A DNA stretch of 64,000 nt from Polytrichum commune. Its lineage: Eukaryota > Streptophyta > Polytrichopsida > Polytrichales > Polytrichaceae. The notes beneath the pieces were generated by a model. That model did no database searches and was not told the DNA's origin. It was given only the letters and a program-made list of their open reading frames with translations. The DNA lies in the NCBI GenBank assembly GCA_950295325.1, contig OX485807.1, positions 10,755,001 to 10,819,000 on the forward strand. Direction: 5' to 3'. How positions within the stretch are numbered: position 1 is the first letter of the stretch; the number at the start of each line of letters is the position of its first letter. This document shows, piece after piece, positions 1-64,000 of this stretch. The translations under genes and the position numbers were made by a program.

Positions 1-83
1 TGCATCAAGCGTGGCTACGGAGTTGAGATCGTGCCATAGTTGCATCGAGCCTAGCTATGGAGTTAAGGGTGTGCCATAGTTGC
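1..83. repeat. Two tandem 40-bp units
   Basis: Positions 1-40 and 41-80 are two copies of one 40-bp unit (TGCATC...GCCATAGT) differing at a few bases, and a third copy starts at 81. They lie in the 3' part of the minus-strand LINE relic. Confidence 0.8.
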
Positions 84-1466
84 TAGAGTGGGGATGGGCA
101 AAGTAGGAAATCAAGGGTGTTTGTTTTTAGACAAGTGTTTAGTGTTTGCATCAATTGGAGAGACCATGTGGTGGGCAGTGCACGCATGCTTGCAGTGTGA
201 GTTTAGGAGGGTGTAGAGGCAACTGAGTTAATAAGACCAAGGTGGTCAAAGCCATCGAGGGTGTTGCATCATTGAGAGGCTATGTTGAATGTGTATGCTA
301 GCAAAAAGGGGTGGGCAACATTGCCAAATAAGTTTTAGGGTATCAAAAAAATGGCATTGGGGTGGAGGTGGGGAGTTTGCATTTAAACAAAAAATAAATA
401 AAAATACTATAGTTAAATCCAATATTTTGATGCATGTTGTTGAGGTTGGGGCCATGCAGAAGGTTTATTGAACTCTTAGGCAGATGACAATGTTAACCTT
501 GCGGAGTTTTTGGCATATGGTGGTTGGATTTTGGGTGAGATTGGTTTTTATTTTTTATTTTATTTTATTGATATTGTGCAGTTTTGCAACTTGTTGGATG
601 GGGTAGTTAAGGGAGGGGACAAGTTGGATTCTTAGGTATGTATAGGCTTTGTTTTGGGAGAGTGCAAGGAATGTTTGTCCTTCATAGGTGAGGTTGCAAA
701 GGTTCCAATTTATTTCTAGATGTGTTTGGTTTAGTCTAGTTTTGTGGGGGGCTTTATTGAGAGTGCATTTGTGAATGTTAAGCTCCATGCGTGCCTAGTT
801 GTTGAAGTGTTCAAGTTTGATGATTTGGGATTGTATGTGGGGGAGGTGTTGGAATATGATAGTTAAGCCATCTACATATGCGATGGAGTTGGTGTGGGCA
901 TTGGATGTGTTTAAGTGGTATTCAAAGTCATCCTCATCAAGCCAATGGAGTAGCGATTCAAAGAAAACTAAGAAGAGGTAGGGATTGAGGTTTGTCACCT
1001 TGGATATGGTACAAGTTGGGTTTGCACATTGTAAGGTTCTTACAAAGGTGGTGGAGGCTTTGGTATAGATGTTGCCAATAAGGCTCATGGCATTGGAGGT
1101 TTATCCTAAAGCCTCCATAATGTCAAGGAGTTGTACTTGGTATATGAAACCAAAAGCTTTATTTGAAGTTGATGCATATATCTTGTTGGGTGGACATGGC
1201 GTCTTCCAAGGTTGCTATTAGCATTTGTATTTGGTGGGTTGTATTCCAACCTTCCATGAATTCTTTTTAGTTGTTTTTGAGTATTTGGTATGGTTCTCCG
1301 TGTTATTGGAGAGCGTTGGTAAAGAGTGTATAAACGATATTGGCTAGGGAGATGGGTTTGAAGTCTAATAGGAAGTGCGGTTTCTTTTATGTGTAGGAAT
1401 ATAATGTGGTTGTATTTTCAGGAGTATGAGATTTGGCGGGTGTGGTAGCAATATTCAAATACCTAG
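1..1466 (-). pseudogene. LINE reverse transcriptase relic, 3' part
   Basis: On the minus strand, downward from about 1450, broken reading frames match the reverse transcriptase of the intact-looking element at 2920-9799. A stretch reading FEYCYHTRQ corresponds to its FKYCYKQK. The region 1300-1420 reads ...KPISLANIVYTLF, matching HRPIALANTIYKLF. The region 1088-795 reads LIGNIYTKASTTF and IAYVDGLTIIF, matching LIGNIYAQSTTTF and AAYADDLAVIF; the catalytic YADD has become YVDG. The region 788-555 matches the thumb (YLRIQLVPSLN against YLGINLVPSLQ). Many stops and frameshifts show it is dead. Its 5' half continues at 11928-12600 beyond the inserted element. Confidence 0.8.
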
Positions 1467-1474
1467 TGTAGGAG
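1467..1474. repeat. Target-site duplication, left copy
   Basis: TGTAGGAG at 1467-1474 recurs at 11920-11927. It bounds the whole 1475-11919 insertion and continues the interrupted minus-strand LINE reading frame on both sides. Confidence 0.8.
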
Positions 1475-2919
1475 TGTGAGGCCAAATCCACCACCCTTAA
1501 GCGTCCTAGTCCGGGTGATGGTTTTGAGAATCACATGTATTGTTTGTGTATTGAAAATGTGCCCTTCACATCCCAAGGCATTCATGTCATCTTAATTCAC
1601 CGTGCTTTATTAATGTTAGCCTCTTGGCTTATGGTAGAGTTTGATTTCTCAAGAGTCCAACCCGCGGCTTTGGCCACACATGCCCTCAAGGAAATTCCCC
1701 TTGCACCCTTAGTCTTGACTTCCTTTGTCTGGCCATCACTAGAGTTGTTAACATTCTCCATCACTTGTGCACTTGATTTATTTAATATAGAGGATGCAAG
1801 CGTTGAAAAATGCTATTCTCTATAACCAATAGTAAGTACACTTTGCTAGTGAAGGCCACACATGCCAAGCAAGCCTAATGTGACTAGCTACTTATCTATG
1901 AGCTAATTAAGTTGTCTACCTACTAGGCTATCTTACTTACAACTGGTACCCATTAGTTAATGAGTAAATGCCACCTTGCTTACTTCCACTAATTAGCTAC
2001 CCACTGTAGCTTCTTGTGTATGTGTTAATAACCAAGCCCTCCCGGCTGCTTGCAGCTCTGCTGCTGAAAGTAACCAGTCTAGGTAACCAGCTCCCAGCTG
2101 CTTGCAGCTCTGCTGCCGAATGTAGCCCAGTTGGGGTAAACCAGCTCCCAGCTGTTTGCAGCTATGCTACCGAATGTAGCCTAGTCTGGGGTAAACCAAC
2201 TCCCAACTGCTGCCGAATGTAGCCCAGTCTGGGTAAACCAACTCCCAACTGCTTGTCTAACTATTAAACTAGCCACCCCACACCACTAATTAAGACTTCC
2301 ACTAACTCAAGATAATCTTTCAACTAACCAACCAATCCCAACCTCCTAATTCTAAATGTTTAACTACCTAATCCCTAACATTATGTCTAATCCTAAGAGC
2401 TTACCCCAAGTGTGAGAGTGAGAGAGTGAGCTTAACTAATTAACTTCATTAAAACTAATAACCTACACACGTGGCTCAAGCTCTTAAGGACTTGCTCCCT
2501 TGAGAGCGCTTGATGGAGAGAGTGGTAAATGAGAGAGAAACCACCTTAAGTAGCAAAGAGGGAGAGAGGGAGAGAGGGAGAGAGAGGTGAGGATAGGGTG
2601 AGAGGATTAGCACCTCCAATCACAATCCCTTAACCTTCACCTCTAAAGTAGGGACTAATCCCCATCCACCAAGCTTCCTTCTTCCTAAACTAACAAGGTA
2701 GATCCAAAAGTGGGCATTTAACCCGCGGAGCTCACCTTGCTTCACCTTACCCCCTACTCACATTATCAAGGCATATTCTTATTGAAATCAAACCTTGAAA
2801 TAATCACACAACACCACCTAATGCCTAAAGTTAAATCCACACCACATTTCACTCTTTTTATGTTTTGTGAATAATCATAACACATCAAAGTCAAACTAAA
2901 ATTGGTTTCGAAGAGTTAA
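1475..2919 (+). promoter_or_regulatory. LINE 5' leader, copy A
   Basis: This 1.45-kb non-coding leader begins TGTGAGGCCAAATCC and is repeated from 9795 with high similarity at both ends. Its middle differs from copy B because of different tandem monomers. A GAGAGAGGGA-type microsatellite lies at about 2560-2590. By analogy with other LINEs it should hold the internal promoter, but I see no specific promoter motif. Confidence 0.65.
2030..2262 (+). repeat. Tandem monomers in LINE leader A
   Basis: There are about four imperfect 55-60-bp units built on CAGCTCCCAGCTGCTTGCAG, TGCTGCCGAATGTAGCCCAG and TGGGGTAAAC. Leader B carries a different monomer at the same place. Confidence 0.75.
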
Positions 2920-5900
2920 TCACCACATGTGGGCATCATTTTGGGCTCACAAGGAGGACAAAGTGGGGACATAGAAATTAATCCAGGCCCTATGCCCGAC
3001 CTACTAAAAACACACCCCACTAACCACAAAAGAAGACAAACAACATATTTCCTACCAAGTACAATTAATTTCCAACCAGAATATCTACACTTAGCCAAAA
3101 CATTCAAACCTCTCTTCCAAAACGCGCACCAACTACATACACAACTAATACAATCGTTGCCATACTTATACCAATACATACAACTGCACACAAACCACCC
3201 CCCCCCCCCTCACGAGTCATCTATGCACTGATAGTAACAATTAGCCCATCCATAGAAACATGTAACATTTACCTACAACAACCACCAATTCAAGACTGGA
3301 CATCCCAACTACTAGAAAATATGACAACATTGTCCAACCCTCCGGAACGACACATAGACACTTCACACCCGTACACACAATTTTGCCACGTCTATAAAGA
3401 TATAATCACTCCTCCTACCACAATACACAAAAAAAACTATATGACTATATACACCTAAATCCCAACACACTTAACCTCCAAAACTTGATCGAAACATTCC
3501 CATACTTACCAAGGCAACTATTAATAAAAAACATTAAGATACAACGAACCTATAAATGAATACATTCATCCTAACCCCCTTCCAACACAAAACTCACCTC
3601 CACCAAGGAGACCCCTCCCACTAACAAGCCAAGAAGCATATGCTATAACATGGAACGCCTCCTCACTTAATACCGCTATGCCATGTCTACAAGACCTAAT
3701 CACAAATCCCCAAAACCCACCCTCACTTATCACCATACAAGAAACTAAGCTATCCGCTACCAAATCCACAAACCATATCCAAAGACTATTCCCACACTAC
3801 AAACTTTTCTTTAATAACACGCATAACGTCACAAGGGTCACACGCCAAAGAATGACCTATAGAGGTTATAGAGGTGGCCTACTACTACTAGTCCACAAAA
3901 AACATGCATTCCCAGGTAACCTTTCCAAAATTCCTACACCCGCAAAAATATCCCCGTTCCTTCAAATAATACGCATAGCAAATCAACCCTTATAACCTTG
4001 GCTCTTAATCAATCTATACATGTCATCACACGAGGAGGACATACCGCTTATCCCTATCATACAAAATACCATAACTAACCAAATAAACCTACATCCTAAT
4101 CACACATGCATACTATGTGGAGACTTTAATAGGGACATCGCCCTAATTGGTAGGCAAAACGACCTACAAACAATACCTCCACAACCGTAGGATCATATGT
4201 GGCGGTCATTTACAACCCACCTAGAATTATCCTACATCCCGACAAATACCAAATTCTCAAGGCAAGGAGGGCAAAACTATACACAAAATAGCTTAATTGA
4301 TGGCTTCTTCATCAAAACCCCTAACAACAACCAATACACCTCTACTACAAACCAAAATATTCAATTAAATTCCGACCACTTTTCCATATACTTACAAATC
4401 CCCCCAAACACACTCATTGCCAAAGACCCACCTACACCTTCCGAATCCCCGCCTAGGATACTCAATCCCATACCAAAAGATAACCTAGATGAATTCCACA
4501 CAATTTTTTTTGAAAGAAACTCCAACCAAATAGACGAACTTACACAACTATTACAAAATAACCACTTGACAAGCGAACAATGGCAATTAGCTTGCAACTC
4601 ATTTGACACACTCACCGACAACATCATCACCACCGTCCTAGAAACATGTAGCGCCACACCTATACCCACACTTCCAACCCAAATCGCCAAACAAGGCGGA
4701 TACCTACCAAAGAAATCCCAAAAGCAATGGAAACTAAACTTATCTACCTACCACCTCATCCGTAAGACAATATATATCATAAAAAACAACCTGAATTGGC
4801 GCACACATCCCATTGTCACCCATGAATTAATCAACCACTCTCACACTACTCTATCCCCACCACCCGATCCCTCACTAGAATACAACTCATGGATCGTTAC
4901 ATTAGCCACAATAGCAAAGGAAGCTAAACACAAAGCCCGAAAAATCACGAGCGACTATACTACCACACAAATCAAAAAAGCTATATCCAAATACCAACAA
5001 CTCTATGACAAGAGCCCCAAGAAAATCAACCGAAAAATCTTTAAAAGTAATGACAACCCCTCACTAGACTGTCTCATAGATAGATACGACAACATCCTCA
5101 CAAACCCGAACGATATCGTACAAGAAATACATATCCAACAATCAATTAGTAATAGACCCACCGTTCCTACATGTTACTATCAACCCGACCACACACCACA
5201 ATGCCTATGCGGAGTTAGACAATATCCGTGGCACGACTTGAATGGGTACACTATTAAAAAACGAGGAGACGCGCTAATTCCCTTACATACATATCTTGAT
5301 CAAGAGACATATGACATATGCCTTAAAAACTTGGCCAATGGAAAAATCCCCGGACCCGATAAAATACCTAATGCCATCTTGAAGGACATGCCCCCAAGAT
5401 TCCACAAATTGCTCTTATTATTCTTCAAATATTGTTATAAGCAAAAATAAATTCCCGAAACTTGGAAAACAAGCCACACAATACTTTTATATAAAAAAGG
5501 AAACCCCCACAACCTTACTAATCATAGACCCATAGCACTCGCTAATACAATTTATAAACTATTTACTAGTACACTTACAAGTATCATCTCTGCATACGGA
5601 GAAAAATACCAAATCCTACACGAAAGTCAAGAGGGCTTTCGAGCCGAAAGATGCACCACCCGACAACTACAAACTATAATCGCCGCATTAGAAGATGCAC
5701 GATTCACCAACCAAGACATTTACATTCTATACATTGACTTTAAAAATGCATTTGGATCTATCGACCACGCTAGACTCCTTGCCATTATGAAGGACCTAGG
5801 ATACCCACCAGACGCGGTGGCCCTAATCGGTAATATTTACGCACAATCCACTACTACATTTACCGGAGAACATTTCGGTAAGACCCAACCTATACCTATA

Positions 5901-8900
5901 CAACAAGGGACTATCCAAGGAGATACATTAAGCCCGTACATTTTTATCATCTTCCTAGAACCACTCCTTAGGTGGTTACAAAGGGGAAATAACGACTACA
6001 CCCTTAAAACCTCAAATACTACACTAAACTTTGCAGCCTACGCCGATGACCTAGCAGTAATTTTCAACAACCTAACCTCCATCCAACTCCAACTAAACAA
6101 ACTCGATAAATATTGCGACTGGGCAGGCATGGATCTCGGCATCTCCAAATGTGCCGTCACCGGATGCCCTAACAAATTGAAACTTAGCCCTCAAGCCTTC
6201 AAAACGCACCTCAAAAACGCTAATATCAATTTCCGAAACCAACCCATCCCTACCCTAAGTCAACACGAGTCATATGTCTACCTAGGCATCAACTTAGTTC
6301 CATCATTACAATGGAAAATACAAACACACATAACAACCACCAAACTAGCCCAACAATGCAAATTACTAACCTCATGTCCAACCACTATGAAGCAAAAAAT
6401 ACAAATGATTGATACAGTCATAAGAGCCGGTATTACCTATAGTTTTTACGCGGTCCCTTATTCACTCCTTGCCATTAAAAAACTTGATAAAAAAGTTATT
6501 GCCCTACACAAAATTATTTGTGGTCTTCCAAAATGTATGTCAAATGCGGTTAGACAACTCCCCCAAGTTATGTTTGGCATGGAAGCATTCTCATTAAAAA
6601 ATGCTTACACCACATGCATCGGAGAACAACTCATAAATGCCCTCAATGACAAAGGAAGACTCGGGAAAATATACAATGGATTAACGAACTACATACTAGC
6701 CAAACATGGCGGATCGCTAAACCTACCCCGTATAACCGAACATGATTGTATAAGATCGCCAATTACAAGAACCCTCTACCTACTAAAAACAACTAGCGGA
6801 GCCCATTTAAAAAGCACACTAGAAAAATTTCCCCTCCTACCCACACCACTCGAAACACAATGGATGCACCAAGCACAAAATATACCAACATTAACCCCTA
6901 CAACCTCGCTAAAATATCTACATAAACTAATACTACACAACATAACCGAGCTCAAACATATAACCCACTCCAACGGCACACAATTAATGACCAACGACGA
7001 ATTCAAAACTCACTATGCCACACCCACTAAAATTACTAAAGCCGCCTTAAACCAAGCCCGAATACTTTTTTGCGAACCACCATGTCCAAACCAATGCCCG
7101 AACACCCTTAAAGATGCATACAAAATACCAAATCGTCATATAAATCCAATAACTAGTAATCACAATATACACCCCCCACCACCCCCACCACCCCCACCTC
7201 CACCCGAATACCCAAAACCACCACCGCACATCCTAAAAAACTACACACAATTCCCACTACACTCCATAATCAAGGACCGTTTCCACACCTACAATGATAA
7301 AAACAAAATTAAAAAAGAATATACATCCTATCTATGCCAATGGATACTCCCAAACGAATCAATATACAACAAATGGCTTCCTCAAAGAGACTTATTCCCT
7401 TGGGAGAGCCAAAATACCATAAACCATAACATACTATTACTAACACAATACTATACTCATAAACAAAATCAACACTTCACCAACATTCTAAAATCAAACT
7501 TTGATGAAGCACAAACAAAAGACACAAGACACATCCCCCCCCCACAAATCATACCTTTATGTCAAATCAATATTGGTGAATGCAATCCCGATAGTGACAT
7601 CGCATGCACCCAACCCACCATCCAAAGCCAACATGGTGCATCACATATTTATGACGAGGATGGGCGCCATATAATTACCATCCTGGAGCAAAGATTACAA
7701 TGGCTCTGGGAACAATATCAAAACGCACTTCCCCAATCGCACAACTTAGAACCCCCCACACAATCCTTTGAAAATGAAGTAATATGGTTGTACAAACGGT
7801 ACAAATATAGAATGCCTAAAAACGACCCCCTTAAACTCTCCCACTACACACTACCACATGCCATTCTTGAACACATCCTTGACTCATTCCAAATCACACA
7901 TTCACATTTTTCATCCCCCGTAACATAACCCACATCACTTAGACAATTCTCCTCCCCATTCCTTAGAGATAAAGTCTTTGGGTCTATAGGAAAAGCCTTC
8001 GAACATAAATGGATTGGGAATGGATATGCCCACCCTCATTCCGAAAAAGACATCCAACAAGCCCTCCATTGGGCACGACTTGCAGCTCAAAACGACCCGG
8101 ATACAATAACAATACTCATAAACTCCGACCCCGATTGGTACCACAACCTACATCCCCATAATGGTCCTTTTTCAGACTCACACGTCATCACACTCTTTAA
8201 AGCCGATACCATTACATACGACGAACCCACAATACCACCCGAATTACAAATCGAACCCCGAATAGAATGCCGCGACATTCAAGTATTATGCATACACCAC
8301 AAAATTTCTCCCCCTAGGCCAATAAACTATACATGCCAAATGGACACCATTGGCACCACACTACAAATACCCACCATATTCACCACAAATGTACCACCAA
8401 CACCATTTAATACCACAGTAAATCGAAGTAAAAAATGGTCCCAACTCGCATACCCTCCTTCCCCACCGTCGATCCAAATTACTAACATCCCCCTACTCAC
8501 TAATCACAACATATGCCTACCCCTCAAATACCAACCGCAATATTGCTACTATACGGATGGATCCTTTATACCCCCCAAAGCAATAACCCAAGAACACTGG
8601 AGGCGAGAAAAAGCAGGGTATGGTATATACAACCCTTTCAAAAATCTCAAAATCGCGGAAAGATTACCTGGACTCCAAAATATTTTAAAAGCAGAACTCA
8701 TGGCTATACACCACACCCTCCGCCTCCTTACAACCACATATCATAATGAACCCGCACATATTTTCACAGATTGTCTCAATGTCTTATATCTCATAAACAC
8801 ACAAACAAAACACCCTACCATACACAATAGTCATCCAGACAAGAAAATACTCGAATCTATAGTTAAAATGTTACAAACCCGCACACAAACCACCACACTT

Positions 8901-9799
8901 CATAAAGTAAAAGCCCACACGAATATTAGCGGCAACGAGCAAGCGGATAAATTAGCCAAAATGGGATGTGAATTAGAACATAGAGATGCAATAGCAACAC
9001 ACGAACACGCACACCCCACCCCCTATTATTTCCACAAAACGTGGTGGCACTCAATGCAAGACACACCCAATAAAGGTCCCATACGACACCTTGGAAAATA
9101 CATCCTTAAACACGACAAAAAGCACAACCTAACAATTATGGCATCCCAAACACACCAACTACACAAATGGCTTGACAACAAAGACATTGACATTGACTCT
9201 CAAATGCTTTTTGGAACAACCCGGTTATCACCGATAAGCAAAAAACATGCCTAGTAAAATTTAGAATTGGCCAATATATGGGACATGCAAGGAAACAACT
9301 CTTGTTTGGTAGAACCGCATACCCATCCCACACATGCCCTATCTGTAACTCATCAGAAGCAGATACATGGCTACATGTCCTCCTTAAATGTAAACAACAA
9401 CACATCCACGCACTAATCACAAATAGACATAACAAAGCGGTATGGGAAATCCGTAAACTTCTCATTTCTAACAAAATTACTAGATATTATACACTTATGA
9501 ACGCAAGAACACACAACGATTCTCCACAAGAAAATACAGTACCTACATGGCTCCTACCATGCACATGCGACACCCAACGATGTCATTGCAATGTTCGGCT
9601 CAAACCCGACATACTATGTGTCATCGGTCATCCATATAATTCCCCACCACCAGAAGCACCCACACAAGAAGTCACAATACAATACATAGAATTCACATAT
9701 TGTAATGACAGGTTCTCGGCCGAAACACTTGAAAGGAAAACCACGAAATATCAACCGCTTATTAACACCCTCATTACAAGAGGATGGAAGGTTGTGTGA
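2920..9799 (+). pseudogene. Degenerate LINE polyprotein: 2A-like, APE, RT, RNase H, CCHC and REL-like
   Basis: One long frame can be followed through four stops and several frameshifts. A 2A-like motif (GDIEINPGP) is at 2965-2991. The APE-type endonuclease spans about 3640-4400, with TWNAS, IQETKL, GDFN and SDHFSIYL. Reverse transcriptase spans about 5330-6400, with GPDKIP, YIDFKNAFGSID, QQGTIQGDTLSP, AAYADDLAV and YLGINLVPSL. RNase H is at about 8540-8980 with all four acidic positions (YTDGS, KAELMAI, FTDC, GNEQADKLA). A CCHC finger (CPIC...HVLLKC) is followed by KPD...IEFTY...RKTTKYQPL, like an R2-type PD-(D/E)XK nuclease. In-frame stops are at 3993, 4188, 5448 and 7926. Frame breaks lie in the C-run near 3200, near 3440-3570 and near 9220. 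APE plus REL in one element is the hallmark of Dualen/RandI. Confidence 0.8.
2965..2991 (+). other. 2A-like ribosome-skipping motif
   Basis: The codons read GDIEINPGP, which fits the 2A consensus D(V/I)ExNPGP exactly, with the usual Gly before Asp. The frame opens after a stop at 2917. No in-frame ATG precedes the motif; GTG at 2929 is the nearest start-like codon, and the first in-frame ATG (2992) directly follows the motif. The trypanosome L1Tc retrotransposon has a comparable N-terminal 2A. Confidence 0.7.
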
Positions 9800-10315
9800 G
9801 GCCAAATCCACCACCCTTAAGCATCCTAGTCCGGGTGATGGCTTTGCGAGTCACATGTATCTCTTACAAACTTGAACCATGTGCAAAGTAATTTTTATGT
9901 CCAAAAGAACACATATTGTTTCCACTCATTGTACTTTATTAATGTTAGCCTCTTGGCTTGTGGTAGAGTTGGCTTTCTCAAGCGTCCAACCCGTGGCTTT
10001 AGCCACACATGCCCTTAAGGACATTCCCTTCGCTCGTTTAATCTTCACTTCCTTTTTCTTGCCATTGCAAGAATCTTCCACATTCTCCATTAATAATGCA
10101 AGTGAATTATTTTGACCAAGAGGTGCAAGTGTTGAAAAACACTTTTCTCAATGGTTAAACACACTCATACAAACCCACACGTGGCACCAACTAGCCTAAA
10201 TGAATATAACTTCTTAGCTACCACTAAAGATGGCCTAATGTGATATAGTTTTTTATGTGCTAATACTTACTACTTGAGCTAGCCTTGCTAACCCCTAGAT
10301 AGTCTAAATGAATTG

Positions 10316-10712
10316 TTGCTAGGCAACCCAGTTGCCTTCTGATTCCAGTCCCGGGTGTGGTCTAACCTCCAAGCCCAGCTGCCTTTGATTCCAGTCCCGG
10401 GTGGTCTAACCTCCAAGCCCAGCTGCCTTCTGATTACAGTCGCGGTGTGGCCTAACTTACCAAGCCCAGCTGCCTTCTGTTCCAGTCCCGGGTGGTCTAA
10501 CTTACCAAGCCCAGTTGCCTTCTGATTACAGTCGCGGTGTGGCCTAACTTACCAAGCCCAACTGCCTTCTGTTCCAGTCCCGGGTGGTCTAACTTACCAA
10601 GCCCAGTTGCCTTTGATTCCAGTCGCGGTGTGGCCTAACTTACCAATCCCAGCTGCCTTCTGTTCCAGTCCCGGGTGGTCTAACCTCCAAGCCCAGCTGC
10701 CTTCTGATTTCA
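10316..10712 (+). repeat. Tandem monomers in LINE leader B
   Basis: About eight units of 45-55 bp contain AAGCCCAGCTGCCTTCTG, TTCCAGTCCCGGGTGG or ACAGTCGCGGTGTGG, and TCTAACCTCC or CCTAACTTACC. Two subtypes partly alternate. The monomer differs from that in leader A although the flanks are homologous. Confidence 0.8.
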
Positions 10713-11878
10713 GTATATGAAGTTATAATACCCGAATGGGTATCCCAACCACTAGTTGCACCCTAATCCAAACTCTCTCCTTCCCTAATCACATGTTTTC
10801 TAAGTTTTTCTTCTTCTTTCTTTTCCTTGCTCCTAAATAATAAACTAATCTAACACACTAATTCCACTAACTACTAACTAATCAACACGTGCAACTTTAA
10901 ACTCTAAGAGCTCCCTCAATTGGGAGGCATTGAGAGAGAGAGAGAGCTTAACTAATTAACTTCACTAAGAACTAATGTCTCACACACGTGGCTCAAGCTC
11001 TTTAAGAGCTTGCTCTCTTGAGAGCGCTTGATGGAGAGAGAGGAAAATGAAAGAGAAACCACCTTAAGTAGCAAAGAGGGAGAGAGGGAGAGAGGGAGAG
11101 AGAGGTGAGGATAGGGTGAGAGGATTAGCACCTCCAATCACAATCCCTTAACCTTCACCTTCAAAGTAGGGACTAATCCCCTTCCACCAAGCTTCCTTCT
11201 TCCTAAACTACCAAGGTGGATCCAAAAGTGGGCATTTAACCCGCGGGGCTCACCTTGCTTCACCTTACCCCCTACTCACAATATCAAGGCATACTCTTAT
11301 TGAATTCAACCTTGAAATAATCACACAACACATTCTAAAGCCTAAACTTAAATCCAAACCACACTTCACTCTTTTTATGTTTTGTGAATAATCATAACAC
11401 ATCAAAGTCAAACTAAAATTGGTTTCGAAGAGTTAATCACCACATGTGGGCACCATTTTGGGCTCACAGGTTGCCCCCCTCATAGTACTAGCATCCGGCG
11501 CCAGAGCCACAACTCATATCCCCTCGATGAAGGCACTAGAGACACAACTCAAACTTCCCACATCACAAATCAAGCACACATTCCAACAAATCAACATAAT
11601 CGCCATACAATATGCACACTCAATACTAATCCACAAAAGACGGATAGAAAATAAGCAACCTATCAATAACCTACAGACCCTTACTTAAATCTTCATAGCC
11701 TAACATACTCACCCCCTTAGCCCATTCCACCGGTTAACCCGGTATAAAAATAAGAAATAAAGAATAAATTGTTACTTAAACATAGTATCTACTCCCTGAA
11801 AAGGGTGAAGTAGTAGTACACCCAACGCCATTACCCTGGGGTGTGGCTTAGGATGTCCTATGAACAGATACTTTATTC

Positions 11879-11919
11879 ACTCCGGCCCCTAAAAGGGACC
11901 GGAGTTCTTCTTCTTCTTT
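11879..11919 (+). other. LINE 3'-terminal hairpin and TTC tail
   Basis: ACTCCGGCCCC, a TAAAA loop and GGGACCGGAGT (11879-11905) form a stem with one mismatch. A TTC repeat follows to 11919, directly before the target duplication. A 3' stem-loop with a simple-repeat tail fits target-primed reverse transcription. Confidence 0.65.
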
Positions 11920-11927
11920 TGTAGGAG
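11920..11927. repeat. Target-site duplication, right copy
   Basis: TGTAGGAG, identical to 1467-1474. Confidence 0.8.
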
Positions 11928-12600
11928 GATGTGGAATGTTGGGGCGATATTTTCTAGAATGTCAATGGGGATACCATCCGGGCCTAGAGTTTGTCCATTG
12001 ATAAGTTGGCAAATGCATGTGTCATACACTTCTTAATTGAATAGGTTATTTATTTTGGTGTTAGGAGGAGCTCTATTATTTAGTGTAAATCCTTTGAGAT
12101 TGTGCCAAGAGTATTGTTGGTTGCGTATGTGTAATTATTTGGATGCAAGTGGGGTAGTGTGCATATGGCAACTTCTTGTGGGTAGAATTCTTGTGCTATG
12201 TCCTTGGGTGTGTGAGGAGGGTAATATTGGTTTAGTGAAGGTTTTCTAGGCTAGTAACTTCATTGGTAGTTAATATTTGATTAATATATTAGTATGGGTT
12301 TGGTGTTGAGGAGGTGTTGGGAGTGTTTCATTGCTTTGGTTATATGAATGAGTGTTTTTTTTGGATGAGTTCGTAGGCTTTCTTTTTGGGTGGTTTTGCC
12401 AAGTGTGGCCAAGTCTTGGAGCCATTGTGAGGGGTTTGGTAGTGGGTATCCGGGAGCTTAATAGTAAGGGTGGGATATGGGGGTCTAAGGGATTGGTAGG
12501 TGGATACGGGTAATTTTTCATGTGAAGTGATATATGCAAAGGTGCCATTGGTAGAGTCTATTTGTAGTTTTTTTGGTGTGTTCATTGACCTGTATGATCA
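11928..12600 (-). pseudogene. LINE relic, upstream part of the split element
   Basis: Read on the minus strand towards 11928, this ends ...NGQTLGPDGIPIDILE..FHILL, matching NGKIPGPDKIPNAILK..FHKLL of the element at 2920-9799. The next residues of that match (FEYCYH) are found at the left relic ending at 1466. The two relics are therefore one older minus-strand LINE opened by the insertion. Multiple stops are present. Confidence 0.7.
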
Positions 12601-14222
12601 TATATATATCCCATATTTAGACTATATATATATAGATAGATGTCTCTATACATGGATATATATGCCTTTCTAATGCGATGATTAATTTATGTATTTGGCT
12701 ATTTGATGCAATTTAAATTTTAAGCAAGTATTTCTTTAGTATGTTGGGTGCAAGCTTGGTAAAGTGGACTAAGAAATTGCTCCGGTATATTGAAACCAAA
12801 GTTTTTTTTTGCCAAACGCTTAAAAGTAGTAGCAAAATGTTGTTTGAATTGGATTTTTTTTCATAATGCCCTTTATTGTTGTGTTAAGTACTCAAATATA
12901 GAATATCAACATAAGATCTTTAAAACTTATAATTGAAATAATGTTCAAAAGCAAATGGCTTAATTTGGTTTTGGACATAGATTTCACCTATAATTTTTTG
13001 AACTTGGATATTTTTTTCATATTCCTTGAATTTGGTATAAACTTGATGGCATCATCATAGAAAGGTGTAGAATAGAATTCACCTAATGTAAATATATCTT
13101 ATTCTAAACAAAATTTAAACGAAACTTGTTCAATACCACCTACTTGCACACCACTTGCACTTGACTCTTCTAAGATACATATCCTTCTTTTGAACATGTT
13201 TTGGCAACACATATTGCTTGGCTTTGTAGATCAATGTGTTTTTTAAATATTTATGGAATCTTCTTTCATAAGGTTCAATATTAGTATATGTTTTTGAATC
13301 ATGTTCACTTAAACCTAGATAGAGATCAAGAATTGTTCACTTTACCATGCTTGCAGCTTCAAATATATGTTAAACGTTGTATGTGGTTTAGTGGTTATTT
13401 GTGTTGGGGTGTACCTATAGTTGTGTGATGGGATGTGTATTGCTCGTGGGGATTGATTGTGGTCCATAGACTACCTCTACCATACACCTCATAAATTATT
13501 CTGCCCAAAATTTTACATGGCCTTTAAAATGCTTAAACATCAACAACATTTATTAATTGCAAACATGAGAAACAACTTCATTGACTTGACAATTTTTGAC
13601 ATTCTCCAACACGTAGTCTCCCTTTCAATCAAAGATAGCCTCAAGTATTTCCCATGGTCGAGTTTGCAAAGGGATAATTCAATCAATGATACCACATCTC
13701 AAGAGATTTGAAGAAAGTATGAGATTATCATACATCTATCAAATGAAAAATGTCAATAATAAAGTTATTTGAAAATATCTACTTCATTTTATTACCAACC
13801 ATGTCAATGTGATTAAAACATCCACCCTTTTAAGTACAATAGCATCTTGTTGTATGTTTTGAACTTCAAAACAAGTCTCCAAATAGCATTGCCAACTCCA
13901 TTAGGAAAATGCGGGGCACGTGAAATAACTCTTGTTTTTTCCAAAGGTTTTTAGTCTAGAAGCTTACACACATGCACAAGGGCGAGGTGGGAATGGTTAA
14001 CGTAGGGTTGTCGGTTGCCATGTGGTGAAGCTAGAATAACAACCGAATTCCCAAGGTGCCCCTCCAACGTGCAAAGTGTGGCACTTTTGGCATGTTTACT
14101 AATCTTTCTACCTGTATCTCATTGCTTTTCTCTTTCCGACTCCAAGACATGTTTTGGCCACTCAACCTAAAGTAGTAAGAGGTACATGGGTCCTAAATGG
14201 TTGCTTTTAATGACTACACTGA
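12601..14222. other. AT-rich spacer, no gene seen
   Basis: TATATA-rich near 12600-12660. Short frames such as 13457-13711 have no recognisable domain or coding bias. I see no RNA gene or clear repeat here. Confidence 0.5.
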
Positions 14223-14424
14223 TTATCCCAATTAGTGTGTGTTACTATTTGGAATTCTGCGAACTATAACTATTTCTTGAGAATGTAATATTCTACCAAG
14301 CAAAGTCATTTACGTTATGTAATGTCTAAACAACCTATTGAACTTTTGTTAGTAAAAAATGAACTTTTGAGTAAGACGTCATTGCATTGCGTGATTCCAA
14401 ATAGTAATACACTAATTGGGATAA
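14223..14424. mobile_element. MITE with ~30-bp terminal inverted repeats
   Basis: The left end TTATCCCAATTAGTGTGTG and the inverted right end (ATTATCCCAATTAGTGTATT) pair over about 30 bp. The 202-bp interior is non-coding. A diverged relative at about 48671-48813 shares the interior (ACCTATTG..CTTTNGTTAGTAAAAA) and the right end. I see no clear target duplication. Its right end abuts the 8-bp duplication of the large transposon. Confidence 0.7.
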
Positions 14425-14429
14425 TTAAT
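14422..14429. repeat. Target-site duplication of the 12-kb transposon, left
   Basis: TAATTAAT here and at 26419-26426, immediately outside the terminal inverted repeats. Confidence 0.75.
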
Positions 14430-14502
14430 GGGGGAGTGCTATCTTATGAGCGGTGAGCAATGAGCGGTGAGGGATGAGCGGTAACTTATGAGCAGTGAGG
14501 AA
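14430..14502 (+). repeat. Left terminal inverted repeat
   Basis: About 70 bp, made mainly of GAGCGGTGAGCAATGAGCGG-like short repeats, pairing with 26345-26418 in reverse. Confidence 0.75.
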
Positions 14503-17500
14503 GATGAAAATTTTGGTAATAGGGCCACCAATATCCTATAACCGTGGAATTGTGGCCTTAAAAATGATGATTTTAGGGTTTAGTAATAAGAGGGTTGAGA
14601 AGGATAAACAACATGAAGTCCAAAAATTTATTCATCAATAGTAGCACTAGACATGAAACTATCTTTTGCCTCGTCATCTATATATATTCGAGCACCTTTG
14701 CATTGCGAATTGATTTTGGAACTATAGCAAGATTCTTCATTTGGATCCGAATCTTCGAGATTCAACATTGCAATTGCAACATTCTCGGCATATGATGGGA
14801 GACGCGGGCTACGGCTTGGACTTCGTAGGAATTGTCTATGTGCCCAAAACGGGAGACATGTCCTCTTTCCAATCGTATTCCTGAAATCAAATCGATGAAA
14901 CATGTAAATAATGTGAAGAAATAAAAATGAACCAATGAATTGAATGAAATGAATGAAATGAATGAATTGAATAAACATTTATTGTATTAAAACTTACTCA
15001 CACTCAAATTCAAGCATCTCCTCATCTGAGAGGTTATCATCTTCTTTTGTGAGATCTTGTATATTCTCCTTAGATGACCCCTCTTTCAAAACGTTTTCCA
15101 AAAGCGGTTTCAATATGTGCTCAAACATGTCATTATCACCCTCAAATGCAAGCAGATGTCTGCCACATGCGCGTGTTGCTAGGATAGAAGCTCCAGTGGA
15201 ACATGTCAAATCAACAACGCGTCCATTCGATGGTGTAAACAATTCAATAAGATCTTGAAAAAAAATGCGGCGATTTTTGATATGGCCCCCTCCAAGGTCT
15301 TCCTGATTTTTGAAGAAGCATGTTTTTTTCATCCACAAAATTGAAAAGCAAGTTTTTGCTTTTCAATCCAGTGCCAAAAAAAGTGGAGTTTGGTTGTCTC
15401 GTGGATTTTGTGGTAGTAAAATCCCTTACCAAGACATGAGCCATAAATGCCGGAGTCTACAAAAAAATATAAATTGTGTTAAAACTATATACAATGCAAA
15501 TAACACCAAAATAATTAAATAGAAACAATTGTGATATGTTATACTTACGGTGTAGGTTGGAGACTCCGGATCCTTGAACACCATGTACGAATTGAGGCAA
15601 ATAAAAGTCGTAAGAACTTTCATGTTGCCGTTGTGTAAGGTTGAATTCAAAACCTTCTTGGTTTGCATATCGATAGCAGAAAATACTATGAGGACGCCAT
15701 CATCAGACAAGATGGACTTGCACAAGGACATTGTTGCAACCATCCAGTTCTTGTCATATTTATTCCAAAGAGGAATTTCAGCAGGTCTATTGGAGAGGTT
15801 GAAGTCAAGGACGTCGGGAAATTGCAGAAAAACCAAGTCAACGGCAAATGGAGTCGGACTTCCCATGACATGAAATTCGCGATTGTCTTTGAACTGAAAT
15901 ACCACAATATATCACAATATAAGACACAAAATAAAATCCAAATGAAAGTAAGAACATTACAGAAAATACCAAAACAATAATACTTGCGTTTTCAAGAAAT
16001 GTCCGCCATTGGATCCACTCAGGAGGGCCTACTTCAACCCCTTCAGACTTGTTCTTGACAGCAGTAGATCGAGCAAAAGAGAGCGTGAGAAAGTTCTTCA
16101 GTATGAATAACTCTTTTCTCAAAACATTCGTTGGCGCACGATGAATAGCGTCATAGGTGCTCGAGTAATGGAATTCCAATACATCGCACGCATACTTTGA
16201 ACTTTCGCCTCCAAGTGGATTCTTATCCAAATCATTGGAAAGAACAAGCAATTCTTCATGTTGTGAAATATCCGATTGATCTTGTATTTTGGTTTTAGGA
16301 ACATGTTTCCTCTTACAACGTTTTGTCTCTTTTGGTTCTGGCTTTCTAAGTTTAAGCTGCACAATTTGTGCTTGCAAAATTGCAGTATCACGAGGATCCA
16401 CATTTTTAGCATCATTTATCTGACGGATTGTCTTCTCACTTGACGGACATGCATCCTTAGGACAATCAAGATACCAACCACAATCCTCATAGTGTGGGAG
16501 CGACCAATCCAAACAAATCTCAGTAGTGAACATGCATGAATCTCCTGCACCAGTGTCACGCCAATTTGGGAAAAAACGAGGTTCCCCTATAACGCATTTA
16601 TGTGGAATCAAAACATATCGAAAATACCTACGCACAAAAATATTGTAAGTCAAATATTCCATGACAATTTGACAAATGGAATAAACAAAATTAAAAAAAT
16701 AATAAGATTAGGTTGTACCTGTATAATACACGTTTCATAGCAAGATCAATATTAGGTTGCTCATCCCAACCGTTGTGTTTTTTAACTTTTCCGCTTTGGA
16801 ATTCACGATAGAATATTGAATTAAAAGCCGCAAACTTCCAGGTTTGGATATACTCGGAGAGAGTAGGCACATCTGCAGGCAACTGAAGAGGAGATGAAAG
16901 AATACTTTGAAGCTCTTCGATAGCCTTTTTTTCCAACTGTGCCCAATATGTAGACTTTGATAACCAATCATCAAGTGCAGAATCAAAGAGGGACGATTTC
17001 GGGAAATGCAATGCATCTTTGTCAAATCTATTGCCATTCCAAAGCTTGAGCCATCCAACTTTGACTTCTGCATCCACAACACTGACAGCAACACGATGAA
17101 GTTTCTCTTGTAGCATTTCAGGCACCGAAAATGAACCCCAATGGTGCTTAACTTTTTCAAGGAAAGCAGAGGTAAGGTTGATATCGGCAATCGCTAGTTG
17201 TTTCGTAAAACTAGAAGATAACATTGCACGTTTTTTGTTGACAGCTGCGGACATTGCTTTTGAAACTCCCTCTGATGTCCGTTCAAGAGGATGAGTTTCA
17301 TTGTACTGGTTGCGCGCAATATCGCTAGCCTCAGCAAGTTCTTGCTGAAAAATCAAACAAAAGTCAATATTTATAAGTTCATATAGATGTAATGTAAAAT
17401 GAAGGTGAATAAACATAAGGCACATATTAGCAATGGTAGAAGAACTTACACTATACATGTAATCCAAAAAAATTAGTCGTGTCAAAGAATACAAAGTTTC

Positions 17501-18670
17501 TACGGACTTCTCCTCACATCGTTTATAACTCTTTGGATCCATTTGCTTTCTGAAGGAAGTCAAAGGCATGGTGCCAATACTTTGCATCCGATATAAAGTA
17601 TGCACCAAATTGGTGGATACGTGAGAATTTTCGGTTGACCTAAAAGAAACATTAAATTGATTAGATTCATGATGATATAATTTGGAAAACAAAATATAAA
17701 CTAGAAATAAGTATAAAAGAATAGGTAAGAACATTACTTGTTGATGTCATGCATAGCAGTCAACAAACTTAGAATGTCGTCAGGCTCGGACGCCAAAATG
17801 ATAGAATCCACAAAGACATGACGTTCATAATTTTCGGTGTATACGCGGTCAATATAATTTTTCCAAGCAAGAAATCTGTGATTTCCATCCCATATAAAAA
17901 ACATCTTGTTCTTGTATGACGTCAATGACAAATCTGTATCCAATTGAAATTCAAACAGGGCATTGACTTGAGCCCAATTTGGGCTCCAAGATGCGCGAAC
18001 CTCATCATCCACGAATTCAAAGTTTCCCTTAGAATTGGTGGCCGATATATAAAACACACGGTCACCATCACGATAACCATTGAAAAATCCGCCTCCAATT
18101 TAGTAATGTCACCCTTCAAAGCAGGACGCACAATCGGCATAGGAACCATGCGACATAAGGATACACGCAAACGAACATTAGGTCCAGCACGGATTGAAGA
18201 AATTGTGGAAGTGGAATTGACCTTTCGTTTGTTCGTAAGCTCCAACACTTTCTCTTGATAAATTTTATTGTCACCATCGTTATCTTCATTCGAGTCAAAA
18301 TCATCGAGGGATTCATTTTTTTCTTTTCTTATTATGAAGATTTGACGATATGTCCTGATGATGATGAACTCGTTGAGATGGACGATCTTGAGTTGAATGC
18401 ATTGTGGATTCATCATCAGTAGAAATAGGAGTCGTTCTTTCCAAATCCATTGATTGGTCCTAAAACAAATGAAATAAGTTTCATAAATATTTCAAAACAA
18501 GTAGCAACACATTAGCAATAACATTACAAAAACAACAGCAATAGCAACAACAATAACAACAGAATACCACGAATACAGGGAAGAATGACAAAAATTATTC
18601 TAGACACAGTCATTTGCACCTTTAAATATTATACGATTAGGGTGGCCGCTCACCCCAAAACTAAAAGGCC

Positions 18671-19365
18671 AGACCCTGTGCGTTAACGCACAGGGTATGT
18701 GCGTCCAACTACAGGTCTAACAAAGTTGGACGCGAGGTTTGGGTCGGCTGACCCAAACCAGGCTCATAGTTTGGGTCGGCCGACCCAAACCAGGCTCACA
18801 GTTTGGGTTGGCCGACCCAAACCAGGCTCACAGTTTGGGTCGATCGACCCAAACTAGGCACACAATTTGGGTCGTTCGACCCAAACTAGGTAGACAGTTT
18901 GGGTCGATCGACCCAAACCATGCTCACAGTTTGGGTCGGCCGACCCAAATTGTCCGCAATTTACGCCTGATTATGCGCAATTACCCAGTCACCACGAAAG
19001 TGCAAACAAACCTTGTACTGCACCTGTACATTAGAGAGCTTGCAGCGATGAGCTCAGGTCCGATGGAGGAGAGAAAAAAAACTGAATGCTTTGGGGTTGT
19101 GGCAATTTATACTACTTGTCCCTGCAGCCATATTTAGCATGGCTCTTCGTGGCCCCGCATAGCCGCTAGAAAGTTGCCAGCGCAGACCCTGTGCGTTAAC
19201 GCACAGGGTCTACTTGCCCAACTTTGCGAAGCCTCTAGCTAAGCAAGTAGACCCTGTGCGTTAACGCACAGGGTCTGCGCTGGCAACTTTCTAGCCACTA
19301 TGACTTACCGCATACACCTTGTGCGTTAGCACATAGACCCTGTGCGTTAATGCACAGGGCCGAGA
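18671..19365. repeat. Dispersed GTTAAC palindromes in intron 1
   Basis: Near-perfect palindromes CCTGTGCGTTAACGCACAGG occur near 18675, 19188 and 19252, with a degenerate one at about 19310-19360. The 19170-19290 stretch is itself a larger inverted duplication: CGCTAGAAAGTTGCCAGCGC and GCGCTGGCAACTTTCTAGCC flank two palindromes. All lie in the 2.3-kb first intron (20765-18460) of the methyltransferase-like gene. Confidence 0.8.
18738..18950. repeat. Palindrome array, TTTGGGTCG type, 7 units
   Basis: There are seven units of about 32 bp, each carrying TTTGGGTCGNNCGACCCAAA with small changes. The central dinucleotides are GC, AT or TT, while the arms are conserved. The linkers read CCAGGCTCACAG. 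The array lies in intron 1 of the methyltransferase-like gene. The same palindrome occurs at 23842-24086 and 43886-44722. Confidence 0.9.
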
Positions 19366-19789
19366 CGTGAATTCGTAAATTTGCCAAAACTTGTAAAAAT
19401 GCTAATGGGATCCAAAAAAAAAACAAAAACATGCTATATTATCTAAATCTCCGTAGCTACAAATTCTTTTCATATTTTGTTTTGGTTTCAAATGATTTTC
19501 TCTTCTCATTCTTCTATCTATTTCCTTGTTTTGGGCCACCTCGTAAATTTTGGGTTTCGGGGCAAAAAAACATTTATGCTATTTTGTGTCATTTTCTAGC
19601 TCCTATAACGTATTGCATGAGTACTTGAGTAGTCATATTTGTCATTTCTTGCATTCTAACTTCGTTTTGAATAGTTTTTTTGCTCCTATGTTCTGAACAT
19701 CGATTTAAATTCATACAATAGATATTTGTTTTAATTTTAGGCTCTCCTAGTCGTTTTACCTCCCAACTTTTGGCCTTCCTAAATTGCTC

Positions 19790-20715
19790 TTACAAACCCT
19801 GTGCGTTAACGCACAGGGTTTTACCTCCCAACTTTGGCCTTCCTAAGTTGCGCTTACAAACCTTGTGCGTTAACGCACATGGTTTCTCCTCCCAACTTTG
19901 GGTTTCCTAAGTTGCGCTTACAAACCCTGTGCGTTAACGCACAGGGTTTCGCGTCCCAACTTTGGGCTTCCTAAATTGCGCTTATAAACCCTGTGCGTTA
20001 ACGCACATGGTTTCTTCTCCCAACTTTGGGCTTCTTTAGTTGCGCTTACAAACCCTGTGCGTTAACGCACAGGGTTTCGCCTCCCAACTTTGGGCTTCCT
20101 TAGTTGCGCTTACAAACCGTGTGCGTTAACGCACAGGGTTTCGCCTCCCAACTTTGGGCTTCCTAAGTTGCGCTTACAAACCGTGTGCGTTAACGCACAG
20201 GGTTTCGCCTCCCAACTTTGGGCTTCCTAAGTTGCGCTTACAAACCCCGTGCGTTAACGCACAGGGTTTCGCCTCCCAACTTTGGCCTTCCTAAGTTGCG
20301 CTTATAAAGCCTGTGCGTTAACGCACAGGGTTTCTCCTCCCAACTTTTGGCCTTATTAAGTTGTTCTTACAAACCCTATGCGTTAACACACAGGGTTTCT
20401 CCTCCCAACTTTGGCCTTCCTAAGTTGTTCTTATAAACCCTGTGCGTTAACGTACAGGGTTTCGCCTCCCAACTTCTCGCCTCTTAAGTTGCTCTTATAA
20501 ACCTTGTGCGTTAACTCACATGGTTTCGCCGGCCAACTTCTCGTCTCTTTAGTTGCTCTTATAAACCCTGTGCGTTCTCCTCCTGACTTGTAGCCTTCCT
20601 AAATTTCTGTTATATACCATGTGCATTAACGTATAGGATTTCTTCTCTCCAATTCATAACCTCTATAAATTGCTATTACATGACATGTGAGTGAACGTAC
20701 AAGGTTCTCCGTCCT
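19790..20715. repeat. Palindrome array, CG-TTAA-CG type, about 13 good units
   Basis: The period is about 63 bp. Each unit holds CCTGTGCGTTAACGCACAGG between TTGCGCTTACAAA and TTTCGCCTCCCAACTTTGGG. Units become increasingly degenerate towards 20715, as in an array losing copies by mutation at one edge. It sits in intron 1 of the methyltransferase-like gene, just downstream of exon 1. Confidence 0.9.
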
Positions 20716-20765
20716 AACTTACAACTTATGCACTATCAAATTATGTGAACGTTGAACTGACTTAC

Positions 20766-21047
20766 CTTTTTGTTTGTCGTCTTCTTTTAACCCGTCTTCA
20801 ATTCGGACTCTGATATACGATCGTCTACATCTTCTTTGCTCTTTGCACCTTCATCATCCTCCATCGCATCAAAATCCAGTGTCTTAACAGTTTCTTCTAC
20901 CGTACTCAATAATTTTGTTTTCCCTTCTTTTTTTGCATCATTCTTTCCCACACTTAGTCTGAACCTCTTTTTCTCGGAAGTGAAATACAAAGCTTTCCTA
21001 CGTCTTCTCTTCGGCCTCACGGGTGTTCTCTCTACATCGTCTACCAT
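20766..21047 (-). other. Exon 1 of the methyltransferase-like gene
   Basis: ATG at 21047 opens 94 codons that end in a strong donor (AAAAAG|GTAAGT at 20766/20765). An acceptor TTTGTTTTAG at 18460 rejoins the frame in phase 0 to a segment beginning DQSMDLERTTP. An in-frame TAA at 20787-20789 is best explained by CAA to TAA. Without that stop the exon would be fully open. It could instead be a separate 86-residue basic protein. Confidence 0.55.
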
Positions 21048-21552
21048 CGTTGGTATCTATGATATGTTTTCTATCAGGTACTATCATTTATTCTTCCAAT
21101 GTATCTATCTCACAAAATCCGGCGTATATTACGATCACATGTTGTAATTGGCGTTCAATGAACGAGATATTTCAACGCGTTTGTCATTATGTGTTTATTT
21201 TTGTTATATCCGCCCAAATTTTCTGACACCTACTTTGTTTTATTCATAATAATCAATAATTTATTTTTCCAACCAATCTGCGTCAGTCCACACATATATA
21301 TTTTAAATTTCTACCAATCCTTTTAGTATTTGACCCCGTTTTGTGTATATCTTGCTCGTAAATAGTCTCTGACTATTATTATATTATGTCCACTTCTGTA
21401 TTATTAGATGCTATGTATCACACGCTTTCATCTCCATCCATTATTGTGTCACACGTTTTCATTTCCATTCATTTCCTCACACAACTCTATACAAAAGCAA
21501 CATTCACCCCATATTTTTGTAATGTGTTGTTCATATGTTCTTTTGATTTTCT
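21048..21552. promoter_or_regulatory. Divergent promoter region of the transposon
   Basis: About 500 bp of AT-rich sequence separates the start of the minus-strand methyltransferase-like gene from the start of the plus-strand transposase gene. I see no firm TATA box. The arrangement implies shared control of both genes. Confidence 0.4.
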
Positions 21553-23754
21553 ATGGCTACCATTAGAGCTCATGGATCTTTTGTTCCCTTCATCTTGCCA
21601 CTCCAAGATGATGGTCATGTGAGTGTTTCAGAGGATTTACTTAGTTTGAGATTCAACCTCCAGATATGAACCATATATTTAGAGCATGAGATGTACTCTG
21701 CAGATGGAGAGGTGTATGAAACGATTTTGGTTCCAAAAAATAGAACTGATGTTGGTTTTATGTGGATCTTAGGACCTGGTTCATTTAGGGTGATAGGACT
21801 TTCTGAGTCTCAAATGCAAGCTTCAACTGTCATTTTGACAAACGAATCCGGTACATCCACAGTTCAAATTCCCTCTATCGCACCTGTTAAGGTGGAACCC
21901 CTTGATGATAGTGTGTTTGTGCTATCAGATTCAGAAGATGACATTTGTGTATCTGTTGATCTTTCAAACACATCGCCATTTCCATTTAGAAGTGTTCATT
22001 CTACTCCTTCCCAACTTCCTATACATGTAGCCAAATCCCCTTGCGGTCTTATGTACAAGAAGGTGGTTCCCCAAATCTCACCTTCTCAACGTCCTCCACT
22101 ACACCCTTCACCTTCATCTACAGGGTTGACTATGGTTGATGGCTTGAAGCTGACAAAGTCAAGAAAAAGATCAAAGTCCGATCTTACATCCATTGATTTT
22201 GACAATATAGATGTTCGTGAAGTCAAGTACTTACCATCTTCTTTTAATGGTGATGTTTTGTTTGTCTTGCCTCCTGTGTCATTCAAAGTTCCAAGTACGT
22301 ATGGTCGCTCAATGGACGGCATGGACAAGATGTGCGACGGTCACCCTTGGTGCACCACCAAAACCACGAATATCCAAAATGACTTTGGACTGTCCTTCCG
22401 GCGCTCTACTTGTGCTGGTCATCTCCAATGTCATAATGACTACTGTGATTACATGAATCGCAATGGGGGCCTCCGGAACAATACTGAATGGGCCGGTTCA
22501 ACTCCTATCCCATTTGCTGTGGGTGTTGTTCCCCCTACTAAGTCCACTGTCGAGTGTAAGGTATGTCGTTTCACACCTGTGTGCATTGCTTTGTGTAATG
22601 CTCAAATCATATACATTCACTCCACATCCGTTGGAATGTCCAGGGCTTGCATTCATCTTGGTGTACATGATCACCCTGTGGCCAATGGCACATGCCGTGA
22701 ATCATTGGACATGGCATACCAATGCGTTGCAAATGAAGTATTGAAAACACCCATAGTAAAAAATTCAGCCATAGTTATGGCGGCGAGCAAACAATTCTTG
22801 GCCGATTACCTTCTCAAATCTCCTGCAAATGTCGAAGGCCATCACTTGGTTGGTTCATCCCTAGAGGTCGTCATGGACAAATTCAGCACCCTTGCCTCTC
22901 CAAATTGTCGTAACTTTGTATCTGGATCAAAGCGTTTTTTGCGTAGTGGAATGGGAACTATGGATAGTATTATGGCGCTCAAAGACCACTCTGCTTTCAA
23001 ATTCGTCCATGGTAGTCGGTTCCCAGGGCAGTCAAAGGACAAAGTGTTTGTTTTTAAGATGTCTGTAGACCTTCCAGGTAGTGGTGTGGAGCTTGTGAAG
23101 AGGATGCAAGTCGGTGGGGATATGGAGAATTCATGGATTATGTTTGATAATGTCAAACGTTTAAAGGACTGGACGACCATGACTTGCCATGTGTACGACA
23201 GTCGATACTGTAAAGTGTTGACTATTGCGTGTTGTGACATGCAATCTGAAGATGGTGCAGCGTAAATTCTCTTTTGGGAAAATTTGAATGTTGTCATGGC
23301 AGATAATGATGTACCAAACGTAAACTTCAAAGGGTTTATGGTTGATAGTGCTCAAGCTAATTGGAATGCGGTGAGGGCGATTTACGGGGATGGTGATCCA
23401 AGTCTACCCATGGTTGCACGTGAGCGTACATGTCTTTTCCATTGGTCCGCAAGCTTGGATAAGGTGACCCAAAAGTATATCAAACCATCCTTGCAATTTC
23501 AACACAAACAAATATGCAAGGATTACAAAGACGCGAAAACAATGGACCATTGTACCATGTACCATGTGATTCGTTCTTGGTGGTTGTCATCTGGAGCTGC
23601 CTCCGAAGAAGGCATCCTTGGCCTTTCAGAGTGGTTGGGATTTTGGCACTTTCCTTACAGATAATGGGGTGACCATATGCTACTTGTAAGTACATATCAA
23701 ACTTCATTATTCAATGTAATATATCCTATGTTTTTTTTATTTTTGTCTTTCTGT

Positions 23755-24212
23755 GTTGTTCATAGGATATGACAATAAAAGAGCGTGCGGGAATGCCAAT
23801 ATGCAACCTTGCAGAGACTGTACATAACAAACAACAAACAGTTTGGGTCGTTCAACCCAAACCTTGTAGGCAGTTTGGGTTGTTCGATCCAAACCTTGTA
23901 GGCAGTTTGGGTCGTTCGACCCAAACGTGGCAGCCATTTTGGGTTGTTCGATCCAAACCTTGTAGGCAGTTTGGGTCGTTCGACCCAAACGTGGCAGCTA
24001 TTTTGGGTTGTTCGATCCAAACCTTGTAGGCAGTTTGGGTCGTTCGACCCAAACGTGGCAGCCATTTTGGGTTGAACGACCCAAACCTAGATATATAATC
24101 TATCTTATGTTTGTCTTATCCTTGTATTTGTGTGTTGTTCATAGGATATGACAATAGAAGAGCGTGCGGAAATGCCAACATGCAACCTTGCAGAGACTGT
24201 ACACAACAAATG
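23755..24212 (+). repeat. Duplicated intron-exon junction around the array
   Basis: TGTTGTTCATAGGATATGAC and the ensuing coding segment (MTIEERAEMPTCNLAETVHNK) are present twice, once before and once after the palindrome array. Both copies retain the acceptor site. Only the downstream copy continues into open coding sequence. Confidence 0.8.
23842..24086. repeat. Palindrome array in transposase intron, 8 units
   Basis: Eight units of 32-33 bp carry TTTGGGTCGTTCGACCCAAA. Intact units partly alternate with a variant TTTGGGTTGTTCGATCCAAA, giving a ~65-bp higher-order repeat. The array is flanked by a duplication of the intron 3' end and following exon start (about 23755-23835 and 24133-24212). 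Confidence 0.9.
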
Positions 24213-25442
24213 GCTCCAACAGTCCGGCAACAAGATGACTTGTTTATATGAAGCTACAGTGGACGACATGATCCGTGCCTTCATGCAAATTGCAAATTAC
24301 CGGACATGGTTGAAAGGGGGGTCTGATGGTAAAGGTCTTGATTCGGCATCCTTGAAACTCAAAGCGGCTGCCAGGTGTGGAGATCCAAAAATGTTGGCCG
24401 ATGCCATGAAGTCTTATCCAGGGGCAGAAGACGTCAACACTAGAGATTGTGCATTGGAAGGGTCAGAGCTCTTTGGTTCCACCAAACGCAAACTCAACCT
24501 ACCACCGGGTGTTAATTGTGACTCTCATTGACCCGACAAAGTGAACTATTCCATTCCTCGTCTGAACACCCGAGCAACTCGTCAACGCATAGAGGAATCG
24601 TTGAGTTCTACAATTCATGGTGTGGCTCATACTACATCCGTGTTAGAGACAGATTATCTTGCTTCCAAGTGGCACATTGCAAGATTACCACCCAACTCAG
24701 CCAAACGATGTTGGGCACTGCAGGCCATCACAGGGACTATGTGCAATGCCAAAGTCGGGACTGGGAAACATGGCACACCTACTCCAACATACAAAGGGCT
24801 CAGGAAGGAATTTCGCTCTTCCAACAATGTGGAGTATGAATTTTGGTTTTGCCTTGACGACATCAAACGTTGTGTGAGTGGCAGTAAGAAGAAATATGTG
24901 TTGGACTGGCCTATAGTACCCAACACATGGCCGGTGAAGATAGGTACCAATCTATCGCGAGAGGAGGTTTTGGCACTTGAAGATGTTGGATTTCAAGTAC
25001 AGCAGAGGGAGGCATTGTCCCCTCGTCGTAGGTTTTCAACAATCGCAACTCTCCCCATCCCTCGCTCGCATTTTTCTATGCCACCAAACCCGGACGCCCA
25101 CCCTACATTCAGGTTTGGAAAGACAGTGCGTTGTAATCCAACAGCACCGCTAGCGGATCACAAAAACAAATGGGAGAGCGCCGGGCTCATGGAGGGTTAC
25201 TATGTGGTTGGGGTCACTGCCATTCCATATCCGGGCTTTGGAGTGATAATCAACATTGTCTCCAAGCAGGATATCACCTACCATGTTACAATTGGCGACA
25301 TCCCGCATTGCACATGCCCGGATTTCACGAAAATGTCCTCTTATGCATTGGGAAAGAAAGGAAAATGGGTGTATTGTAAACATCTTTATTATGTGTTTAG
25401 ATTTTTGTGCAAGGTGGATTACGAGAGTGACAAGTTCATTCA

Positions 25443-26200
25443 TGCACCTACATATACCTATAACGAGGTCATGCGACTACTTGAACTTGCTGGTATTGTA
25501 GAGTGTGAGTAGTATTGCAAATGGTCTATTAAGTACCATATATTTGAATGTCAAAATATGACATGTTTTTGTTTGGATTTTTATAATAAAAATCAGCAAT
25601 GGGCTGGAAGTATTTCAAATGATTCAGTAACTTCATTTCTATTTAGACTACGACCCAACCGTGAGCGGTTTGATTGATTGACATGGATAAATAATAACAA
25701 GTTTCTAAAAATTAAAAATAATTGAGAAGATTCTACGCACATCCGCGTAGTAACGTCTTCTTGGTATCCGCCTATAAATTATTCCTGCTTTATCACTAGC
25801 TCAATTTGGGATAGCACCAGTCAATGTAACCAACCGGATTCGAACCCGGGTTGATACAGACCTAATACCAGTCTCTTACACAACTCGCATCCACAGGCGG
25901 ATGTCTCAAAACCTAGTAGTTACCTACATATTGACTATTTCTAATATCTAATTTCCTTTCATTTGTAGATTCTGGGCCTTAATTCAACCCGTGAGCAGTT
26001 TGAGTGGCTCACAATTATGGCACCTACATGTACGTATAATGAGGTTATGCACCTACTTGAGCTTGATGGTGTTGTGGAATGTGAGTAGTTGTGCAAGTGT
26101 TGGTTGTAACTACATGTATAAGGATGTCAATAAATGACATGTATTGGTTTGGATTATTATAATAAAAGTCAGCAATGAATTGAAAGTGTTTTAAATGATC
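25443..26200 (+). repeat. Duplicated transposase 3' end
   Basis: Codons for CAPTYTYNEVMRLLELAGIVECE-like sequence plus about 130 bp of 3' flank (25443-25640) recur at about 26020-26190 with roughly 80% similarity by eye. The intervening part holds a tRNA-like SINE. Confidence 0.7.
25700..25915 (-). mobile_element. Putative tRNA-derived SINE
   Basis: On the minus strand the sequence contains CCGGGTTCGAATCCGG, a perfect T-arm with the RNA polymerase III B box, and about 35 bp upstream a weaker A-box-like GCGAGTTGTGTAAGAG. There is no acceptor stem, so it is not a tRNA gene. The rest is non-coding. I did not find a convincing target duplication. Confidence 0.5.
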
Positions 26201-26344
26201 TATGGAAATAGGGCCCTTTCACTTGTGCTTCATTTAAAATATTGGCAATTTACAATTGAAAATATGCAATTAATTTGTCAAAATTTTGGTTGTGTACCCT
26301 AAACCCGTGTGTCTTTACTAAATTTGGAATCATTGCTCATATGT

Positions 26345-26418
26345 TACTGCTCATTGCTCATGTGTTACTGCTCACCGCTCACCGCTCACTGCTCATCGCT
26401 CATAAGATAGCTTCCCTC
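26345..26418 (-). repeat. Right terminal inverted repeat
   Basis: GCTCATTGCTCATGTGTTAC, GCTCACCGCTCACCGCTCAC and GCTCATAAGATAGCTTCCCTC are the reverse of the left end at 14430-14502. Confidence 0.75.
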
Positions 26419-26426
26419 TAATTAAT
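26419..26426. repeat. Target-site duplication of the 12-kb transposon, right
   Basis: TAATTAAT, identical to 14422-14429. Confidence 0.75.
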
Positions 26427-26439
26427 GTAGTCCACTTCT

Positions 26440-26760
26440 TTTAAGATAGGAAACATGTGATTTGTACACAACAATTAGTGAATCCAAATCGAGGTTGTAG
26501 TCACTTTCCTCATATGTTTTTGGAGTTCATACGAATATTTATCTAATATGAAAGCGAAGATTCTCGTGCTCATTAAGTGGCAACACAAGCTCCCCAATTA
26601 TGTTGATTATTGAACTTAGAATGGTTATCATATTATGAGCATATTATCCAATCTCTTTTAAACACATGGTTTTTGGGTATCCGTTCTTGGAGCCACACAT
26701 AACCACATACCACTCCAATATAGGTCTATGATTAAGATAAGTTATCAAGAGAAGTTGGTT
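26440..26760 (+). repeat. Dispersed ~300-bp repeat, copy 1
   Basis: Shares long stretches (TAGGAAACATGTGATT, AATCCAAATCGAGGTTGTAG, TGTTGATTATTGAACTTAGA, ACCACTCCAATATAGGT) with 31655-31975. In inverse it matches 28700-29090 and 49100-49400. It is probably a non-autonomous transposon family. No coding potential. Confidence 0.7.
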
Positions 26761-28699
26761 TAGTTGTGACTTTGTGTATGGTAAGGGTGTTTCTAAGCGC
26801 TTCTAAGTGTTTCTACATTTGATTTATAAAGTGGCAACATTTGTGTCTCAATTGTTAGTAAATTATGCATGGTGGGAGTAACTTCATGGTGCGAAATGTC
26901 AAGAAGTTGTTTTTGATGAGATACATTAATGGTCTGCAAATTTGAGAGCATTTTTCTTGTGGAGAAGTAGATTTATTGTTTGAGAGATATGGCCTCTTTG
27001 AGAGATGTAACTAGACCTTGATGCAAGTTTTAGAAACCAATTTTTGGTTTGAGAAAAAAACATCACCATAGTTTGCAGTTTACAATATTTCAGGCCTTGG
27101 ATAACTAACCAACTAATTCAACTATTAGTTAACTAGTTTCCTTTCGTAACTATAGTTGTTTGTGATTTGACTTGCCAAATGTAGTTAACTATAGTTGTTC
27201 CAAATTCAGTTTGTCAAAAAATCTAGTTAATTATTTAGTTAATTAAAGTTGAGTGCAACCTGCTCACATAATTCTATTGTTGTGTTGTAGTGTCATTAGT
27301 GTGTTACTGAGGTCAACATGTTCCTAAAGATAAACAAGCATTTACTCATTTTGGACGTATATGAGGTAATCAAGTTTAGCTCACAATGAGAGTCTTTTAT
27401 TCCCAAGCGATCGGCTATGCCGGAATGCAACACCAATGATGAAGACAAGGACAACTTTGAAGCAAATGATGAATATGAGGCTTAACATTCATATTGGTTT
27501 GAAAATTTTAAAGTTAATTATAGTTGTTCCCCAAAAATGTATTGAGAAAAACCTAGTTAACTGTAGGTATTTTGGCAGTTGCCCAAGGTTTGCAATATTT
27601 GATCATGAAATTTGGTATTAGCAAGATGGGAGGGCTTGGGAGTATCATGCCAAGTTTGGAGAGGTTTGGATCATAGCATTTAGAGCTATATAGTGGGAAA
27701 CTTGACTATGTTAGATTAGAGATAATAATACAACTTGAAAGGTAAAGCAATTGGTTCAAGTGAGTTTAAACAATTCATTAAGAATGAATAACATCCATAG
27801 CACTTATAGACTACAAATACAAGAAGCCATGTGCTTTCGGACATAAAACTACATACTTCTTAACACTACTAGGTAGTCATAAACCTTTCTATCTGAAATT
27901 TTAATGGGATTAGAAGTACATCAAGGGGGAGTCAAAATTGTTGATCCCGTAGAGTAACAATGTGCAAATGGATTATATAAGAAAATGAATACTACTATCA
28001 ACCTAATGATCAAGTTGATAGAAAGACTTAAGAATACCCAGTGCAATGCTCAAGTGCTCACCATTACCAAATGCATTTGTCTAGGCAAGAATAAATTACT
28101 GGATACAACCATACCTCTCATGCAACCAACATAAAAATTCTAAAATAGTATGCAATATGGAACATTTTTTGGTGGTTGATTTGATATTGAATTGAGCTAC
28201 AAAGGCCCAAAATTAATCTACTTGTGCATGATGATGCACGAAACAACCAATGGAAGTTCTCTCATTGCATGTCACATCATGAACCTTCCGGACATGTGGC
28301 CCCCCACCCCCTAGTACAACTTGTACAATTATTAATGTGGTCCACTATAATTTTGTAATACCAAAATTATTTTGGTCAATATAACTTTTCTTGATCCATA
28401 CCAATTTTGAGCCCACAATATCTTTTGTTCAAAACCGACAATATAAAATCAATGTCTTCTCCGTGAACATGGATTACTGTGAGTTAGAAAATATAATAGC
28501 TATATTATACCAAACATATCAATATTCTACTATGATTTTATAATTTGATATTTTAATATTAATTGTTTGATTAATTGTAAGTCACCCTAATTTTCAACCC
28601 ACACATAAAATATAGTGGGCCAAGGTAATTCTCACCCATACTAACTTTCAACTACAATAATAGGTGTGATCATTATAGTTGTGAATAAGGTTGATGTAC
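26761..28699. other. AT-rich intergenic DNA
   Basis: No gene or RNA recognised. Short repeats of TAGTTAACTATAGTTGTT occur near 27110-27240 and 27510-27560, which are diverged direct copies. Confidence 0.5.
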
Positions 28700-29090
28700 T
28701 TAATTCCAAAATAATAATAAATCGGACACCTATACTTGAGTGGTATGTTGTTAGGTGTGGATCTAAGAGGGACTTAAAAAAAAGACATGTTTTTAAAGAT
28801 TAGACTACACGCTCAAAATACGCTAATTATTCTAGGTTCAATAGTCGCCATAATCGGGGGGGGGGGGGCTATATGACCACTTAATGAGCACATGAATCTT
28901 CACCTTCATAAAGAATGAGAAGTTGATATGAACTTCAAAACTTTCATATAACTTAGATGTGCTTAATTCGGATACTTTTCTCTCTGCACCCACTTCTAGT
29001 AAGATATGAAACACGCAATTAGTGTGAGATCATTAGCGGATCCACATTGTGTCTTTAGCCATTTACCTCCGTAACATTACTCATATGTGT
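28700..29090 (-). repeat. Dispersed ~300-bp repeat, inverted copy 2
   Basis: Reads in reverse as the 26440-26760 family (ACACCTATACTTGAGTGGTATG; CCACTTCTAGTAAGATATGAAAC). A 14-base G run interrupts it near 28857-28870. Confidence 0.65.
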
Positions 29091-29704
29091 GTATCAATGC
29101 TTTATGGGGCTAGGAATTTGTTGGGCATTATGCTCTTCTAATTATGGGCTACGTTGACAATTTGGGTATGCTAAGCATGAGAATTGTTTCACAAATCCGG
29201 GTGGGGGTTATTGGCATTGTGATGTTAACTTGTTTCTAATCTATTTAAATGGATGGGGTCAATTGATGTATGGATGGATTGGGCCCCATATGAATCCCCA
29301 ACTCATAAATTAACATGCAAGCTAGGTTTGTTTAAGAAAAGTGTTGTACCCACTAGCGGGTATTTTCGTCAGTGCATGAGCCTCTAACAATCTACCCTTG
29401 TTTTAGAAAGGGAGCAAAAATCATATTTTGAGGAATGCTAACTTACCTTACATTCAACTATATGTTAGGTGCCCAACTCACAGCATGTCGAGAGAAAGTG
29501 ACAGAGAACATGCCAAAAGTGCCACTTTTGCACTCTTGTGGTGCCCCACATGGCACCGGACAACCCTAATCATTCCCGGCTGCTCGCCGTTGCGGATCGA
29601 AAGCACAAGGAGCGAAAGAGAGCACAATTCAACAAGAAGCAGAAGAAGAGGAAGAAGAGGTTGATCTTGTGGGAGGCAGTAGCAATCGTACGAGGGCAGG
29701 AGAG

Positions 29705-32700
29705 ATGGCAGGAAAGGGCACGGTGTGTGTGACGGGCGCATCGGGATTCATCGCCTCATGGGTTGTTAAGATGCTGCTGGAGAGGGGTTACACCGTCAAG
29801 GGCACGGTCCGCAACCCAGGTTTGTATTTATGAGGCTCGCGCTGATGCTCACATATGCTGAATCTTCAGTTTTGTCGATACCAAAGCTCTTAATTGTCCT
29901 TTCCAGGAACGTAAATGAATGAGGCAATCCAACTAAGTTTACCTCTCATCTGTGCAATTCGGTGACAAAACTGTCGGTCTGGTATCGTCTTTTTTACACC
30001 ATTCGGGTATCTAAAATGAGGATTTCACATTCTTGGGGACTAGTAGGGTGTGGTGGCTATTTGACGACATTTCTTGTTTTCAATACCTTTGGGTCTATAT
30101 ACCATAGGCAAAGGCGAAACGCGAAACCCAGGTATCAATCTGGTTAAGAATGGTATGGACCCAAATAATAACTCGGCTATACAATGATTCTCTCACCTTG
30201 ATATACCCACCAAATATTTGAGTAGTATTGCAATTTTGATACCATTATCGATGTTGAATACTGACACCGTGCATTTACCTATATACCAGACCAACACGTG
30301 GATGCCACTATGATACGCTCAGCAGTGATTCCTAGAAATGAGGATACTGATATTGGAGATTTGTTCCTTTTGAGGCTAAATAGAAGTGGATGGGTTGATT
30401 GATTGTGCACAGAGAAAGCCAAGCACTTGCTGCAACTTCCCGGTGCTAGTGATCGGCTGCAGCTTGTCGCGGCGGACCTCCTTCAGCCAGGCGCCTTCGA
30501 CTCTGCCGTTGAAGGCTGCGAGGGAGTTTTCCACACCGCCTCACCTTTCTTCTACAAGAATATTACGGATCCCGAAGTCAGTTGCCTCCTTCCCAGTTCA
30601 TATTGAGTCTTTTTGCTATTTTACACTTAATAGATAGGGGGTCACACTGTGAGATGGGGATTATTGAAACAGGAGGCTCTAGAAGTGCAAAAATAAATAA
30701 TTTCGTATTGGTTCATTTAACCATGTGACTCATGGAGAGGAACCCCGCTTGGGGTTGAACTTGAACCGGCATGTGGATAGTTGGTTGTAGTGAGGTGGGA
30801 AAATCAACGCCCAAGTCCAAGTAGGTTAGGCGTGGTAAAACGTCGATGCTTGGAATGGAATGTAGTCGCCAAGTCGGTTAGTCGTCACAACACTATGCAT
30901 TAGAAATGGAAGGTGGTTGTGTGCACACATATAAGACACCAACATTCTTAACGAGGACTTCTCCATTGTATTACACCGTTTATGGGATTTAGTGTCACTT
31001 ACTATTTGAAATTACAAATGCTATAACTTCTTACTATAGAATCAATTTTTCCTAGAAAAGGTTAAATAGGTTGTTTGGACATTATACAACATAAACGACT
31101 TTACTTGGTAAAATTGCACAGTCCCAATACAAAGCAATAGCATTGCATAGCTCTGAATAGTACTTGACACTAAATACCATAACCTGTGTAGTGCAACCTC
31201 AAGTTTGCACTTGGGCAATATGGCCAGGGAATACTTCACTTTTAGTCTTGCCGTGGATTCCTTCTTCTTTTTTCCTTTTGCTAAAACTTCTTGGCATAGG
31301 AGAGGGGTACGAGTGCTTATGGAATAGGACACTCAACAAACAATTGGTGCTTGAATTCCAGTTTCGGAGTGGTAGGGCTGATGTTTTTATAACAATGGCA
31401 GGCCCAGTTTCTGAGTCCAGCACTCAAAGGGACGTTGAATGTGCTGGAATCCTGTGCTAAGGTGCGCCCGAAGCGGATTGTTCTGACCTCCTCTGTGGCG
31501 GCGGTCAGCTACACATCAAAACGGACCCCAACCAGCGTTGTGGATGAGAGCTTCTTCAGCGAGCCTGAAATTTGTCGCAAAGATCAGGTTCAGATTACAC
31601 CCCACTAAAGTGGCTTCCTGCAATAAGGTAGATTTGTCTGGAATGGTTCCCAGCCCACTTCTCCTAGGATATGAAACAAGTGATTAAAATGAGATGGTCG
31701 CCAAATCCAAATCGAGGCTGTAGCCACTTCTCTCATAATTTTGGGAGCTCATATGAATATCTTTATCATTGCCAAAGTGAAGATTCTATGCCCATTAAAT
31801 GGTCATATAGGTCCCCCCCCCCAAATTATGTTGACTATTGAGCTTAGAATGGTTATCATATTTTGAGCACATATTCCAGTCGCTTTCAAACACATCTCTT
31901 TTTCATGTCCATTCTTGAAGCCAGACTTAACATCATACCACTCAAATATAGGTGTTCTGCTTAAGATGACTAACCTAATTAGGCTATCTTAAGGGGTTTA
32001 GGCCATGCAGAATGTCACAGATTTGTTAGTAACACATGTTAAACGTTTCCTAGTATTAAGTACAAAAATGTTTCTCTCACAAGAATGACTGCCTTTGCCT
32101 TGAAGCTTGCCGTCCACATCTTAGGGTCAGCTTTTCACTTACATAGAGAATTGGGGCTTTGCAGCGATGGTATGTTTTGTCAAAGACACTCGCAGAGAAG
32201 GCAGCGTGGGACTTTGCTAAGGAGCATAACTTGGACATGGTGACAGTGAACCCTACCATGGTGATTGGCCCTATTCTACAATCCACTATGAACACCAGCA
32301 CTGAAGTGATCCTGGAGTTTCTTAATGGTGAGGTTTTGTAGGGGATTTCTGACAGGAGAATTTGCAATTTGTTGCACCTCAATCTTCTTTATTTACCCAC
32401 AGATTTGCAGGTTGTTTGTTCTCTTGTAGAAACAATTAATGAGTTGGAGTATTCTGGAAATTGACGTATGGGGTTGGTGTGCAAATGAAGGGACAAGCAA
32501 GACATTCTCAAACTTCTGCGTGGGATGGGTTGGTGTGAAAGACGTGGCCATGGCGCATATCTTGGCATATGAGAAGCCAGAGGCAGAAGGTCGATACATT
32601 GTCAATGCAGAAATACTCCATTACGGCGACATGGTCTCCAAACTTGCTGCACTTTATCCGCAGTACCCCATCGTAGCAAAGTGCGTACTTTCCTCCTTAA

Positions 32701-33052
32701 CCACAGCTTTAGCTTGTTGATTCTGCGTGAAGGTTTTGAAAGTTACTCTCTTTCATCAAGTGATGGTTTTGTACTTGCTTTCTTTATAGTAGCAGAAGCA
32801 AAGAGGAGGATGAAGGTCTGCTCATAAAACTAACACTAAGTTCCTAAACTTAGGTTCAGGTTCAAGCTTGCACAGTATCATTCATCCTGCCTTGGCTTGT
32901 GATGTGACAGGGATGCGGATGATTCATCGAGATGTCCAAGCTACAACCTTTCCTCTGAGAAAGTGAAAAAACTCGGTGTCACTTTGCAGCCTTTGGATGA
33001 CGTCATTCATGAGGCTGTCGAATCCTTGAGAGATCACAAATATCTGGAATGA
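29705..33052 (+). CDS. Cinnamoyl-CoA reductase-like / phenylacetaldehyde reductase-like SDR
   Basis: Six exons join to a 960-nt coding sequence (319 residues): 29705-29819, 30413-30576, 31402-31587, 32165-32327, 32491-32680, 32911-33052. All borders are GT-AG and in phase. The protein is an extended short-chain dehydrogenase. The NADP-binding motif [20 protein letters not shown] is at residues 7-26. [16 protein letters not shown] and the catalytic Ser region VLTSSVAAV follow. The catalytic YVLSK sits in [15 protein letters not shown], then [11 protein letters not shown]. True CCRs carry NWYCYGK there, so this is more like phenylacetaldehyde, tetraketide-pyrone or aliphatic aldehyde reductases. 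It probably acts in the cytosol, reducing an aldehyde, ketone or acyl-CoA with NADPH. The fourth intron is only about 160 bp. The gene looks intact. Confidence 0.88.
31655..31975 (+). repeat. Dispersed ~300-bp repeat inside intron 3 of the reductase gene
   Basis: Same family as 26440-26760, in the same orientation, lying in the third intron (31588-32164). A C-run at about 31810-31820 interrupts it. Confidence 0.7.
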
Positions 33053-34326
33053 GAGATTCTTTGGTCTCTCAGGAATCAGAAAGGGAATGCCACTTACTGT
33101 AGATTCTGTCAAAGTGCATGATCCCAAAGCTCAGAAACATGTAAAGACGGAGTTGAGTATCTAGAAGGTTTGGATGGTTTCTCCACCATAATCGTTGCCC
33201 ACAAGCAGGGTTGTGGAGGGTACTATGTAACAGACTTTGTTGGTAAATATCTGCGAGTGATCTACAATTGTTGGATAAATAGCCATCAACACAGAATGAA
33301 GTGCATATGGTTTGAGGTTGTTCATGATGAATAGATGCAGCCTGTCTCTGAGGCAGTGGGTTACTGAGGGGACGAGCACATGCATAGAGCAATTTCAAAG
33401 TTCTTTAGCCAATCTTATTTGACAAATCCTTTCTTCACAAATTGCCAATCTTTTGTGGTAGAATGTGATAGCAGGCTTTGAGAGGAAAGAAGATTATACA
33501 TGTGATGCATGGTGCACGCTCAGAAATTTCAGCTTCAAATGCTCAAGAATATTCAGTTCTTTTGAAGTTGTAGCAATCCCTTGTTCTCTCTGGAACCTCC
33601 TGACCTTGCAATCCTGTAGGTTCAATTAGATTGCGCACCTTGCTCTCCAAAGCATATTTGTGAGAATGTCAAATTAGAAACGCTCTCATACACACACCCC
33701 TTCCAACAAATTTTTCCTGGTAAATATTGCACAACAATAAACACAAATTGCAAACAACAAACTAGTGTAAAGGGTTTAGGGTTCCAGGTCTCCTGCCAAG
33801 ACATGCAACATATTCAGACTTAAAATGCTTGGCATAAGAGCACTCTACCACTGACCATGAATATCTCAACACTGGGGAAATTTGCTGCAAACATGTATCT
33901 TGGGATAGGCAAACCATGTTCAAAACAAACACTCAAAATTGCAACAAGCACCACAACAATTCTCTACAGGATGGAAACAAGCTTCACTGGTTTCATGCTG
34001 AAAACATGGAGTGGCTCCATTGAAGTATTGATAAAGGGGTAACTGTAAACACAGGTACAACAACAGCAGCTCTGTTTGATACAGACTGCACATGCACCGC
34101 TACCTCAGACATACTTAAACCCCGGCTATAGCTCCTGCTCAGTGACGAGATGAGACCTTTTCATGCAAATCCTCGCATTGACAAATTTCTTTCAGAAAAA
34201 GTAAAAGATGAATGCTCTGTCTATCTATCAATATGTCTATGTCTGTCTGTCTACCTATATGTCTAGTATTCATGTGTCTTATAAATGCTAATGCAATTGA
34301 GAAAGATAGGATACACTAATGTAAGA
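33053..34326. other. Spacer between convergent genes
   Basis: Holds the 3' region of the reductase gene and of the minus-strand PORR gene. No further gene seen. A CTAT/GTCT-rich simple tract is near 34215-34265. Confidence 0.5.
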
Positions 34327-35760
34327 CTACCAACGTTCGCGTGGTGTATCATCTATATTTGCCACAGCTAGCATCCTCTGTCTTTGTAGAGACGAATTTC
34401 CTACCTTGCCCGCGAGAAATTCCTCATCCTCATCATCGTCCCAATCATCATCATCCTCCCCATCACCCAAGTCGTCCTCATCATCATCACTCATTTCATC
34501 AAGCTTTTCGTCTTTTTTACCCTGGGCAACCAACTCCGCCATCCGTTCCTTGACCAAAACCAGAGGATCCTTCTCTTTCAGCTCCGAGTTATCATAGGCA
34601 TCCCGGAGGAAAACAGAGTCCCGGGTGCCTTTCAACGACACATAAAACATTTCAGGGTGCCTAATGAGCAAAGACCTAACTCGCTGGGAGAATTGAAAGT
34701 CCCTCCGAAAATGGGTAAGGTGATCCACCAAAATTTTCTTCTCCAACGTCAAACTTAACAGCTCGTGAACAACCAACATCGCATGCTTCTCTGCCTCAGC
34801 CGTGGCAGGATTCAACTGAGTTGTATCAGCATACGGAGAGATCACAGGAACTTCCTGAAACTTAATAAGCTTCTCCTTATCCTTCTTCTTAAGGCTATAC
34901 CCTTTGGGAAGGTTCAGTTTTTTCTTAAACCTCGGAACTCTCGCAAGCACATCCTCATCCTCTTCAACCACCGCCTCCTCACCTAAGCTCTTGGCAAGAT
35001 CTTCTTCCAGCTCTCTTCTAGCTTTCACCTTATCCCGGTCAGCTTTCTCGAGAGCAGTGACAGCCAATTCTGGATCCCAATGTGTAAGCTCAAGAACATC
35101 ACCCATATCCGACTCCGCCACTCGGAAGAACTGAGGATAATTCTTCAACAAACCCGTTTTAAAATCATCCGGTAAACCAAGCTCCCGACGTATGTGATTA
35201 ATCTTCTCCACCAAAATTCGCTGGTCAATTGACATCATTAACAGTTTTCGCAACTTAGTCACTAGAAACTCCTCCATCTCCTCCTTCAACTTCAGCTCCT
35301 CCAGATACTGCGCTTTAGCCTGCTTCGTAAACCTAAACCACTTGGCATTCACACCTTCCTCGTACACTTGAAACACGGCCGGGAACCTGTTCAGCATTGC
35401 TATGCACCGTCGCTTCCCGGTTAACCCTATGTACTTCCTATACTTCCCTAAGTCCCGCAACGACATCACCTGCCCCGGTTGCTTCACCAGCAGCTCCTTA
35501 ATCCTCAACACTATCTTCAGCTTCTTCTCCCGCTGTATGACATTATCCAGCTGGTAATCCTTCTTCCGCTTGATAACCGCAGTGGTGACGCCATGCTTTC
35601 TGATGCGAATGGAGCATGGAGAGGAGGAGGAAGATGGTGGGCACCTGAGAGCTTGTACGCAGCCGAAGAACGGTCGGCGTCCCAACACAAGTAGCGACGT
35701 GTCCCGTGTCGCTCCCGCTCCGCCACAAGCAATTCCCAGCGATGGCGACGCCAGCGCCAT
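34327..35760 (-). CDS. WTF1: PORR-domain organelle RNA-binding protein, WTF1-like
   Basis: Uninterrupted 477-residue frame from ATG at 35760. The N terminus (about residues 1-60) is Ser/Arg-rich with few acids, as in a chloroplast transit peptide. The PORR region (about 70-420) is seen in KLKIVLRIKELLVKQPGQV, KYRKYIGLTGKRRCIAMLNR, FPAVFQVYEEG, LLKNYPQFFRV and LLIRHPEMFYVSLKG. The C terminus is a long Asp/Glu tract (DDDWDDDEDEE). Arabidopsis WTF1 binds and promotes splicing of chloroplast group II introns with RNC1, and this protein has the length and tail expected of an orthologue. It is intronless. A mitochondrial PORR paralogue is less likely given the acidic tail. It converges on the reductase gene upstream. 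Confidence 0.9.
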   Translation of the reverse strand: MALASPSLGIACGGAGATRDTSLLVLGRRPFFGCVQALRCPPSSSSSPCSIRIRKHGVTTAVIKRKKDYQLDNVIQREKKLKIVLRIKELLVKQPGQVMSLRDLGKYRKYIGLTGKRRCIAMLNRFPAVFQVYEEGVNAKWFRFTKQAKAQYLEELKLKEEMEEFLVTKLRKLLMMSIDQRILVEKINHIRRELGLPDDFKTGLLKNYPQFFRVAESDMGDVLELTHWDPELAVTALEKADRDKVKARRELEEDLAKSLGEEAVVEEDEDVLARVPRFKKKLNLPKGYSLKKKDKEKLIKFQEVPVISPYADTTQLNPATAEAEKHAMLVVHELLSLTLEKKILVDHLTHFRRDFQFSQRVRSLLIRHPEMFYVSLKGTRDSVFLRDAYDNSELKEKDPLVLVKERMAELVAQGKKDEKLDEMSDDDEDDLGDGEDDDDWDDDEDEEFLAGKVGNSSLQRQRMLAVANIDDTPRERW

Positions 35761-35999
35761 CCCTTATGATTAGCGAATTGGACCCGGAGCAGCGAACGAC
35801 GGAGAAGAGAGGAGTGGATAACATAAGCTTCGCGATGGCGATGGCGATGGCGAGGGCGAGGGCAATGGCGAGCTTGAGTTGATGAGCAACGTGCAAGGGT
35901 GTTGGGGGTTTGGGTTTTAAAGGACTAGTGCTTTACACGACATAACCGATCGCTCATCCAAGGGCACACGGGTTATCGGAACTCATCACAAATTTACAT

Positions 36000-38199
36000 C
36001 CATGCAGAGGAGGTGTCATCCATAAATCCCACATTCCGTCCATGAGCTCACTGTTGTGGACTAGATAACCAACGAGAGGAGAGTGGGTGGTTATGTAAGA
36101 AGCATTGCATGTGCATTATGTGTAGGGTAAGGGTTTGCCTCATGTGTTGTAAGCTCGGCGAGTTTTTAGTGGGCTTACAACAGGACCCCAAGCGAGACAA
36201 GCAATTACCGAGCATGAAGAACGGAAAGAACATCTATTGGTCATGTTGGTGAGTGGATTAAAACTCCGAAATCCTTATGTTGGGGGAATTACGCTACATA
36301 AGGTCACTCAAATTACAAAGAACATTATCACATTGGTTTTTTACGTATAAGGGAATGCCATGAGGGGAGTGCGTTATGGAATTCAAGGGCATTGGGCACA
36401 TGACAATGTCCAAACTTTCAAAATGCACAACCCGAGGGGTGGGCACAATCCCATCCACCAAGAATTTTGGTGGTTTTCGTGCGTAAGATCATACAACAAA
36501 GCATTATGTAGTGTATACATGGCATTATGCATAGGGATTGTCTAGCGGGGTAGTTTGCGTTGGCATAATGCCCTTCGTTCTCAAATGAGCACTATCTATA
36601 TTGGATAGACATTAGCCAACCCCCCCTCCTCCCACCCCCCCCCCCAAAAAAAAAATTTCTTTATAGGTGAGAAAAAATCCTGAGGTTTGCGGGCCTTGCT
36701 TGGTTAATTTTATTGATCAAGAGTTGTTTATACTAGGGATGGTTGTGGTTATGGTCTACTTTCTTTGGTTTCATTTCCATGGAAATGACATAATAAATGC
36801 TAACCAATGATATTATCACTTTAGATCCTTCTTGAGTTCAAGACCTAAGACATTGGTAGAGTGTAATTTGGAAGACCAATTTCACCATCAACCACAAATA
36901 GGATTCACACAAGACATGTTTGGATGAAAAATACCAGAGTTGTGGTTTGTTTTTGTTGTTGATCACACTATGGAATAAAATTTGGTGGATAGCAAGGACC
37001 ATGTGACCATGATCAATGACCATAATGCCCTGCATGGCATATGTTATGCTCTTTGTGAAAAATAAATTGAGTTTTTGATGGCCAAAGACCATGAATTTTT
37101 CATTTTACAAGTTCCGTGCTAACATGGACAAAGGCCATAGCCAAGAATGCAAAATTGTGATGCCAAAGACCATATTGCCATGGCCTAGACTATAATGCCA
37201 TGGTCAAAAACCAAAAGCCATAGGCAACAACCGTGAAGTTGATGTCCAAAATCAAGTGAATGAATGCCAAAAAATGTGGCACCAGCTATGTTGCACTCGT
37301 GTACACAGTTCCTAGCAATCTAATGGTCCTTGGCCACCTTCATGACAAGATGACATAACATCAGTGGATACTAAAGACCTAAGAGCTCCAAGACCATGAT
37401 GCCTTAGACAACAACCATAATGCTATGGCCAAAGATTTGCCATCACAACTATAGGCACAAATCTTAAACCTTGAACCTTCAACTTTTATGATATTTATTG
37501 TCGCATACACTATTTGCATAGGGCCTAAACTAGATGTCACCCCCAAGGGGTGCATCTTTCATAACATGTAGACTATACGTGAGTGCACAAAAGTGGTATT
37601 AATTTGAACTTTTATGTACTATGTATACTTATGCTACACAAATTATAGCTCGTAGTTACATAAGGTAGGGGTGGCAATTTCCGTGCGGGTCCTAAAGTCG
37701 ACCCCTATGTCGGAAGCACCTATCTAGGTGCTTTTACCTGGGTTTACAAAAGCACCTATCAAGGTGCTTTTACCGTTCACATCACTGCCAACATTTCATT
37801 GGCTGCCAGCGGTCGGTTTTAGAAATCCACCCTGTGGATATACCACGTACCCTATGTGCGAGTGTTGGTCACTCTACAAGGTTTCCTTTAAAAATTTGTA
37901 GGAAATCATTAACATGTTGGAAAATTTTGATTTTTTCATAGTTGCTCTTGCACCAGCTTTGCAGAGCGCTCAAAATTTATAAAAAAAAATAGTTTCAGCA
38001 TCCCAACTAGGCACATCTGAAATTTGGACGGAAATAGCCACCCCTACCTTACATGTGTGGAGGAACTCTAGAAAATATATCATGTTTGTACTTTTATGGT
38101 AGGGTCACTAGACTTCACGGGTAAGTATTTAATATTTGATGAAACTAGGATGGATAATTTCCTCATTTCCTCATCTCATCCATATTTGTATGGAAGAGG
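36000..38199. other. Intergenic DNA with low-complexity tracts
   Basis: No gene recognised. Poly-C then poly-A occurs at 36620-36656. From 36840 to 37450 loosely repeated GACCATAATGCC and ATGGCCAAAGACCAT words recur without a fixed period. Near 37717-37775 two short palindromes (AAAGCACCTATCAAGGTGCTTT type) stand side by side. Confidence 0.45.
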
Positions 38200-38204
38200 C
38201 ATTA

Positions 38205-38460
38205 TAAGGGTCTTGGAAAGGGTAGTTGAGCTAAGAATGAGGCCACTTCTTGCTTAGAGTTGCAAGAGGAATGGCCGGTGCTTCTTTGTGATTGATGTGG
38301 ATGGTTGCGGGCAGTATTAGGGTTTTGGAAAGTGTGGTTGAGTTGACAATGAGGCCACTTCTTGCTTTAGAGTTGCAGGAGGAACAACCCGCACTTCATT
38401 GTGGCGCTTCTTTGTGGTTGATGCGGATGGTTGTTGGTTGATGTGGATGGTTGTGGGTTG
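38205..38460 (+). repeat. Tandem duplication, ~120-bp unit
   Basis: The segments starting TCTTGGAAAGGGTAGTTGAG (about 38210) and TTTTGGAAAGTGTGGTTGAG (about 38330) are imperfect copies, sharing ATGAGGCCACTTCTTGCTT and GGTTGATGTGGATGGTTG. Confidence 0.75.
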
Positions 38461-40949
38461 ATGCCTTCGTTAGATTATGGACAACATCAAAGTTGTGAAG
38501 GTGCTAATTCCCAAGTGGGTTTTCTCTCAATCGTTTGCATATCATCAGTAAACCTCCTATGTGTGCAACAATTTGGATCAAGTATTTAAGGATTGCAATT
38601 GTTGCAAGTTCTAGGATCAAGCATGGAGATTGGTGTATGTTAGCATCTAAACCAACAATAAGTAAACTTACAATCTTACGGATCGTTTGATGGTATATTT
38701 AGAAATAATAATTGCATTAGTTTTTATGACATATATTGTAGACTTAGATGCTTATGAGTTACATCCAGAGGATGGTAAAGTCTTTAATGACTTTATTGAT
38801 GAATGCTAGGGTTTCACATTATATATATATGACTCGGGGGGTTCAGTGGCAAAAATCGTAGAACAATGTGCGATAAAAAATAGGGTCTAATATATTCATT
38901 GTAGATAAATTTTGTAAAAAACTTACATATAATATAGGGGGTTTTAAAATAGTGAAAAGGATTACATGTAAAATACCATCACATGTAAAATACCATCACA
39001 CCTTTATTTTGAAAAATACCATACCTTATAATCTTTTCTGCAAGGTAAATAGCCCCCAAATAAATAGGTCCCGAACGCACGTGTATGCAAAATATAAGAG
39101 GGAGTGAACCCCCCCGAGATATATGATAGGGGTTCATTATTATTCAAAAGTATATTTGTAATTTTTATGTGACTATATATGACTGTAATTCTTTTAATCT
39201 ATACAGATTGTCACTTGTATGTTTATCATTGAAATTATACATGTATTGCTTGATATTACAATTTTTTTTACTTGTATATAGGGGGGTTTTAGAGTATGTT
39301 GCGAACACACATGGTTCTTGGATTTTAATGAAAGGTGCACCCCCAGGATGCCACCTAAAGGTCTGGAAGTGTCACGTCCTCTATTTGTCAACATGACATT
39401 ATGCATTAAGATAAGCAAATAATTCTTTGAAGTGCAAAATTATGTACATTATGACATTTAACGTAAGATGTTGAGATGCTTAAGATGATAGATTTGCATT
39501 CGTACATGCAAGAAACTAATGCAACCACATCAATGACAACTTCCACAAAACAACGAGGCAAAGATGAAGCAAACATGATGATGTTATTAAGCATGCAAAT
39601 GGCAAGTGTCATGTTATTATAGTATTAGTCAACCTTGGTGGCCATTAGTTCAACCTAGGAAAGGCCTCATAATAGGGTAAGTGACACTATTAGTCAAGTA
39701 TACCCAATACCATAAATGTTGTAGTTGATAACCTATCAAGTGACAACCTAATTTCATCATTGATGATGCTCGTGTTGTTGGAGTGAAATACACTTTGTCC
39801 ATGACAAAGTGATATAAGGTAGAGATACTGAAAACAATGAAAATGAGTTGATTCAACCATAATTCTGGCTTGAATTTTGTGCGATATTTGAGGCAAGTAA
39901 GTCAAACCCCCTACATATATAATAGAGTCTCCCTAATTGAGCATCAAAATGTCCTACTCTGCATATGAATGCACACAAATGAGTGAACCCAAAAGTGATC
40001 CTCAAGTGGTGTGAAGCATGACTTATTTGGCCAATCATTACATCTGACTTATCACTGCATCTTTTTCAGGCCACCACTTTTATAATAAATCATTTTAAAT
40101 CCACACAAGAATCATTCTGCTCTTAGTCTAGTGCACAAGTAGTGATCATTCACCATTTTCCGTGTTTCTTCCTTAACTTCACTCCCTCCAAACATGTTGG
40201 ATTTGTCACAAGTGCTCCGGAACAATATCTTCACCAACATGAACATCCAACCAAGCCATTGACAAAAGAGAAACCGAAGAAATGGAATAATTTTAGGTTC
40301 ATCTCCTATTATGTGTGTATATCCTGGAGTTTTTGAGCATTGACAAAGTGTTATTTTCTATTTTTTCTGCCACGTTTATGTACACACCCTATCCAGATCT
40401 TTTTGTCCATCCTTTTTAATAAATGGCCAAACAAGGGAATTTTGTGAACTTATCCACTAGACCATGTACATGTATAGGTATTTGTAAACGTTTTAAAGTA
40501 AGTGGTGAATAAGGCTACACTAAATAGTCCTACTACTATGGGTCATGGTACTTTTCTAGAGCCACACTTGTTCTCATATTTAGAATTGATGTGGGTTGCA
40601 TTAATTTTCAACCCACGATAAATTTCTAGTAGAAAATTAGCACGTAACAATAATTGTGTTTCTAGAAATTAATATGGGAAACTATTTTCTTTTGTGTTAC
40701 TTTTGATGTAAGGTGTTGGTAGGAAATCTTCATGAAGATGTACGGGAAAGCCCAACATCTTGGACCCATGGTAATTCCACCTTGACTAGAAAATTAATGT
40801 GGTCCATGTTATTTATTTCCACGTGATTTTTCCACCTGCACAAGTAAGACTCTTCAATATATTTGATTTTGAAATCAAGTTCATCTTATCCTCTCCCCCT
40901 CATAATTTGGGTAAAATCAAATTTCAAGACTATACAAATTTTAGATACT
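38461..40949. other. AT-rich intergenic DNA
   Basis: No gene, RNA or clear transposon seen. A short duplication (ACATGTAAAATACCATCAC twice) lies near 38963-38999. Confidence 0.45.
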
Positions 40950-41190
40950 ATGTCCTTAACACCACTGCCTGAGAAGTTTTTGGGCATAGCCAGTCAAGAT
41001 CCCAATGATTCTAAATCCAATCGGTTACATGTTGACATCTTCTGGTTTTGCTTTCTTTGTTTGAGGTGTATCTTATAGATTCCTCTGAAATGATATGTAA
41101 TTCTCTTGAAGTCTTGAACTCCAACCGGTTATTTCTCAAACTCAACTGGTTCATTTGCAACTAACCACCAATTCTCCTCGGCCATAGCTC
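40950..41190 (+). repeat. Dispersed repeat shared with 53900-54110
   Basis: The two copies share TATAGATTCCTCTAAAAT-like, CCGGTTATTTCTCAAACTCA and CTGGTTCATTTGNAACTAA segments. No coding capacity. Confidence 0.65.
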
Positions 41191-41922
41191 AAAACAACTT
41201 CCTAGCTCAATTGCACATGGAATATATAATTATTTCTAATTGCAACTAACTATAAAGAGGTATGAAATTAGACACCGTGTTATCTTTAAAAAAATCAATC
41301 TCTGATTTTAATTTTTTTTATATAAAACATGAAAACATTTTAGCCAACCTTTGGAAGATGTGTAAGAGGCCTACAAAGACTATTAACTTCTGTGAAGAAT
41401 ACATTTAGCAGCTTTATTATGGAAATAATACTAAATGTTTTGCTATTGTGCTCAAGTTAGGGAATCACACTATCCAAAACAGCTAAGAGGTCTAATATAT
41501 ATATATTTGACATGATCCACACAATACTCTTGGTAAAAAAAATGCCTCTTCAATAGTCCTTTAAATCCAAAACCTTACATTCCTATATACTCCATAATGC
41601 TTAATACTAACTCCTTTATACTAATATAATAGCCTTCTACTTAATTCATAAGTTCCCCTTCACTAAAACTCTGATTGTCCTATACCCGTGGACAAGGGAC
41701 CCCATAACCGCGCGTTGGTCTTGTATCTCCGTGGAAGGAGGGCCTAATTCCGTGGCCGAGGTCCTGGCCGAGAGCTCCGACTTTCTTCGGCGTTCCATTC
41801 TTTGTTCGGTGTTTCGGTGGTGATATTCTCCTTTCCTGGGTGGTGTTTGTCGTTGTTGGTTGCTTCATTGTGCCTCTAATCTCTCTCATAATGTTGTCAC
41901 TAACAGTATTTCATTCGTTAAC

Positions 41923-42066
41923 ATTTATAGAGTCAAATTTACAAAGAAGGGAGTAGCATTTTGTTAACAATTAACACGTTTAACATTTATAGTGTGCAAT
42001 ATGTGGGGAGTAGAAGAAAGTTAACATTTAGAAAGGGTTAACATTTATAGGTGTAACATTTATAGA
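41923..42066 (+). repeat. Cluster of TTAACATTTATAG repeats
   Basis: TTAACATTTATAG or close variants occur five or six times between 41918 and 42060, spaced irregularly. A GC-richer patch precedes it (41680-41880). Confidence 0.55.
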
Positions 42067-42344
42067 GGGTGGACTGTATGTGGAGAATTTTTTTTCACAA
42101 ACCTCCTTCGTGTTTCCTTCAAATAGTAAATTTTATTTAATTTACAGTAATATGTGCTATAGTACATAAGTTTGGATATTGTATTGGTGACGTCATACTG
42201 ATGTAAGCCCTAATTTTGTATTTTATTAAAATATTTCTATGTTTCAAAAATCTATAAACGTTATGAATGGGAAAATGTTGGCCTATTTCCACGGTAATAG
42301 AGTCCCTAACTCTTAAAAGTTTCTAAAAATAGTTTGATGTTTTT

Positions 42345-42446
42345 CCCTCATTCCCGCGGTTATAGGTGCATTTTTCCTCTCAATTCATGTCTCAAATTGA
42401 GTTCTCTGCTCTCCGCTCTCCGCTCGCATACTAACTTTCCCCGTAT
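42345..42446 (-). mobile_element. Possible solitary terminus related to the 12-kb transposon
   Basis: Read in reverse from 42446: GGGGAAAGTTAGTATGCGAG, CGGAGAGCGGAGAGCAGAG, then CCTATAACCGCGGGAATG. The left end of the 14430 transposon has the same order: GGGGGAGTGCTATCTTATGAG, GCGGTGAGC repeats, then CCTATAACCGTGGAATTG at about 14535. I could not find its partner end. Confidence 0.4.
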
Positions 42447-42699
42447 AAGTCCTCATGTGAAAGTCTTCATAACTACATACTAAACTGTAATTGTATTTGG
42501 TGGCTTATACTATATGAAGTTTCATAATGTTGCCACATCTATTGTCTATATATTGTTTGAAATAAACCATAATATTTGAGTCCAAGTAGAGTAATATCCT
42601 AGAATTACATAATTTTTTCTGTATGCAATGCATTGATGTGAAGTTGTGGAGGATGGGTTTTCAAAATCACTTATCAAATACCATTTTCCTCCCAATAGT

Positions 42700-43445
42700 G
42701 CATGTCATAGGCACATAAAATAAAACACTCTAACCCCATCAACACTAATTCTCCATTTTTTGACAAAGAGTGTTAGAGGATATTGGAAGATATATTGGAG
42801 ATCTTCCTTTATCATTGTTTTTTTCATATCCTTACTAACACTATATTCAAACATGTAACTTCAACATATTACCATATATAATATTGAGTGTTTGAGTTTA
42901 CATTTAATGTGACTTACTTTCATAGTGGTATTAGTATTGAGTAGATGCGTTCGTATTTAGTGTATCAAACTCTAAATATTTCATTTAGTGTAGTAACACT
43001 ACAACACAATAACATGAAGTCGTGGACATGTTTTGTTCAACTTTCATTGACTAGGTACAACTACATTTGATTAGATTTTTCGTCAAACATTTGTTTTAAA
43101 CAAATAAAATTCACTACATTTTTTGGCAGGGCAAATCGCCAAAAACTATAGTTACAAAACACAATTACAAAAAATATGATATTTAGTGTTTGATACACTA
43201 ACTACAACGCATACACTAAATATCAATAACCATATGAAAGTAAGTAACATTAAATGTAAACTCGAACAATAAATATCATCTATGGTAATATGTGGAATGT
43301 ACATGTTTGGATTTAGTGGATGTTAGTAAGGATGTGAGAAGAAGAAATATATGTGAGAGTAGAAGGTAGCAACACATTTATGTCTAACACTAATTGTCAA
43401 AAAATTGAAAATTAATGTTGAGCATGGTAGGGTGGTAGCAACACT
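42700..43445. mobile_element. Fold-back element with ~300-bp inverted arms
   Basis: The left arm (about 42735-43000) and right arm (about 43140-43445) are imperfect reverse complements: TTTTTTGACAAAGAGTGTTAG, ATTACCATATATAATATTGA and GAGTTTACATTTAATGT have reverse partners at 43390, 43280 and 43255. About 130 bp separate the arms. A fragment related to one arm is at 62115-62170. Confidence 0.7.
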
Positions 43446-43654
43446 AAATATAATGAAACACACACCTCATATTTTGTGTAGTTATTTAATAGCGGAATTA
43501 GCAAGGTCATTTGATGGTTGGGGCGACAAAGAGCCATGCTAAATATGGATTATCTATTACAAGCATGAAGCGGGAAAGTCGGTCAGAAGGTTTGAATTAA
43601 GGGTCAAATGAAATTCCGGCGGGAAAGGCATCCAACGAGGAAGGCCAAGGCGGA

Positions 43655-43775
43655 GGCGGGTAGTATAAAGTCCCAAACCCCCCGGAATTCGGTCCTTTTT
43701 TCTCATCTCCCCATTCTGAAATCATTGCAAGCTCTCTCAGTTAGAGGTGGAGTACAAGGTTTGTGTACGCCTCCG
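43655..43775 (+). promoter_or_regulatory. Candidate promoter and leader exon of DUF7869 gene 1
   Basis: AGTATAAAGTCCC near 43661 resembles a TATA box. About 95 bp downstream CAAG|GTTTGT could be the leader donor (near 43759), matched by the acceptor TGTGTGTAG at 44932 just before the start codon. Confidence 0.45.
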
Positions 43776-43885
43776 TTCATGAGTAGCTAATTAGAATAGC
43801 CATGCATGGCCTGAATTCATCAAAGTAGTTTCTATTTAGGCGGAATGGAAGTATGCCGCATTATCAGGCGTAAATTGCGGAAGAT

Positions 43886-44722
43886 TTGGGTCGAACGACC
43901 CAAACCCATCCACACAGTGTGGGCTGGGTTGGACAAGCAAGGCCCATGTTGGCGTAGAGGTTTGGGTCGCTCGACCCAAACCCATCCACGCAGTGTGGGC
44001 TGGGTTAGACGAATGGGGCCCATCATGTCACGAGGTTTGGGTCGGTCGACCCAAACCCATCTAGACAGTGTGGGCTGGGTTAGACAAGCAAGGCCCATCC
44101 TAACAAGAGGTTTGGGTCGGTCGACCCAAACCCATCTAGACAGTGTGGGCTGGGTTAGACAAGCAAGGCCCATCCTAACAAGAGGTTTGGGTCGGTCGAC
44201 CCAAACCCATCCAGACAGTGTGGGCTGGGTTTGACAAGCAAGGCCCATTCTAACAAGAGGTTTGGGTCGGTCGACCCAAACCCATCCACAGTGTGTGGGC
44301 TGGGTTTGACAAGCAAGGCCCATTCTAACAAGAGGTTTGGGTCGGTCGACCCAAACCCATCCACAGTGTGTGGGCTGGGTTAGACAAGTAAGGCCCATCC
44401 TAACAAGAAGTTTGGGTCGGTCGACCCAAACCCATCCAGACAGTGTGGGTTGGGTTAGACAAGCAAGGCCCATCTTAACAAGAGGTTTGGGTCGGTCGAC
44501 CCATACCCATCCACACAATGTGGGCTGGGTTAGAAAAGCAAGGCCCATCGTAACAAGAGGTTTGGGTCGCTCGACCCAAACCCATCCACACAGTGTGGGC
44601 TGGGTTAGACGACCGGGGCCCATCCTGTCATGAGGTTTGGGTCGCTCGACCCAAACCCATTTTGAAGGTCTTGTTAGTCTATGCCGCATCCTGACAAAAG
44701 GATTGGGTCGCTCGACCCAAAC
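43886..44722. repeat. Palindrome array, TTTGGGTCG type, 12 units of ~75 bp
   Basis: Each unit is GGTTTGGGTCGNNCGACCCA plus AACCCATC, then CACAGTGTGGGCTGGGTTAG and ACAAGCAAGGCCCAT. The centres are AA, CT or GT; the arms are almost invariant. It occupies the inferred leader intron of DUF7869 gene 1. Long open frames on both strands (for example 44689-43832) are by-products of the 75-bp period, which is a multiple of three. Confidence 0.92.
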
Positions 44723-44937
44723 TCATTGCCCACAGTGGGGATGTACATATTGTGATCTTCAACATACTATTGTAGGCCCCAACCTTTTCGAACCCAATGG
44801 CATAATATTCATATCAACATGTGTTACGATTGAGAATTAACAAGTGTCATTATATGATATGGATTCTGTGTTTTTATAATAGACCCTATAGCTTTTGTCA
44901 TTTTTTACAAGGTGTCGTGTTCATGTGTGTAGGCACA

Positions 44938-47900
44938 ATGTATGGGTACAGTGGAAGAGGATATTCGTTAGCTGAAGACATGGCCACTTGGCCATCTGCT
45001 TCTGAGGATGATCTAAACATTGTTGGGGAGGCTACTATGGATGACATTACAAATGAAGATCATTTGGATTTACCCTCGCCGTCTGTTCCTCACTGTCCGA
45101 TTGTAGAGTGTACATGGCTTTCAAGAGCTTCGTGGGTGAATTTGGAGGTGGTACTTCTTAATGACAGTGGAGTTGGTGTGGCAAAGGGTATTTGTCGTAA
45201 CACCCATCCACAAGATTGCATTGATGAACACCCGCTTGGCACCGAGGACGTTGGAGTTGTCATATTGGAGTCGCTCGTTCATTCCGAGGTGGATCCCACT
45301 CATAGGTTCTCCCTCCGCAGGTGGCCATTGAGGAATGTCACGATTGATGGAGTTAGCTTGCGTGAACATGAGCAACGACACATGCAAATCGAAAAAAAGC
45401 TGCAATTGAACATGCGGCCACGTAAGGATCAAAGAAAGTACGATACATTGGCTCGTCTTGCTCCGTCTGCAACTGATTGTAAACGTCAAAGGTTGCTCGG
45501 TGAGGAGTCCATTAGAGAAGTTGCCACAAAGGATTGTTGTGTGCATCGTTGTTGCCAATTGTTTCCAACGGACAAATTGAAGGCCATCCGCGAGGAAATG
45601 TGGCTTGGAGATTTCCGTCTAAGATCCACAAAAAAACTTGATGTCCATAGGGCAATACATGTGAACGGGACGGGTCGTAATGTCATCACGATTGAAAGCA
45701 TAGACATGTGTTGTAAGGCATGGTACACCATTCACGGCCTGTCGAAAGTGGACTTTTATAGACAATCTGCTTATGCCAAGGAAGGCCGCCGGTCCCGTCA
45801 CCATGGTAATGTGGGTTTAAAGAAGCCTAGGGAAGCAATAAGGCAAGCAATGGCCACTCTAGCAACCATCATTATCCCCCTTGCCGATGCATTGCCGCAC
45901 AAAACACGCACACTCACAACTGGTGAAAAGGTTGTGGAGAAAGTTCTTCCCACATGCACAAAATGGAAAGACATACTGTTGGACGTGAATGCAGTTGGCG
46001 AGAAGATTGGGTTGGAGCCAATTTCATTGTCAAAATTGAGTGCAATCAAAAAGCAAACTTTAGTGAATACATTACAAAAAAACGAGGGGACAAATTTGCT
46101 AGGTGCTCTAATTGCGAGAAGTTGAAGTGCCTTCGGGATGCACACACGATGGGTACCGAGTCATATGCGGCGCATCAATTGAACTATTTCAAGCATGTAA
46201 ACATGCAAGAGGCACACCGTAATGATTACTACACAAATAGGGCTTTGTCCATCTCCAGGCCCTTGGAGGTTCTTACGGTCATCTATGACAAAATGGACCA
46301 TGCCAAAACAACGTCCCCATGTTTTGCAAATGGTATCAAGGCCACGGATGGGTTTTTTAAGTTGCATGTATCGGTTACAGGTGAACTTCGAAACAATGTC
46401 ATGATATACCCTAAATGTTATGGTGTTTTATTCCGTGATGTACTTGACAACATGGATTCATTCAAAATGATTTAGATATACATATATACTAATCACGTTG
46501 GATTGGCATTGCAGGAATGATTGCACATGAACACGGTGATGTCAAGTTTGCTCATTATGCTCTTGATTTGTATCCAGCGGATTCAAACCACACGATAGGA
46601 TCATTTGCAAGGCTTTTACGTGATTTAGAGAAACCGCCAGCCTATTCTTCAAGATTGTTATTTGAAAACACGGGTTCAACACCTTTATATGAAGCGGTGT
46701 TGGATGGAAAAGATGTATGCTTGCATTCGTTGCCCGAGCTACCCAGTGAACCCGTGATTGCTAAGAAGTTGCCCTTTACTTTGCGTGTCCAATTGGACAA
46801 TTGTGCCAAGGACAATAAAAGTAGATATGTATTTGCATATTGGTCGTTGTTGGTTGCGAAAGGCATTTTCAAAGAGGTTTTTGTGTCCTTCCTATTGGTA
46901 GGCCACACGCACGATGATATTGATGCATCTTTTGGGCGGTGGAGCATGAAGTTGCGGGAGGAGTATTTTCCTACAATCCCATTATTGATGAAGTCGTACA
47001 TGGATTTGGAGAATGTTCCTGTCATCCCCCATATGATCGAGGAGGTGCTAGACTTCAAGGCATTTATAGAACCTTATATTCGAAGTGGAGCTCACCGATT
47101 GATCGGGCATACGAAGGCACAATAATTCCGGTTCTACATGCGTGACGATGGTGTCCCGGCCATGCAATACAAGTTGTTGTGCACGATACAAGACTAGAGC
47201 CCGCCGGAGGGTCTCCTTGTGTGGCACGTGGATGCGGATGGGAAGACTATGTTACCGGATGGAGAGCCTAGGCCTTGCAAGCCAATACCCATGAAGAATT
47301 TGGAGGATATTTTGAAAGGTATATCAGGCTTCATACAATATTGGGAGAGTTTGAAGATAGCGGATGTTGGCGGATCATGTTGGCATCATTATGGGAGTTG
47401 GATTCATTATTGGACACGTGTTCGTGCGGCCTTGGTAGACCTACACCAAGATATCCCCCATACTTTGAGGCAAGGATTTTGGCCACAAACTCGTGTCGAT
47501 GTACAAGCTATGGAGGCTTGTCTTCTGGAAAATGGAGAGATTCGAGAGGAGTTTGATGTGGACGACCATTACGTTGGGCTTGCTAGTCAACGTCCCCCAC
47601 CATCTTTCCGCATTGCAGTGGATTGTCATGAAGGTTATATGCTCATTTTGCGTCCTGGAGACAAGACATATGCAAAGCCAGTGTGGGTGGCAAGAGCTTT
47701 GTCCAAACCAAATTTTACAACTTGCAGCCCTCATTTTCGACAAATACAAGTGGAGTACTACTGACTGACAACAAGAAATGAAGATGTGATTTGGCATTAT
47801 ACAAGCTGGGATACAAACCCTAACTTTCGGTGGAAGGTGGATTCTGAGCACGGTCCATCTTAGGTAGATACAAATTCCATATTCATAGCATGGAAACCAC

Positions 47901-48001
47901 GGAAAAACCACAGTGGATCAGTGTCCATCCCTCAAAAGTACATAACTTTTGCAAAAGACAACCTTGCTCGGATTGCACAAGAACCAACCCACGTTGAATG
48001 A
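44938..48001 (+). pseudogene. DUF7869-like TE protein, copy 1 (broken)
   Basis: The start is ATG at 44938, five bases past an inferred acceptor. Exon 1 runs to 46380 and exon 2 from 46515 (GT-AG, 134-bp intron, same place as in copy 2). It contains a Cys/His stretch (KDCCVHRCCQLF), YDKMDHAK, QLDNCAKDNKSRYVF and LVGHTHDDIDASFGRWSM. The QLDN..K and GHTHDDID signature is that of DUF7869-type proteins; the acidic residues suggest a DDE-like nuclease, which is inference. Breaks are a frameshift near 46050-46070 and stops at 47123, 47195, 47762 and 47861. Aligned to copy 2, these stops replace Q, W, R and W, all by C-to-T or G-to-A changes. Full length would be about 960 residues. Confidence 0.7.
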
Positions 48002-48492
48002 GAAGTTGGTAGGATTGTGTTAGCATGATTACAGTTTAATACATAATTATAGCAATATAAATTACTCATATGTGTGCTCTTCAAAATTGGGGCAGAGTTT
48101 GGGTAGAACTTACGAATACTATATTGTTTGGAGTTGGATGAATATCCATTTACTATATTTCAAAAAAAAAATGAAGTTCATCTTATTATTATGTTTGGGA
48201 CTATATTGTCGATTGAAGAAATATGCATTTATTTTATGCACTTTGTATGTTGCAATGTCTATATTCTATAGATCATGCTAATAATAGAAATCATTTTATA
48301 TGTTTTTTGGGTGAAACTTGTTTGGAGTGCTCTACCCAATGTGTTTTTGTTGATGAAGTTGGTGTCGAGTGCTCTACCATATGTGCTTATGTCCAAACAT
48401 CATAGATTTGGGATATTAGAACATATAATATATTTGAGATTGTTGACAATATAGTTTCGGGCATCTTCATGTTGTTTGATCCATATATTAAT

Positions 48493-48532
48493 TTGAGACT
48501 AGAGAAAGTCTCAATTTAACGAATATAGTGTT
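48493..48532 (+). repeat. Shared 3' terminus of DUF7869 element 1
   Basis: TTTGAGACTAGAGAAAGTCTCAATTTAACG then AATATAGTGTT. The equivalent of copy 2 is 55283-55242 in reverse. The GAGACT/AGTCTC pair forms a small hairpin before the end. Confidence 0.65.
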
Positions 48533-48670
48533 AATGTTGACATTGTGTTATTCCATAATGCCACATGCTACACTAATTCTCTTATTATCACACATCCATG
48601 TTAACACTGCAGACCTCCTTAATATCATGTGCACTTTGGTTGCCATAGGCATGCTATTAAGGAAATTAGA

Positions 48671-48813
48671 GAGTATTTTACCAAGCGAAGTTATTTATGC
48701 TCTATCATGTCCGAGCAACCTATTGGACTTTCGTTAGTAAAAATTGAACTCTTGAGTAAGACGTTATTGCACTATGTAACTCCGAATAATAACAAACACT
48801 AATTGGGATGATC
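48671..48813 (+). repeat. Diverged partial copy of the 14223-14424 MITE
   Basis: Shares TTTACCAAGC, AACCTATTG and TTGAGTAAGACG with 14290-14390, and ends AACACTAATTGGGATGA. Confidence 0.6.
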
Positions 48814-48887
48814 GTTGTAGTTGGAAAAATTAATCATTTAAAACCGATCTACCTTATACTAGCACATCAACCTTGTCAAGCAATTGT

Positions 48888-49021
48888 TGGCCCTCTAGAC
48901 ATGATAAGTATTCTAAATGGTAGATCACATGCACAGGAAGACAAGCTTGGAATGTTGGCCCTCTAGACATGATAGGTATTCTAAATGGTAGATCACATGC
49001 ACATGAAGACAAGCTTGCAAT
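48888..49021 (+). repeat. Tandem duplication, ~67-bp unit
   Basis: GGCCCTCTAGACATGATAAG through AGACAAGCTTGGAATGTT is repeated once with only a few changes, so the duplication is recent. Confidence 0.85.
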
Positions 49022-49099
49022 ACTTCTATGTACAAGATTGCGTGGTTTTAAAATTGGTTCACTTTTACTACTTGCTACCCGTGCCTAAATCCAACATAG

Positions 49100-49400
49100 T
49101 AGTAATCTAGACACCTATATTTGAGTGGTATGTGGTTACATGTGGATCTAAGAACTGCCACCACAAATTTGTGTTTAAAAGAGATTGGACTACATACTCA
49201 GAACATGCTCAGCATACCATGCTTAATAATCAACATGATTGAGGGCACCTATATGATCATTTAATGAACTCAAAAATCTTCACTTTGATATTGAATAAGA
49301 TAATTTCATACAATCTCTGAGAATTATGAGGTAAATGGCTACAAGCATAATTAGGGTGTGCTAACTATCTCACACTATTGCATTTTTCATATCCTACGAG
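49100..49400 (-). repeat. Dispersed ~300-bp repeat, inverted copy 4
   Basis: Matches 28700-29090 in the same orientation: ACACCTATATTTGAGTGGTATG, GATCATTTAATGAACTC, CATATCCTACGAGAAGTGGG. Confidence 0.65.
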
Positions 49401-49499
49401 AAGTGGGTGCAAAAAAGGAAAGCATTCAAATAACACATGTCTTATCATAATAGACTTCCAATCCATATGCATAAAAATCATAACCTTTCTAGTGGAAGA

Positions 49500-51165
49500 G
49501 AACCAGTGGCAAGACCCCGCAAATCCTGTAATGCATGCTGATAATGTATACATGTAACAAAATTAGAATTCCATGATTTGAATGACTGCTGATGTTCCAT
49601 TGTGGTTGAACTTCATGACTCCAAATTTCACTCAAATAATTGTCACATAATTCTTTTGTCAAGCGATTAGAGTCGCTTTGAGACAAAGTTGTTCCTTCTG
49701 ACGTATTTGACATACAAAGGCTGATCAATACATCTGACATAATCTAAGTTCCTAATAAACAAAAAAATTCCTCTAATATATGCAACAAACTTCCTCAATT
49801 CTGTGAATTTCTGCAAGTGAAAAGTTGTAGAACCATGAATATTTCACTCAACACAACTACCAGATTTCCCATTAAAAGTCAGTCTGGTTTCTTCATTTTT
49901 AATTTCATTAGAACCGAACAGTACATTGCGTCAAGAAACTGAAGAAGACACAAGCTTCCCAAGTTGTTCTTCCACCACTCGATTTCTACCTCAAAACATA
50001 ATATTATTTCCAGGTTATAGCTTGTCCCTGAAAATGCAAAGGCTATCAGTAACTGACCCAATAATAGTCTCGCATCCAGATAACTCCACTACATAAAGCA
50101 TTTAGTGTCTCCAATTTTGTTTGTCTTGATCAATATTACTTGTAACCACCTGTGTAATGTCACCAACACTCAATGTAATGTTAACATCCTTTCTCAATTC
50201 TTCTATAAATTTTCGGGCATTATGGTTTTACAATGTTGCAAACACTGTCACTTACTAAGTGATTTTACATTCACATTTCAATCAATTTCTGCATGACAAT
50301 ATTTAATTACAAAATTGTCAAGATGCTGAATATACCAGAAATTGATGTACTGAAAGTAAGTTGAGATGACAAGAATTGTAAACTTTATCATAAGCAGTGT
50401 CCTTAGAAGTGATACCACAGTGACAATAAAATACCATATGGCACTAAATATGTCACTTAGTGAAGCTACTGGAACTTCCCATGATGAAACTGTCATGAAA
50501 TTCCGCAACCCTCAACTGATGCGTGACCTTGGAAGTTACTGTAGGGTTTGTCACTACAAGCAATACTGCACAATATAGCTCATTTGATCACAGCTTAAAG
50601 TTAAAGTGCCACCTACAGAAATAGAAGAATTAAACTTGTGGGCCAGCTCACCATGCCCCTGTCCACGATAACACCAAAACGACATCTTTGTAGTAGACTA
50701 GTTGATCAGTGTTTCCTGGAGATTCAACCGGTCGATATATTAAGAAGCTTGCAACAAATCCGATCTCACTATTGCCCATATTCAACCTCCCATTTCTTCA
50801 AAACCTCCCTCTGTTTCATCCAAAATTGCCCCCGATTTGCTCTAGAGGCATTTAGATCCTTTAAGGTGTGCTCTAGTTATGGGATTAGGAGGTGTGCATA
50901 AGAGTTATTGTTTTTTGGAAGGGGTTGGAATTATCATTCATTTACTTGATGTGTCTGAGAACAATTAATTCTCGTACTCAATGAAGTGGTGTTGGGTATC
51001 AAAATGGTTCTAACAAAGCTTTTTATGTCACATACATAATTTTTCTTCAATCTAACAAACTTCATCAAATATGCAAACTTCAGCAAGTGAGAACTTGTAG
51101 TACAGACAAATTTACAAGCATTTTGCTTGACAAATCTTGCTAGATTTCCTATCAAAAATCAAAGT
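49500..51165 (-). pseudogene. Degenerate exon-like remnants, unidentified
   Basis: On the minus strand two related segments (about 50090-49780 and 51180-51000) share diverged sequence (in reverse: AAATCTGGTAGTTG..TTTCACTTGCAGAA against AAATCTAGCAAG..CTCACTTGCTGAAG). The first can be read as a frame with VVEEQLGKLVSSS and LTFNGKSG broken by stops. I cannot name the family. They may be duplicated pieces of one dead gene. Confidence 0.3.
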
Positions 51166-51425
51166 ACTTTTTCTTTATTAAAAGCTTGAGCACACTATGA
51201 GATTCATCAAGAAGCTCATGAACATACAAATGTGCATCCCTTGTTCTTTCAACACTATTATTTTTTCTTTTCTTTTCTTCTTTTCCCAATAAAGCATCAA
51301 GTTTTGCTGGAAACATGATTATATGACATCTAGAGTCTATATGGACAAGTCATATATGGTTATATATCCGGACAAGTAATATGGTTATATATCTAGACAA
51401 GTAACACGATCATATGTCGTCTCCA

Positions 51426-51803
51426 TCAGAACGAGTAACTCTCATACTCGATGAAGCAATCGGTGGCTTGGTAGCGAGCCCCGATGGCGTTGCCACATAC
51501 AGGCAGGATTTGGGTGCCGATGTAATCCAAGCACGCTTTGCAGTCGGACAAGCCATACCTACAAGTGCCACGTCCCCATACCGTCACCCCTCCGCTTGTC
51601 TCGCTGTCCTTGTAATCGTAGCTATAGTAAGGGGTCTGTTGCGCGAGGTCCGATAGCACCAACCCAATCGCCTTGTACAATGCACTCTTCGTCGTCGTCT
51701 TCTGCGTGTTGCAGTACGCGTCTATGAATGTGGCGTCGTAAGCCTGAGCCGAGGCCACGAGGAACACTGTGAAGATGATGAGGGTTGTGATGAGCTTCGC
51801 CAT
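51426..51803 (-). CDS. Secreted single-DUF26 (ginkbilobin-type) cysteine-rich protein
   Basis: 125 residues from ATG at 51803. Residues 1-21 (MAKLITTLIIFTVFLVASAQ, then A) are a classic signal peptide. The mature part has six cysteines (AYC, GTC, SDC, KAC, PVC, TDC) as in ginkbilobin-2, an apoplastic mannose-binding antifungal DUF26 protein. The core is CRYGLSDCKAC, with six residues between the first two Cys instead of the usual eight. I chose this ATG because the longer frame upstream has no signal and overlaps an inferred acceptor (TTTTGGCAG|GCTCC near 51845). A leader intron (donor TTG|GTGAGT near 52465) and a TATA box at 52576 fit. It ends ...CFIEYESYSF. It looks intact and probably acts in apoplastic defence. 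Confidence 0.8.
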   Translation of the reverse strand: MAKLITTLIIFTVFLVASAQAYDATFIDAYCNTQKTTTKSALYKAIGLVLSDLAQQTPYYSYDYKDSETSGGVTVWGRGTCRYGLSDCKACLDYIGTQILPVCGNAIGARYQATDCFIEYESYSF

Positions 51804-52575
51804 GATTCTCACTTTGCAGATTCTGCTATAATCTGCTTGGAGCCTGCCAAAACATACATCAACAATTAGTAATATGTCATAACAATGATGCATCATGTGT
51901 TGCTATGTCGTGTGGTGTTAGAGCTCAGGACATAGTTACAATATTCCTTGATAGCCTATGAGCCTCAATATGGGAATTGCTGTTCCTTACCACTGCATTC
52001 ACTCTTCCAGTGGATGGTTTACTGAACTATTACAACTATGGTACATTTCCATTTTCCCATACTCATGGATTTCAAGCCTGTCTGAGGATTGAAGTGCAGC
52101 TACCTAGGCTCATTCTACCATCTTGCATTTTGTTTACAGCAAATCTGAGAAGCAAAGTGCAGCTGGTTGACATTACTCTAACATCCTGAATCGGTATAAT
52201 TGCAGAACCAAAGTCATACATCCCACTAAGACTACAATTCTAACATCCTGCACTAATTAGATTCTAGAACCAAAGTGCACCCAACTAAGATTGCTCCTCG
52301 GGACAGAGAATGGCAAGCTCTCCCCCTCTTGGCAATGTTGAGGAGGACATGCCATTTCAGCTTTGCAAAGAATTTAATAACCTCCATAAGCTCACATGAC
52401 AGAAATCATGGCTTTGTACACAGAAATGAGCTGATAGCTGAGGAGTCTATGTGGTCACTGAGCACACTCACCAATTAAGAAGATGGAGGAGCTGTAGTGA
52501 CAAGTAATAGTCCTCAACTGTCAAGCCAACATTGAAGAGGTGATGGTGTGTGGTACTCAGAGCAGGCCAGTGGCG

Positions 52576-52583
52576 TATTTATA
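52576..52583 (-). promoter_or_regulatory. TATA box of the DUF26 gene
   Basis: Minus-strand TATAAATA in AAGTATAAATACGCC. Transcription would start about 30 bp downstream near 52545, giving a leader spliced over the 52465-51846 intron. Confidence 0.6.
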
Positions 52584-52901
52584 CTTGGAAATCTAGCTAG
52601 CAGGTTCCTAGAAAGGTTTGTCATTTGAATCTTGTGAAAATTGTCGACTGTTTGTGAAGGAGAGATAAGTTGAGAAAGCGTCTTGTAGAATTAAGTTGTT
52701 GCTTGCTTTCAAATTTTGGAGTGGACCAAATTTTGGTTTGACTTGGATGGATCTCATCATGACCACATCGGGGGTGGGGAGTGCACTTTAGGGTGTAAAG
52801 TTCATAATTACTTAGTACATGAAAGAGCATCTAGCAAAGGTTGCCCTAAAACTTGACATTGCCAAGATTTTCATGTTTGCTTTCTATTCCTATTTAATGT
52901 A

Positions 52902-52909
52902 ATGTTGGG
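52902..52909. repeat. Target-site duplication of hAT element, left
   Basis: ATGTTGGG, repeated at 53836-53843. Confidence 0.85.
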
Positions 52910-53835
52910 CAGGGCATAAAATTGACACCCTGGGGGGTGTATTCTGCTTCCTAGAGTGTCCTAGGACACCCAAATCTCAAACAGGGTGTCCCCGAGGACA
53001 CCCAAAAATCCTACAAGGGTGTCCTTTTTACACCCAAAAAAAATTCAGGGTGTCCCCTGTACTTGTAGGGCCTATCAGCGTATATGTTTGACAAAGTTTT
53101 TGCAAGTTTTTCTTTTTTGACACGCAAAAACTTGCACAAAAAAAAATGCACGTCAATTGACACGCACATTCTAGAAATTGACACGTACTGTGACTTGTGA
53201 AGAAAAAAATCACACATCAATTGACACACTAGAAATTGAAATGACATGTATTACTTGAGTACTATAAAGTGCAGCTCAAGTATCCGGAAAACATAACCCA
53301 TAACAGTAGGAGAACTTCCTACACTCACTCACATACTTAAGTTCAACTTTGCTCTTGCTGGAAGAGTTGCTAGAAAAATCCTCATATGACAGTTGTGGCA
53401 AGCTGTTCTTGTAATTCCTGCTAGTACAGCTTCTTGTGAGAGAGGATTTTCTACTCAAAATCATATTAAATCTACTTTACGGTGTAGTTTGGTATTAGAG
53501 ACTTTGGAAGCACAAATGAGAGTTGCGGCAAAAATCCCCATAGAGGCCATTGACTTTGAGCAAGTATGGGTAAAGTGGTGTGCTATGAAAGGCCGCCGCT
53601 TGTAGGTTTGATTTGCATTGCAAGTTATGATATGTAGTGATTTTTTTGATTTTTAATTAAAATTTTGAAATGATATTATATATTTTTCAAAATTGTACTT
53701 ATTTTGACAAAAAAACAATTTTAAGAGAAATTTATGAGGACACCCAAAAATTGGAGCAGGGTGTCCTTGGGACACCCAAAATTTGGGACAGGGTGTCCCC
53801 TGGAAATTTGGCTAGGGTGTCAAATTTATGGCCTG
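52910..53835 (+). mobile_element. Non-autonomous hAT transposon, 926 bp
   Basis: The ends are CAGGGCATAAAATTGACACC and, in reverse, CAGGCCATAAATTTGACACC. The 8-bp duplication ATGTTGGG is perfect. Subterminal GGGTGTCC/GGACACCC words recur in both orientations at 52940-53060 and 53730-53820 and are probably transposase-binding repeats. Only the 3' end of a transposase remains inside. Confidence 0.88.
53393..53605 (+). pseudogene. hAT transposase C-terminal dimerisation fragment
   Basis: The frame reads LVIPASTASCERGFSTQNHI and then RCSLVLETLEAQMRV, the signature of the hAT dimerisation domain. The frame ends naturally (GRRL stop), so the terminus is genuine. Upstream sequence back to the transposon end lacks the catalytic domain, so this is an internal-deletion derivative. 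It cannot encode active transposase. Confidence 0.85.
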
Positions 53836-53899
53836 ATGTTGGGGGTCAAAAACCCACCAATGTGTCAAGCAGTGATCGGGGATATTTTTGGGGATAATC

Positions 53900-54110
53900 G
53901 GTTGAGATCCTAGTGTTTGCAAGTCCAACCAATTACATGTTGTCATCCTCCGGTTTTTCTTTAACAAATTGGGGTATATTCTATAGATTCCTCTAAAATT
54001 GTCGGTAAATTTTCTGTAGTCTTGAATTTCATCCGGTTATTTCTCAAACTCAACCGGTTCATTTGAAACTAATTGCCGGCTCTCCCCGACCATTGGTGTC
54101 AAGAGATCAA
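53900..54110 (+). repeat. Dispersed repeat shared with 40950-41190
   Basis: Second copy of the family with TATAGATTCCTCTAAAATTG and CCGGTTATTTCTCAAACTCA. Confidence 0.65.
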
Positions 54111-55241
54111 GGTCAACAAAATCTATTAGATTCACATGTGGTATTTTTGCTCCCGGGTACACAATTCTCATATTATATGGCCTTGAATAGAATCATTTAT
54201 AATGCATTTTAGTCCAATCTCAAGTGAGATAAAAAAATTTAATGTAGGAAATTCCTGTAGCTCTTCTAACAAGGAATCCAAAAATGTAATTATATACAGG
54301 AAGTGAATATTTCTTGAAGCATATAATGCATTAAAAACCTAATTATTCAATTATTTAAAATACAGATACCATAGGCCAAACTACCCAACTTTTTGGGCTT
54401 TTTAATCAAATTTTAAGAATTGTTAATATAAATATTACATTGCCAGTGACTTTTAATTTTAATTGGAGGCAACAACTTGTGTGGGTCTTTTCAAATTATG
54501 CATAGGCATAGGTTAGGAAAATAGGTGTTTCAAATTTTTATATACATTGTGGAATTTTTTTAAATAAATATGCAACCCAATTTATTCTACATCTCATTTA
54601 ATTTAATTTGGTCTTCACTTAAATCTTTGGTCCTTTTGTCTTTGTATAATTTGATATAATTTTTACAAAATTGTCCTTTAAGCCGTTTTAATGCCGATGC
54701 CCCTGCATATAATATGGGAGTTGCATACCTGGACCTTTGTTGTAAAAGGTAAATATAGGTATCCACAAGCTCTCTATAGGGCATACCCTTTTTTCAACTA
54801 TCCATATATGTACGGTTGAATGATGTTGTAATTAAATTTGTTGTTTTTAGCACACTAAAGTGTCTAGATACAGTTGTCAACACTTGTAGGGCCTCAACTT
54901 TAAATTAACTTGACTATTACAACTTAACCCCTAACACACCAATATCTAATCTCTCCCTTTTTCATGGCTTCCAAATTTAGTGAGTGCCAAGTGGCGTTCA
55001 CCCCATTGAAATCTAAACTCATGCAAGTTAATTGACTATCACCATATGAGTCCTAGGCAATCATTGTATCTTGGGGAGAGAAATATGCAATTCAATCATT
55101 ATGGTAGGTTTGCAGGTTTTCCTAGTCATAACACATATTAAGTTTTTAGTGACATAAGAGAATTGCCCATGTATCATATGCTTGTATTGATTGAACAAGG
55201 AAACCATGACCATTTAACTTCATTTGTAACAAAGCATATCC
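54111..55241. other. AT-rich spacer
   Basis: No supported gene. A 65-codon minus-strand frame at 54587-54784 has no recognisable family. Confidence 0.45.
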
Positions 55242-55283
55242 AACACTATATTCGTTAATCGGAGACTTTTGAAAGTCTCAAAA
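55242..55283 (-). repeat. Shared 3' terminus of DUF7869 element 2
   Basis: Reverse of AACACTATATTCGTTAATCG with the AGACTTTTGAAAGTCT hairpin. Homologous to 48493-48532. Confidence 0.65.
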
Positions 55284-55647
55284 TAAAATATGCCCATGGT
55301 TTGGGATGCCAATATTGTGGGCATACGGAATATTGGGAACATCAAGAACATGACGATTTAAAATTTTACATGTAAAGCATATTCTTATTACTAAAAATAG
55401 AGAATTTCAATTAAAATGAAAACGTGAGCTCTTTGTGGAAAATAACAATCAACTCTAAAAAAACAATTGGTTTATGTCATTATAGAGTTTGGGGTGCACA
55501 TCCCATAAGTAAGGCTCTTATGAATTTGGATGGCACATCCCAAACGTATACAACAATGGAGTGTGACAAGTCCACTAAGTCTAATAAAAACCAAGTCTAC
55601 TAAGCGCCCATGTTTTTCGCCATTAACTCCCACCTAATATGTTATGT

Positions 55648-58600
55648 TTACACATCTCCATCTTCCGCTTCATATCCATTCTCGGCGTCATTCACCGCAG
55701 CTGCAATACGTGCCAAGTTGTCTTTGGTAAAATCTATATGTTTTTGGGGGATGGTCATTGTTTCTGTTTTGGAACCTTTGCGCGGCTTCCAAGCACAAAG
55801 TATAGTATCCGTGTTTATCCAAACTGGTGTGTACGCTGAGTCCACTGTCCACTTAAAATTCTTTTTGGTGTCCCAACCTAAATAAGTGCATAGCACGTTT
55901 TGGTCTTTAGTGCTTGGACGACAATATTCCACCTCAATTTGACGAAAGTTGGGGCTAGTTCGAACAAAATTGGGTGAAGACAATGCTTTCACCAACCAAA
56001 TTGGCTTGGGATGCTCCTCATCCCCTGCTCGTACGAGGACCAAATAACCTTCATGGCAATCAACACCTACACGAAACGACGGTGCCGGTCGATTGCAGGC
56101 AGGGCCAACGTAATGCTCGTCCATTGCGAACTCTTCACGAACGTCTCCATTGCTAAAAAACATGGTGTCGGACTCGACAACCGTTAAACGGCTTTGTGGC
56201 CAAAATCCTTGTGTTAAAGTTGTACGGGTGTCGCCACCAAGTGTCATTAGGGCCGAGCGAATGCGATCCCAATACGCAATCAAAGGTTCATGAGTATCTC
56301 TAACACGTCTAGTGATGTCCTCCTCACACAACTCTTTCCAATATTCAATGAATCCGGATATGCCTTTGATGATTTCCGGCCCATTCCTCATGGGGTCGGG
56401 TTTGCAAGGCTTTGGATCCCCATCCGGGAGCAAACATTTCCCATCATTGTCTTGACGCCATACGAGTATACCATCATCTGGGCCCCAATTAGGAGATGTG
56501 CACAAAAGCTTAAATTGCATGGCCGGGAGACCATCATCACTTATATAGAATCGGAATTGTTGTGCTTTGGTATGTCCCACCAAACGGTCCCCTCCCTTCA
56601 ACATGTATGGCTTGATGAAGGCCTTGAAATCTGGTACTTCTTCAATCATGTGCGGAATTACCGGCATATGGTCCAAATCCATATACGATTTCATAAGAAG
56701 TGGTATGGTTGGAAAATCTTCTTCATGCAACTTCATGCTCCACCGTCCGAAAGACGCATCAATGTCATCGTGTGTGTGTCCCACCATCAAGAAAGACACA
56801 AACACCTCCTTGAAGATTCCTTTCGCCACAAGCAAGGACCAAAAACAAAATACATATCGACATTTGTTGTCCTTCGCACAATTATCAAGTTGAACGTGGA
56901 GAGTTGGAGGCAAAGGTTTTGCACAAAGAGGTTCTCTGGGTGGCTCCGGCAATGACGACATACAAACCTCCTTCCCCGCAAGCAGTGCTTCGTAAAGGGG
57001 TGTCGTTCCACAACCATCAAACAATTCACGTGATGAATGTACCGGTGGCTTCTCAAGATCGCGCAAGAGTTTTGCAAATGATCCCACCGTGTGGTTAGCA
57101 TCGCCAGGGTAAAAATCCAGACCATAATGGGCATACTTAACGTCTCCATGTCCGTGGGCAATCATCCCTGGGAAAAAACAAACGATCCATGAATGACAAC
57201 AATAACAACAACAACCCTAAACGGATGTGTGAAGTTGAAACCTAACGCAAACACATCTAGTAAAATTGGATAGAATTTGAACACATATTTGTGATTTCCT
57301 ACAAACCTGTGACAGCTACGGGCAACTTGAAGAGTCCATCCGTGGCCTTTATTTTCCGTGCATAACAAGGGCATGCGGTCTTGGCGTGGTCCATTTTGTC
57401 ATGGATGATTGTTAGAACCTCTGCAGGCCTCATTATGGATAGAGCACGGTTCTTGTAGTAATCTTGACGGTGAGCCTCTTGGTTGTTGACATGTTCAATA
57501 TATTTTGCTTGGTGTCTGGAGTGGGATTCGGTGCCTATGGGGTGGGCGTCTCGAAGACCTTTGTATTTTTCACACGTCGTACACCTAGCGAACTTGTCCC
57601 CAGGTCTCTTCAAAATGTATTCAGCAAACTGTTGGTTTTTAATTACACTCAACTTGGACAAAGAAATGGGACCACATCCCGCTATGCGACCCACTTCGTT
57701 AATGTCCGTTAATATGTTCTTCCATTTTGTACCTGTGGGCAACACCATTTGTACAACTTTCTCCCCTGACGACAATGTCCTTGTCTTGTGGGGCATTGCA
57801 TCGGCCAATGGGACTATGATGGTGGAGAGTGTCGCGGAGGCTTGGAGTGTAGCCTCCCGAGGTTTCTTTGTGCCCGAATTTCCATGAAATCGTGAGCGGC
57901 GACCCAACGATGAATACTTTTGAAACCTATAAAAATCAGCCTTTGACACGGCGTGGATGGTATATCACGCGGTACAACACACATCCACATTCTCAAGTGT
58001 GACCACCTTATGCCCATGGGTGTCAATGTGCACATTTCTATGGACCTCGAGTTTCTTTGCCGATCTCATACGGAAATCGGCCAGCCACATCTCTTGACAT
58101 AGGGACTTAATTTTCTCCCGTGGGAAAAACTGGCAACATTTCCGATAGCAACAGTCTTTGGCGGACACAAGACGGATAGATTCGTCTCCCAATATGCGAT
58201 CCCGTCGACGCTCCTTATCTCCTCGAAGCACACGGTTCGAATCATATTTGCGTAGGCCTTTGCGAGGACGTATTTTGGCCAACAAAGCTAATTGTGTTTG
58301 CTTATGGCGCCGCTCATGGTCCAACAAGCTCACTCCATCATGGAGAACCCGACAAAAAGGCCATCGACGCAAGGAAAATCTCCATGTCACCGGGACCTCA
58401 AGCGGAAACAAAGAATTCAAGATGCACACACCAACATCGTTCGGACCAAGGGGGTTGGCATCCACACAATCACGGGGATCAGAGTTTCTATATATGCCAT
58501 CTGCCACAGGGATACCAATGTCATTGAGTAGGACGACATCAAGGCCAACCCATTGCTCCCTCCCGAAACCGGCACACAACGGAATGTCATCGTGGTCATC

Positions 58601-58783
58601 CCTAGAATGTAGAGATTGTTCGTGCACTTCTAAAGATTCATGGGAGGATGTATCCACAAACTCCCCCATCACGTTTGGCAGACCATTACAACCCGCCGAA
58701 GGGGAAGAAAGTTCACACTCACCATCGGAGGAGGAAGAAATTGTGGACAACTCCAATGAACTATATGCCACGGGCAGCGCCAT
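55648..58783 (-). pseudogene. DUF7869-like TE protein, copy 2 (one stop codon)
   Basis: The start is ATG at 58783, just past the acceptor GCTTAG at 58789. Exon 1 is 58783-57307 and exon 2 is 57167-55648, with a 139-bp GT-AG intron in phase. Apart from TGA at 57967-57965, where copy 1 has Trp (CCKAWYTIH), the frame is open for almost 1000 residues. Features in order are an acidic N terminus, KDCCYRKCCQFFPREK, FARCTTCEKYK (zinc-knuckle-like), IIHDKMDHAKTACPC, QLDNCAKDNKCRYVF and LMVGHTHDDIDASFGRWSM near 56750. Conservation is strongest at the QLDN and GHTHDDID blocks. I propose it is the mobilising enzyme of this element, because no other gene lies within it. This is inference. Confidence 0.7.
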
Positions 58784-59289
58784 CCAACCTAAGCAAACCA
58801 CTAATCAATGACCAAAACAAGAAGCACCGCAATGCACACAAAAGCGAAAACGAGAGCTGTGTAAATATATGGCTCAAAAAATACAAACAACTCTCGCGGC
58901 ACCGTTGGGGGACCTCACATATGAAGACGAACGTGCGTTCGAAAACAACGCCATGACAAGCAAATACTACGTGGGAGTCACACACCAATGGACAACGGCA
59001 TGCAATTGTGGTACATATTAACCGTGAAGGGTTTTGGGTCGATTTGCTAATAAAACATGGGAAGTGTTGCCAACCAACAAAGGAGAGCATACGCACATAT
59101 ATTCACGAACGCGCGGACGAGATTATCAACCCAACAAACAATGAATTGTAAAAGGGATAAGCAACGTGCATTGCTCAGGAGCACCCAAAATGCACCTGCA
59201 TCATTATCCACATGCAACAAGCATCGTAATTGAAGGGCATGTCTTTGACGGGTGTGTATCTAGGAACGACCGAACCCAAGGTAGAGCCT

Positions 59290-60142
59290 AAACTCAAGGG
59301 TGTATGTATACGAACGATCGTTCGTAAGTCCTGGCCGAAACATATGGGCGTATGCATACGAACGATCAATCATGTGTTCTAGCCCTGACCGTGTTTGTAA
59401 AAATATTGACCCATCAGAAGAAACATCTATAGCGTAGTAGTAGGAGGCATGTGCATAAATGAACGGATGTTTCTATATAATTGCAAAATAATATCAATTG
59501 ATATTTATGAACGCACGTTCGTGAATACCAGACCATCATATGTTCAGTTGGACATAACAAAGTCACGGGAGCGTAGGTGTCTTTAAGGGTTAGGAGGAAA
59601 ATATACGAACGCACGTCCGTATATCATTGAACATTTTAGCGCCCACGACTACCTATAAGTAGGTCAACGTGGAGTATTATCGAATGCTCTACTTACGAAC
59701 GCACGTTCGTAAACCACTCGCATTACACGAACTTACATGCGCCTGTATCTCCAAGGAAATATATACGAACGCACGTTCGTATATAATTGAACATTTTCAT
59801 GCCTATGACTACCTATAAGTAAATCTACGCTGAGTATGTCCAATGCTCTACTTACGAACGCACGTTCGTAAACCACTCGCATCACAACAACTTACGTGCG
59901 CCTGTATCTGGAAGGAAATATATACGAACGCACGTTCGTATATAATTGAACATTTTGTGCCTATGACTACCTGTAAGTAAATCTACGCTGAGTATGTCTA
60001 ATGCTTTACTTACGAACGCACGTTCGTAAACCACTCGCATCACATGTCTGAACCACTCATCTATACCACTCGTCTAAACTACATGTCTAAACCACTCGCA
60101 TCACATGTCGCTACCAAGTCATCTTTACGAACATGCGTTCGT
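59290..60142. repeat. Palindrome array, TTACGAACG type, about 10 units
   Basis: TTACGAACGNNCGTTCGTAA and variants occur near 59312, 59500, 59595, 59693, 59763, 59853, 59922, 60011 and 60124. Centres are mostly CA, sometimes AT. Two alternating linkers (TATATAATTGAACATTTT and AACCACTCGCATCAC) give an ~160-bp higher-order period between 59690 and 60030. It lies in the inferred leader intron of DUF7869 gene 2. Confidence 0.9.
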
Positions 60143-60309
60143 AAACGTCCGGTATTTGCGGCGGTATATGCGGGTATGTGCAACCTATTGTGTACCTGGG
60201 AGGTATAGGGTGGGCGCACAAGAAAATGGTTTGTGCTCGTTCCAGTCAGGTCTGTGGAGCGCACACTTGGTTGTGCCGCAGAAAAGAGCTCTGATGTGGG
60301 GGGAAGAGC

Positions 60310-60400
60310 TTTAAGTACCTCCCCCCTGATGGTTCAAAATCCCTTGGATGCTATTTAAAAAGCGGATTCCCGCCGCCTACTTTGACCTAACAATATGCCA
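60310..60400 (-). promoter_or_regulatory. Candidate promoter of DUF7869 gene 2
   Basis: Minus strand: GGTCAAAGTAGGCGGCGGGA, then TTTTTAAATAGC (TATA-like) near 60352, then a possible leader donor GAG|GTACTT near 60317. Copy 1 has GGTCAAATGAAATTCCGGCG and GGAA upstream of its TATA-like box. Confidence 0.4.
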
Positions 60401-60485
60401 TTCCATCCATGCGGAATAAATAAATAGCATTATGTATGGAACATGTCTTGCATGCACGCAACATATTGTAAATATGTCAATCGGT

Positions 60486-60675
60486 CGCACACCTTAGTTG
60501 TCACCAAGGTCTCACGTGAATATATGTCTATATTTATATGTATATATGAATTTCATATTGTATATTGTATTATATTATATTATATATACACATATATATA
60601 ATATTAGATTTATAATGTCTATATAGGTTTATGGTTAACATTGAATTTAAATGATTTGCAACTAAGGTGTGAAGT
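60486..60675. repeat. Short inverted repeat around a TATA-rich tract
   Basis: CACACCTTAGTTG at 60487 and CAACTAAGGTGTG at 60659 are inverted partners about 160 bp apart, enclosing a TATATTATA-rich core. This is perhaps a small MITE; no flanking duplication is visible. Confidence 0.4.
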
Positions 60676-61099
60676 CCAAGTTAATTGACGATTGATTATA
60701 CCTAATAAAGTGATGAAGGGTTTAGGGTAATACATATTCACACACACAATGAGGTAAGAGTAGCTAAAAACATGTTGTGGAAGCCCCTAAAATTGTAGGT
60801 ATCATATGATTCACATAAAAAAAATGCCCGTAATATGGTCACCAACTGCATGAATACCAATAAAAAGTCGCTTAATCCATAATGGTTTGTACTAGGTAAA
60901 TTGAGGACATTTTGAAGTAATCATACCCAATATATGTAGGTAAGGTCTTCATTCAAATGTAACACTAGGTTTGAAAATAATGAATTAAAATGGCATGATT
61001 GGAAATGATCAATCACTTTGGAACGGTGCATACGATAATGATAAGAATTGAAACCATGCCTACGTGAAGTCACACTTACAATTATTAATATCATGTGTT

Positions 61100-61345
61100 T
61101 GACGTCCTATGGGAAATAAAATTTCCTCCACCTTTTGTAAAGGTTTAGGATAGCGCAGGCTCGCCACAATATGAAATTGAGTCCTTTATCCAATAATTGT
61201 TTTTTAAAGAACCATTGAACACCTTGAAAGACATATTGTCCATGAAAAATTTATATTTTAAAACACCATATACACATGCTTGCGGGTGGATTTTTCATTT
61301 GAATCCACCCCCTACACTTGAGGCTCGCCAAACATCGGACCATAT
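61100..61345 (+). repeat. Diverged repeat shared with 62185-62400
   Basis: Both contain TTTCCTCCACCT-like, GAACCATTGAACA, AAAACACCATATACACA and GGGTGGATTTTTCAT segments in the same order, about 1.08 kb apart. Confidence 0.65.
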
Positions 61346-61484
61346 TATGAACTACAAGTTTAAATGCAATTGATCATTGGTGAAATTTAAAGTTGATGGC
61401 ACTAGTATTCGTTTGTTAGTTCAAGTCGACAACTAATTAAATGACTTGACCTCCTAAGAAGGGTTGGTAAGATAAAAAGATGTC

Positions 61485-61517
61485 GGGTTTAGGGTTTAGG
61501 GTTTGGGGTTTGGGGTT
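61485..61517 (+). repeat. Short interstitial telomere-like repeat
   Basis: GGGTTTAGGGTTTAGGG followed by TTTGGGGTTTGGGG: two plant-type TTTAGGG units then TTTGGGG variants. Confidence 0.7.
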
Positions 61518-62184
61518 AGTGTATATGGTTTGTGAAAGTTGTCTAATATGTGGTTTGCGGGCTTAGGGTTTAGATCGTTAGTGATACTTAGGACGGGTTT
61601 AGACTTGGAGTCAAGGCTCAAAAATGGGTTGGGGTGAAAGAAATCCACGCCTCTCATTGGTAGAAAGGCTAGGATTTTCCTCTTCAAGTTTACACCATGA
61701 GTTGGGGCCAATCACAAATAAATTATTTTATTCATCATGACAATGGCTTCAAGCCTTGGAAAAGAGAGCTCCCAACATTGTGGACTCTTTCCCTCTTGTT
61801 GAGGCCATTGTTAGAGCTTTTATTCGCTTATAGTAGTTTATTCTTTGAGCATTGAGTAGGAGGGGAGAAATTCTAAATTTATTATACTTTAATTATTATC
61901 CATAGAATAGTTCATGAGTACGTTGGAACCTCTCATAACCCTCTCATAATTGCAACCTCCAAATGGCCCCAACCCCACCTAAATAGGTTTACACATGAAA
62001 GCAATGAATGGAGTTAGGTTACTTTCTTATTAATGGCCTTTGGGGCCCATTTGCATGCCACATGGGACATATTGGCCTTCGTTCACAATGGCCTTGGCCC
62101 CAAGTCTAAACAGGTCCTTAGTGTACTATGCGTTCGTATTTAGAGTATCTAACACTAAATATCATATTAAGGGTGGGTCAAGCT

Positions 62185-62400
62185 AACACCTCATGAAATT
62201 AATGACATCGTATTGAAAAATGAATTTTCCCCCACCTCTTGAGGAGAATCTGATAGCCCCTCTCCACAATTCAAAATGCGTCCTTTATGTATGTAAAATT
62301 TGTTTGAGGAACCATTGAACAACTTTAAGGATGTGTGGTTCATGAAAACTCTATTTTGCAAAACACCATACACACATTGGGGTGGGTTCTTCATCGAAAA
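62185..62400 (+). repeat. Second copy of the 61100 repeat
   Basis: See 61100-61345. The copies differ by about a quarter of positions by eye. Confidence 0.6.
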
Positions 62401-62576
62401 CCTACTAAATGACATGCATTGTGTTGTACAAATTAACTGAACATACTTTTCTAAAATATGTTTACAAGGAATCCAACTGTAGAGGTATTAAGGGGATACG
62501 GAATGTAAAATTCATGTCCCCGAACTAAGCTCCCACCATTTCGTATTTCTTAATTCGTAAACCCTCATCCCTCCCT

Positions 62577-62705
62577 ATCCCCATTCCCCTCCCATCCATC
62601 CCCATCCCCATCCCCATCCCTCCCCTCCCCATTCCCTCCCCATCCCCTCCCCTCCCCCATCCCCATCCCCATCCGCATCCCCATCCCCTCCCCCATCCCA
62701 GCCCT
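62577..62705. repeat. CCCCAT / CCCCTC microsatellite
   Basis: Degenerate runs of CCATCCCCATCCCC and CCCTCCCC, with a strong strand bias. Confidence 0.9.
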
Positions 62706-62879
62706 GGCCAGTGGTTGTCAGCCACGTGGCAGCCGCCAGGAAACCCTAGCGGTGCCGGCTACCTCCCCGCGCCTCTTCCTCTCCTCCTCATTTGTCATTT
62801 GGAGCAGAGGAGGAGGGGAGAGCTTAGGTGCGGCGAAGCCCTGGCCATTTGTATAGCCGCATTTTATGTTTATTCTTGG

Positions 62880-63095
62880 CGCGCATTGTCAGAAGCTTGA
62901 GAGTAGGATCGCTTGAGAGGTTGATATTTGTAGAAATCTTGAGAAGCTTGAGAGTTTTGGAAAGCTTGAGAGGTTTAGAGTTTTAGAAAGCTTGAGAGGT
63001 TGAGTGTTTTAGAAAGCTTGAGAGTTTTAGAAAGCTTGAGAGGTTGAGTGTTGCAAAAAGCTTGAGAGCTTGAGAGTTTCAGAAAGCTTGTGAGT
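62880..63095 (+). repeat. AAGCTTGAGAG tandem repeats
   Basis: AGAAAGCTTGAGAGTTTT or AGAAAGCTTGAGAGGTTGAG units (18-22 bp) repeat about nine times. The tract lies between a GC-rich stretch with a CCCCGCGCC patch (about 62700-62830) and a splice-donor-like AAT|GTGAGTAC near 63263, so it may be an untranslated first exon. Confidence 0.7.
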
Positions 63096-63593
63096 TGTGT
63101 GTACATCAGAATATTTGTAGGATTTGTAAATAAATTCTGAAGGCTTGAGAGTGTGAGAAAGGAGCGAGGGTAGAAATTGCATTTGAAAGCGAAATCAGTG
63201 CATTTGTAAGGTTTCTGGATTTCTGAGTAGCAGGCAGCAGGTTTTGGGTTTGCAACAATTCAATGTGAGTACAGGTTTCTTTTTCAAAACACTTCTTTGC
63301 AATCTGAAATTGTTCTTTGTTGAATTCCATGTGTCATGTTTTATGCATTATGAGCTTTGTCATGTTTTGTATGAATTAGGACTTTCCCCTTCATTATGAA
63401 TTCTTAATCACTGAATCTCAATGTTGTTGTCATTACATATTTCACTTTGTGTTTCATCATTCTGATCAAGAGTTGTAGGCAAAAATCCAAGCAATGTCGA
63501 TAGCAACATTCATAAACCCATACATACGTATACGTATGTATACATATCCGTATATGTACGGAAAACATTTATTATCATACACAGACGACCACA

Positions 63594-63982
63594 TTTACGA
63601 ACGATCGTTCGTAAATGTGGCGTTTATACATCTAATACACCAAGCCCTTTACTTTACGAACGCACGTTCGTAAAATACGCACTCACCTTCTACTTTTACG
63701 AACGTGCGTTCGTAAAATACCCACTCACCTTCTACCTTTACAAACGTGCGTTCGTAAAATACCCACTCACTTTCCACCTTTACGAACGTGCGTTCGTAAA
63801 ATACCCACTCACCTTCTAATTTTCCGAACGTGCGTTCGTAAAATACGCGCTCACCTTCTACTTTTACGAACGTGCGTTCGTAATTGATTAAATAATGAAC
63901 ATCTTGTATTTGCGAACGTCCGTTCGTGAGCAAACACTGAATCACATCAATATCCTAGATTTACGAACGATCGTTCGTAACC
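63594..63982. repeat. Palindrome array, TTACGAACG type, 9 units at right edge
   Basis: Nine units of about 42-60 bp carry TTACGAACGNNCGTTCGTAA with centres AT, CA, TG or TC, and linkers AATACCCACTCACCTTCTAC. The array probably continues beyond the window. It lies about 330 bp past a donor-like site (63263). Confidence 0.9.
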
Positions 63983-64000
63983 AGGGATCCAAACACACCC

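Follow-up and report, generated by a model that had tools for sequence, protein, structure and literature searches.

The window, i.e., the whole 64,000-nucleotide stretch of Polytrichum commune DNA that was analysed, carries the DNA transposons TE A, TE B and TE C together with arrays of short palindromes (Table 1). TE A is flanked by a 9-bp target-site duplication (TAATTAATG, at 14422–14430 and 26419–26427) and ends in a TIR of ~62 bp with subterminal ATGAGCGGTGAGC repeats; a duplication of about 9 bp was present in 4/4 copies examined (window A, A2, A3, and A4). A target-site duplication of 8–11 bp plus TIRs is the hallmark of MULEs, and TE A shows both. At least 81 scored copies are homologous to its gene 1, with 78–100% identity. 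The CxFHW and SWIM pattern of this transposase was read by eye, its Pfam SWIM match (E 0.05) lies below the cut-off, and the Pfam MULE domain was not matched in the four ORFs scanned. In the full copies read of both TE kinds, the transposase or DUF7869 gene is paired with a divergent second gene, here called gene2; in the window copy of TE A, the reading frame of gene2 shifts inside exons.

TE B and TE C belong to the second kind, a ~16-kb DNA transposon with the TIR AACACTATATTCG, and a literature search for DUF7869 linked with a transposon found no match. No gene2 was detected in the window copy of TE B. The first gene2 frame of TE C begins near 64273 (L001:273), and at about L001:7175 its similarity to other copies ends before their right TIR.

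Table 1. Transposons, genes and palindromic sites in the window.
Feature	Position	Strand	Remarks
TE A, 12-kb MULE-type DNA transposon	14431..26418	+	TSD, TIR, subterminal repeats
TE A gene 2	14994..18491	-	ParB-like DGNHR motif (by eye), then degenerate N6/N4 methyltransferase-like domain
Single M3 palindrome CTGTGCGTTAACGCACAG	18676..18693	.	Isolated from main M3 array; palindrome scan
M1 array	18737..18949	.	7 units, 32-bp period; between divergent genes of TE A
M3 array ACCCTGTGCG-TTAA-CGCACAGGGT	19189..20715	.	Mostly 64-bp period; between divergent TE A genes
TE A gene 1, MULE-like transposase	21670..25512	+	Several exons; C-terminal SWIM-like zinc finger
M1 array	23842..24086	.	Between TE A transposase exons
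TE B, short DUF7869 element copy	42837..48532	+	TIR AACACTATATTC, one mismatch on left
M1 array	43885..44722	.	12 units, mostly 75-bp period; upstream of TE B DUF7869 gene
DUF7869 gene of TE B	44806..47764	+	PF25273 E 1.4e-37
TE C, long DUF7869 element	55242..64000	-	Runs beyond window to about L001:7175
DUF7869 gene of TE C	55648..58804	-	PF25273 E 2.9e-40
M2 array TTTACGAACG-NN-CGTTCGTAAA	59309..60145	.	Upstream of TE C DUF7869 gene
M2 array	63596..63979	.	Upstream of TE C gene 2

A scan for near-palindromes (arms of 9, at most one mismatch, spacer 0, 2 or 4) returned 210 positions in the window versus 23–33 in five first-order Markov sequences; behind the 210 lie 94 distinct centres, some unrelated to arrays. 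The six arrays of the original prediction are all present close to where they had been placed and far above chance, while some boundaries and units required correction. The M3 array (CGTTAACG), for instance, had been assigned to 19790–20715; it exists, but truly starts at 19189, and its units beyond ~20576 are degenerate. In the M1 array at 23842–24086, good units alternate with decayed ones in a 64-bp higher-order period. Mean top-base frequencies in the arms are.97 (M1, n = 98),.93 (M2, n = 100), and.94 (M3, n = 108), figures biased upward because copies were picked by at most five arm mismatches in 20, and those in the 50-bp flank are.42,.38, and.63. Conserved arms and variable linkers, as proposed earlier, are borne out, whereas variable central bases apply to M1 (.35/.62) and M2 (.57/.43) but not to M3, whose TTAA centre is conserved (.97–1.00). 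The inner G and C of M1 and M2 are conserved at.98–1.00. Retained CpGs alone are no argument for selection, since the CpG ratio outside palindromes in these elements is not low (0.61–0.87, compared with 0.51 in window 27–42k and 0.79 in a LINE-like stretch).

Genome-wide, exact counts of the three palindromes reach 9731, 4680, and 502, with zero for each reversed control, and eight palindrome types were encountered overall. The predicted association with TEs is supported: the arrays sit in two unrelated DNA-transposon kinds, the MULE and the DUF7869 element, and TE gene homology was found at 4/4 loci chosen by array alone (L033 holds only a 33-aa piece). Among the matches listed, 95/100 M2 sites have a TE gene no more than 10 kb away (listed hits account for 62 of them and L033 for 33), as do 45/50 M3 sites on C1; these are raw hand counts against listed or fetched TE genes. 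Long satellites independent of TE genes, named in advance as an observation that would speak against the earlier reading, were absent from the inspected loci (the four array-picked loci and the listed M2 and M3 sites). A single satellite family is likewise rejected, as the same palindrome recurs across M1 arrays whose linkers and periods differ (periods of 32, 35–40, 57, 73, 75, and 78 bp).

The earlier claim that five arrays lie in introns is not supported as it was put. Within the window, one array (23842–24086) is likely intronic, because A3 and A4 lack it, their intron at that place being about 120 bp long; in window TE A, however, a partial duplication of the start of the next exon precedes the array. 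The arrays at 18.7–20.7k occupy the stretch that separates two divergent genes; upstream of TE genes are those at 43.9k, 59.3k, and 63.6k. Any of these may belong to a promoter or to a 5′ intron. Introns with palindromes are found outside the window, in gene2 of the DUF7869 elements, where the intron between exons b and c reads GT..AG with coding sequence on either side, and both splice sites are also readable for the second intron, which follows exon c (next exon by eye). The introns flanking exon c carry M1 in B1 (4+3) and B2 (6+2), and the matching introns carry M2 in the window copy of C (1+1), C2 (2+2), and C3 (2+2); exon c itself holds no palindromes in 5/5 copies. Further M2 copies sit in TE C gene2 introns, and two M2 copies inside an open frame are an exception to the noncoding placement.

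Six palindrome types of the form arm-CG-N4-CG-arm occupy one conserved place in the MULE lineages (one CG reads TG in A3). The A3/L025 palindromes are imperfect and occur about once per 360-bp unit. Relative to window A, copy A4 has an 88% identical transposase, a gene2 ParB-like exon of 39% identity and a different palindrome, whereas L019 and L028, with 89% transposase identity, have gene2 exons of 77% and 74–77% identity and the same palindrome. D and A4 are 41% identical in transposase and 61% in the gene2 exon, and their palindromes are the most similar among 15 pairs. The ends of A4, the expected site of transposase action, have not changed with the palindrome, since they remain 94% (right-end 812 bp) and 80% (left end, 189 bp) identical to those of A. 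By sequence comparison, the palindrome type thus goes with gene2 and not with transposase or TIR across the MULE lineages. A motif changing with its protein at alike transposase, as expected of a VANC-like system, appears in A4/L026 versus L019/L028. One locus was picked by its methyltransferase domain and, as predicted, held a palindrome array with 5 copies, along with a divergent transposase (1/1 tested). Across six lineages, palindrome and gene2 similarity are not significantly correlated (rho 0.14, permutation p 0.30): D and L024 form the second most similar palindrome pair, yet gene2 identity between them is only 38%, and TGTGCG is common to A and L023 at 41% gene2 identity. No array was found at L030, whose ParB-like exon is 79% identical. 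M1 also occurs in MULEs whose gene2 bears no detectable likeness to gene2 of B. Because the array adjoins gene2, the two could be inherited together as one block, which would yield the same linkage.

PF01555 matches gene2 above its gathering score (26.7) in the ORFs of L035 (32.4 bits) and L036 (29.9 bits), both of 577 aa and from one MULE lineage (best E 1e-7); window TE A gene2 falls below the cut-off (15.5 bits, E 0.017), and the Pfam scan gave no match in gene2 of C. The methyltransferase motif order, IV...I, was read by eye. Catalytic N6/N4 methyltransferases have the motif IV consensus (D/N/S)PP(Y/F/W), typically DPPY. In five aligning copies (L035, L036, L037, A2, and A3), motif IV reads DIPY, DIPD, DLPE or QFPD, and because of this departure the methyltransferase-like domain of the MULE gene2 is probably not catalytic. 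Searches of gene2 against NCBIfam gave weak methyltransferase matches only (best E 0.014), and PDB sequence searches gave only weak matches of any kind (best E 0.32, “Methyltransferase”). The ParB-like domains are so called from a motif read by eye; the ParBc HMM had no match in gene2 exons of window A, L017, L024, L026, and C, and GmrSD_N matched weakly in the C gene2 exon only (E 0.08). DUF1985 and DUF287 are absent from the gene2 pieces scanned with Pfam, and a tblastn search with the 577-aa ORF found no match among 50,697 phage records. Gene2 of A and gene2 of C are not proven to be homologous, because profile comparison gave a probability of about 1% for their ParB-like exons (hhalign) and 0.4% for the A methyltransferase region versus C exon c.

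Recognition of the sites by a protein of the host, either a transcription factor or a silencing protein, would account for M1 being common to MULE A and DUF7869 element B, two unrelated TE kinds whose transposase-type proteins show no mutual similarity in tblastn. In the loci read, however, every one of the eight palindrome types except M1 is confined to its own gene2 lineage, so several host factors would be needed, and a host reader appears rather unlikely. Still less likely is action as RNA, with intronic hairpins steering splicing or feeding small-RNA production. The four palindromes tested all form stable hairpins (−8.7 to −20.4 kcal/mol) whose loop measures 4 nt, and in gene2 introns of B1, C2 and window C one palindrome begins 5–8 nt past the 5′ splice site. 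Yet the inner G and C of M1 and M2, conserved as they are, would fall in the hairpin loop, and sites also occur between genes. In M2, C>T changes, which make wobble pairs, and G>A changes, which break a + strand hairpin, are equally frequent (5:5); C>T exceeds G>A in M1 (19:9), M3 (48:27), and M4 (7:2), although the copies are not independent. This comparison is not decisive.

Plain tandem-repeat growth or gene conversion without function, with the palindromes as products of replication slippage or cruciforms, would fit the varying copy number and period of the arrays and the D array (n = 8), whose flanks (.96) are as homogeneous as its arms (.97), as nearly holds for M6 (n = 5). Its probability is nonetheless low, given that M1, M2, and M3 stay constant across arrays with different linkers, that arms remain symmetric though types change, and that the array place is conserved. 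Transposase binding, as at the subterminal repeats of other DNA transposons, is rejected as scarcely probable, even though transposase and sites occupy the same elements and TE proteins commonly bind repeat arrays, because A4 keeps its transposase and its ends with subterminal repeats while its palindrome differs, the arrays are internal, and M1 is common to MULE A and element B despite their dissimilar transposase-type proteins.

On balance, we lean towards the arrays being putative binding sites for a TE-encoded dimeric protein, in VANC-like anti-silencing by an unrelated protein. Its observed basis comprises the symmetry of the sites, the conservation of their arms, their association with TEs, their position, and the linkage of site type to the gene2 lineage; we infer the gene2 protein as binder and anti-silencing as outcome. 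A symmetric, sequence-specific protein from the element’s own gene2 would bind the palindromes, reading two inverted half-sites, each with an inner CG, spaced by 4 bp in MULEs or 2 bp in DUF7869 elements. Sites would collect mostly in noncoding parts (divergent promoter region and introns), since they are not easily accommodated in coding sequence. Once bound, the protein would hold off host silencing so that the TE genes stay active, in the manner of VANC in VANDALs, or it would activate transcription. Gene2 and its site would change in concert, whereby related elements would become separate self-recognising units. This suggests that the elements encode their own DNA-recognition switch, perhaps resisting silencing. 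More speculatively, and in our view doubtful as a whole, the arrays may represent a new class of TE self-recognition, in which a fusion of a dead N6/N4 methyltransferase and a ParB-like domain in plant MULEs, and a ParB-like protein in DUF7869 elements, reads an evolving palindrome, and spreading from clustered sites keeps the element active. Because each half-site has a CpG as its inner end, such binding could sense CpG methylation, and MULEs that took up M1 from the DUF7869 element would tap its factor in trans.

If the binding-site reading is true, sequence-specific TE self-recognition also arose from non-VANC protein stock, and did so in two kinds of transposon within a single genome. With eight site types, the protein/site pairs would form a natural series for how DNA-binding specificity changes and could supply targeted tools for plant epigenome work. 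Literature searches found no report of this palindrome/gene2 system. In ParB-parS, ParB binds palindromic centromere sites; clustered palindromic sites and the DGNHR/DGQHS ParB-like motif (by eye) of gene2 resemble that system, unlike the missing ParB HMM match. Beta-class N6/N4 DNA methyltransferases have PF01555 in common with the two 577-aa ORFs, whereas gene2 motif IV is not DPPY. Fungal DNA transposons carry TET/JBP dioxygenases and likewise place a DNA-modification-type protein in several unrelated transposon kinds; the enzyme family is different, and the portion of the source consulted reports no linked palindromic site array (PMC12730594). For VANC, a TE-encoded protein, action through clustered noncoding motifs is established (PMC5735166). 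VANC carries DUF1985/DUF287 (PMC5735166), and gene2 is rejected as a VANC family member as both are missing in the pieces scanned. The VANC21 motifs (YAGTATTAY) are arrayed in one orientation, and the word “palindromic” does not occur in that paper (PMC5735166), whereas the sites described here, known from sequence alone, are palindromes whose halves each contain an inner CG, and they occur also in DUF7869 elements. The proposed analogy with VANC is nevertheless supported, in that a clustered motif lies in noncoding regions of the encoding TE and shifts with gene2 across lineages. According to the same source, VANDAL21 (Hiun, VANC21) and VANDAL6 (VANC6) of Arabidopsis are likewise MuDR/MULE-type elements, in which the transposase is conserved and a further protein diverges; their motifs, too, are short, tandem-clustered in introns, intergenic and upstream regions, and different in related elements, and the VANC6 motif is also found in the unrelated TE AT9TSD1, like M1 here (PMC5735166).

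All six palindrome arrays of the original prediction are present in the window, where a scan yielded 210 palindromic positions with 94 distinct centres, as opposed to 23–33 positions in Markov sequences. Across the genome (408 Mb, 64 contigs, seven of them 42–78 Mb), exact searches returned 9731 copies of type M1 (20-mer with NN), 4680 of M2 (18-mer with NN) and 502 of M3 (18-mer), and no match to any of the three patterns read backwards. Freeing the M3 centre to N4 raised its genome-wide count only to 560, and TTAA is therefore largely kept. The palindrome type of the MULE copy A4, with a free N4 centre, occurs 217 times in the genome (control, 1).

Features of the window and of related genome stretches (L numbers; L001 starts directly after the window; C and a number before a coordinate denote a genome contig)
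Feature	Position or locus	Sequence or description
Window	C5:10755001-10819000
M1		GTTTGGGTCG-NN-CGACCCAAAC
M2		TTTACGAACG-NN-CGTTCGTAAA
M3		ACCCTGTGCG-TTAA-CGCACAGGGT
TE A	14431-26418	MULE
TE B	42837-48532	DUF7869 element; TIR AACACTATATTCG
TE C	from 55242	DUF7869 element; TIR AACACTATATTCG
Non-LTR retrotransposon-like element	3069-9799	Successive open frames: reverse transcriptase (PF00078, E 2e-28), RNase H (E 1.8e-15)
Palindrome pair	37714-37770	Two perfect, AAGCACCTAT..AGGTGCTT kind, 35 bp apart; outside every TE recognised here
Segment of TE C	L001:3784-4755 (window about 67784-68755)	About 970 bp, absent from copies C2 and C3
M2 in open frame	L001:5219, 5613	Two copies
Phosphatase-like ORF	L001:6243-7016 (+)	NLI-interacting factor, PF03031, E 3.3e-16
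MULE D	L001:8298-10000 and L014 (C5:10827298-10836000)	Adjoins TE C
Coding array	L036:2-493	72-bp tandem, leucine-rich-repeat-like; adjoins MULE gene2
PF01555 matches at MULE gene2 loci	C5:16865322, C4:20357736, C1:33363304, C6:42091597, C2:1337503, C4:13961372
Inter-gene palindrome	A4, L026	GGGTGGCCG-TTAA-CGGCCACCC
Inter-gene palindrome	D	GGGTGCCG-TTGC-CGGCACCC
Inter-gene palindrome	L023, L027; core in L035	GTTTGTGCG-CTRG-CGCACAAAC
Inter-gene palindrome	L024	GGGGTTTCG-GTAC-CGAAACCCC
Inter-gene palindrome	A3, L025	AGTCTTG-GAAC-CGAGACT, imperfect

The arrays are carried by two kinds of element. TE A has two genes that face away from each other, one for a SWIM-like transposase (+) and the other termed gene2 (-); M1 and M3 arrays sit between the two genes and a further M1 array lies between two transposase exons. 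Its TIR spans ~62 bp, and a target site duplication of about 9 bp was found in all four MULE copies examined. The DUF7869 elements measure 16.1–16.7 kb in the three copies with both ends found (C2, C3 and B2), with a 4-bp duplication readable in C3 and B2 and not in C2. Here gene2, which was not detected in the window's TE B, is divergent from the DUF7869 gene in those B and C copies that have it. Also part of the element is an ORF downstream that encodes an NLI-interacting-factor phosphatase domain (identity 91 and 99% in C2 and C3, 44–45% in B1 and B2); judging by its motif DLNGVL in place of DxDx, it is possibly inactive. MULE D holds its own 373-bp repeat array with a CG-TTGC-CG palindrome. 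In the window, the presence of a PORR gene and of a DUF26-type (Stress-antifung) ORF suggests a land plant.

On contig C1, a raw hand count placed 95 of the 100 M2 sites listed (62 via listed matches, 33 via L033) and 45 of the 50 M3 sites listed no further than 10 kb from a TE gene that was itself listed or fetched. Since this count, which covered M2 and M3, drew on the 81–117 matches listed per TE protein, sites without a TE gene nearby are no evidence of independence. Four loci (L031–L034) chosen from array positions unexplained by listed matches all showed DUF7869, gene2 or transposase homology, that of L033 being a 33-aa DUF7869 piece only (E 2.6e-5).

In the DUF7869 elements, both introns flanking gene2 exon c carry palindromes, M1 in B1 and B2 (4+3 and 6+2 copies) and M2 in the window's TE C, C2 and C3 (1+1, 2+2 and 2+2 by the strict pattern); exon c itself holds no palindrome in any of these five. 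The introns show readable donor sites (GTGAGT, GTAAGC) and CAG acceptors, and the exon after the second intron is without homology support. If the open frame further down that contains two M2 copies is coding, a restriction to introns is not strictly true. B and C are 49–73% identical in their DUF7869 parts and 26–46% in gene2.

Palindrome type was compared with gene2 and transposase across 20 MULE loci (the window copy, A2, A3, A4, D, L017–L030, and L035 with L038). Ten carry M3 between the genes, and their ParB-like gene2 exon shares about 74–100% identity with that of the window copy (77 and 74% for the two pieces of L028); in the other comparable non-M3 loci the figure is 36–45% (the L027 exon lies outside its stretch). 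The exception is L030, whose exon is 79% identical, yet no palindrome was found at its inter-gene place. Transposase identity does not separate the two groups: M3 is kept in L019 and L028 (89%) and not in A4 (88%) or L026 (90%). Between A4 and TE A, the ends and transposase half align as DNA (72–94%), whereas gene2 and its array do not. The D transposase is 38–44% identical to those of eight other MULEs compared; the D and A4 gene2 exons are 61% identical and their palindromes the most alike of 15 pairs. D and L024, the pair with the second most similar palindromes, share only 38% identity in gene2, and over all pairs the correlation of palindrome with gene2 similarity was not significant (rho 0.14, p 0.30). 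A forward test at one locus, C1:9662150, chosen by its methyltransferase domain, revealed five copies of the L023-type core and a divergent transposase; this stretch was lengthened once, its first 7 kb having ended just before the expected array place. At C4:44111740, the other strong methyltransferase match, 2.5 kb was read.

MULE gene2 combines a methyltransferase-like end with a DGNHR motif that, by visual inspection, is ParB-like. Among 83 genome matches to PF01555 (up to E 1), at least six coincide in position with gene2 of MULEs, and two 577-aa ORFs exceed the Pfam cut-off (L035, E 1.1e-7; L036, E 6.7e-7). In all five gene2 copies that align over motif IV, the motif is degenerate. The TE C gene2 has a DGQHS motif and a weak GmrSD_N match (E 0.08), and no methyltransferase match in Pfam. 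Strong N6_N4 methyltransferase matches (E 9.6e-26 to 7.3e-13) occur outside the seven large contigs, on C10 and C12, and perhaps reflect bacterial contamination.

The palindromes probably represent a symmetric DNA site. Because the arms are symmetric, the centre is free (M1 and M2) and the sites stay constant across unrelated linkers, a dimeric DNA-binding protein fits; such a protein would bind the arms, and the simplest candidate is the gene2 product, which we consider a reasonably likely binder. It is also possible that the palindromes act as RNA hairpins. In the literature, mainly that outside subscription papers, no report was found of TE proteins of ParB/methyltransferase-like type accompanied by palindrome arrays.

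M1 has a distribution of its own in MULEs. Its family (at least three copies) occurs in the inter-gene zones of eight close A copies (the window's, A2, L017, L018, L020–L022 and L029); it was not seen in A3, A4, D, L019, L023–L028 or L030. Given this confinement, and as A3 and A4 have a transposase intron of about 120 bp without an array, M1 looks like an addition within a single sublineage of MULEs. With M1 present throughout B, the M1-bearing MULE possibly taps a factor of that element. A role in anti-silencing, tentatively proposed here and rather less probable than binding itself, would follow the precedent of VANC, the Arabidopsis VANDAL anti-silencing protein, as presented in PMC5735166 and PMC10398659; according to the former, the VANC6 motif is also present in the unrelated AT9TSD1 (Hosaka et al.).
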